In this document: piece after piece, positions 1-30,878 of the stretch
Layout: each line of letters starts with the position of its first letter
Numbering within the stretch: the first letter of the stretch is position 1
From: a virus
Length of the DNA stretch: 30,878 nt
Strand: one strand, 5' to 3'
IMG/VR virus record: IMGVR_UViG_3300041411_000274
Coordinates: 1-30,878 of that record
Notes under the pieces: model-generated
What the model was told of the DNA's origin: nothing
Databases searched by the model: none
What the model saw: the letters and a program-made list of their open reading frames with translations, nothing else
Translations under genes and position numbers: made by a program

Positions 1-14
1 CATGTATTTCGTGC

Positions 15-43
15 TTTACCTGCAAGTGTTTTTTTCCTATGAT
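15..43 (+). promoter_or_regulatory. Promoter of the tRNA-Arg gene
   Basis: A TTTACC -35-like hexamer (15-20) and a TATGAT -10 hexamer (38-43) are separated by 17 nt. A GC-rich discriminator (GTGCCCC) follows, as is common at stringently controlled stable-RNA promoters. The predicted start lies a few bases before the mature tRNA. Assigned by pattern only. Confidence 0.5.
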
Positions 44-56
44 GTGCCCCACGCAT

Positions 57-133
57 GCGCTCGTAGCTCAGTTGGATAGAGTACAGGTTTCCGAAACCTG
101 GGGTCGTGGGTTCGATCCCCGCCGGGCGCACCA
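57..133 (+). tRNA. tRNA-Arg (anticodon CCG)
   Basis: A complete 77-nt cloverleaf with encoded CCA. The acceptor arms are GCGCTCG and CGGGCGC, with one G-U pair. The D-arm region is AGCTCAGTTGGATAGAGT. The anticodon stem CAGGT/ACCTG encloses the loop TTCCGAA, so the anticodon is CCG, reading CGG arginine codons. The T loop is TTCGATC. The gene is intact and borders the phage-derived element. tRNA genes are frequent phage integration sites, but no second copy of its 3' end is seen elsewhere in the window. Confidence 0.97.
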
Positions 134-441
134 TATTTTGGTATCATTTAGCTTCAATTCTTATCACCCGCTGATATAACTATTATCACAAACTTTCACT
201 CTTTTTATAAAGTTTCTGAATGTTCTAATAGTCACCATAAATTTTGTGGTAATAAACACTTCTTATGTTATATGCATTAAAAAATATTTAATTATTTGAA
301 TGAAAAATTATATAATCCATTAAATAAAATAAACTCAAAAAATTAAAATATAATCTTTCAAAGTTCTATACTGAATTTAAAAAACTTATAATAGATTTTG
401 AATTAAAAAATTTCCTAATTAAGTTAAACTATAGAAATACT
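134..441. other. AT-rich gene-free spacer between tRNA-Arg and the element
   Basis: About 300 bp of very AT-rich sequence with no credible ORF, RNA gene or strong hairpin. It is the left boundary between the chromosome and the end of the lysis cassette. If the element once integrated at the tRNA, a remnant left attachment site would lie at or near the tRNA 3' end, but no matching copy is visible at the right side. Confidence 0.6.
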
Positions 442-987
442 TCATAATGAGATTCGATGAGCAATCCAGCCATAGAAAAACTGCTCCTGACTTGGATTGC
501 GCTCACAGATTTCAATATAACGCTGGCCTTGCATGATATTTAGTACACGCACTAGAACTTTTTCACCATCTTTCCCACGTTTAGCCAAATAGATTTTTAA
601 AGCACCCAACGTAGCTAAACCATAAATTCCATCCACTACAAGATATGACCAACCTGCCTTGCCTTGGTTATTCAGCAAATTTAAGGCACGCTGTAATAGG
701 GGTTTTGCAAATCCTGTACCACAATTCACGCATGTATCTAAAAGCTCTTCTGCAACCGCAGAACTCAAGGTATTAACTTCGTCAAACCGCGGAGCTATCC
801 AGTACTGCTTTTTATAAATGGCTCTGGCCACTTCAAGTGTTAAATCTCGCATATTGCCTTTAAAACCGTTTACTCGAGCAACTGCTTCAGTAATTCCGTA
901 CTTTGTTGCGCCTCCTCGATCCGCTGGATTATTCACATAGCCGCCTTCGCGCTTAATCAATTCATCTAGATACTGTTCGATGTTCAT
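442..987 (-). CDS. GH108-type phage endolysin (N-acetylmuramidase)
   Basis: A 181-residue muralytic enzyme that cuts peptidoglycan to release particles. The N-terminus carries the glycoside hydrolase 108 signature EGGYVNNPADRGGATKYGIT, with the likely catalytic Glu14. The C-terminal half fits the peptidoglycan-binding domain (PG_binding_3 type) usually paired with GH108. There is no signal peptide, so it needs the holin encoded just upstream. The start has a good ribosome site (AAGGAAAG). It is the last gene of the minus-strand late operon, after the two holin-like genes. No Rz/Rz1 spanin pair is recognisable nearby. Length and motif are normal and the gene looks functional. Confidence 0.93.
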   Translation of the reverse strand: MNIEQYLDELIKREGGYVNNPADRGGATKYGITEAVARVNGFKGNMRDLTLEVARAIYKKQYWIAPRFDEVNTLSSAVAEELLDTCVNCGTGFAKPLLQRALNLLNNQGKAGWSYLVVDGIYGLATLGALKIYLAKRGKDGEKVLVRVLNIMQGQRYIEICERNPSQEQFFYGWIAHRISL

Positions 988-1042
988 TTCGCTTTCCTTT
1001 AAATATAAAAAGCCACCAGTGGAGACTATAAAGATTTATTGA

Positions 1043-1264
1043 TTACTGTTGATTGGTTTCTTCATTTTCTTTTTTCTGTTTATTAGTAGATCCAAAGTAG
1101 AACGCAATCACAGCGCTAGATAAACCAAGTAAGGTCCCTAGCGACACGTTTAATAAGTCACGGTTTTTGTCTGGATATTCAATAAAGAACAAACCAAGAA
1201 CACAGAGAAATGACATTGCTATAACCATGTACGCTAAATATGTCCGAGTATTTTCACTTTTCAT
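1043..1264 (-). CDS. Small two-TM membrane protein, probable antiholin or second holin
   Basis: A 73-residue protein starting MKSENTRTYLAY. It has two predicted membrane helices (about residues 8-27 and 40-58) and a charged, Lys/Glu-rich tail. This start was preferred over an upstream in-frame ATG because GAGG lies 7 nt before it and it overlaps the stop of the preceding holin gene by a few bases, which indicates translational coupling. Lying between a holin-like gene and the endolysin, it is probably a holin partner. The assignment rests on topology and position, not on a recognised family. Confidence 0.7.
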   Translation of the reverse strand: MKSENTRTYLAYMVIAMSFLCVLGLFFIEYPDKNRDLLNVSLGTLLGLSSAVIAFYFGSTNKQKKENEETNQQ

Positions 1265-1538
1265 CTTTATCCTCTTTGATGCGTTGTTTGGCTTGCTCAT
1301 ACTGTTTTTTACGCAATTCATGAATCTCTTCTGAACGCTTTTCATCACGGCGCTTAAAGTAGAGATTCGTTGAATAGGTTGCTACACCTATTAAGATTGA
1401 AATAATTACAGCCCAATCAATTTTTCCGGCAATTCCAATCAACCCCCCTCCTACGACATAGCCATATGAAAATTTAGTTGCCGTGGCTGCAGCTGTACTC
1501 GCTGCAGCTTCAACTACACTATTTGTTTGATCGCTCAT
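1254..1538 (-). CDS. Probable holin
   Basis: A 94-residue protein starting MSDQTNSVVEAAAS. The N-terminal half is Ala/Gly-rich with two weakly to strongly hydrophobic stretches (about residues 25-40 and 43-60), followed by a highly charged cytoplasmic tail rich in Lys, Arg and Glu. This is the usual build of phage holins. The ATG at 1538 is preceded by AGGAGG. An upstream ATG at 1565 would add nine residues and start inside a hairpin, so it is less likely. It is the first gene of the lysis cassette, overlaps the next gene, and lies 123 bp after the 242-residue tail-tip gene. Confidence 0.8.
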   Translation of the reverse strand: MSDQTNSVVEAAASTAAATATKFSYGYVVGGGLIGIAGKIDWAVIISILIGVATYSTNLYFKRRDEKRSEEIHELRKKQYEQAKQRIKEDKDEK

Positions 1539-1564
1539 ACATGCCTTCCTCCTGATTTTGGGCA

Positions 1565-1587
1565 TAAAAAAACACCCTGATGGGTGC
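1565..1587 (-). terminator. Terminator-like hairpin upstream of holin
   Basis: On the minus strand CACCC and GGGTG pair around a 4-nt loop and are followed by seven T. It separates the tail-tip genes from the lysis cassette, 27 nt before the holin start. Confidence 0.75.
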
Positions 1588-1660
1588 TGTAATAAAAAAC
1601 TGTAAATTAGGAGTTACTTAATATTTCCAATTAAGGTGTCTTACATTTATCTCGCCTATG

Positions 1661-2389
1661 CTAAAAATTAGTAACATCAATAGCCATACCTGCAGAGAAA
1701 GGATCGCCAACTGATGCTGTTTGGGTAGTGCCTGATGTACTTGCAACACTAATCCATCTGTAATCTAAATTTAATGTACCTCCAGCTTCATCTATATAAA
1801 AACCTGCAATAGCATAGTTTAAAGACTGCCGACCGTTGTACCATTCTTTAGCTTGGTAACCAAGTTGACTAATTACAATAGCTAATTTCTTACCTATAGC
1901 ACCACCCCTTAAAGGCGCAGAATACGTTTCTGCAGGATGACGTAAAGGTAAGTTATGCGGAGACCCGTTAGCCCTTTGAATATAGGCTACTGGTTTAATT
2001 GTAGGGTAGTTAGAATTAAAAATAACTTTACTATTAGCATCGTAAATTTCTAAACCGTATTTAAATAGATCTACATCAGCAGGGAAATCACTTACAGACA
2101 TGAACTCATAAACAGTGAATGTACCAATTGTAGGCCAATGGTTTGTAGACATACATTCAATAGAATATTTACGAATATCACCTATAGGTAAGTTATCAAC
2201 TAAATCGAATCTTAATCGGTTATTTTTATAGTCATCTAGACGTACAGCAATTAAAGATTTAGAAGAACCACATACATACTCTAATTTATCTGTAGTATAT
2301 GTAGTCTTCTTATATAAAGTAATTGCAGGGGATTCCCCATCAATCTGTAAATCACCATTAGGTGTTTTAACTAATATTCCGGCAGGCAT
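1661..2389 (-). CDS. Tail-tip associated protein of unknown function (242 aa)
   Basis: A 242-residue protein starting MPAGILVKTPNGD, with no signal peptide or membrane segment. The middle (about residues 108-120, KYGLEIYDANSKV) resembles the short beta-rich motif of small phage tail-tip accessory proteins of the DUF6453 kind. The same type of motif (GLQVFNENAEL) occurs in its upstream neighbour, which suggests the two belong to one superfamily. It follows that neighbour by 2 bp and precedes the holin. It probably decorates the tip next to J or acts as a chaperone for it. The function is inferred from position and motif only. Confidence 0.7.
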   Translation of the reverse strand: MPAGILVKTPNGDLQIDGESPAITLYKKTTYTTDKLEYVCGSSKSLIAVRLDDYKNNRLRFDLVDNLPIGDIRKYSIECMSTNHWPTIGTFTVYEFMSVSDFPADVDLFKYGLEIYDANSKVIFNSNYPTIKPVAYIQRANGSPHNLPLRHPAETYSAPLRGGAIGKKLAIVISQLGYQAKEWYNGRQSLNYAIAGFYIDEAGGTLNLDYRWISVASTSGTTQTASVGDPFSAGMAIDVTNF

Positions 2390-2391
2390 AA

Positions 2392-2856
2392 TTAATAAAT
2401 CCCATAATAAACACGAATCTTAGAATCATCCCAACCATACCCTGTAACAGAGATGGTTATCGTATCCCCTTCAATTTTACTGATCCAAATAAAATATTTA
2501 TTCCATCTGAAAGTGGCCCTACCCCTACTGTCAGTATATCCGTTATCATATTCACGAGTTGTCCATGTCTGATAACCACAGAAAGAATTTTCATTACTAA
2601 AAATAAAAGGAGTACCCCCTAAAAATTTAGGATCCTGAATTACATATTCGTCTGTCACCCTTTCCTTTCGATCAACATCGATATACCCCATAATTTTTCC
2701 TAGGGTATCAGTAACATCTAAAATCAGTTCAGCGTTTTCATTAAATACCTGTAAACCTTGCGCCACTTTTGCCTCCTTGGACTTGCGCTTCTTGCGAAGC
2801 ACAAGCCAACTTACCAATAGTATTCCTACTATAATTAAACCAATAATTAATCCCAT
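2392..2856 (-). CDS. Tail-tip accessory protein with optional N-terminal membrane anchor (dual start)
   Basis: The long reading has 154 residues: a membrane helix (about 3-20), a basic stop-transfer segment (KKRKSKEAK) and a soluble domain beginning VAQGLQVFNENAEL, typical of the start of small tail-tip proteins. Codon 31 is a GTG at 2766-2764, preceded with 5-nt spacing by a perfect AAGGAGG (2772-2778). The 124-residue short form is therefore probably the main product. The long-form ATG at 2856 lies inside the last codons of J and has only a weak AGGT-like site. Either the gene makes an anchored and a soluble form, or the anchor is a separate short peptide that has become in-frame. Function unknown. 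Confidence 0.75.
   Translation of the reverse strand: MGLIIGLIIVGILLVSWLVLRKKRKSKEAKVAQGLQVFNENAELILDVTDTLGKIMGYIDVDRKERVTDEYVIQDPKFLGGTPFIFSNENSFCGYQTWTTREYDNGYTDSRGRATFRWNKYFIWISKIEGDTITISVTGYGWDDSKIRVYYGIY
2772..2778 (-). promoter_or_regulatory. Strong internal ribosome site deciding the short start at 2766
   Basis: The minus strand reads AAGGAGG, then 5 nt, then GTG. It is the best Shine-Dalgarno match in this part of the operon and lies within the longer open frame. Confidence 0.75.
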
Positions 2857-5800
2857 AGACCTAACCTAACTCGCATAACGTTATTGTCGTCGTACACTTC
2901 TAATAAACTACCTGTAAGAACCATACGTGCACCATTAGGCTTTGTTGGATCCTTGTGTGTGGTTAAGGTTCCAAGCGTTGCGGTAATAGCGCTTAGACTT
3001 GATGCATTGATCTTGTCGGCATTGATGTAACCAATGGATGCATTGTCTAAATACAGACCAGCGGGAATAACTGTGCCATTTGGCAAAGTTGTCGGCGTTG
3101 ATTGATAAGTAAATGCATATTTCGGAGTTACTGTACCAGTGACAGTTGACGGTGCGCCGATTGCAAATCTGTTTGCCTGAACAATGAAATCAACTGTCTT
3201 GCTGTCATTCTCAATACCAACGCCACCGACCAAATTGCCTGATTGCAATTTCAAAGTTGCTCTTGCAGTTAAGCCATCAATCGATTGCTGCTGAGATTGA
3301 ATTGAGGCCGTATGTCCGCCTACAGTTGTTGTTAAGTTTGTAAGACTGGTAGCTTGTGTTGAAACCTTTCCGTCAATGGTCGTTACTTTGGCATCTAAAG
3401 AAGATAGAGCTGAAGCTTCTGCTTTGTTTGCAAGTCCGTCACTCAAAGTTTTGATGTCTTGCGACCATGTGCCCCAAGTGCTTGTGCTTGCACTGCGGCG
3501 TTCCGCTGTAAGCTTAGAGTCGGTACCACGTGCAATCTGAATGATTGGCCCACCGGTGGCATCACTGTAATAAACGTAAGTTTCTAATGAGACATAGGTT
3601 CCCATTCCAGTTAAGCCAAGCGTTGATGCTTGCTTAAACTCACGCACAATACGCTTAGGGTAATTTGTCCAGTACCAAGATGGAGGTTGGTTAGTAGAAC
3701 GAGTGTCGGTAACCTCAACATCTTTTAACAATCCGTTAACCGAACTATTTAATGACGTAATACTAGACCCTTGAGAGGTAATATTGCCTTCAGTTACTGT
3801 CACACGGTTAGCTAGGTTTGTTAAAGCCGTACTATCCGCTTTACTTGTTAATGTGCCATTAATACTAGTAATGCTGTTGTTCAGTTGAGTGATCGAGTTG
3901 CCTTGGCTAGTAATCGTTCCCTCAGCCGTGCTCACGCGGGTAGTAAGCGACGATAAGGCATTGGCTGTAACATCATTGGCAGCAATGGCATCAGCGTCCT
4001 CAATGATGAGGTAATCAAGCTCCGTCATGCCCGCTGCATTTGAATAGTTACCAAGGAATTGAACGCTTAAGAATGCAGTGGCATTTGGCATTTGACGAGG
4101 CGCTGCTAAAGTCCAACTTCCTGTCGCGGCACCGGCAGCTCGTCCTTTAACGTACACCGTAACTTCTTGCCAGACGTTGTTTGCAGGGCTTTGATTGATC
4201 ACAAAGTAATTTGAAGAACCAAAGTCAGTAGACACGGTGTTGCTTGAGTTAACATGTGAAGTGCCATCTGCCGCCAAGGTGCAAACTGCACAGTAGACTG
4301 TTCCTGTACCACTGAGACGGCGATAGCGAGCGCGGATGCGATAAGTCTTTGTTTGATCAAATGGCAGTTTTGCTTTTGATCTTGCATTTACGTGGTCGTT
4401 ACCCGCGTTGTTACCAAAACGATAGACTTTGCCACCAAGCGCAGAGGTGTCGTCGGCTCTTGCGACTTCGCCATTTTTGGTCCAGTAAATCCACTCTGAA
4501 TCAGGATCTACATCAAGTGATGCAGACATGGTGATGCCATTGGCTACGTTTTTAAGATTCGCTGTAAGGCTAGTGATTGAGGATGTATTTGCTGTGATCT
4601 TGCCTTCGGCTGTAGTTACACGGCTGTCAAGATCAGTAACGGCTGAAGTGCTCGCTTTGGTATTTAAAGCACCGTTAATGCTTGTGATACTGTTGTTTAG
4701 CGATGTAATAGAATTACTGTGAGAAGTAATCGTATTACCCTGTTGAGTCACAGTATTCGTCAAGTTCGAAATAGCTGAAGCATTGGCGGTAATCTCGGTA
4801 GAAACATCTAACAAAGATGGCTCTACAATCGCTGAAATGCCGCTTGATGCAAGATCGGCTTCTGCAACTAAACTTGCTGACCAACCATTAATCCAATCAT
4901 CTGGCGGAGTTGTATAGCCGATTTCCGCATCAATATTAAACTTAGGATACTGCCAGTAAGCGTTAGGCGCTTGAGAAGTTAAGATGACAACTACTGTGCC
5001 GTTACGAACGCCTAAACGTACACGGGTTGGTAGCGTACCTGAGTTCACCACCCCGTGTTGAATAATTGAAGTACCAGTGTAAGCATAACCTCCAATATTC
5101 AAATTAATATCGGTCTTGCCAGCCAAATAGTTATAACCAGTAAGCGCCAATCTAAACATCTTACTTGTGAAGGTAATAGGCGTTTGAATTACGATGTTAC
5201 CAACGACATTTGCCCCGTTTTGTTGGAAAACCAACACACCTCTAAATAACTTAGCTGCACCGGTACCACCTTGAATCTTAGGCAATGCAGCGTTTGCTGT
5301 ATTGGTAGTAACCGCTAGATTATTAGTCAAGGAAGTAATCGAGCTACCTTGAGAGCTAATATTGCCTTCCGCTGTAGTAACTCGATTTGACAATGAGGTC
5401 AGAGCGGATGCGTCTGCTTTCTGAGAAAGCGCGGTATTAATATTGGTAACACTGTTGTTAAGAGTGACAATGTTGTTAGATGCCGAAGTTACGCGTCCAT
5501 CAATGTTTGTAACTTTAGAATCAAGCGTGCTCAAAGCAGACGATGTTGCTTGTAAGTCACTAGCTAATTTTTTATTGCCTGTGATGTTGCGAAATTGAAT
5601 GTTCGTTACGTGCCATAGTTGAGCCGCTGCCTCTGCCGCCGCAATGCTTACCTGAATCCACGGACGAATTTCAACCATTCCATTTGGTACAGTGAAATAC
5701 CCCTCGACCATGCCCCACGCATTTTTATCAGTCGATTTAACGGCCACTGTGTACCAAGACCACGTTCCCGCACTATTCCTCACACTAAAACCAATTACAG

Positions 5801-8800
5801 CCGAAGCTGTCGCTGAAGTATTTGGCGTAGCGAGCCATGCTGAGGCATAGAACATATCGCCAGCATTACATTTAACAAATGGGCCATAATACGTATCGCG
5901 GCTGTTTAGTTTTAATGCTTTTGGAGAAGGTGGATTAGGTGCCGCATCAGTCGCATCAACAATTGCACCAGCCGTCCAGCCATTCTTTGGATCGACAAAG
6001 TCAGGATTGAGAATCAGGTTCGATAAATCATTATTAGCAAGCGTGTTATTCAAGCTAGTAATCGAATTACCTTGACTTGTAATGTTGCCTTCCGCCGCTG
6101 TCACTCGGTTAGAAAGAGTGTTTACAGCCGAAGCGTCCGCTTTATTGGTAAGCGTTCCGTTGATAGAAGTAACACTATTTTTCAAGCTAGTAATGTCAGT
6201 ACCTTGACTTGTAATAGTGCTACCTTGTTGATTAACAGTAGACGTTAAAGAAGTAAGAGCGGCAGAGGTCGCAAAACTTCCATCAGCATCATCAGTCGTC
6301 AATACTGGTGAAACTTTGTAGCCTTGAACTTCCCACCAGCCGGCTGAACCTGTGTGACCAGGAGCAATACCAAAGAACAATTGAGGATTGGCGTCAGATG
6401 TATAAGTTAGGTTTGCAGTACGCTCAATTTTTGTCCATGTTTCATTCTTAGGAACTTCGGTTACAGGAATGCCAATGCTTGAATAGCCCGCAGTGGTGAA
6501 CTTACCATCATTGCCAGAGCGACCAATCGGGATCATCAGTAAGCCGTTAGAGTCAGCGCTACAACGAACCCAAAAACTTACTTTGTAAGTTCTATCGTTC
6601 GGCAAAGGTGTTCTTGCATAGTTAAAACAGTTCACTGGAACAGTTGTATCTTTGCGGAATACCGTATTGCTAACTTTGCCTGTCGTTGTCGTTTTGAAGT
6701 ACTGCGCCATTGGATAGCCGTAATGACTGATCCACTTCTCTGGGTTGGCAAGGCTGTAATCAGGAATTAATGAATCACTATCAAGTGAATTGATAGAATT
6801 TGTGAGAGAAGTAATTGAGTTACTTTGGTTTGTTAATCCACCTTCTGCCGCAGTCATTCTTGTAGAAAGACCACTTAGAGCAGAGTTAGTTGCCGAAATA
6901 CTTCCTTCTGCTGTGCTCATACGTGAGCCAAGCGACGTGATTGAATTTGTTGCTGTCGCTAAACGACCGTCCACTTCGGTAACTTTTGTATCTAAAGTTG
7001 TTAAAGCAGTTGCATTCGCTTGGTTGCCAGCAATGGCTTCCGCATCTTCAAGAATTAAGTAATCAAGTTCAACAATGCCCGCTTGGTTTTGATAATTCGC
7101 AAGGAACATTGGCGTAATAAAACCAGTCATTTGCGAAACTGTACGAGGACTAGCTTGTGTGCCTGCACCAGCAGCAGCTCCCGCTGAGCGTCCTTTGAAA
7201 TAGGCAACAACTTCTTGCCATTCATCGATCGCAGGTGCATGTGCACTGATTACATAGTTCGACGAACCCATAGTATTGGATTGAGTATTGCCCGTTGCCA
7301 CATACCAAGCTTTATCAGGCGTCTTTTGTGAAATGCCAACGTAGATTGTGCCAGTACCAGCACGGCGACGGTAACGCGCCCGAATACGATATGTTTTTGT
7401 TTGATCGAACGGCATGAGGTTATTCGCATGCAGCCAGATAGTGTCATTGCCAGCATTGTTACCGAGCTGAATTACTTTGCCACTTTGTCCTGTTGCTTCG
7501 GCAATAACGTTAAATTCGCCTGTAGCAGCGTAGGTTGTCCAATCGGTAATTGGGCTTCCTGCATTCATGCTAATTGTAGATGTAGCACTTGTTAAAGCAG
7601 AGTTAAGCGATGTAATTGCGTTTGCATTAGAAGTTACTTTGCCATCTACGGTCGTAACTTTTGTATCTAGTAGTTGAAGCGCCGATGCATCCGCTTTAGT
7701 TAATAAAGCACCTTCTGTCGAAGTCATTCGACTTTCTAGGCTTGTTACACGTCCAGCAGTTGCAGTATTTTGATTGGTTGCGGTATTGAATAAATCTGTC
7801 GCTTTTGCTTGAGTGGAAATAATCATCCCACTTGCGTCGGTACCGGCAATCCAAGTTGAAGGCGTTGTATTGGTTCCAACTTGGCGTTCTAACATCATTC
7901 TTTCAATATTGATGACTTGACCAGCGGCTTTTGCAGTTGGGTTGCCAATCAAAAGCATACAGATGGCTGCCCCACCAGCAGGCACTGTAAACACACCACT
8001 AAAACGAGTTAATGAGGCAGTAATACTAAAGCGTTGGCGGGTGCTGTCTGCGTTATAGAGCTGCCATTCAATTGGGTGTGGTGGTGTGCCCCCAACCGTT
8101 TTAGCAACAAAGCTGAAAATGTACTTGCCTTCAGTTAACCATTGGCGAGGCGTTTGTCCACCACCAATATTGAAATACGTTCCGCTGCCGCTTGCCGCAG
8201 GCATGGTGAATTGGAAAGCACGAACATTTGCTGTGTCTGGAGATGTAACAACCTCAAAAGGTAGGCCAGAAACCCAATTTGTAGGTTTTTCAACTGGGTT
8301 TGCGATTTCAGGACCTAAGAGATTCACACCCTGATTTGGCAAGCCATTAAAGTTGCTTTGTAAAGCAGTTAATGCCGATGTGTTTGAAGTAACTTTTCCG
8401 TCAATAGTCGTTACTTTTGAGTCGAGTGACTGTACCGCACTAGATTCTGCTTTGTTGGCAAGAGAGCCATTGATACTAGTGATGTTGTTGTTTAGCGATG
8501 TAATAGAACTACTGTGAGAAGTAATCGTATTGCCCTGCTGTGTCACTGTGTTTGTCAGATTAGTGATTGCAGTGGCATTAGCAGTTACATCAGGCAAATA
8601 GTCGTAAGAGCTAGGAATCCATGCATCCGTTGTGATTACATCGCCTTTGACCAGAACTGCCCAGTAAACCGTACCTACACTGTTTTTGTCGGCAGTCGGA
8701 CGGTTGATCATGTAAAAGTTAAGAACTTTGGCCGTGCCTGAACTATTTTTAGTAAACGTAAATTTATTTACGACTTTACCGCCAGAGTTTACAAGTGACG

Positions 8801-11800
8801 CTAATGATTGAGAGCCACCGCCCGCATATACTGAGAGATATGAACTATTGTCGCCTGTTCCCCGAACATGTTCCGCACACCACAACAATGTGTACTTTGC
8901 GCCTAATTCCCAGTCTTCGCCCATCTCGTAGACGTGATGCGGGTAAGCAATTCCGTTATATGTTCCAACCACATTCGATTTAATAAGAAGGTTCGCGCCA
9001 CCTTTCCCACTTACCGCCAATGAGTTATTCAATGAAGTAATTGAATTGCCCTGACTTGTAATATTTCCTTCTGCCGTACTAACTCGACTGGTTAAACTAG
9101 TAAGCGCACTAGAATCAGCCTTATTTGCTAAGGTCCCATTAATTGCAGTAACGCTATTTTGAAGAGAAGTAATCGAATCACTTTGATTTGTGATCTTTCC
9201 TTCTGCTGTAGTCATACGTGTTGAAAGGCCACTTACAGCACCGTTTGTGCTTGTGATATTTCCTTCGGCGGTGCTCATTCGAGAATTTAATGAAGTAATC
9301 GAGTTTGTGGCTGTTGTTAACTTCCCATCAATGTTGTTGACTTGAGTTTGCGTTGACTGAATTGCAGTGGCATTAGCGTCTAGCAAAGCTTGCGTATCGC
9401 GTGGACTTGGACTCCAAGCTGTAGCTTTATTACCAGCCTCGATTTGGAGTTTACGAATTGTAGGAATTCGACCAGTGCTGTAAGTGCCATAGAACTCAAT
9501 TGCCGAAACGGTCGTACTGGCTGTATGTGTTTTTGGATTTACGGTAACTGAGTATTTGATAAACTGATTGGAAATGACCGCATTAACGCTGGTCGTAAAC
9601 GTGTGCGCAGATCCATTAGAAGAATAAACCTGAACCGCACCGACAACGGGCACACTCATTTCAAACGAAATAGTTACTGGCTTATCTAAGTTCTCATCGT
9701 AAAACGCTTTCAATTCCGCGCTGCGTTCAAAGAGCAAATACTCTTTATTAATTGCAGCAGTTGAAGTGCGCGGCCCTTCTGAGTCAGCTACAGCGTTTAC
9801 GCCACCGATAGTTAACTGAGAATTGAAAGTGTTAATGGCCCCAGATGTTGCTGAATCTGCTTCTGTTTTCGTGTAATAGTTGATTAATGCCGAAGCATCA
9901 GCTTTAGTTGAAAGCCCACCCTCTACAGTGGTAACTCGACCCTGTAAAGCGGTGACCGCATTTGTGTTAGTTGTTACATGGCCATCAATGCTAGTAACTT
10001 TGGTATCAAGCGAAGTAAGTGCAGATGCGTCAGCTTTTTTAGAGACGTTAGTGTTTGTGGTCGTTAGGTCATTACGCAAAGAGGTAATTGAATTACCTTG
10101 GCTTGTAATGGCACCTTCCGCATTGCTAACACGTGTAGTGAGGTTACTGACGGCTGTTGCGCTAGCATCTAACGATGCGTAGATGCCATTAAGATCGGCT
10201 GAACCTGCAACCCATGGTGATCCATCCTTATTGTCTCCTACGTACTCTTCGATCATTAACTTATCCATAGTTAAGATCGCACCCACAGGAGTCATTGCGG
10301 CAGATGAAGCGCCGCCTGTATATAACAGAAATGAAGCAGTTACTCCATCCGCATGGATTGGAGATGATAGGTATAAGTTGTATTTAATTAAGTCAGTCGT
10401 GAATGAAACGTTCTGCGTTTGGGTTGATGTCCATAACAAATTGACAACTTGGACGTTAGCACCACTTTGATTAAATACACGCAACGCAAAACGACCGATG
10501 TAGTCAGCTAGATCTGCTTTTGCGTAGAAACTAAATAGTAATTTAGCTCCACCACGTACCGCTACAGGCGCTTGCTTCCCATCGACATAGTTGCCGATGT
10601 AAACGTAGTTGCTGATATTGGCAGTTAAGTTTTTAAAGTTATAAGCCTTCCCAGTTCTTAACGTTGAGTCGATTAAGCTAACTTCAACGCCTGACTTAGT
10701 TGCTGTATATGGCACAACTTGAGGGTCAGAGAAAGGAGCAATAAGAAGGTTAGACCCTTTACCTGTACTAAGTTCTGACTTAAGCGAAGTAATCGCGCCC
10801 GCATTACTTGTAACTCTTCCATCAATACTAGTAACTTTTGAATCAAGGGTATTTAGAGCGCTCGAATCGGCTTTTGTTGTAAGAGCATTATTGGTTGCAA
10901 CTAAATCATTTTTAATCGAAACGATTGCCGAGCCTTGAGCTGTGATTTGTCCTTCAGCCGTGTTAACGCGGGTCGTTAAGGAATTTAATGCTGTAGCGTC
11001 TGCTTTTTCTGAAAGCGTACCGTTAATTGAGGTAACGCTATTATTCAATTGAGTAATTGAATTGCCTTGGGCTGTAATAACCCCTTCCGCTGTAGTCACG
11101 CGATTTGTTAATGCGCTTAAAGCGGTGGCATCGGCTTTTTGCGAGAAACTTCCATTAATTGAAGTGATGCTGTTATTCAATTGGGTAATTGAATTGCCTT
11201 GGGATGTATTTACACCTTCAGCGTTTGTAACGCGGGTAGTAATACTGCTAATGGCAGATGCATTGGCATCAAGAGCATTCTTAATGGCATTAAGATCGGC
11301 TGGTCCAGCCACCCAAGTTGAAGCAGGCTTTTCGGAACCAAGCGATTCTTCAAGCATCAACATATCAACCAAGTATTCGCCTGTCGTTGGGCCAGATGGG
11401 TTGCCCACAAGGTAAATCGTTGCACCAATGGCATTTGCTGGGGCGTTTACTGTTTTAAACGAATAGCGCTGACCGTTTGCGGTCGGAGAGATATACGATT
11501 CAGTTTGATCCTGTGGAAGTACAAGCCCGCCATTCGTGGTGATCGCACCAGTACTAGGGTTGCGGATAAACCACATAATATTGAAACGAAACGATGGAAT
11601 CGCAGTTGATAACGATTTTAACCATGCGCTAAACATATAGGCTCTGCCTGCCTCAATATGCATTGACATGAGAGCTGGAGCTTGTGCTGCTTGAGCAGTG
11701 CCGAAATACACATAATGCGCAGCGGCAGTGTATGAAACTTTGTACGCTTTTCCATTTCTACGTAATAGCGAATCAACCAAAGTTACCGTGCGTCCAGAAC

Positions 11801-14800
11801 CGCCCAAAACTGGCAATTCTTGAGGATCAGAAAAAGGCGCAATAATGTTGTTAATGCCCTTACCAGTACTTAGGTCTGATCTAAGCGCTGTAACTGCCGA
11901 AGCGGCAGCAGCGGCGTTGGTTACCGCAGTATTAGCTGTTTGTTGAGCTGTTGCAGCCGAGCTGATTGCTTCTGCTGCTTTGCCTTCGTTCGTCGTTAAT
12001 CGAGAATCAAGAGAAGTAATTTTTGAAGTGTTGACACTTGTGTTAGTGGCATTTGTCGTAATTTGCGTTTGCAAACTAGATAGCGTGCCATTAGTGCTTG
12101 ATTTATAAGTCTCAATATTACTTAGCAGCGCCGCATCTTCCGACTTACGTTGAGTCGTTTCAGTTGTGAGGCCATCTTTCATTTGAGAAATTGCAGTTGT
12201 ACGTGTGCTTGCTTCATCTGCAATTTTTTGATTTAACTGATTTGTAGAAGTAGTTAAATCGGAAGCCACTTTTGAGGCAGCCGTTGCTGCCTCATTAGCC
12301 GCTGTTTGAGCATTGGTTGCGGTTGTCTGAGCATTTGTTGCCGCAGTGTTAGCGGTAGCTGCTGCTGAAGTTGCACTTTCAGCCATCGTTTTAGCAGTAT
12401 CTGCCGCTGTTTTGGCATTTGCTGCTGCATTGCTAGCCGTTAATGCTGTGCTTGATGCTTGATCGGCTGTATTTTTTGCATTAGCTGCTGTGGCGCTTGC
12501 TTCATTGGCAACTTGTTGAGCATTAGTTGCCTGTGTTTGCGCTGAACTTGCCGCCGTTTGGGCGTTTGTAGCTGCTGTCTTGGCATCTGTCGCTGCCGTT
12601 TGGGCATTTGAAGCCGCAGTTTGAGCGCTACTTGTCGCAGTTTGTGCATTAGTAGCTGCTTGCTCTGCTGCTTCTGCTACATTAACCGTATTTTCGATTT
12701 TCCCTTGAAGCTCTTGAGCAAGATCGCTTTCGGCAATATGTCCAGAGATAAGATCCAATACAGCATCCGGGTCAGCAATAGTCGTTCCATTAACCCATTC
12801 AGACCATGCCCCCACATTACCAATTTTATCTACAATTCGACCACTATAATATTGGATTAAATTTGGCTGTAAGCCTTGAACTTTATGAGTATTAGTTGGA
12901 TAAGCGAACTGACCTAACGGTGCTATATTGCTTACACCATCTGGTGAAACACGAATTTCAACATATGCTGCGTCTTGAGCCCCTACATTGGGAAAACTCC
13001 AATCCAACTGCATACCAAACAAAATACCAGTGGCACGGATATATTCAAGTTTAGGAGGTAAACCCTTTTTACCTACTAATTCAGTAATTGATGAGTAAAC
13101 CGGTAATGAAGAAACTTCAAATGCTGAAATTGCAGTAACACGTGCTTGATAATTTCCCGAATAAACTCCCTGTACTTCTAAAGAGTTATTTCCTGTGAGC
13201 GGTAAACGAAGCCAAGAACCATTGTCTTTACGCCATTCAACAAGATATTTAACAGCACCTTTTGCCTGCTTCCAAGACAAAATCATTGTTGTGATATTAA
13301 TACCTTGATTAACTTTATTTTCACTTGTAATTAAAATATCACTTACGGGATCTTGAATAGTTGGATTAATAACTGAAATTGGTACTTCTTCAAAATAGGC
13401 CCCACTATCTATTTCATCAAATTTCTTAGAGTTGTATTGAATGGCATTAATCGTAAATTTGTTTTTCTCTTCCTGACGAATTGAAATAACCCTAAATTTC
13501 ATTGTTGCTAAATCTTGAGCATCGATTACCCAAATATTTTCCGCAGCGATTGAACCTAAATCGAATGGTAAAGTGACTGTAATTACACGACCATTTATAG
13601 ATTGAATAATTCTAGTTTGAGCTTTTCCGTTTTCACCATTAACAACCAAACGATCGCCTGGCTTAGCTACAACGTCATCGCGATCAATTGTTAGATTAAC
13701 TCTATCTTCAGAAATTGCAGATACACGTCCGCCATTAGCACGTCCTGCAAACAATTCATCTGCAATTTCAATAACTCGACCAGGTTGTGGAATCCATCCA
13801 TCTAGACCAACTTTAAAAGTTACAGTTCTTGTTTCAGACTGTTCAGACTTTAAAGCCCACAAACCAGCACGTTGTGCTTGTCCACGTGAAGTACACCCCC
13901 ACGCATTTAAATCTAAAATGCGTACTTGACCAGAGTCTGAAATTGCCTGCTCATCTCGAACATATTCATATTCAGTTTTATAATGATTAGCTGGGTTATC
14001 AAATGCAACTTTTACAACATTATGACGATCACGAGCGCGCGTACCTGAATACTCAAATTCTCCAATCACATTCGCGCGGGTATACGTAAAATATGTATCT
14101 TGTGGAATATCTGCATCACAGATAATACTGTTTCCGTCCCAATAAGAGATTGCTCTAAAAATTCCAGCTAATTTTTTTAAGATTTCATAAGCTTCCTCTG
14201 CTCTTTGCAAGTAAACGTTACAAGTAAAACGTGGTTCCTGCCCTCCTTGGCCATCAGCTACAGATTCATCACAATATTGCCCAAGACGATATAAAGACCA
14301 TTTGTCGATCATAAATGGTGTAAGACGATCACCTAAACCATACCGATCTGAAGTACAAATATCGTAATAAACCCAAGCTGGGTTATTTGAATATGCACTA
14401 ATAAATGTACCATCCCACATTCCAGCATATGTTCTAGAAACCGGATTATAGTTGGAAGGGAGTTTAATTTTTGTACCCTTACATTCAACAGCAATTTTAG
14501 CAACATTGTTAAAGGTCTCTGCATCATATTGCAGACCTAATAGTGCTGTATTCGGATAGCGTAATTTTGCATCAATAACTTCAGTGACAGCCTCAATATA
14601 CATTTTGTCACTGACATACTCAGAGGTTGAGTTTGGTGTAATACGGCGCACACGAATAAGCCAATCTGAATCAGCTTTTGGTAAGTTAATTCGATGAGCA
14701 CGCTCATAATTTGCGGAAGTTTTATCAGAGATTTTTGTTTTTAAAACTTCAGTCCAAGGCCCACCATCAGTTTGTAATTCCACTGTGTACTCAATGGTTA

Positions 14801-15218
14801 CACCTGAAACATCTCCACTCGTAGCATCTTGAGTTCGTAAAGGCCCCCATTTAAGTCGAATACGTAAAGCATCTAAATCTAAATTTTTAAAGGACTTAAC
14901 CCATGGAGTACCCGCTTTTAATTCGACATCAATTGCAGTTTCGCTCTCAACAGCTGGAAAACCTTCTATATAGTCTTGGTCATTTGTTCCTGAACGAAAA
15001 TCAACTTTTACACTTTCAAAATTTAATTTGCCATTGTTATCTTCAAGAGGAGTATTTTCAAGCAAGATAGACTTATTACCGCTTGCTAATCCTTCAATCT
15101 CCCCCTCTGCAAGGCCATATAGAATATTTATGCGAGTTTTTGACTGTGCAGAATCAGTAGCGATATTTGGTTGTCGCGCTTGTCCGCTTCCTTTTTTTGA
15201 ACCTTTTACAATTGACAT
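2847..15218 (-). CDS. J: Giant lambda J-type central tail fibre / host-specificity protein
   Basis: A 4123-residue tip attachment protein, far longer than lambda J (about 1130). The N-terminal 600 residues are the conserved J hub, beginning MSIVKGSKKG with RINILYGLAEGEIEGL. Two fibronectin-III-like domains follow (about 625-810), then an Ala-rich coiled coil (about 840-980). From about 1110 to 3930, roughly eleven globular modules alternate with coiled-coil linkers built on SITSLNNS, TAEGNITSQG and KADASAL. The C-terminus (about 3970-4123) matches the DUF1983 J-terminal domain, ending VMRVRLGLWD. The chosen ATG has GTGAGA upstream; a GTG four codons earlier is less likely. The repetitive part is visibly less AT-rich than its surroundings. 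As the distal fibre it should set target recognition. No frameshift is seen. Confidence 0.95.
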   Translation of the reverse strand: MSIVKGSKKGSGQARQPNIATDSAQSKTRINILYGLAEGEIEGLASGNKSILLENTPLEDNNGKLNFESVKVDFRSGTNDQDYIEGFPAVESETAIDVELKAGTPWVKSFKNLDLDALRIRLKWGPLRTQDATSGDVSGVTIEYTVELQTDGGPWTEVLKTKISDKTSANYERAHRINLPKADSDWLIRVRRITPNSTSEYVSDKMYIEAVTEVIDAKLRYPNTALLGLQYDAETFNNVAKIAVECKGTKIKLPSNYNPVSRTYAGMWDGTFISAYSNNPAWVYYDICTSDRYGLGDRLTPFMIDKWSLYRLGQYCDESVADGQGGQEPRFTCNVYLQRAEEAYEILKKLAGIFRAISYWDGNSIICDADIPQDTYFTYTRANVIGEFEYSGTRARDRHNVVKVAFDNPANHYKTEYEYVRDEQAISDSGQVRILDLNAWGCTSRGQAQRAGLWALKSEQSETRTVTFKVGLDGWIPQPGRVIEIADELFAGRANGGRVSAISEDRVNLTIDRDDVVAKPGDRLVVNGENGKAQTRIIQSINGRVITVTLPFDLGSIAAENIWVIDAQDLATMKFRVISIRQEEKNKFTINAIQYNSKKFDEIDSGAYFEEVPISVINPTIQDPVSDILITSENKVNQGINITTMILSWKQAKGAVKYLVEWRKDNGSWLRLPLTGNNSLEVQGVYSGNYQARVTAISAFEVSSLPVYSSITELVGKKGLPPKLEYIRATGILFGMQLDWSFPNVGAQDAAYVEIRVSPDGVSNIAPLGQFAYPTNTHKVQGLQPNLIQYYSGRIVDKIGNVGAWSEWVNGTTIADPDAVLDLISGHIAESDLAQELQGKIENTVNVAEAAEQAATNAQTATSSAQTAASNAQTAATDAKTAATNAQTAASSAQTQATNAQQVANEASATAANAKNTADQASSTALTASNAAANAKTAADTAKTMAESATSAAATANTAATNAQTTATNAQTAANEAATAASKVASDLTTSTNQLNQKIADEASTRTTAISQMKDGLTTETTQRKSEDAALLSNIETYKSSTNGTLSSLQTQITTNATNTSVNTSKITSLDSRLTTNEGKAAEAISSAATAQQTANTAVTNAAAAASAVTALRSDLSTGKGINNIIAPFSDPQELPVLGGSGRTVTLVDSLLRRNGKAYKVSYTAAAHYVYFGTAQAAQAPALMSMHIEAGRAYMFSAWLKSLSTAIPSFRFNIMWFIRNPSTGAITTNGGLVLPQDQTESYISPTANGQRYSFKTVNAPANAIGATIYLVGNPSGPTTGEYLVDMLMLEESLGSEKPASTWVAGPADLNAIKNALDANASAISSITTRVTNAEGVNTSQGNSITQLNNSITSINGSFSQKADATALSALTNRVTTAEGVITAQGNSITQLNNSVTSINGTLSEKADATALNSLTTRVNTAEGQITAQGSAIVSIKNDLVATNNALTTKADSSALNTLDSKVTSIDGRVTSNAGAITSLKSELSTGKGSNLLIAPFSDPQVVPYTATKSGVEVSLIDSTLRTGKAYNFKNLTANISNYVYIGNYVDGKQAPVAVRGGAKLLFSFYAKADLADYIGRFALRVFNQSGANVQVVNLLWTSTQTQNVSFTTDLIKYNLYLSSPIHADGVTASFLLYTGGASSAAMTPVGAILTMDKLMIEEYVGDNKDGSPWVAGSADLNGIYASLDASATAVSNLTTRVSNAEGAITSQGNSITSLRNDLTTTNTNVSKKADASALTSLDTKVTSIDGHVTTNTNAVTALQGRVTTVEGGLSTKADASALINYYTKTEADSATSGAINTFNSQLTIGGVNAVADSEGPRTSTAAINKEYLLFERSAELKAFYDENLDKPVTISFEMSVPVVGAVQVYSSNGSAHTFTTSVNAVISNQFIKYSVTVNPKTHTASTTVSAIEFYGTYSTGRIPTIRKLQIEAGNKATAWSPSPRDTQALLDANATAIQSTQTQVNNIDGKLTTATNSITSLNSRMSTAEGNITSTNGAVSGLSTRMTTAEGKITNQSDSITSLQNSVTAINGTLANKADSSALTSLTSRVSTAEGNITSQGNSITSLNNSLAVSGKGGANLLIKSNVVGTYNGIAYPHHVYEMGEDWELGAKYTLLWCAEHVRGTGDNSSYLSVYAGGGSQSLASLVNSGGKVVNKFTFTKNSSGTAKVLNFYMINRPTADKNSVGTVYWAVLVKGDVITTDAWIPSSYDYLPDVTANATAITNLTNTVTQQGNTITSHSSSITSLNNNITSINGSLANKAESSAVQSLDSKVTTIDGKVTSNTSALTALQSNFNGLPNQGVNLLGPEIANPVEKPTNWVSGLPFEVVTSPDTANVRAFQFTMPAASGSGTYFNIGGGQTPRQWLTEGKYIFSFVAKTVGGTPPHPIEWQLYNADSTRQRFSITASLTRFSGVFTVPAGGAAICMLLIGNPTAKAAGQVINIERMMLERQVGTNTTPSTWIAGTDASGMIISTQAKATDLFNTATNQNTATAGRVTSLESRMTSTEGALLTKADASALQLLDTKVTTVDGKVTSNANAITSLNSALTSATSTISMNAGSPITDWTTYAATGEFNVIAEATGQSGKVIQLGNNAGNDTIWLHANNLMPFDQTKTYRIRARYRRRAGTGTIYVGISQKTPDKAWYVATGNTQSNTMGSSNYVISAHAPAIDEWQEVVAYFKGRSAGAAAGAGTQASPRTVSQMTGFITPMFLANYQNQAGIVELDYLILEDAEAIAGNQANATALTTLDTKVTEVDGRLATATNSITSLGSRMSTAEGSISATNSALSGLSTRMTAAEGGLTNQSNSITSLTNSINSLDSDSLIPDYSLANPEKWISHYGYPMAQYFKTTTTGKVSNTVFRKDTTVPVNCFNYARTPLPNDRTYKVSFWVRCSADSNGLLMIPIGRSGNDGKFTTAGYSSIGIPVTEVPKNETWTKIERTANLTYTSDANPQLFFGIAPGHTGSAGWWEVQGYKVSPVLTTDDADGSFATSAALTSLTSTVNQQGSTITSQGTDITSLKNSVTSINGTLTNKADASAVNTLSNRVTAAEGNITSQGNSITSLNNTLANNDLSNLILNPDFVDPKNGWTAGAIVDATDAAPNPPSPKALKLNSRDTYYGPFVKCNAGDMFYASAWLATPNTSATASAVIGFSVRNSAGTWSWYTVAVKSTDKNAWGMVEGYFTVPNGMVEIRPWIQVSIAAAEAAAQLWHVTNIQFRNITGNKKLASDLQATSSALSTLDSKVTNIDGRVTSASNNIVTLNNSVTNINTALSQKADASALTSLSNRVTTAEGNISSQGSSITSLTNNLAVTTNTANAALPKIQGGTGAAKLFRGVLVFQQNGANVVGNIVIQTPITFTSKMFRLALTGYNYLAGKTDINLNIGGYAYTGTSIIQHGVVNSGTLPTRVRLGVRNGTVVVILTSQAPNAYWQYPKFNIDAEIGYTTPPDDWINGWSASLVAEADLASSGISAIVEPSLLDVSTEITANASAISNLTNTVTQQGNTITSHSNSITSLNNSITSINGALNTKASTSAVTDLDSRVTTAEGKITANTSSITSLTANLKNVANGITMSASLDVDPDSEWIYWTKNGEVARADDTSALGGKVYRFGNNAGNDHVNARSKAKLPFDQTKTYRIRARYRRLSGTGTVYCAVCTLAADGTSHVNSSNTVSTDFGSSNYFVINQSPANNVWQEVTVYVKGRAAGAATGSWTLAAPRQMPNATAFLSVQFLGNYSNAAGMTELDYLIIEDADAIAANDVTANALSSLTTRVSTAEGTITSQGNSITQLNNSITSINGTLTSKADSTALTNLANRVTVTEGNITSQGSSITSLNSSVNGLLKDVEVTDTRSTNQPPSWYWTNYPKRIVREFKQASTLGLTGMGTYVSLETYVYYSDATGGPIIQIARGTDSKLTAERRSASTSTWGTWSQDIKTLSDGLANKAEASALSSLDAKVTTIDGKVSTQATSLTNLTTTVGGHTASIQSQQQSIDGLTARATLKLQSGNLVGGVGIENDSKTVDFIVQANRFAIGAPSTVTGTVTPKYAFTYQSTPTTLPNGTVIPAGLYLDNASIGYINADKINASSLSAITATLGTLTTHKDPTKPNGARMVLTGSLLEVYDDNNVMRVRLGLWD
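3440..11875 (-). repeat. Array of about eleven globular modules and coiled-coil linkers inside J
   Basis: Module boundaries estimated by eye, in protein order: 11285-11875, 10185-10780, 9385-9815, 8585-9020, 7825-8345, 7030-7590, 6280-6790, 5575-6035, 4805-5290, 3980-4555 and 3440-3735. Several look like jelly-roll or carbohydrate-binding folds. Modules 1, 2 and 5 end alike (LMLEE or MMLER, then STWVAG or SPWVAG). Modules 6 and 10 share PFDQTKTYRIRARYRR and are clear paralogues. The linkers repeat a K-A-[DE]-x-[ST]-A-[LV] motif about 13 times, typical of trimeric phage-fibre coiled coils. Confidence 0.8.
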
Positions 15219-15233
15219 AATAAATCTCACGCA

Positions 15234-15257
15234 TAAAAAAGGCGCTGATAAGCGCCT
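15234..15257 (-). terminator. Terminator-like hairpin between I and J
   Basis: AGGCGCT and AGCGCCT arms with loop TATC (minus strand), then six T ending about 16 nt before the J start. Confidence 0.75.
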
Positions 15258-15278
15258 ATAACAAAACCTATTTTTTGA

Positions 15279-15929
15279 TTAAAGTTGGTCTTCAGGGTAC
15301 TGACCTGCACTGATAATAAATCCACCAATTTCACGCTGACCATAAAGGACAGGTACAGGATTTCCTTGAGCTACTGTTGTTACTGCACTACCAAATCCTT
15401 TATTTGCTCTATTGCCATCTTGGTTTTGGTCTTGAGTAGTTGATGCCGAGGGCATTAACATACTTGAAATACCACCTACAGCCATACCGGCACCAGCACC
15501 AATTAAAGCGACACCCGTATTTGTAGTTGCACCACCGTTCCAAAAACCTGCAACAATCAGAACTACTCCAAGAACTAACTGCAAGACTCCAGTATTTCCA
15601 CCAGCACCTACCACACGAGGCACAATATGAATGGTGTCGGCTTGGGTATTCATATCTAACTGATCTTCAGAGATATTATCTCCTGTAATCTGCTGTTTCG
15701 AATCTGCATCATAAATTGAGGAATGATTCTTTTTATATTTAGAATTTTTATTATTTAAAAATACGGCAAATTTAAGTCCAGACTCATGAGCACGTAACAT
15801 AAAACTTTCAAAACCCGGAACTTGAACTGATAATGCACGCATAGCTTCACGAGTATTCACAACATCTAATTGAAATTGCTTTCCAAATTTTTCTGCTAAT
15901 ACACCATATAGTTTGATTGTTTTTAACAT
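15279..15929 (-). CDS. I: Lambda I-type tail tip assembly protein
   Basis: A 216-residue tail assembly protein. Residues 1-100 resemble the ubiquitin-like N-terminal half of the lambda gpI family (MLKTIKLYGVLAEKFGKQF). They are followed by a glycine-rich hydrophobic stretch (about 108-160) that includes GVALIGAGAGMAVGG, and by the conserved C-terminal segment VPVLYGQREIGG. Lambda gpI works with J and K during tip assembly. The start has AGGA upstream. It lies between the 62-residue gene and J, as expected for lambda-like tail order. It looks intact. Confidence 0.88.
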   Translation of the reverse strand: MLKTIKLYGVLAEKFGKQFQLDVVNTREAMRALSVQVPGFESFMLRAHESGLKFAVFLNNKNSKYKKNHSSIYDADSKQQITGDNISEDQLDMNTQADTIHIVPRVVGAGGNTGVLQLVLGVVLIVAGFWNGGATTNTGVALIGAGAGMAVGGISSMLMPSASTTQDQNQDGNRANKGFGSAVTTVAQGNPVPVLYGQREIGGFIISAGQYPEDQL

Positions 15930-15990
15930 GAGATTATCCTGGATTTAATAAAGGAGATATTCAACTGAATACCTCCTCTAAACTTTAAAA

Positions 15991-16179
15991 TTAGAGAGCT
16001 TCTGTTGGAGTTTGAGCTTCTTCAATCAAAATAGAGAATCCTGTTTCTCGATTATAAGTTAGGACTAAATTTTCAAGTGTCATACCTTTATTGAATTGAA
16101 TCGCATTCACTTGATTACTAAATTGAGTTACGAGTTCTGCTTCCAGTACTGAAACTTGTTTTGCTGCTTGAGTTGCCAT
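15991..16179 (-). CDS. Small conserved-looking protein between K and I (62 aa)
   Basis: A 62-residue protein starting MATQAAKQVSVLEAEL. The ATG at 16179 is preceded by AAGAGGT at good spacing. The longer open frame upstream runs through a hairpin and into the end of K, so it was rejected. The sequence is mixed helix and strand, with no membrane segment and no recognised domain. Its place between the K and I genes suggests a tail-tip assembly role, but no function can be assigned. Confidence 0.72.
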   Translation of the reverse strand: MATQAAKQVSVLEAELVTQFSNQVNAIQFNKGMTLENLVLTYNRETGFSILIEEAQTPTEAL

Positions 16180-16201
16180 TGAAATTACCTCTTTAGAAAA
16201 T

Positions 16202-16226
16202 AAAAAACCTGCGAATGCAGGTTTTA
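16202..16226 (-). terminator. Terminator-like hairpin after K
   Basis: A nine-base stem (AAAACCTGC/GCAGGTTTT) with a 4-nt loop and T-rich ends on both strands, 22 nt before the next start. Confidence 0.75.
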
Positions 16227-16247
16227 GGGATTTTGCCTTGCGGCGGT

Positions 16248-16997
16248 TTAATTCATTTTTTTGTGTCTTAAAATCTTCACGGTTCGATCTAACCATTGTG
16301 GTCCATAAATCTCTCTTACAGACTTACGCCCATAAGGATGATGAAGAATTAAAGATGAACCAATACATGGTTCTGTCTGCTCTGTTTTAAGTTTTCCTTG
16401 GTCACCAAGCCAGATTAATGCATGATTAGGATGTTCTGTGCGTCCTACTCTACAAATAAGCATGTCACCATATTTAGGTTGTGAGACTTCATAAAAACCA
16501 GCTTGTTCATAATTTTCCAAATAAAGTGAAGGATGATCTTTTTGTTCCCACCAAGCATCTTCTCGATCAAAATCAATTAATGAAATATTAAGTTCACGGC
16601 TATAGAAATCACGGATTAATGAATAACAATCTTGCCACCCATGATAATAATTACGTCCTACCAGAGGTGCTTTATAACCAGATGGTTCATATATTTGAAA
16701 ATCAATATTTGGATATGAACAAATCACCCAAGGTTTTTTATGTAACTCAATTTGTGTTAAGTCTAATTCGGAAGCACGTGTAGTTCCATCTGGATGACTA
16801 TGAACATACGCCTGAATTTCCCCCTGATCTTCAATCATAGTTAAATCTTCAGGATGGATTTCAAATTGATCATTTTGAGTAGAAATATTACGGCAAGGAA
16901 TATATTGGCGATCTACAATCACACCACAGCATTCAAGTGGGTAACATTCATCGGCATGTACCATAATTGCTTTTTTAATTTTTGCTGAAAGTTTCAT
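16248..16997 (-). CDS. K: Lambda K-type tail protein: JAMM (MPN+) plus NlpC/P60 peptidase
   Basis: A 249-residue two-domain protein. The N-terminal half is a JAMM/Mov34-type metalloprotease with Glu22 and the full H-x-H-x7-S-x2-D zinc motif (His66, His68, Ser76, Asp79). The C-terminal half is NlpC/P60-like, with Cys124 in GWQDC and His192 in PNHALIW as the likely catalytic pair. Lambda gpK has the same arrangement and is needed for tip assembly, possibly with peptidoglycan processing. The gene starts 12 bp after L, with CAGG upstream. All key residues are present, so it looks functional. Confidence 0.93.
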   Translation of the reverse strand: MKLSAKIKKAIMVHADECYPLECCGVIVDRQYIPCRNISTQNDQFEIHPEDLTMIEDQGEIQAYVHSHPDGTTRASELDLTQIELHKKPWVICSYPNIDFQIYEPSGYKAPLVGRNYYHGWQDCYSLIRDFYSRELNISLIDFDREDAWWEQKDHPSLYLENYEQAGFYEVSQPKYGDMLICRVGRTEHPNHALIWLGDQGKLKTEQTEPCIGSSLILHHPYGRKSVREIYGPQWLDRTVKILRHKKMN

Positions 16998-17009
16998 AAT
17001 CGACCTGCT

Positions 17010-17729
17010 TTACGACAAGTTTGAAGCTGGAAAACCACCATAAGATAAAGGCTGGTTTTCACCAAAATGTAAGCGACAATCTCGTAAACGACCTCCACAC
17101 TTATCTTGGGCTGGGTCATCAGTAAGCTCACCTTTTTCTGTATACATTGCCGTCCCTGTATAACCACACTCCTCACCACGATAACGTCCTTTACATGCCC
17201 ATTCGCACAGTGAAGTAATTTGCCTAACAGGAATTTCTCTTCCTTCATTATCTATAGGATTAGAAAGTTCAAATGTGACTTGCTGAGCATTTTCAGAAGT
17301 TTTCTGTTCTATGTACCAAATCTGTTCTTTTGATTCATTTGCTGCATTTGTATTACCAGAAGAAAAGTTTGATGCATCTAAATATTTAGCCATTGTGGTA
17401 ATGACTTTTAATTTAGCATCAGCAAAATCTTTGAATTGTAAACAGTAAGCCGAAACAGCTCCTTGAATACCATTAATATTATTTGCAATTGCTAAGGATG
17501 GAGTAGAGGCTTTTCCATCTGAACGCAATTCTAATTCAGATACTTTAATTGCTAATGGTTCATAAGTTTCACCTTGCCAAATAATATTTGGTTGCCATTC
17601 ACCATTATCTTTAAAACTAGCATGGCCATGAAATCGTAAAATACCTGCTCCAAGATTCCTTGCATCTAATTCATAAAGAGTAATTAGTCCATCTACTTCA
17701 AGTTTTTGAAAATCACTGACGAGAGACAT
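17010..17729 (-). CDS. L: Lambda L-type minor tail protein with four-cysteine Fe-S site
   Basis: A 239-residue tail-tip protein starting MSLVSDFQKLEVDG. The C-terminal domain has Cys179, Cys188, Cys211 and Cys218, with spacings of 9, 23 and 7. To my knowledge these are the spacings of the [4Fe-4S] ligands of lambda gpL, within the family pattern ECGYTG and CGGRLRDC. Cys175 is additional. An ATG four codons upstream (17741) is possible, but GGA spacing favours 17729. A much longer frame would run into M and is rejected. It lies between M and K as in lambda. Confidence 0.92.
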   Translation of the reverse strand: MSLVSDFQKLEVDGLITLYELDARNLGAGILRFHGHASFKDNGEWQPNIIWQGETYEPLAIKVSELELRSDGKASTPSLAIANNINGIQGAVSAYCLQFKDFADAKLKVITTMAKYLDASNFSSGNTNAANESKEQIWYIEQKTSENAQQVTFELSNPIDNEGREIPVRQITSLCEWACKGRYRGEECGYTGTAMYTEKGELTDDPAQDKCGGRLRDCRLHFGENQPLSYGGFPASNLS

Positions 17730-17741
17730 ATTTTTTTCCAT

Positions 17742-17765
17742 AAAAAAAGCCCCTTTTAAGGGGCT
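17742..17765 (-). terminator. Terminator-like hairpin between M and L
   Basis: AGCCCC and GGGGCT arms around a 6-nt loop, then seven T, ending 13 nt before the L start. Confidence 0.75.
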
Positions 17766-17781
17766 CATAAGTGAACAAGTA

Positions 17782-18123
17782 TTAAGGATAATAAACTTGG
17801 GTAAATGTTGTACTAATGCGCCACCACCCCCCACCTAAATGGACAGATTGATATTCACCCACTTTTACCCGCACTTCACCCTCTAAAGGTGAATCCCAAA
17901 GAAATGATTTTGAACCTTTATGTAAGTCAAAAAAATTTTTAATCTCTAAAATATTTTTTTCGGTATCAGTTTTAGTATATTGCCACTGACTAGAACAATT
18001 ATTAATACCAACACTTACGTTTTGTTCGTAACCATCCCCAAAATTTGCATTTAAGACATTAAATGTATTTTTTTGGGAATTACCATCTAAATCTTGATTC
18101 CAAGTAAACTTAAGGGCACTCAT
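17782..18123 (-). CDS. M: Lambda M-type minor tail protein
   Basis: A 113-residue protein with the gpM-family motif FGDGYEQ near residue 28 and the C-terminal TFTQVYYP. The family forms the ring between the tail tube and the tip. AGGA stands before the start codon. It lies between H and L in the expected order, but 390 bp after H, which is an unusually wide gap for this operon. It looks intact. Confidence 0.9.
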   Translation of the reverse strand: MSALKFTWNQDLDGNSQKNTFNVLNANFGDGYEQNVSVGINNCSSQWQYTKTDTEKNILEIKNFFDLHKGSKSFLWDSPLEGEVRVKVGEYQSVHLGGGWWRISTTFTQVYYP

Positions 18124-18314
18124 AAAATATTCCTAAAATATACAAAGCAGTTACATAAATATTTATTCAAACAATAAATAATTTATTATTTGCACCATTA
18201 AAATACAAATTAAAAATAAAAGACCAAACGAAATTTATTACAAATATTTAAACCAAAAAAAAATAAGATATATTTCAAAAAAATCTGAAAATTTTAAATA
18301 ATAGTATTAAAAAT

Positions 18315-18348
18315 AAAAAAGCTAACTTTAAAATTAAAGTTAGCTTTT
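18315..18348 (-). terminator. Bidirectional terminator-like hairpin upstream of M
   Basis: GCTAACTTTA (18321-18330) pairs perfectly with TAAAGTTAGC (18335-18344), loop AAAT, with A/T tracts on both sides. It lies about 40 nt downstream of the promoter-like motif. Confidence 0.8.
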
Positions 18349-18370
18349 AATGTATATCGAATTCATATTT

Positions 18371-18415
18371 CGACCATCTTAGTTACACTATACTTTAGTT
18401 TTCAGAAAAAAGAAA
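18371..18415 (-). promoter_or_regulatory. Promoter-like motif copy B (minus strand), upstream of M
   Basis: On the minus strand TTTCTT (18410-18415) is 17 nt before TATAGT (18387-18392). A block GTATAGT-N5-TAAGATGGTCG spans 18371-18393 and matches copy A at 25508-25530 at all 18 specified positions. The -35 is poor, so an activator may be needed. It is followed by a terminator hairpin. Confidence 0.45.
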
Positions 18416-18514
18416 CTATAAATTAATGAAGGTCATTTAAAATATTTAATTCAAATTATGTCAAATTAAATAATCTCTTGAATCTATTATTTTTAAAAAC
18501 CAAGTTAGTATCTT

Positions 18515-21500
18515 TTAACCACGTATCGCATTATATAAAATCCGACCTTGACGTAATTCTTGAAGTAATACTTGTCGAATTGTATTCCCAAGCACTTCTC
18601 CAACTAATTTATATTGCCCAGATGAGTCGACCTGACTACTACCATCTGAATTTACTGTCACATTTACTGACACAGGAGCATTAATAGCACTTCCTGTTGA
18701 CGGAAGTTCAGCAAGCTGAGGCACAATAATCTGACTTGACTCTGTTTGAGGCAACTCACCTGTTTGGTTCATATAATTAAGATTATCCAAGCCAATCTTT
18801 TTAGCTGAAGATTGTTTAATCATGAACTCTTCATTAGAAGCCCAGATAGGAATACTGTCACTTAAACCATTTCCTAAACCTCTAATTTGTCCACCAGTTG
18901 CAAAGCCTTGTGGAGTAACAGCGGACACTGCTGCTTTTAATACACCTGTTTGGGCCACAGCCATTGCCACTGCGGGTATGTTATAAGGGAAAGCTGCTGA
19001 TGCCCATGCTTTACCAATTGCTTCAGAACTAGATAAAATTACACTTGCTAATGAAAAACCTTTTTGCATGGCAAACAGCGTTCTATATGTATTAGATTGC
19101 TCACCTCCAAAAGCTTTGGCTAGCCCAGCCATATCTCCAAACATGGTTGCATAATTATTTAAATTTTCTACATTTAAATTATTTTGTAACTCTCGAGACT
19201 TTGTATCATATTCAACATCCATTGCGAATTTTGCATCGACATATGCTTGATGTGCATCTTCAAGCATTTGATATTTATCAGTCTCTGATAAGTTTTCATT
19301 ACTATTAATTGATTCATTTATATTTTGGTATCCATCCCACAAATTAGTCTGTTTAGTTTCAAATTCATTTTGAAAATTCCAATTTTTTAACTCATCTGGA
19401 GTAAGAGTTGTTCTCGCCCAAGTTTCAGTACTAGATTGATTCATTTGATCAATTCTATCTTTAGTACTTTGAATCGCCTGATTTTGAATCTTTATTTTTT
19501 CATCTTCTGCAGCAATATAACTCTCCATTGCTTTGTCATATTCCTTCTGACGAAGATCTAATAATCTTGTTCGTTCAGGACCTTCTGGAATAGTTTTAAT
19601 AATCTCAGCCTTGTCATCTTCACTATCTGCTAAGATTCTCTCTGGCTCAGTATAATATTTGCTTTTTAAAGCTTTTTCATTCGCAGCTTGAGTAAGGGAT
19701 GCTTGATACTGCTCATCATCAGAATTTTGTACATTTTTTAAAGCCTCCAATGCAAAACTTTCATCTCCATTTTTCCCAAGCAATAAGTTAAGTTTATTGT
19801 AATAATTATCTCGTTTCTTATGATGAGGTTGGGCGTTGATCTTATTACCATCATAATCCCAAACAATAAAATTATGCCCTAAAGTGTTGGCTAGTTCTTT
19901 ATAATCAGCATTTTTCATTAATGCCTTTTTAGATTTAGCAAATCGCTTATTTCCCAATAGCTCATTGATAGCATATTTTGCCTGAGTATTTAGAGCTTCT
20001 TGTGTTTGTTTAATATTGCCTGAGGTATCAAGGAGTCCTTTTTTCGATAAAAGACTCATTAGATCTGTCGCTCTATCCTTTTGCCAAGAAAAAATTCCTA
20101 CGTTAGTCAAACCATTATTGTGATCTTTATGGCTGCCAAACATTTTTGAACTACGGAAATCATTTTCCCTTCCAACTTCCGCAGTAAAATATTTAGCCTG
20201 TTTCTCATTCAGCACACCTGTGTTCATAAAGGCTTGATAAACGCTCAGCATGTTTTTAGTTGCAGGATCCATAACAGCACTAGCCATAGCTTGCTTTTTT
20301 GCTAACTCTGCTTGTTTTTTGGCTTCTTCAGTTGATCTTTGTTCTAGTTTTAATTTATCTTCTTGCTGGCTTTTTAATTCTTTATTTAAATTTAATAAGT
20401 CCAAAGAGGCTTTGAAATCTTTTTGGGCTGTTGGGGTTGCCATCTGCGCAGAGTCATAATTATATCGTTTCCCCCACTCATAGATTATATCCATTTCTTT
20501 TGAAGAATAGTTCTTACCATACTTATCTAAAAGTGCTTGCCGACCTTTAACATCCTTGTATTCAGTATTAAAAGTTTTTTGATATTGTTCATAACCGACT
20601 TTAGCTCTATTTGAAGCTAGTTCAGCAGCATAAAACTCTTTATTTAAATTCCCTTGTTTCTTTGTTGCTTCATCGGTTGACTTTAATAAAGAGTTGATTA
20701 CTTCTTTTTGTTTTGTAAATTCTTGACCGACTTTAATTGAAGCTGCTGCTTGTTCATCAATTCTTGCTTTAGATTTTTCAGATACGCCAGATAATTTATT
20801 AATTTCAGAAGCAAATTGACTAGTGGTCAGCTGCCCTTCTTTAAACTTCATAGCTAATTCACTAGCAGTTCGAGATGCTTCAGAAGTAGAACCATCCAGG
20901 CGTCCTATAGCAATTGCCATACTAATTAACGTGCCTTTAGATTTGTCATACTCTTCATTTAATTCTTCTAATGATTTTTTTTCAGCACGCATCTGAGTTC
21001 TTTGCGAGGCTGTATCTAATTCTTGATATTTTTTAATTATTTCAGCAATTGAAACTCCCTGTTCATTTAAAGATTTAGCAGCTTCATCATTACTATTTTT
21101 CATAAAGAGAAAAGCTGCACCGGCAGCAAGAGCTTGTACCGCAAGAAGACCTAAACCAACAGGTCCCCCAAGAAATGCCATAGCTCCTCTTAACACACCC
21201 ATTGCAGTTGTAGTCTGTAATGAAGCTGCTGTGACACTTGCAAAAGTTGCAACAGTACGTACACCTTCAATTGCCCACATAGCAAACTCTTTGGCTACCA
21301 TTGCAGCTTGTACTGCGAGTTTAACGCTTAGTGCAGCGCCCAAACCAACTGCTGCTGCAGTAATGGTGTCCATATGAGAAGTTACAGCGATAAATACAGG
21401 CATGATTCCATTGACCATAGTGGCTTGAAGACCCTGCCATTTCAAATCCATTATTTGTAAGTTTTCTTTGGCTTGCGATAATTTTTTTATCATCGCATCA

Positions 21501-22144
21501 TCCATAATGTTGCCAGCTTTTTGTGCTGTTTCTCCCCATTTTTTAAATCCTGCACCACCATTTTCTAGTAGAGGAATTAATGCCGTCGAGCCAGAAATAA
21601 GGGTTTCCATATAAAACCGCATACTCTCCTGACTAACATTTGCTTTAACAAGAGAATCATAATAAAGCTGTAATGCATCTGGGCCTGAAAGTTTCTGGAA
21701 TTGAGAAATTGTTACCCCAACTTGAGGTGCAATGTTTTTAAAAAAATCAGCTAATGGACCACCCCCAGTCTGTTGGAAATTGCCGATATTTTGTTGCATA
21801 CCTTTTAACTGGTTTGCAAATTTATCCATGCTAATTCCTACAGTTTCTGCCCCTTTTGCGTAATACTGAAAGGACGAAGTACTTGTATTGGCTAGCTGAG
21901 CCAACTTTTTGATTTCACTACCAGTATCAATTACACGTGTTACGGTCGATGTGAGGCCGGCAACAATCTGATTATTCATAAAATCACTGACAGATTTCAT
22001 GGTAGAGCCAATTGTTTTAAAACTTTGAGCAATAGTTTCACTGGCTGATTTAGCTTTACGTTCTGCCTGGTTAATAGGCTCAACAAAATTACCAATATTA
22101 ACAACTAGGTCTATGCTTAGACTTCCTAAGTTAGTTGTAGCCAT
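18515..22144 (-). CDS. H: Tail tape measure protein with inserted phage-lysozyme domain
   Basis: A 1209-residue tape measure that sets tail length. The N-terminal part (MATTNLGSLSIDLVVNIGNF) and long helical stretches fit the family. Hydrophobic segments lie at about 265-350. At about 640-790 there is an inserted muralytic domain with AEVGREN (Glu656/Glu660) and NVGIFSWQKDRATDL, resembling the phage tail lysozyme (Phage_lysozyme2) type. A C-terminal GFATGGQIRGLGNGLSDSIP segment is typical of tape measures. TGGAGA stands before the start. By lambda-like scaling the tail would be longer than that of lambda (H about 850). Confidence 0.95.
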   Translation of the reverse strand: MATTNLGSLSIDLVVNIGNFVEPINQAERKAKSASETIAQSFKTIGSTMKSVSDFMNNQIVAGLTSTVTRVIDTGSEIKKLAQLANTSTSSFQYYAKGAETVGISMDKFANQLKGMQQNIGNFQQTGGGPLADFFKNIAPQVGVTISQFQKLSGPDALQLYYDSLVKANVSQESMRFYMETLISGSTALIPLLENGGAGFKKWGETAQKAGNIMDDAMIKKLSQAKENLQIMDLKWQGLQATMVNGIMPVFIAVTSHMDTITAAAVGLGAALSVKLAVQAAMVAKEFAMWAIEGVRTVATFASVTAASLQTTTAMGVLRGAMAFLGGPVGLGLLAVQALAAGAAFLFMKNSNDEAAKSLNEQGVSIAEIIKKYQELDTASQRTQMRAEKKSLEELNEEYDKSKGTLISMAIAIGRLDGSTSEASRTASELAMKFKEGQLTTSQFASEINKLSGVSEKSKARIDEQAAASIKVGQEFTKQKEVINSLLKSTDEATKKQGNLNKEFYAAELASNRAKVGYEQYQKTFNTEYKDVKGRQALLDKYGKNYSSKEMDIIYEWGKRYNYDSAQMATPTAQKDFKASLDLLNLNKELKSQQEDKLKLEQRSTEEAKKQAELAKKQAMASAVMDPATKNMLSVYQAFMNTGVLNEKQAKYFTAEVGRENDFRSSKMFGSHKDHNNGLTNVGIFSWQKDRATDLMSLLSKKGLLDTSGNIKQTQEALNTQAKYAINELLGNKRFAKSKKALMKNADYKELANTLGHNFIVWDYDGNKINAQPHHKKRDNYYNKLNLLLGKNGDESFALEALKNVQNSDDEQYQASLTQAANEKALKSKYYTEPERILADSEDDKAEIIKTIPEGPERTRLLDLRQKEYDKAMESYIAAEDEKIKIQNQAIQSTKDRIDQMNQSSTETWARTTLTPDELKNWNFQNEFETKQTNLWDGYQNINESINSNENLSETDKYQMLEDAHQAYVDAKFAMDVEYDTKSRELQNNLNVENLNNYATMFGDMAGLAKAFGGEQSNTYRTLFAMQKGFSLASVILSSSEAIGKAWASAAFPYNIPAVAMAVAQTGVLKAAVSAVTPQGFATGGQIRGLGNGLSDSIPIWASNEEFMIKQSSAKKIGLDNLNYMNQTGELPQTESSQIIVPQLAELPSTGSAINAPVSVNVTVNSDGSSQVDSSGQYKLVGEVLGNTIRQVLLQELRQGRILYNAIRG

Positions 22145-22158
22145 ACTTATCTCCAGGC

Positions 22159-22182
22159 AAAAAAAACGACCTTTCGGTCGTT
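22159..22182 (-). terminator. Hairpin with T tract just upstream of tape measure gene
   Basis: AACGACC and GGTCGTT arms with a 4-nt loop, then eight T on the minus strand, 15 nt before the H start. Because a promoter-like sequence ends just before it, it could also be a 5' stabilising stem-loop. Confidence 0.7.
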
Positions 22183-22186
22183 AATG

Positions 22187-22214
22187 ATTAAATAATGATT
22201 TAACTAGATTTCAA
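22187..22214 (-). promoter_or_regulatory. Candidate promoter for the tape measure gene
   Basis: Minus-strand TTGAAA (22209-22214), 16-nt spacer, TTTAAT (22187-22192). The expected start falls at the base of the hairpin 22159-22182. Pattern match only. Confidence 0.4.
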
Positions 22215-22269
22215 GTTACTGCTTTGCTAAATTGGGCATACTTTACAAATACTAGAGTTAATCAAGGCA

Positions 22270-23084
22270 ATGAAACAAAAATTATTACTGCTATCTTCTT
22301 TTTTTTAATTAACCATTCTTTTGCAATAACAGTAGATGATTTGGAAACAAAATCGATATTCCGTACATTTTACCCATCTATGTTTCATGCTATGTTTGAA
22401 AGTAAAGATGAAGAGGAAATTAAACTTCCCCATATTGGAATCGAAGAAAATAGCCAAGAATATTTAGCCATACTCCATCCCGCGGAAGTCTTTAAAAATA
22501 ACTCTAGTGAAGATAGATATTTAATTTTTGTTGAAAAACGTGAAATTGGTAAAGCAGTAAGTGAAATTGAAAACGGAAAACTTGTCGAAAAAAGTTCGAA
22601 CTTCTATGAGTTTAGTGAAGGTTGTCATGCCTGTGAAGGTAATGCTGACCTCATGATTTTTAAGAAAAATAATAAAGGTAATTTTGATTTAGTCTCTAAA
22701 AATATCAATTCATACACTCCACCAAGTCAATATGGAATTATTAATTTAAATATTGAAAATCTAGCTTCAAGAATTGTCAAAATAGGTAAAAATGATGTTG
22801 GCTTCTTCGACGACTCATATACCTATTCAAATGATGGCGGTTCAGATACTTTACTACATCTTATTAAATTAGGTGATGATGCTATTCAAGGATACAATAT
22901 TGATATTGTTGAAGGAAGTAATGAAGGCACTTACGGCCAAAACTCACCTTTAAATTATAGTTTTAAGGGGGAATATAGAATTAAAACGGATCAACCTGAT
23001 TTAAATAGTTATCCTATTGAAATTAAATTCAAAGGAGATATTTTAGACAAAAAACAGATAAATTTATTAAATATAATAAAATAA
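22270..23084 (+). CDS. Secreted cargo (moron) protein of unknown function, signal peptide broken by T8 tract
   Basis: The only plus-strand gene inside the tail operon. From the ATG at 22270 the frame reads MKQKLLLLSSFF and stops at 22306-22308 in a run of eight T (22299-22306). One extra T would continue as LINHSFA, then ITVDDL, giving a 271-residue protein with a classical signal peptide cut after SFA. The remainder is fully open to 23084, acidic, with a CHAC motif and no recognised domain. As read the gene is off, or depends on slippage. It is AT-rich and bounded by hairpins, as expected of inserted cargo. Possible roles include superinfection exclusion or immunity, but none can be assigned. 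Confidence 0.65.
22299..22306 (+). repeat. T8 homopolymer in the signal-peptide coding region
   Basis: Eight consecutive T. Nine would join the start codon at 22270 to the long open frame. It is a candidate slippage or phase-variation site, or simply a disabling deletion. Confidence 0.7.
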
Positions 23085-23153
23085 AAACTTATCAATTTAA
23101 TAGTATAAAAAATATATACAGCATTACATCAGAAAAAAGTTATTAATTTATTT

Positions 23154-23186
23154 TAAAAAAAGCACTTTTTAAAAAGTGCTTTTTTA
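23154..23186. terminator. Bidirectional terminator between cargo gene and G-T
   Basis: A near-perfect palindrome: AGCACTT and AAGTGCT flanked by A and T runs. It serves the end of the plus-strand cargo gene and of the minus-strand G-T gene, which converge here. Confidence 0.85.
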
Positions 23187-23197
23187 ATGACTTATAA

Positions 23198-23826
23198 TTA
23201 AAGTGAAGTTTTCATTTTTTTCATACGTTCCTGCTCAAAAGTAAGCGGTGGTGGTTTGTCGAAGTGTGGTAAATAATCATAAATTTGAAGTCCCTTTACT
23301 CCCTTGGATGATGCAAACATGAGCTTCATTTCTGCCATCACTTCTTCTAAACGTAAACCTATGTTGAGACTACCTCTTTTTTGTCGGTAGGCTGCCCAGG
23401 TTCTAATTTCTTTGTGGGTGAAGGTTGTTTTGACTTCTTCAATTGATCTTGAGGTTGCGATTGCGATTTCAATGAGGAGTTCTTCTCTGTCGTCGATTTT
23501 AATGTCTGCTTTCCCATGACATTAATTTCAACAATTTTAACCCAAATGATATCAACTAATGCTTGGCTAAAGTGTAATCGTACTTCATCCTCAGTGAAAG
23601 TAGGAACACCATCTTCATCTGTAATACAACTTGCTAAAATACCTGCCAGAGCCTCTTTATTTTCTCCGTATGCTTTCATATTTGCTACAGCAGATTGATA
23701 GTTAAAAGGCTTAATATAGGTTGTAAACTCTGATTCTTCACCATTTACCAAAACTTGGACTGTTACTTGTTCTGGCTTACCAAGCAAAACGCCTGACTTG
23801 ATTTGATCCGCACTTAGTTTCTTCAT
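23198..23826 (-). CDS. GT: Tail assembly chaperone fusion G-T made by -1 frameshift
   Basis: Ribosomes slipping back one base at GGGAAAG (23509-23515) would join the first 106 residues of G to 103 residues in the -1 frame, beginning ADIKIDDREELL. This contains RTWAAYRQKRGSLNIG and YLPHFDKPPPLTFEQE, typical of the lambda T domain, and ends at a TAA at 23198-23200. The predicted product is 209 residues. In lambda, GT and G in a set ratio load the tape measure and recruit tail tube protein. The T frame has no start of its own and is fully open, which supports real use of the shift. Confidence 0.88.
23359..23826 (-). CDS. G: Tail assembly chaperone G (unshifted product)
   Basis: A 155-residue chaperone. 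Residues 1-106 form the tail assembly chaperone domain. The last 49 residues (Lys, Ser, Gln and Pro-rich) are low-complexity sequence read in frame 0 past the slippery site. It lies between the major tail protein and the tape measure, as in lambda. Little upstream sequence separates it from the hairpin at 23847-23871. Confidence 0.88.
   Translation of the reverse strand: MKKLSADQIKSGVLLGKPEQVTVQVLVNGEESEFTTYIKPFNYQSAVANMKAYGENKEALAGILASCITDEDGVPTFTEDEVRLHFSQALVDIIWVKIVEINVMGKQTLKSTTEKNSSLKSQSQPQDQLKKSKQPSPTKKLEPGQPTDKKEVVST
23509..23515 (-). other. Programmed -1 frameshift site GGGAAAG
   Basis: The minus strand reads ATG GGA AAG C in frame 0, giving the X-XXY-YYZ heptamer G GGA AAG, the same as the lambda G-T site. 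It lies at codons 104-106 of G, exactly where the T-like frame takes over. Confidence 0.85.
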
Positions 23827-23846
23827 TTTTTAATTTTCCAAAAGAA

Positions 23847-23871
23847 AATAAGCCTGCTAAGCAGGCTTATT
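23847..23871 (-). terminator. Terminator-like hairpin between V and G
   Basis: An 11-bp stem AATAAGCCTGC/GCAGGCTTATT with a 3-nt loop and T-rich flank, about 21 nt before the G start. Confidence 0.75.
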
Positions 23872-23888
23872 AATAATGCTAAAAAACC

Positions 23889-24356
23889 TTAAACGGTTTT
23901 CAATGTATCGAAAGCTGGGGTTTGGCGCTTCATTGGAATAGTATGGTTTACCAATGAATCTTTATCGAAAATTGGTGGGCCTTTTCGTAATTGGGCTTGA
24001 AATTGTGTCCAAGAACGACCTTGTGGCACTGTAACAACATCGCCCTGTAAAGTAGGTGCAACCGTACCATCCGCCCATCCCACGAAAACATCAACTTTTG
24101 CTTTGTTTTGTGCCAAATTCAAAATCGTAACATGGGTTTCATTTTCAGGATCAGTATTGATTTTCAAACTACCTTCACCTGGTTTAACCAAACCATATTC
24201 TGAAGTTGAAGATTCACGTTCTTCCATACATGTTGTTTCAATTTCAGTAACACTATCATCGCCTACCGACAATTCAGTAATACATTCAATTTTAGTTAAT
24301 ACAGCTGGTGAACCATGTTTCACCCATGTTTCAGTACCTTGTGTTAATACGCCCAT
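23889..24356 (-). CDS. V: Major tail tube protein (lambda V position)
   Basis: A 155-residue protein forming the stacked rings of a flexible non-contractile tail. The sequence (MGVLTQGTETWVKHGS... ELSVGDDSVTEIETTCMEE) fits the phage tail tube families that pair with G/GT chaperones. It is the first recognisable tail gene. Upstream of it there are no tail-terminator (U), connector, capsid, portal or terminase genes. It starts 25 nt after a strong hairpin. The family call rests on sequence character plus position. Confidence 0.88.
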   Translation of the reverse strand: MGVLTQGTETWVKHGSPAVLTKIECITELSVGDDSVTEIETTCMEERESSTSEYGLVKPGEGSLKINTDPENETHVTILNLAQNKAKVDVFVGWADGTVAPTLQGDVVTVPQGRSWTQFQAQLRKGPPIFDKDSLVNHTIPMKRQTPAFDTLKTV

Positions 24357-24380
24357 GATTGGACTCCTTTTTTAACGACG

Positions 24381-24403
24381 AAAAAAACCTCGCTTTTGCG
24401 AGG
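24381..24403 (-). terminator. Terminator-like hairpin upstream of V
   Basis: CCTCGC and GCGAGG arms, 4-nt loop, then seven T on the minus strand, 25 nt before the V start. A TATAGT hexamer lies about 27 nt further upstream (24430-24435). Confidence 0.78.
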
Positions 24404-24490
24404 CAATAAAATTTTAGAATTTGTGAAATACTATATAGCTCTAATATATAAATTCTGTCTTAATTACCAACAGTTCTTTAATAAACTGTA

Positions 24491-24664
24491 TTAAAATTTA
24501 TTTATTAATTCACTTTGAAGCATTTTAATCATTAATTCTTTAGCATTTTTTTGAGAAGTTGCTTTCTTTTCAACATCCTCTACAATTTGATTAATTCTCT
24601 TATCATCTGATAATTTCTTTAATTTGTTTTGTAGATTAGTCAAACCACTCATATTTGCAGACAT
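24491..24664 (-). CDS. Small helical protein of unknown function (57 aa)
   Basis: A 57-residue protein starting MSANMSGLTNLQNKL, predicted to be almost wholly helical with a coiled-coil look. The ATG at 24664 has AGGTGA upstream; an earlier in-frame ATG lacks this. It lies where head-completion and connector genes would normally be, but is too short to be recognised as one. Function unknown. Confidence 0.6.
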   Translation of the reverse strand: MSANMSGLTNLQNKLKKLSDDKRINQIVEDVEKKATSQKNAKELMIKMLQSELINKF

Positions 24665-24733
24665 AAAATCACCTAAACAAGTAAAAATCACTACATTATC
24701 TATTGATAAAAAATAAAATCATTAAAAAACACG

Positions 24734-24961
24734 TTATTTAAAAATATTATTTTGATGAGATTTACTACGTGTACGCCTTGGCTTATCTTGATTGGTTAAT
24801 TTATTAGATTTTCTCAGTACATCTGAATTAATAACTTTAACTAAATTGAGCTTGAGTAAATCATCTGCATCTCTTTTTTCAATCTCAATAATCTCATTGG
24901 CTATATAAACAATTCGATTATGCATACATGTAGTTAAAAACTGGACTTTTATCTTTAACAT
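24734..24961 (-). CDS. Small basic phage protein of unknown function (75 aa)
   Basis: A 75-residue protein starting MLKIKVQFLTTCM. The first 45 residues look like a small beta-rich domain (HNRIVYIANEIIEIEKRDAD) of the type often found as a short ORF near phage head-tail genes. The tail is strongly basic (KPRRTRSKSHQ) and could bind nucleic acid. The chosen ATG has GGGA upstream. It may be a leftover of the missing head-tail region. Function not assignable. Confidence 0.6.
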   Translation of the reverse strand: MLKIKVQFLTTCMHNRIVYIANEIIEIEKRDADDLLKLNLVKVINSDVLRKSNKLTNQDKPRRTRSKSHQNNIFK

Positions 24962-24972
24962 ATTTTTTCCCA

Positions 24973-25005
24973 ATAAAAAAAGAGCTAGACTTTAAATCTA
25001 GCTCT
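24973..25005 (-). terminator. Terminator-like hairpin
   Basis: AGAGCTAGA pairs with TCTAGCTCT around a 7-nt loop, followed by seven T on the minus strand, 12 nt before the next start. Confidence 0.78.
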
Positions 25006-25059
25006 CCTAACAACTAAGATAATACAAAATACTCTTACCAGTTAATATAAATATTACTT

Positions 25060-25278
25060 TTATTTTGGCTTTGAATCTAAGTAAGCGATAATATTTTCAT
25101 CAACCGTTTTATTTTCAACATACTGTTGAAGTAATTTATTATTCTGCTCAATAGCAGCATAAATAAGAGTATCTTTCTTTTCAGCCTTTTGAATCAATGT
25201 ATTGTTCTGCTTTATCAACTCGTCCATTACTTCGAGTAGCTTTGAGCAGCACAAGTTTTGTTCTTCGTTCAAGTTCAT
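25060..25278 (-). CDS. Small coiled-coil protein (72 aa)
   Basis: A 72-residue protein starting MNLNEEQNLCCSKLLEVMDEL, with a heptad-like pattern over most of its length (LLEVMDELIKQNNTLIQ), no membrane segment and no recognised family. GAGAG stands 8 nt before the start. Its first part overlaps the 49-residue CxxC ORF in another frame, so the two may be translationally coupled. Unknown function, in the segment that replaces the head genes. Confidence 0.55.
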   Translation of the reverse strand: MNLNEEQNLCCSKLLEVMDELIKQNNTLIQKAEKKDTLIYAAIEQNNKLLQQYVENKTVDENIIAYLDSKPK

Positions 25279-25330
25279 TATATTTACTCTCTAACCATTT
25301 ACGCCTTTTAGCACAACTATTACAACTCAT
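25181..25330 (-). CDS. Small CxxC protein overlapping the coiled-coil gene (49 aa)
   Basis: A 49-residue ORF starting MSCNSCAKRRKWLESKYNEL. The CNSC motif at residues 3-6, followed by basic residues, suggests a half zinc-binding site or nucleic-acid contact. AAGG stands 9-10 nt before the ATG. It runs about 100 bp into the 72-residue ORF in a different frame. Short phage proteins of this kind are common, but this one is supported only by start context and composition. Confidence 0.5.
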   Translation of the reverse strand: MSCNSCAKRRKWLESKYNELERRTKLVLLKATRSNGRVDKAEQYIDSKG

Positions 25331-25364
25331 AATAAATACCTTTCCATACCTATTACTAATAAAA

Positions 25365-25401
25365 AATAAAGCCGTATCAACCTATTTTGATACGGCTTTA
25401 T
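25365..25401. terminator. Bidirectional terminator
   Basis: GCCGTATCAA (25371-25380) pairs with TTGATACGGC (25387-25396), with A/T tracts on both sides. Confidence 0.85.
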
Positions 25402-25473
25402 ATGCTGCAATTTGTACAGCAAAACTAAAATAAGAAATACAAAATTAAATGTATTGTATTTAGATAACTTAAA

Positions 25474-25512
25474 CAAAAAAGTCGCACCACAAACAAAATT
25501 TGTAATACGACC
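25474..25512 (-). terminator. Terminator-like hairpin directly after promoter-like motif A
   Basis: On the minus strand GTCG and an inner ACAAA arm pair with TTTGT and CGAC, then six T. The 5' arm is part of the conserved motif (GGTCG), so the hairpin would form within the first few dozen nucleotides of a transcript starting there. Confidence 0.6.
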
Positions 25513-25552
25513 ATCTTATAAATACTATACACTTTTTTTCACAATAATGAAA
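25508..25552 (-). promoter_or_regulatory. Promoter-like motif copy A, candidate late promoter
   Basis: Minus-strand TTTCAT (25547-25552), 17-nt spacer, TATAGT (25524-25529), then N5 and TAAGATGGTCG. It matches copy B near 18.4 kb. It begins at the end of the 186-residue gene, where lambda-like phages keep the late promoter after Q, and is followed by a terminator hairpin. Confidence 0.45.
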
Positions 25553-25555
25553 ACC

Positions 25556-26116
25556 CTATAATTGTAACTCTTTGTAAGTATCTTTCCGATATTCACGGAT
25601 AGTATCCTCTGCTTCTGCAATAGCAGATTCAAGCGCAAGCTGCATCAACTTCTCATATGGCTTCCAAGTCATTCTATAAACATCTGCGGACATTTTATAA
25701 GCCGTAATACCTGCATAATAAAGTCTACCTTGAGCAGTAAAGTTTTTTTCAAGATCAGGATTTAGAGAAAAATCGATAACCATGCGAGCAATAAGCCATG
25801 CTAAATGGTGAATAGCAATATATTCAGGTTCTCTTTTTTTATCTTTTTCAGCCTCTTTTAACATAATTAAAGCTAAATGATTTCTTATAAACTTATAGTC
25901 CTCTTCTGATTTTCCATTATAAATAATTAATGAAGATACTGATTTAGCTAATTGAGTCTCCATTTTAGCAATTGCCCCTAACCTATCTTGATAATTAATA
26001 GCGTCCTTACTAGGGGTATGTCCAACTCTTGAAAAGTCCAATGATTGTGCTGTTAAGCCTCGGGATAACCATTGAAACTGAGTAAACTGATTCATAATAC
26101 TAATATCAATATTCAT
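25556..26116 (-). CDS. Unknown 186-residue protein in the late-regulator (Q) position
   Basis: A 186-residue, mostly helical soluble protein starting MNIDISIMNQFTQFQW, with Trp and Tyr-rich segments (GRLYYAGITAYKMS, YRMTWKPYEKLM). No domain is recognised and no Cys-based zinc site is present. It is the last gene of the early operon and overlaps the preceding membrane-protein gene by 11 bp. Immediately downstream are a promoter-like motif and terminators. That is where lambdoid phages encode antiterminator Q, so a late-gene activator or antiterminator is a reasonable hypothesis. This is inferred from position only. Confidence 0.75.
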   Translation of the reverse strand: MNIDISIMNQFTQFQWLSRGLTAQSLDFSRVGHTPSKDAINYQDRLGAIAKMETQLAKSVSSLIIYNGKSEEDYKFIRNHLALIMLKEAEKDKKREPEYIAIHHLAWLIARMVIDFSLNPDLEKNFTAQGRLYYAGITAYKMSADVYRMTWKPYEKLMQLALESAIAEAEDTIREYRKDTYKELQL

Positions 26117-26321
26117 TCATTAACCCTCTCAAAATATACACAATCACGATCATTACTAATATCGAAAAAATAAAACCCAATCCAAAGGCGAAGCCCCTTC
26201 TCATCCATTCAATCACTGCCCCATGGTTATATTCACCGACCAACCATTGCATCAAAAACTTAACAGCAAAATAGAAGGCAAATGAGGCAACTATTACTAA
26301 AATAATTTGATCAGTTTTCAT
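26106..26321 (-). CDS. Two-TM inner membrane protein (71 aa)
   Basis: A 71-residue protein with two strong membrane helices (about residues 5-28 and 43-66) separated by a short charged loop (GEYNHGAVIEWMRRG). Its ATG overlaps the stop of the gene before it (TAATG), and its end overlaps the 186-residue gene, so the three are translationally coupled. A small membrane protein in an early phage operon could act in exclusion or membrane targeting. No family recognised. Confidence 0.7.
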   Translation of the reverse strand: MKTDQIILVIVASFAFYFAVKFLMQWLVGEYNHGAVIEWMRRGFAFGLGFIFSILVMIVIVYILRGLMNEY

Positions 26322-26548
26322 TACATTAAGCCCTCAGTACATTTAGTTATTAATAAGCGCCTATAAAGTTCTGTACTAAATAAGCATTTAAAGTGCTTTT
26401 TCTGTAATTTCGGTTCATGAGCAAAATTTTTATTACTCTGGATAGGCAATTCCACATTCTTCAAATCGCTCAAATTACTTAGAATTTTTTTCTGAATAAT
26501 TCCAACACTTCGAGTTTGACAATAACGCTGTTCAACAAGATGATTCAT
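26321..26548 (-). CDS. Small protein of unknown function (75 aa)
   Basis: A 75-residue basic protein starting MNHLVEQRYCQTRSVG, with two cysteines, no membrane segment and no recognised domain. It overlaps the preceding gene by 17 bp and the next gene by 1 bp (TAATG), which supports it as a real member of the early operon. Confidence 0.6.
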   Translation of the reverse strand: MNHLVEQRYCQTRSVGIIQKKILSNLSDLKNVELPIQSNKNFAHEPKLQKKHFKCLFSTELYRRLLITKCTEGLM

Positions 26549-27023
26549 TATTCACCCCTAAAGCTTCTAGCGACTGTTTTAAAATATTCCAATCAAGTAA
26601 TGAGGCTTCTGATCGTCCATAATAAATCCGACGAAGCTGATGGGCTGTTAATGCATAGCCAGAATTAGCTGCCAAGAAATCCCAAGATTGTCCGAACTTG
26701 TTAACAAATATTTTTAATAAAGCTTGTTGGTAATTTGGATACGCCGTCGTTTCTTTAATTAGTGAATGAGTCAATAAGATTTTTGATGTTACGCCATGTT
26801 CCATATAACTTCTGCTGTTATACTCATCTTTAGTAAACTTCCCCATGCCCTGTTTAATATAGGCTTGATTCTCAATATTGTTTTCAACTAAGGTAATCTG
26901 ATTACCTTGAGCTACCCATTCTGCTAATTGAATAGCTAGTTCATTACGCTGTTTAGACTTAAGAAAAACATTTGAATAACTCATTGAATAATCATGTTTA
27001 GTAAGCTCTGATTTAATGCTCAT
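26532..27023 (-). CDS. Early phage protein of unknown function, possible DNA-binding C-terminus (163 aa)
   Basis: A 163-residue protein starting MSIKSELTKHDYSMSYS. The start at 27023 overlaps the stop of the DnaC-like gene (ATGA), and a longer frame inside that gene was rejected. The C-terminal 50 residues (GYALTAHQLRRIYYGRSEASLLDWNILKQ is the region) look like a helical, possibly HTH-type, DNA-binding segment. The N-terminal part is unrecognised. It may assist replication or regulate early genes. Confidence 0.68.
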   Translation of the reverse strand: MSIKSELTKHDYSMSYSNVFLKSKQRNELAIQLAEWVAQGNQITLVENNIENQAYIKQGMGKFTKDEYNSRSYMEHGVTSKILLTHSLIKETTAYPNYQQALLKIFVNKFGQSWDFLAANSGYALTAHQLRRIYYGRSEASLLDWNILKQSLEALGVNNESSC

Positions 27024-27796
27024 AGTTCTGCTCCTAAACGGGTATCTGCCCATACACATTCAATTTGAGTTAATCCCCCATGTTGAAAACGTGACCATAG
27101 GCGATCACCTAAATCAGAGATCAAGCCATGAATAATTGTACCCATCCGATCCTTAGTATCATTAAGTGCAAAATTTGAAATAAGCATTGTTGCTTTATCT
27201 GCGTCATAACGCGCATATAAGACCTTATGAACTACTTCTTTACGTTTTTCGCGATCATGCAAGCCATACTCATCAATAATGAGTAAGTCATATTCCGTAT
27301 ACCGATAAATAGTATTTTTTTCACTATCTCCTTGACGATACCAAGCTCCCATGATGTCATTTGCTAACTCTTCACTGGTGATATAACGAGCCGTTTTGCC
27401 ATTTTTAAGTAATGTTCTAGCCGTCGCACATGCAAGATGTGTTTTACCTGTCCCAGTTTTCCCCACCATAACTAGATTAGTTACTTGTCCTTTCATAATT
27501 CGTTCGGCATAAGCGGCGCAACTATTAAAAGCAATAATTTGCCCTGGTAATTCACAGCGATAATTATGAAATCCAGAGTTTTTGTGACGTATAGGTAGCA
27601 TTCCACCTGCCAAATGATTTTCATAAATCATCTTTCTAACAGCTTTACTATGCTTGAGATTAGACTCAGTTACTTTATTGACAGCACATGTTGGGCAAAT
27701 TTCTAAACCTGCAATCTTGACCTTTTTCTCCAAATGAATAGGGCAAATATTTAACCCAGGTTCGAAAGAGTGATTAATCTTTGTCCTTACATTCAT
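27020..27796 (-). CDS. DnaC/IstB-like helicase-loader ATPase
   Basis: A 258-residue AAA+ protein. An N-terminal zinc-ribbon-like site is formed by Cys18, His21, Cys34 and Cys37 (CPIH and CPTC). Walker A is GKTGTGKTH at about 108-117, Walker B is LLIIDEYG at about 170-177, and a sensor-1-like SNF follows. Together with the upstream DnaT-like protein it would load the host DnaB helicase at the phage origin. The start overlaps the stop of that gene. Length and motifs are complete. Retention of a replication pair is odd for an element that apparently cannot package DNA. Confidence 0.9.
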   Translation of the reverse strand: MNVRTKINHSFEPGLNICPIHLEKKVKIAGLEICPTCAVNKVTESNLKHSKAVRKMIYENHLAGGMLPIRHKNSGFHNYRCELPGQIIAFNSCAAYAERIMKGQVTNLVMVGKTGTGKTHLACATARTLLKNGKTARYITSEELANDIMGAWYRQGDSEKNTIYRYTEYDLLIIDEYGLHDREKRKEVVHKVLYARYDADKATMLISNFALNDTKDRMGTIIHGLISDLGDRLWSRFQHGGLTQIECVWADTRLGAEL

Positions 27797-28692
27797 ACAA
27801 ATTTCCCTCCCAACTCCAGCGGCTTAATACTTTCGTCATATTCTGGTTGTTGGTATTCAAAAGCTTGATTTACACTTCCATGTATTCTTGAATTTAAATA
27901 AATTGACTTCGTTGATTTAGTTTTTGGAGCTTTTAACTTTTCAAACTTTTCAAATATCCATTGAGCAAACTTACTGTGTCTTTGACTATCAGTTAAATAC
28001 CGTGAAGTTTCATGGTGAGCATTGAAATTGCTCAAATGAAATTCAAAATCATCCATAGATAAGATTTCTTGCACTTGCTGAGAGTATTTAGTCTTTTTCA
28101 AATAAGTAGCGAGATGATTTAAATCTGGTCTCCAATCTTCTGATTTCATAACGTTCGTTAAAATTACTTGAGAGAGAGTTTTTTCCTGTTCCTGTTCTTG
28201 CTTCTGTTCTTGGCTTAAAAGGGCCTTATTAGGGACTTCTTTCTCTACATAGCTATTATTCTTTCCTTCACGTCGATGCGTCATACAAAAAGCTTCAACG
28301 TATTTATTATAAAAATTTTCTAAAAATGGATTTGATGGTAATGAGTCATAGTCTTTTTGAATACCTTTACAACGGTTGTCACTTTCTTTTAAAGACTCAG
28401 CAACCTGGAAACGAGCCATTTCATGTACCCAGACCATTTCTGAAACATTGTCATAACTACAGAAACCTACTTTACATGCCCATTGAAGCCCCTTCTCAGC
28501 TCCTTCTAAACCCAAACCAGTTTCATGAGCTATATATAAAAGAGGCATATAATAAAGACCAAGCATATTTGCATGCGGACTGGTGATTAAATACATAGCC
28601 ACGATAATGGACTCAGGACACTCTCGTAATTGCTTACCTGTTGTGCCAGTCCAAAAATGTGGAGAAACTTTTCCATAATCACGCATCAGCAT
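27793..28692 (-). CDS. Phage replication initiation protein with DnaT-like C-terminal domain
   Basis: A 299-residue protein. Residues 1-130 form an N-terminal domain (YGKVSPHFWTGTTGKQLREC) typical of phage primosome or replication initiators. A Gln/Glu-rich linker (about 160-172) follows. Residues 180-250 match the DnaT DNA-binding domain pattern (WRPD at its start, FAQWIFEKFE at its end). The start ATG at 28692 has GGAG 4 nt upstream; a second ATG two codons on is possible. It is coupled to the DnaC-like gene and to the 44-residue ORF before it. Role: primosome formation at the element's origin. Confidence 0.85.
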   Translation of the reverse strand: MLMRDYGKVSPHFWTGTTGKQLRECPESIIVAMYLITSPHANMLGLYYMPLLYIAHETGLGLEGAEKGLQWACKVGFCSYDNVSEMVWVHEMARFQVAESLKESDNRCKGIQKDYDSLPSNPFLENFYNKYVEAFCMTHRREGKNNSYVEKEVPNKALLSQEQKQEQEQEKTLSQVILTNVMKSEDWRPDLNHLATYLKKTKYSQQVQEILSMDDFEFHLSNFNAHHETSRYLTDSQRHSKFAQWIFEKFEKLKAPKTKSTKSIYLNSRIHGSVNQAFEYQQPEYDESIKPLELGGKFV

Positions 28693-28813
28693 TTAACTCC
28701 TTTGAAGGAGCCTTAAAGGGATTTAAATACTGAAAGATTTTATTTTTAGCGCCGTTACAACTTGTCGATTTGTTTTCGTAAATATATTGTGATAGATTTA
28801 CTTTAAAATTCAT
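28679..28813 (-). CDS. Small early-operon peptide (44 aa)
   Basis: A 44-residue ORF starting MNFKVNLSQYIYENKS. GAGGAAAT stands at good spacing before the ATG, and its end overlaps the start of the DnaT-like gene by 14 bp. It has no membrane segment or recognised motif. Start context and coupling suggest it is real. It may serve for translational coupling or as a small regulator. Confidence 0.6.
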   Translation of the reverse strand: MNFKVNLSQYIYENKSTSCNGAKNKIFQYLNPFKAPSKELNADA

Positions 28814-28841
28814 TGTGATTTCCTCATGAAATGAATTATCT

Positions 28842-28871
28842 AAAAAGTCTGATTTGCCGATCAGACTTTTT
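28842..28871. terminator. Bidirectional terminator after Cro-like gene
   Basis: A perfect 12-bp stem (28842-28853 with 28860-28871) of AAAAAGTCTGAT and its complement, loop TTGCCG, T tracts on both strands. It sits between the cro-like gene and the replication genes, in the position of lambda tR1, so early expression may depend on read-through. Confidence 0.88.
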
Positions 28872-28927
28872 GCTATCTAGATCAAGTACCTAAATTATTT
28901 TCTCGCTTTCGTTAATAGAAAACCTCT

Positions 28928-28960
28928 TTAAATTTCATGCATTAAACTAATTTCAACCAT
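28928..28960 (-). CDS. Possible 10-residue minicistron
   Basis: An ATG with a strong TAGGAG ribosome site opens an 11-codon frame (MVEISLMHEI, stop). It lies between the Cro-like gene and the terminator 28842-28871. It could be a leader peptide that couples translation to the downstream terminator, or chance. Confidence 0.25.
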   Translation of the reverse strand: MVEISLMHEI

Positions 28961-29009
28961 TTATAAACTCCTAAAAATTTCATATCTATCTATATTTTGG
29001 CTGTCATAA

Positions 29010-29243
29010 TTAACTTGCGATTTTCTTTTCAAACTCTTTCAGTGTTGGGCAAAGTTGATACGCTTTAAAGCTCCCATTGGTTACACGTTCTGCCCGTAGA
29101 GCAATTTTTTCAGACATTTGACTTTTACCTGTTAACCATGCATTAACCGAAGGCTGCTTAATAGAAAGTGCTTGTGCCGTTTTTGTTTGACTCCCGAAAA
29201 AGCTCACTAGTTGCATGTAGATTACAGTGACATCTATATTCAT
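29010..29243 (-). CDS. Cro-like / YdaS-type transcriptional regulator
   Basis: A 77-residue protein starting MNIDVTVIYMQLVSFFGSQ. A helix-turn-helix spans about residues 18-40 (TKTAQALSIKQPSVNAWL), with the family continuation MSEKIALRAERVTNGSF, as in small Cro/YdaS repressors. It is transcribed leftwards, divergent from the S24 repressor. Its start codon abuts the first operator inverted repeat. It heads the early operon and likely shuts off the repressor after induction. The upstream TTG in frame is rejected in favour of this ATG. Confidence 0.85.
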   Translation of the reverse strand: MNIDVTVIYMQLVSFFGSQTKTAQALSIKQPSVNAWLTGKSQMSEKIALRAERVTNGSFKAYQLCPTLKEFEKKIAS

Positions 29244-29270
29244 AACTATCAAAACTCCATCTTGATAGTT
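29244..29270. promoter_or_regulatory. Operator inverted repeat next to the Cro-like start
   Basis: AACTATCAA (29244-29252), 9 nt, TTGATAGTT (29262-29270): perfect 9-bp arms. The half-site AACTAT is shared with the four other operators. Confidence 0.65.
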
Positions 29271-29299
29271 AATTTATAGTTTTAACTATCAAAAGTCAA
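29271..29299 (-). promoter_or_regulatory. Leftward early promoter (pR-like)
   Basis: Minus-strand TTGACT (29294-29299). The -10 is either TAAATT after 17 nt or TATAAA after 15 nt. An operator palindrome lies inside the spacer, as expected for repression. Confidence 0.55.
29276..29289. promoter_or_regulatory. Repressor operator palindrome
   Basis: ATAGTT-TT-AACTAT, perfect 6-bp arms, within the leftward early promoter. Confidence 0.7.
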
Positions 29300-29313
29300 T
29301 AGTTCAAGTTATT

Positions 29314-29340
29314 TTGATTCTTAATAGTTTTAACTATAAA
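29314..29340 (+). promoter_or_regulatory. Promoter of the repressor gene (pRM-like)
   Basis: TTGATT (29314-29319) followed by TATAAA after 15 nt or TAAACT after 17 nt. An operator palindrome lies in the spacer, which suggests autoregulation. Confidence 0.45.
29324..29337. promoter_or_regulatory. Repressor operator palindrome
   Basis: ATAGTT-TT-AACTAT, identical to the palindrome at 29276-29289, centred 48 bp away. Confidence 0.7.
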
Positions 29341-29370
29341 CTTAGACTCAACGATTTTAGGGTTAATATC

Positions 29371-30042
29371 ATGTCTGATTTAGCAACTCGTCTAAAAACG
29401 GCTCGATTAAAAGCAGGAAAGAGTCAACATGAAGTGGCTGAAGCGGTTGGTATTAAACAACCGACATATCAAGCCTTGGAAACAGGAAAAAGCTTAAAGT
29501 CCGCATTTCTTCCTTTAATTGCAAAATATCTAGGGGTAGATGCTTATTGGTTAACAACCGGAGATGCTGAAGATTCATTTAGTGAAGATGATTTGATTAA
29601 ACCAGTTGTAGCAAGTAAGGAAAATAATGAATACATATGGATAGAAGTAGTGGAAGCTAATTTTTCATGTGGAACAGGCGAATCTATTGAATTTCATTTT
29701 GATGCTATTAATGGAAAAATCCCTTTCCCCTCCTCATTTTTTAAAGAAAAACATGTAGCTCAAGACTGCATGCGTATTATTAAAGCTAAAGGTGATAGCA
29801 TGATGGATTATATAAAAGATGGGGATCTTGTAGGCATAGATATATCTCAAACACACATTATAGATGGTGAAATATATGCTGTATATTTTGCTGGTGAAGG
29901 CATGTTAAAACAGATCTTTAAAGAAGAAGATGGATCTTTAATTCTTCATAGTCTCAACGAAAAATTTAGAGATCGCCGTGTAACAGAAGAAAACGGTAAA
30001 AACTTTAGAGTGATGGGTCGCCAGTTCTGGAGAGCAGGATAA
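29371..30042 (+). CDS. LexA/CI-type S24 repressor, SOS-cleavable
   Basis: A 223-residue repressor starting MSDLATRLKTARLKAG. The HTH spans about residues 18-40 (QHEVAEAVGIKQPTYQALE). The C-terminal S24 domain has Ser143 in GDSM and Lys180, 37 residues apart as in LexA, with a Cys100-Gly101 bond at the expected autocleavage position (Cys-Gly replaces the usual Ala-Gly). DNA damage via RecA should therefore induce the element. AGGG stands before the ATG; an upstream in-frame ATG at 29314 lies within the promoter and is rejected. A strong terminator follows. Confidence 0.93.
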   Translation: MSDLATRLKTARLKAGKSQHEVAEAVGIKQPTYQALETGKSLKSAFLPLIAKYLGVDAYWLTTGDAEDSFSEDDLIKPVVASKENNEYIWIEVVEANFSCGTGESIEFHFDAINGKIPFPSSFFKEKHVAQDCMRIIKAKGDSMMDYIKDGDLVGIDISQTHIIDGEIYAVYFAGEGMLKQIFKEEDGSLILHSLNEKFRDRRVTEENGKNFRVMGRQFWRAG

Positions 30043-30070
30043 TAAAAAAATCATACATCTAGAATCTAAT

Positions 30071-30102
30071 AAAAAAGCCACATTTAATGTGGCTTTTTTA
30101 TT
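30071..30102 (+). terminator. Terminator of the repressor gene
   Basis: AAAAAAGCCACAT, 3-nt loop, ATGTGGCTTTTTT: a 13-bp stem with T tract. The palindrome can act on both strands. Confidence 0.9.
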
Positions 30103-30137
30103 AATGATAAAATTAAAAGTTAAAATTATTATTTTTA

Positions 30138-30151
30138 ATAGTTAAAACTAT
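30138..30151. promoter_or_regulatory. Repressor operator copy before the 60-residue membrane protein
   Basis: ATAGTT-AA-AACTAT, the same perfect arms as in the repressor region. It overlaps the first base of the -35 hexamer of the next promoter. Confidence 0.7.
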
Positions 30152-30179
30152 TGACTTACAATATAGATAAAACTATATT
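30151..30179 (+). promoter_or_regulatory. Operator-controlled promoter of the 60-residue membrane protein
   Basis: TTGACT (30151-30156), 17 nt, TATATT (30174-30179): one of the best sigma-70-type promoters in the window. It overlaps two operator palindromes 25 bp apart, so the gene should be silent until the repressor is cleaved. Confidence 0.7.
30163..30176. promoter_or_regulatory. Second repressor operator before the 60-residue membrane protein
   Basis: ATAGAT-AA-AACTAT, one mismatch in the left arm, overlapping the -10 hexamer. Confidence 0.6.
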
Positions 30180-30250
30180 CATCGTTTAAGCCTACTACTA
30201 ACACTAGAAACTAAACCTAACCAAAATGTCTATGAAAAAAAGGGGTAATT

Positions 30251-30433
30251 ATGAAAGATATATCTCGCAACTTGAATTCCCCAGCCCGGCCTAACCAAAG
30301 GCAAGCTTTATGGTTATCTAATTTTAAATCTAATATTTTAATCACACTTAAAATGTTAGCGTTCTTATCAGCAGGATTTATAGTTTGGCTCATCGCGGCT
30401 GTTATTGCGGTGAAACTTATTACGGCAACATAA
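30251..30433 (+). CDS. Small single-TM membrane protein under repressor control (60 aa)
   Basis: A 60-residue protein starting MKDISRNLNSPARPNQRQ. It has a hydrophilic, basic N-terminus of about 30 residues and one long membrane helix (about 33-57), and ends AVKLITAT. AGGGG stands 5 nt before the ATG. It is monocistronic, followed after about 100 nt by a terminator, and preceded by a good promoter overlapped by two copies of the repressor operator. It is therefore likely co-induced with the early genes. Candidate roles are membrane perturbation, exclusion or lysis support; no family recognised. The overlapping minus-strand frame lacks comparable start signals. Confidence 0.72.
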   Translation: MKDISRNLNSPARPNQRQALWLSNFKSNILITLKMLAFLSAGFIVWLIAAVIAVKLITAT

Positions 30434-30539
30434 CAATACATATAACATGTTTCTATAAATCTGGTGAGCTCATACAAGAATAGAGTGCAATGTCATCATC
30501 CTATTTTGGTTTATATTCAAGATATAATTATTACCTATT

Positions 30540-30571
30540 AAAAAGGTTCTGAGGTTTTCAGTTCCTTTTTT
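30540..30571 (+). terminator. Terminator downstream of the 60-residue gene
   Basis: AAAAAGG pairs with CCTTTTT, and CTGA with TCAG, with a small internal TT/TT bulge and a T6 end. Confidence 0.65.
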
Positions 30572-30613
30572 ATTTTCGAAATTAAATTCTTAATTTTTTA
30601 AGTCGGTTAAAAC

Positions 30614-30622
30614 TGGTATAAT
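30614..30622 (+). promoter_or_regulatory. Candidate extended -10 promoter for the rightmost gene
   Basis: TGG followed by TATAAT gives an extended -10 with no clear -35. It would leave a leader of about 210 nt before the ATG at 30842. Confidence 0.3.
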
Positions 30623-30841
30623 TTTAGTTTAGACCCCTTTAAGTTTTATGGTATGAGTGGATGCAATATTTTTTTATTTTTAAAAATCAATAATTTAATA
30701 TCAATTCTGCGAATCAAATCAATGTATGGTCCTTAACCTCTTCATAAATTTATCTTAATTTTATAAAATTCCGACTATTTTACTTGGTTTATTAATCATT
30801 ATCGCTCAAAATATACCCCTCTTTCATAATGTGAGAATTTC

Positions 30842-30878
30842 ATGACTGATGCTTTGGTTTTAAGAGATTTGTCCAAAA
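30842..30878 (+). CDS. Start of a probable host gene, possibly ABC transporter ATP-binding protein (partial)
   Basis: Only 12 codons are present (MTDALVLRDLSK), cut by the window edge. The pattern ALVLRDLSK resembles the first strand of ABC ATPase subunits, before Walker A. The ribosome site is weak (GTGAGA, 6 nt upstream). If correct, chromosomal sequence resumes here and the element is fully contained in the window. The family call is tentative because of the short fragment. Confidence 0.4.
   Translation, partial: MTDALVLRDLSK

Follow-up and report, generated by a model that had tools for sequence, protein, structure and literature searches.

The 30,878-nucleotide stretch of DNA analyzed here (IMG/VR record IMGVR_UViG_3300041411_000274, hereafter the window) carries phage-like genes between a tRNA-Arg on one side and a chromosomal gene on the other, and we consider it likely that these form an F-type tailocin, a lambda/HK97-type prophage stripped of the genes for head, connector, recombination, and integration and kept for its tail. 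The locus is stable and selectively maintained, and several strains carry it at one and the same place in the chromosome. Its predicted product would most likely be stress-induced flexible tail particles lethal to related bacteria; induction, particle formation, and killing are inferred.

Comparison with related genomes places the limits of the element at about 134/140 and about 30740. The bounds of 442-30433 in a preliminary description of this DNA proved too narrow when set against empty sites, which show the left flank to be chromosomal to about position 139; 12 of 17 related genomes are empty at this site and have 9 to 15 bases there. The site is fixed, in that every headless record with flanks carries the element beside tRNA-Arg, and no att repeat of at least 12 bases was detected for the element. 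The same tRNA-Arg is an attachment site for other prophages too. The features are as follows (omega, dN/dS):

57..133, + strand, tRNA-Arg (CCG), left chromosomal flank (ARAGORN)
442..987, - strand, endolysin, GH108 plus peptidoglycan-binding domain (Pfam, 3e-24; omega about 0.09-0.10)
1043..1348, - strand, second small membrane protein, holin-like, between holin and endolysin (phrog_9990)
1254..1565, - strand, holin (Pfam Phage_holin_2_1, 4.9e-8; PHROG holin, 4e-26)
1661..2389, - strand, hypervariable cassette gene 2, candidate receptor-binding or fiber accessory protein
2392..2856, - strand, hypervariable cassette gene 1, in 8/8 headless records
2847..15230, - strand, J, central tail fiber/tip attachment protein, 4127 aa (PHROG)
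15279..15929, - strand, I, tail tip assembly (Pfam, PHROGs)
16248..16997, - strand, K, JAB plus NlpC/P60 (Pfam, PHROGs; omega about 0.07)
17010..17834, - strand, L, minor tail protein/hub (Pfam, 8.6e-61)
17782..18123, - strand, M, minor tail protein (Pfam)
18515..22144, - strand, H, tape measure, 1209 aa (PHROG, 1e-145)
22224..23084, + strand, frameshifted copy of an exported moron, lying between T and H
23198..23515, - strand, T, made via a -1 frameshift (slip site GGGAAAG, 23515-23509)
23359..23826, - strand, G, tail assembly chaperone (Pfam TAC_13, 3.5e-21)
23889..24356, - strand, V, tail tube protein (Pfam Phage_TTP_11, 1.5e-40; omega 0.02-0.03)
24387..24404, - strand, intrinsic terminator directly upstream of V (terminator scan; conserved in 8/8)
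24491..24691, - strand, remnant resembling the start of an HK97-gp10-type connector gene (omega about 0.5)
24734..24973, - strand, remnant similar to the small gene that follows the major capsid gene (omega about 0.3-0.5)
25556..26116, - strand, last early gene, candidate late-gene activator (phrog_5656; omega 0.03-0.05)
27020..27796, - strand, DnaC-like helicase loader (PHROG, 1.2e-52; omega about 0.05)
27793..28692, - strand, DnaD-like replication protein (PHROG; omega about 0.06)
29010..29252, - strand, Cro-like regulator (PHROG)
29276..29337, predicted operator region with two perfect ATAGTTTTAACTAT sites (29276, 29324)
29314..30042, + strand, S24 self-cleaving repressor (Pfam Peptidase_S24, 6.7e-20)
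30138..30176, second predicted operator pair, over the promoter-like site TTGACT-17-TATATT
30251..30433, + strand, small one-helix membrane protein, conserved in seven headless records

Tail and lysis genes and the missing head

The lambda-type tail set (V, G-T, H, M, L, K, I, and J) is complete and intact by Pfam and PHROGs, as the preliminary description had held, and the G-T frameshift is preserved, with T spanning 104 aa in the -1 frame and the slip site present in all eight headless records and also in full relatives. J is open in 8/8 headless records, at 2871 to 4579 aa with a mosaic middle; PHROG "minor head" matches within it are fiber repeats and not head genes. H occurs as two allele classes within the headless set. 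The F2-pyocin was the best solved-structure match for five of the six tail proteins tested (J, V, L, M, and I), with J scoring 826 bits against its tail fiber versus 442 against lambda J, and L scoring 227 bits against its hub versus 91 against lambda L. Matches to Phage_holin_2_1, the PHROG holin family, and GH108 endolysins likewise bear out the lysis cassette described earlier, and the endolysin is frameshift-split in only one of the eight headless records (G005).

Between the conserved end of J and the lysis genes lies a two-gene cassette that is intact though hypervariable. Gene 1 is 37 to 84% identical where aligned among the eight headless records, and a gene 2-type ORF sits at the same place in each of them, with 50 to 79% identity where blastp aligns it full length and no detectable similarity in the other records. 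Such variability is what a specificity module would be expected to show and suggests a role in receptor recognition. The ORF at 22224-23084 is not a tail gene but the moron, whose signal peptide is in frame only in G003, G004, G181, and G182; the window's copy has it out of frame and diverges in a poly-T tract and C-terminally. The moron is found in the headless set and absent from the closest full phages, it is disrupted in about half of the headless records (omega about 0.4-0.5), and relatives exist in chromosomes and in one full prophage (G010). Its presence in the headless set and absence from those phages first suggested the immunity gene, but a strong claim to that effect was rejected on the out-of-frame signal peptide, the disruption in other records, the omega, and these outside relatives; the moron is a weak immunity candidate because it is frameshifted in the window, and no immunity gene was identified in the element.

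Profile searches of the window turned up neither TerL, portal, nor integrase, while the same profiles recovered TerL and portal in 4/4 of the closest full relatives and integrase in 2/4. A tblastn search with ten head/connector proteins matched nothing in the headless cluster but did match the full relatives. The absence of head, connector, and integrase genes noted in the preliminary description thus stands; its list was incomplete, since the element also lacks the tail terminator and further connectors, and it retains two short relaxed remnants of the head/connector region. The first of these is 30 to 34% identical to gp10-type genes of full relatives, and the second is 49% identical to the post-capsid small gene in G190/G189. 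The capsid, terminase, and integrase of an intact temperate phage are all lacking. Four full HK97-type Acinetobacter prophages (G189, G190, G006, and G187) share the window's order of loaders, last early gene, and V-J, and the V of the window is 95% identical at the protein level to V of such prophages, but all four carry HNH, TerS, TerL, portal, protease, capsid, and connector genes between the equivalents of position 25060 and V. G189 also has an integrase and a left early operon, unlike the window.

A shared scar and purifying selection

Seven other IMG/VR virus records have the same headless architecture (n = 8 in all), and one alignable deletion scar is common to all eight. The scar spans three allele groups that lie about 0.2 to 0.5 apart in synonymous distance, and the hosts, likely a group including A. 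baumannii, fall into at least two flank clades. Head genes accompany every one of the 21 V loci sampled in 19 other Acinetobacter genomes, as they do V in the closest full prophages, and genes of the headless set group on their own, well apart from full phages. The pattern that would have made the window a lone deletion, with head genes at this site in its close relatives, was not found. The exact locus was in 0 of 176 species-representative genomes, H as a query matched no locus in genome contigs, and an alignment search with V matched only distant loci in genomes; the prevalence of the headless locus, seen in eight IMG/VR records only, is probably patchy.

Within the headless set, omega is about 0.02 to 0.2 for the tail, lysis, repressor, and replication genes, including L (0.06-0.12), the J N terminus (0.06-0.16), S24 (0.05), and H (0.09-0.12 within an allele class). 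A pooled H value of 0.57 over all pairs was discarded, being inflated by alignment of the two unlike allele classes. G is at about 0.2; part of it is also read in a second frame, as T. The values of about 0.05 to 0.06 for the replication genes indicate strong purifying selection, and the head remnants within those same loci are relaxed, at about 0.5. Part of the purifying-selection signal could reflect recombination with functional phages, although, as noted, the headless genes group well away from those of full phages. The two comparisons put forward in the preliminary description, of this tRNA-Arg locus across strains and of dN/dS in V, G, H, and J, together support its tailocin interpretation: the eight records share one architecture and one scar, and all four genes are under purifying selection.

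The preliminary description had kept open that the locus is a degraded prophage, already dead and beginning to decay, whose tail is intact by chance. The loss of head and integrase genes, the moron frameshifted in about half of the records, and the broken endolysin in G005 would fit such decay, but the scar is common to three allele groups at appreciable synonymous distance, and tail, repressor, and replication genes remain open with omega well below 1 beside relaxed head remnants. We therefore strongly disfavor this reading and regard it as improbable.

Regulation, replication, and known tailocins

The S24 repressor has the cleavage and catalytic residues previously ascribed to it, namely a Cys-Gly cleavage motif (119), a Ser in GDSMM (160), and a Lys in GMLKQ (196). 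The small membrane protein at 30251..30433 is probably under the same repressor; in the full phage G189, a gene similar to it adjoins the repressor. The DnaC-like loader has intact Walker A and B motifs, and no convincing iteron-like repeats of a replication origin were found in 26500-30750 apart from the operators. The last early gene is a candidate late-gene activator on the basis of its position and low omega; an AlphaFold model of it (pLDDT 44) was set aside.

We propose that head, connector, recombination, and integration genes would have been lost in one ancestral event or a series of events. DNA damage would activate RecA and lead to self-cleavage of the S24 repressor, switching on the early operon (Cro, DnaD/DnaC, and the candidate activator), after which late transcription would pass terminators to reach V-J and the lysis cassette. 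Tails would assemble on H with the G/GT chaperones before cell lysis, and the released particles may bind related strains via J and the variable cassette and then depolarize the membrane.

The retained replication module, repressor, and lysis genes, all under selection, would also suit a phage satellite that makes its own tails and borrows a helper's heads, packaging, and integration, the reverse of capsid-forming PICIs, and in G005 full prophages adjoin the element at the same tRNA. The element, however, has neither integrase, att repeat of at least 12 bases, nor terminase, no terminase small subunit or packaging adaptor was recognized, and all records with flanks lie at one site with no sign of movement, making a satellite very unlikely. 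Equally hard to credit is domestication for a non-killing role such as lysis-driven release of DNA or vesicles with tails as a by-product: the lysis genes and repressor are conserved, and in Stenotrophomonas, DNA-damage lysis by a tailocin endolysin is reported to make vesicles (PMC13393414), but lysis alone would not keep purifying selection acting on V, K, L, M, H, and J or diversify the cassette after J.

F-type tailocins are few, comprising F-pyocin, monocin, and rhizoviticin (PMC10811719), and we found no report of one from Acinetobacter in the literature searched. The F2-pyocin of Pseudomonas aeruginosa (PDB 25vf/25vd) resembles the window in having a lambda-derived flexible tail cluster from the tube protein on. 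F-type pyocins are, however, under PrtR/PrtN control, occupy a fixed site in common with the R-type cluster, and are not known to have a replication module (see PMC12090994), whereas the window has its own CI/Cro switch and such a module. Monocin, which is grouped with F-pyocin among the F-type tailocins (PMC10811719), comes from a Gram-positive host, Listeria monocytogenes. Rhizoviticin of Allorhizobium vitis, a proven F-type tailocin, is likewise a headless siphophage-type tail locus by a tRNA gene with a LexA/S24-type repressor, lysis and replication genes, and undetectable att repeats, and its replication genes are kept and needed for tail expression (PMC10811719). Its host belongs to a different class of bacteria, it is a chimera of two prophages with an integrase remnant that the window lacks, and its replication genes are DnaA-/DnaB-like rather than DnaD-/DnaC-like (PMC10811719). 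Its authors regard its early region as a transitional stage (PMC10811719), whereas the replication genes of the window have been under selection over a long divergence.

The reservation about a tailocin raised earlier on the grounds of retained replication genes is partly answered by their low omega and by the rhizoviticin precedent. A doubtful but possible extension of the tailocin reading is that these genes amplify the locus in place on induction, without excision, raising tail-gene dose; in a milder form, by analogy with the rhizoviticin deletion, they may be needed for late transcription. The replication genes of a tailocin need not be early-stage leftovers, because constraint on them here is as strong as on the tail genes. 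With a likely host group that includes A. baumannii, a natural narrow-spectrum killing particle would be of ecological as well as practical interest, to which a swappable natural specificity module would add.

Gene content and chromosomal site

Profile searches of the window, which comprises the entire IMG/VR record (30,878 bases), recovered the genes that the preliminary description had called: V, G, H, M, L, K, I and J of a lambda-type tail, a holin and GH108 endolysin, DnaC- and DnaD-type loaders, a Cro-like regulator and an S24 repressor. The G-T frameshift reported there is also intact, with a -1 shift at GGGAAAG (23515-23509) giving T, whose 104 codons are open. No integrase was found in the window. 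The layout of the window ends is as follows, the two chromosomal ends being placed by comparison with 176 Acinetobacter genomes:

57-133: tRNA-Arg(CCG), within chromosomal DNA at the window start
~139 and ~30740: chromosomal ends
far end of the window: beginning of a chromosomal gene

Among the 17 genomes in which both flanks matched well, the site was empty in 12 (flanks 9-15 bases apart), and in the remaining 5 other DNA, 6.5-87 kb long, occupied it. At the right end of the element, no copy (12 bases or more) of the end of the tRNA was detected.

A headless cluster common to eight records

With V as the query, viral contigs yielded seven further records (V 98-100% identical) and one fragment. 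All share the gene order repressor, Cro, DnaD, DnaC, small genes, V, G, an exported-protein gene on the other strand (the moron), H, M, L, K, I, J and endolysin, and no head genes were found in the headless cluster of any of the seven. The stretch from the last early genes to V aligns end to end across all eight records, which indicates that they have one deletion scar in common. The four closest full Acinetobacter prophages (G006, G187, G189 and G190; V 95%) carry HNH, TerS, TerL, portal, protease, capsid and connector genes exactly between their homologues of 25060-25278 and V, and portal and other head genes occurred at 21/21 sampled V loci in 19 other Acinetobacter genomes, demonstrating that the search detects heads where they are present.

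In G004, G005 and G184, all headless records, an integrase lies immediately past the endolysin. G005 contains a complete prophage with head genes (26618-68247) between the headless cluster and tRNA-Arg, reaching the latter, and G004 has ~50 kb of prophage-like DNA (1-51440) on the tRNA side, with an integrase at its end. These integrases and the G005 prophage are neighbors, outside the headless cluster.

Both chromosomal flanks are present in G182 and G183, as in the window. The short flanks of the window match two Acinetobacter genomes (G096 and G019) at 98-100%. A third genome, G072, shares 95% identity with a 3.4-kb flank of G183, for which identity to the G096/G019 group is 85-89%. The locus thus occupies the same position in no fewer than two species-level host lineages. 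The host names of phages sharing J suggest hosts in the A. calcoaceticus-baumannii group.

Selection, exchange and variable genes

Pairwise dN/dS (omega; NG86) across the eight headless records was 0.02 for V, 0.06 for L, 0.075 for K, 0.13 for M, 0.09 for endolysin, 0.06 for S24, 0.05 for the DnaC-like gene, 0.066 for the DnaD-like gene and 0.05 for the last early gene. H gave 0.09-0.12 within an allele class, and J gave 0.06-0.16 over its first 950 codons. In the comparison of the window with G005, which represent the most divergent lineages, the bootstrap upper limit stayed under 0.25 for the tail genes V, M, L, K, I and H, for endolysin, S24 and Cro, and for the DnaC- and DnaD-like genes and the last early gene; it reached 0.52 for G, whose synonymous rate is lowered by its overlap with T in another frame. 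Omega was ~0.5 for two head-region remnants (0.3-0.5 in the window-G005 pair), 0.89 for a small ORF (26321-26548) and ~0.4-0.5 for the moron. The G005 endolysin (~25780-26350) is split by a frameshift, the sole such record.

The headless genes are clearly separate from those of full phages, with identity across K-L-M-I of 89-99% within the headless set versus 65-72% to full phages. Their gene trees conflict with one another, suggesting that headless loci have exchanged genes.

J (2847-15230) encodes 4,127 aa in the window, more than three times lambda J; it is open in 8/8 headless records (2,871-4,579 codons) and mosaic in its middle region. Between the conserved J end and the lysis genes, every headless record has two ORFs, open in 8/8, that differ strongly (37-84% identity where alignable). 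Variable post-J ORFs and a mosaic J middle are the pattern expected of tailocin receptor-binding parts, and a role in receptor recognition is probable.

The moron (22224-23084, + strand) lies between T and H, opposite to them, and has distant relatives in many Acinetobacter chromosomes. Four of the eight headless records have the signal peptide in frame; in the window, a difference in poly-T length puts it out of frame, which might reflect phase variation or decay.

Expression and relation to known tailocins

Perfect copies of ATAGTTTTAACTAT occur at 29276, 29324 and 30138, and near copies outnumber those in all shuffles. The third perfect copy overlies a promoter-like site upstream of a small membrane protein gene; 30138-30433 would comprise a second operator pair and, under its control, the gene for this 60-aa protein beside the repressor, and a similar gene is present in full phage G189. 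On its own strand, the late operon is rich in terminator-like hairpins, including one directly ahead of V and ~10 strong ones at gene boundaries (15240-25512, minus strand). These hairpins, which are found again in both G005 and a full relative, suggest processive antitermination, on which late expression would depend, with the last early gene (25556-26116, minus strand) as the candidate factor.

Among solved structures, J, V, L, M and I best match the Pseudomonas F2-pyocin, which outscores lambda for each protein that matches both (J, 826 versus 442 bits; L, 227 versus 91; M, 64 versus 32; I, 128 versus 81), a preference that may in part reflect host relatedness; H weakly matches another tape measure. 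Nearest in design is rhizoviticin, which is headless, adjoins a tRNA and has a LexA-family repressor and replication genes. Five-gene deletions showed that the rhizoviticin replication genes are required for tail expression, and its authors proposed an early stage of domestication (PMC10811719). The replication genes of the headless set have been under strong constraint ever since its common ancestor, which favors a retained function. Every comparative test that we ran supports the window locus as an F-type tailocin, for which induction, particle formation and killing are predicted.

Follow-up and report, generated by a model that had tools for sequence, protein, structure and literature searches.

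The gene at positions 2847-15218 of the virus record IMGVR_UViG_3300041411_000274 probably encodes the central tip fibre of a headless lambda-like particle, most likely an Acinetobacter F-type tailocin, with exchangeable modules of glycan-binding type, for which we infer killing and binding activity. The element analysed, referred to here as the window, is the entire ~31-kb record (positions 1-30,878). We found no earlier report of an Acinetobacter F-type tailocin in the open literature; if this interpretation is true, it would be the first one described within that literature, with a fibre far larger and more modular than that of F2-pyocin.

Identity and architecture of J

The J ORF comprises 4123 aa from the ATG at 15218 or 4127 aa from the GTG at 15230 (end at 2847). 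An earlier sequence-only reading had given exactly these coordinates and 4123 residues, without a strand; the gene lies on the minus strand. That reading had also called it over three times as long as lambda J, and with 1132 aa for lambda J (PMC11101478) the ratio is indeed 3.6. By its sequence the ORF is a lambda-J homologue, since it matches Pfam FNIII-A_GpJ (7e-43) and Phage-tail_3 (5e-23), is assigned to PHROG 31 ('central tail fiber J'), matches the solved chains of lambda J (8iyk, E 3e-131) and the F2-pyocin fibre (25vf, the best PDB match for the core), and follows L, K and I in the tail gene order tube-chaperone-TMP-M-L-K-I-J. Its main parts are:

2847..15218, minus: J-type central tail-tip fibre (ORF, Pfam, PHROG and PDB-chain matches)
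12723..15218, minus: conserved J core, hub and FNIII domains, residues 1-836 (both Pfam families, 8iyk, 25vf)
11877..12722, minus: Ala-rich helical shaft at the lambda AHS position, residues 837-1118 (composition segmentation, periodicity)
2850..3278, minus: C-terminal domain with likeness to the J central straight fibre (9ze4_N, Pfam Phage_Tail_Tip)

The start of the C-terminal domain is overlapped by the match to 9ze4_N ('J central straight fiber'), and Phage_Tail_Tip matches the domain below threshold (E 0.0026). It is present in 68 J sequences among those searched, fragments counted. A lambda-type C-terminal Ig-like receptor-binding domain was not recognised in J, whose C-terminus resembles the central straight fibre.

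All linkers exhibit a significant hydrophobic periodicity of 3.4-3.7 residues and match coiled coils of the P22-type tail-needle gp26, in agreement with the coiled-coil linkers proposed earlier. They total ~1,340 residues and would, if wholly coiled coil, extend up to ~200 nm, compared to 29.7 nm in lambda between the FNIIIs and the fibre tip. A very long fibre is a plausible role of the extra length.

The eleven modules

Composition segmentation of J yielded exactly 11 non-linker modules within residues 1119-3934 in addition to the C-terminal domain:

11295..11867, minus: M1, residues 1122-1312, paralogue of M2/M5 (segmentation; family profile)
10194..10766, minus: M2, residues 1489-1679, paralogue of M1/M5 (paralogue comparison, family profile)
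9387..9833, minus: M3, residues 1800-1948 (no clear PDB match)
8592..9005, minus: M4, residues 2076-2213, of another family in the nearest relatives (predicted CBM-like beta sandwich, AF2; breakpoints)
7821..8357, minus: M5, residues 2292-2470, predicted CBM-like jelly roll (AF2 model, fold search)
7032..7583, minus: M6, residues 2550-2733, paralogue of M10 (sequence comparison)
6285..6794, minus: M7, residues 2813-2982, predicted CBM-like jelly roll (Pfam CBM_4_9 below cut-off, AF2, fold search)
5565..6035, minus: M8, residues 3066-3222, predicted CBM-like jelly roll (AF2, fold search)
4806..5291, minus: M9, residues 3314-3475 (segmentation)
3975..4547, minus: M10, residues 3562-3752, paralogue of M6 (sequence comparison)
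3441..3731, minus: M11, residues 3834-3930 (segmentation)

The sequence-only reading had spoken of about eleven distinct, beta-rich modules. The number stands, but not all are distinct: M1 and M2 share 37% identity, M1 and M5 25%, and M6 and M10 47%, indicating ~8 families among the 11 modules. Profile comparison of M3 or M6 with M1/M5 gave no support for kinship. As for beta-richness, a beta fold was predicted confidently for M4 and M7 and partially for M5 and M8, whereas AF2 modelling gave no resolved fold for M9 and M11 and a weak one for M10.

In predicted structures, M4, M5, M7 and M8 adopt a CBM-like jelly-roll beta-sandwich fold (VIA Z about 10-12). The M4 model (pLDDT about 80-94) is CBM-like in fold comparison, M5 matches CBM22, CBM29 and CBM4 at Z about 10-11, and M8 (pLDDT about 50-80) matches CBM22 and CBM16 at Z about 11-12. 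M7 (pLDDT about 73-93) matches MAM, gingipain adhesin and CBM domains at Z 10.7-12.8; jelly rolls other than CBMs (meprin MAM, gingipain adhesin) are thus among its top rows. At sequence level, the M1/M2/M5 family profile matches the CBM4 structure 1gui (E 0.0098), and Pfam CBM_4_9 matches M7 with E 9e-5 and 23.3 bits. Since the latter is below the gathering score of 25.9, the modules are called CBM-like and not family members; none of the 11 exceeded a Pfam CBM cut-off. PDB sequence searches gave no match for M6, M7, M8, M9 and M11, and for M3 weak flagellar hook matches only, none of them clear. The modelled modules were predicted to fold and not to be disordered, and the well-modelled ones resemble carbohydrate-binding modules. 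On these models, the modules of J would be of glycan-binding type and putative binders of surface sugars. The earlier suggestion of an adhesive fibre for multiple ligands, perhaps several capsule or LPS sugars, thus has partial support.

Module turnover among related J proteins

Gain and loss of modules, changes in their order and replacement by others all occur between related Js, as could be expected from the earlier proposal of module exchange. The 66 complete Js (1415-4197 aa) exhibit 30 distinct module strings, with differences in both order and copy number. In near-identical scaffolds the core DNA is ~96-97% identical, yet the module strings differ and the module DNA is patchy, mostly 73-92% identical, with M4 from another family. 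The breakpoints of this replacement, at residues ~2060 and ~2216, lie within ~16 residues of the module edges. With L013 and L014, J shares a single long match in its middle part, and this is M4. Differences at four-fold sites to the four closest relatives amount to 0.02-0.16 in the core but mostly 0.3-0.6 in the modules, which keep a high amino-acid identity although their synonymous divergence is high. Such near-identical scaffolds with different module strings constitute a natural experiment, by which the assignment of modules to surface sugars becomes directly testable.

Recombination inside one J via linker DNA was unsupported, exact matches between linkers being mostly 10-17 bp (maximum 23, compared to 17 after codon shuffling). 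Exchange between phages at linkers would be the simpler route.

Unrelated Acinetobacter phages of the myo-, podo- and jumbo types carry the same modules on their giant virion proteins; elsewhere these modules are almost absent. Headed phages, AM106 among them, have J cores with 65-78% identity; the giant fibre is therefore not specific to tailocins. It is about an even call that Acinetobacter F-type tailocins set their target range by a giant fibre assembled module-wise from a pool of CBM-like cassettes; unrelated Acinetobacter phages (sipho-, myo-, podo- and jumbo) would also draw on this pool for different virion proteins, so that it would be tied to the host genus and not to the phage lineage. 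Module sharing by unrelated phages would then help to read from sequence which surface glycans these phages and tailocins recognise. Neither this sharing nor the lack of head genes described below had been noticed in the sequence-only reading.

Gene content and insertion site of the element

Besides J, the following features were assigned in the window:

57..133, plus: tRNA-Arg (CCG) at the element end
442-987, minus: GH108 endolysin (lysis set 442..1565)
1043-1348, minus: spanin-like gene (lysis set)
1254-1565, minus: holin (lysis set)
15279..15929, minus: tail assembly protein I
16248..16997, minus: tail protein K (JAB + NlpC/P60)
17010..17834, minus: minor tail protein L
17782..18123, minus: minor tail protein M
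18515..22144, minus: tape measure protein (TMP), 1209 aa
23359..23826, minus: tail assembly chaperone
23889..24356, minus: tail tube protein, 155 aa (sole PDB sequence match: F2-pyocin tube, 25vd/25vf)
25556..26116, minus: conserved PHROG 5656 protein
27020..28692, minus: two early replication-type genes, DnaC-like and DnaD-like loaders
29010..29252, minus: Cro-like regulator
29314..30042, plus: CI/LexA-type repressor

The element is headless, containing non-contractile tail genes without head or packaging genes. A PHROG scan of its ORFs revealed no terminase, portal, capsid or connector gene, the head genes of headed relatives had no match in it while the positive control worked, and no uncovered gap exceeds 441 bp. 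Tail terminator, neck and terminase small subunit genes were likewise not recognised. This test by relatives' head genes and gap coverage replaced the terminase family phrog_2 as sole criterion, which failed to detect the HK97-type terminases in G172 and G086; these two Acinetobacter genomes with a similar tube have head genes and were discarded as further headless candidates.

The cluster occurs with the same layout in six relatives on separate contigs, which rules out an assembly artefact. It lies between host genes at a tRNA-Arg/queF site that is empty in four other species and holds a headed prophage in G158; a 35.8-kb contig carries host genes on both flanks. No integrase was detected in the window, G001, G002, G003 and G006; in G004 and G005 one lies next to the lysis genes and may belong to an adjacent prophage. 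A sample of 175 Acinetobacter genomes contained no close copy of the cluster.

Across seven copies, the tail and regulatory ORFs have stayed intact and evolve under purifying selection. The ratio of first- plus second-position to four-fold differences is low in the tube, CI, DnaC, K and TMP genes; for the tube the values are 0.000-0.010 and 0.03-0.21, respectively (seven copies). Little constraint acts on the small ORFs of the deletion site (24491-24973).

Interpretation and alternatives

As head genes are absent, the particle that carries the fibre is most likely a tailocin and not an infectious phage; the element also contains both an SOS-type repressor and a lysis cassette (holin, endolysin). 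DnaC/DnaD-like genes are unusual in tailocins, rhizoviticin excepted, and count against this assignment. A decaying or cryptic prophage that lost head region and integrase, its tail genes persisting by inertia and recombination, would account for both losses, for an attachment site occupied elsewhere by a headed prophage and for the weakly constrained ORFs at the deletion site. We consider it unlikely, as the purifying selection on intact tail and regulatory ORFs and a 12-kb J frame that stays wholly open in the closest relatives argue against inertia. A satellite with its own tail that borrows heads from a helper phage would fit the conserved replication-type genes and the missing head genes, but lacks a recognisable terminase small subunit, connector and tail terminator or neck gene for head docking, and flanked copies have no integrase; it is very improbable.

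The modules might also be chiefly spacers or length extenders, the receptor being bound by the fibre tip alone. The linkers are long coiled coils, lambda J binds via its C-terminal domain (PMC11101478), and Js of 1475 aa without modules share the same core. Neutral spacers, however, would need neither single replacement with conserved amino-acid sequence nor reuse on virion proteins of other Acinetobacter phages, and the modelled modules are CBM-like; a chiefly spacing role is unlikely.

In the favoured tailocin interpretation, DNA damage would inactivate the LexA-type repressor, and tails would be produced and then released by the lysis genes. Homology to lambda J suggests a trimeric fibre in which the hub and FNIII domains would close the tail tip, followed by the helical shaft, the eleven globular modules (several of them CBM-like jelly rolls) on coiled-coil linkers, and a terminal domain like the J central straight fibre. 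On related cells, the modules may cooperate in binding surface glycans, whereupon the tip would reach its final receptor and open, and the tube would permeabilise the envelope. The combination of modules on the string would set the target range.

Comparison with known systems

J shares with lambda gpJ a homologous core and the same order of hub, FNIII, helical shaft and central straight fibre, and the gene order M-L-K-I-J is that of lambda; J adds eleven modules and ~1,000 linker residues between shaft and straight fibre. Like F2-pyocin, the cluster lacks head genes, and its J core and tube match F2-pyocin best and solely, respectively (25vf; 25vd/25vf), but the F2-pyocin fibre has 1204 aa, J being modular and 3.4 times longer, and this cluster retains replication-type genes. 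Rhizoviticin, a headless F-type tailocin of Allorhizobium vitis, likewise is a prophage region that keeps LexA-type repressor, replication, tail and lysis genes; it differs in host and genes and in its integrase remnant, and killing was demonstrated there (PMC10811719). In Gram-positive siphophages, CBMs decorate tail-tip proteins (BppA, evolved Dit/Tal), with host binding shown in some cases; these CBM4-like jelly rolls (1GUI, 1GU3) resemble the modules of J but number one to few, in contrast to eleven on the J shaft of a Gram-negative system (PMC7291167). The temperate Acinetobacter siphophage AM106 has a central fibre (orf49, 3489 aa) sharing the core (78%) and nine modules or domains with J in a different order, but possesses the full head module and integrase that the element of J lacks. 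Comparable is carotovoricin of Pectobacterium, a conserved tailocin at a single chromosomal site with recombining fibre loci; it exchanges whole fibre loci, whereas J exchanges single internal modules (PMC13195805).

Domain order of the giant J protein

The window encodes a homologue of lambda J, the central tail-tip fibre, whose ORF yields 4127 aa from a GTG start and 4123 aa from an ATG at 15218. The latter is exactly the length of 4123 residues reported by the sequence-only reading. The protein is arranged as follows:

15230..2847, minus strand: J ORF
Residues 1-836: lambda-J core (Pfam FNIII-A_GpJ and Phage-tail_3)
Residues 837-1118: Ala-rich helical shaft, after the core and before M1
After the shaft: eleven modules, M1-M11
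After M11: C-terminal domain, its start overlapping the match to the solved 'J central straight fiber'

The core is called 'central tail fiber J' by PHROGs and matches the solved chains of the F2-pyocin fibre (E 5e-247) and of lambda J (E 3e-131). Lambda J runs from hub through FNIII, helical shaft and straight fibre to RBD (PMC11101478); compared with this order, the modules are an insertion between shaft and straight fibre.

Every J linker exhibits a hydrophobic periodicity of 3.4-3.7 residues, above shuffles. Together the linkers comprise about 1,340 residues, as continuous coiled coil up to about 200 nm; the lambda fibre spans 29.7 nm between the FNIIIs and the distal end of the RBD (PMC11101478). 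The linkers also match the P22-type tail needle gp26, but these matches are of low complexity and therefore weak evidence for common ancestry.

Two genes directly after J (1661-2856; 154 and 242 aa) are variable among the relatives. Their identity is 79-84% in genome G004 and about 50% in G002 and G003, and they were not found in the stretches examined of G001, G005 and G006. The pair may co-vary with the fibre.

Module folds

Within J, M1/M2/M5 and M6/M10 form paralogue groups. AlphaFold predicted four modules as beta sandwiches, M4 and M7 with good and M5 and M8 with moderate confidence; the model of M10 was weak, and no usable one was obtained for M9 and M11. The modelled modules resemble CBM22, CBM4, CBM16 and CBM29 at Z of about 10-12. 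At sequence level, the M1/M2/M5 profile finds CBM4 (1gui, E 0.0098), and M7 matches Pfam CBM_4_9 under the family cut-off (E 9e-5). The top structural rows for M7 are, however, meprin MAM and gingipain adhesin domains, not CBMs; thus, the fold alone is no proof of sugar binding.

Module exchange and its pool

Modules are exchanged between J proteins. The 66 complete J relatives range from 1415 to 4197 aa and carry 30 distinct module strings. Four records (L010, L011, L012, L040) share about 96-97% DNA identity with the window in the J core, yet their module strings differ: M4 is replaced by a different family in all four, L012 has one additional M6-type module and L040 one fewer. The DNA alignments break at residues of about 2060 and 2216, the edges of M4 (2076-2213). 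In L013 and L014, M4 is the sole long match to the window in mid-J, and in headed relatives (AM106 and the like, e.g. L018) the order of M9, M8 and M4 differs from that of the window.

Four-fold-site differences in the core are 0.02-0.16 for the four closest relatives; those in the modules are mostly 0.3-0.6 (lowest 0.20-0.23, for M7 or M8 in single pairs), while matched modules mostly keep 80-97% amino-acid identity. This indicates separate histories of the modules, under constraint. GC3 is 0.35-0.43 in the modules and 0.21 in the core.

Among 50,697 phage records surveyed, the core matches 1568 from some 60 genera, and the modules are near-exclusive to Acinetobacter phages (M4 26/26, M7 16/16, M6 36/36, M1 10/10, M11 18/19, M3 23/28). 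Unrelated phages also carry window-type modules, in giant proteins:

ABMM1, myophage: gp22, 3451 aa
phiAbaA1 and TAC1, Saclayvirus: giant proteins
Presley, N4-like: protein of 2133 aa
ME3, jumbo phage: gp104, 5419 aa (L264:4759-21018), at least a dozen matches to window J modules

'Galactose-binding-like' domains were previously noted in ME3 and TAC1 (PMC11058221); our literature search found no report of modules shared between such proteins and J. In two Saclayvirus records (L262:5902-10956, L267:4255-14034) the module-bearing gene directly follows the major capsid gene.

A headless cluster at a chromosomal site

Head genes are missing from the element. PHROG scans of the window detected repressor, Cro, DnaD-like, DnaC-like, tube, chaperone, tape measure protein (TMP), M, L, K, I, J, holin and endolysin, but no head gene. 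Protein queries taken from headed relatives (terminase, portal, protease, capsid, neck and terminator) gave 0 matches in the window lineage; as a positive control, most of these queries find one another among the headed relatives. A phrog_2 search of the lineage, by itself a weak test, gave no match either. The longest uncovered gap in the window is at most 441 bp. No integrase was found in the window, G001-G003 and G006. The cluster is under evolutionary constraint, its tail genes showing strong purifying selection.

Two small ORFs at 24491-24973, where head genes would be positioned, show little constraint; one of them (24491-24691) weakly matches neck/tail-completion proteins (E 0.044) and is possibly a remnant. 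Residues 630-760 of the TMP (18515-22144) match Phage_lysozyme2 below threshold (E 0.0024).

The window layout is repeated in six relatives. Host genes flank the cluster on both sides in one 35.8-kb contig, and these genes are adjacent, leaving the site empty, in four other species. G158 (L369-L371) carries a headed prophage at this site, beside the same host gene; in G004 (L278-L279) an integrase comes after the headless cluster, and beyond it lies a second tail cluster, whose J core is a different one. Between chaperone and TMP, on the opposite strand, lies a 286-aa ORF (22224-23084, plus strand) with a hydrophobic N-terminus, present in 6/6 relatives (91-95% where they match). It has no PHROG or NCBIfam counterpart and is a possible moron or immunity gene.

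Comparison with F-type tailocins

The element is most likely an F-type tailocin, a headless tail particle, with J as its fibre. J would assemble as a trimer, its modules may bind glycans, and the element might be induced by the SOS response to yield a particle that presumably kills cells. In the open-access literature searched, we found no Acinetobacter F-type tailocin. The reading as an F-type tailocin is based on F2-pyocin, which is the best solved-structure match of the J core and the only one of the tube, and on the precedent of rhizoviticin, an F-type tailocin that retains a LexA-type repressor and replication genes (PMC10811719).
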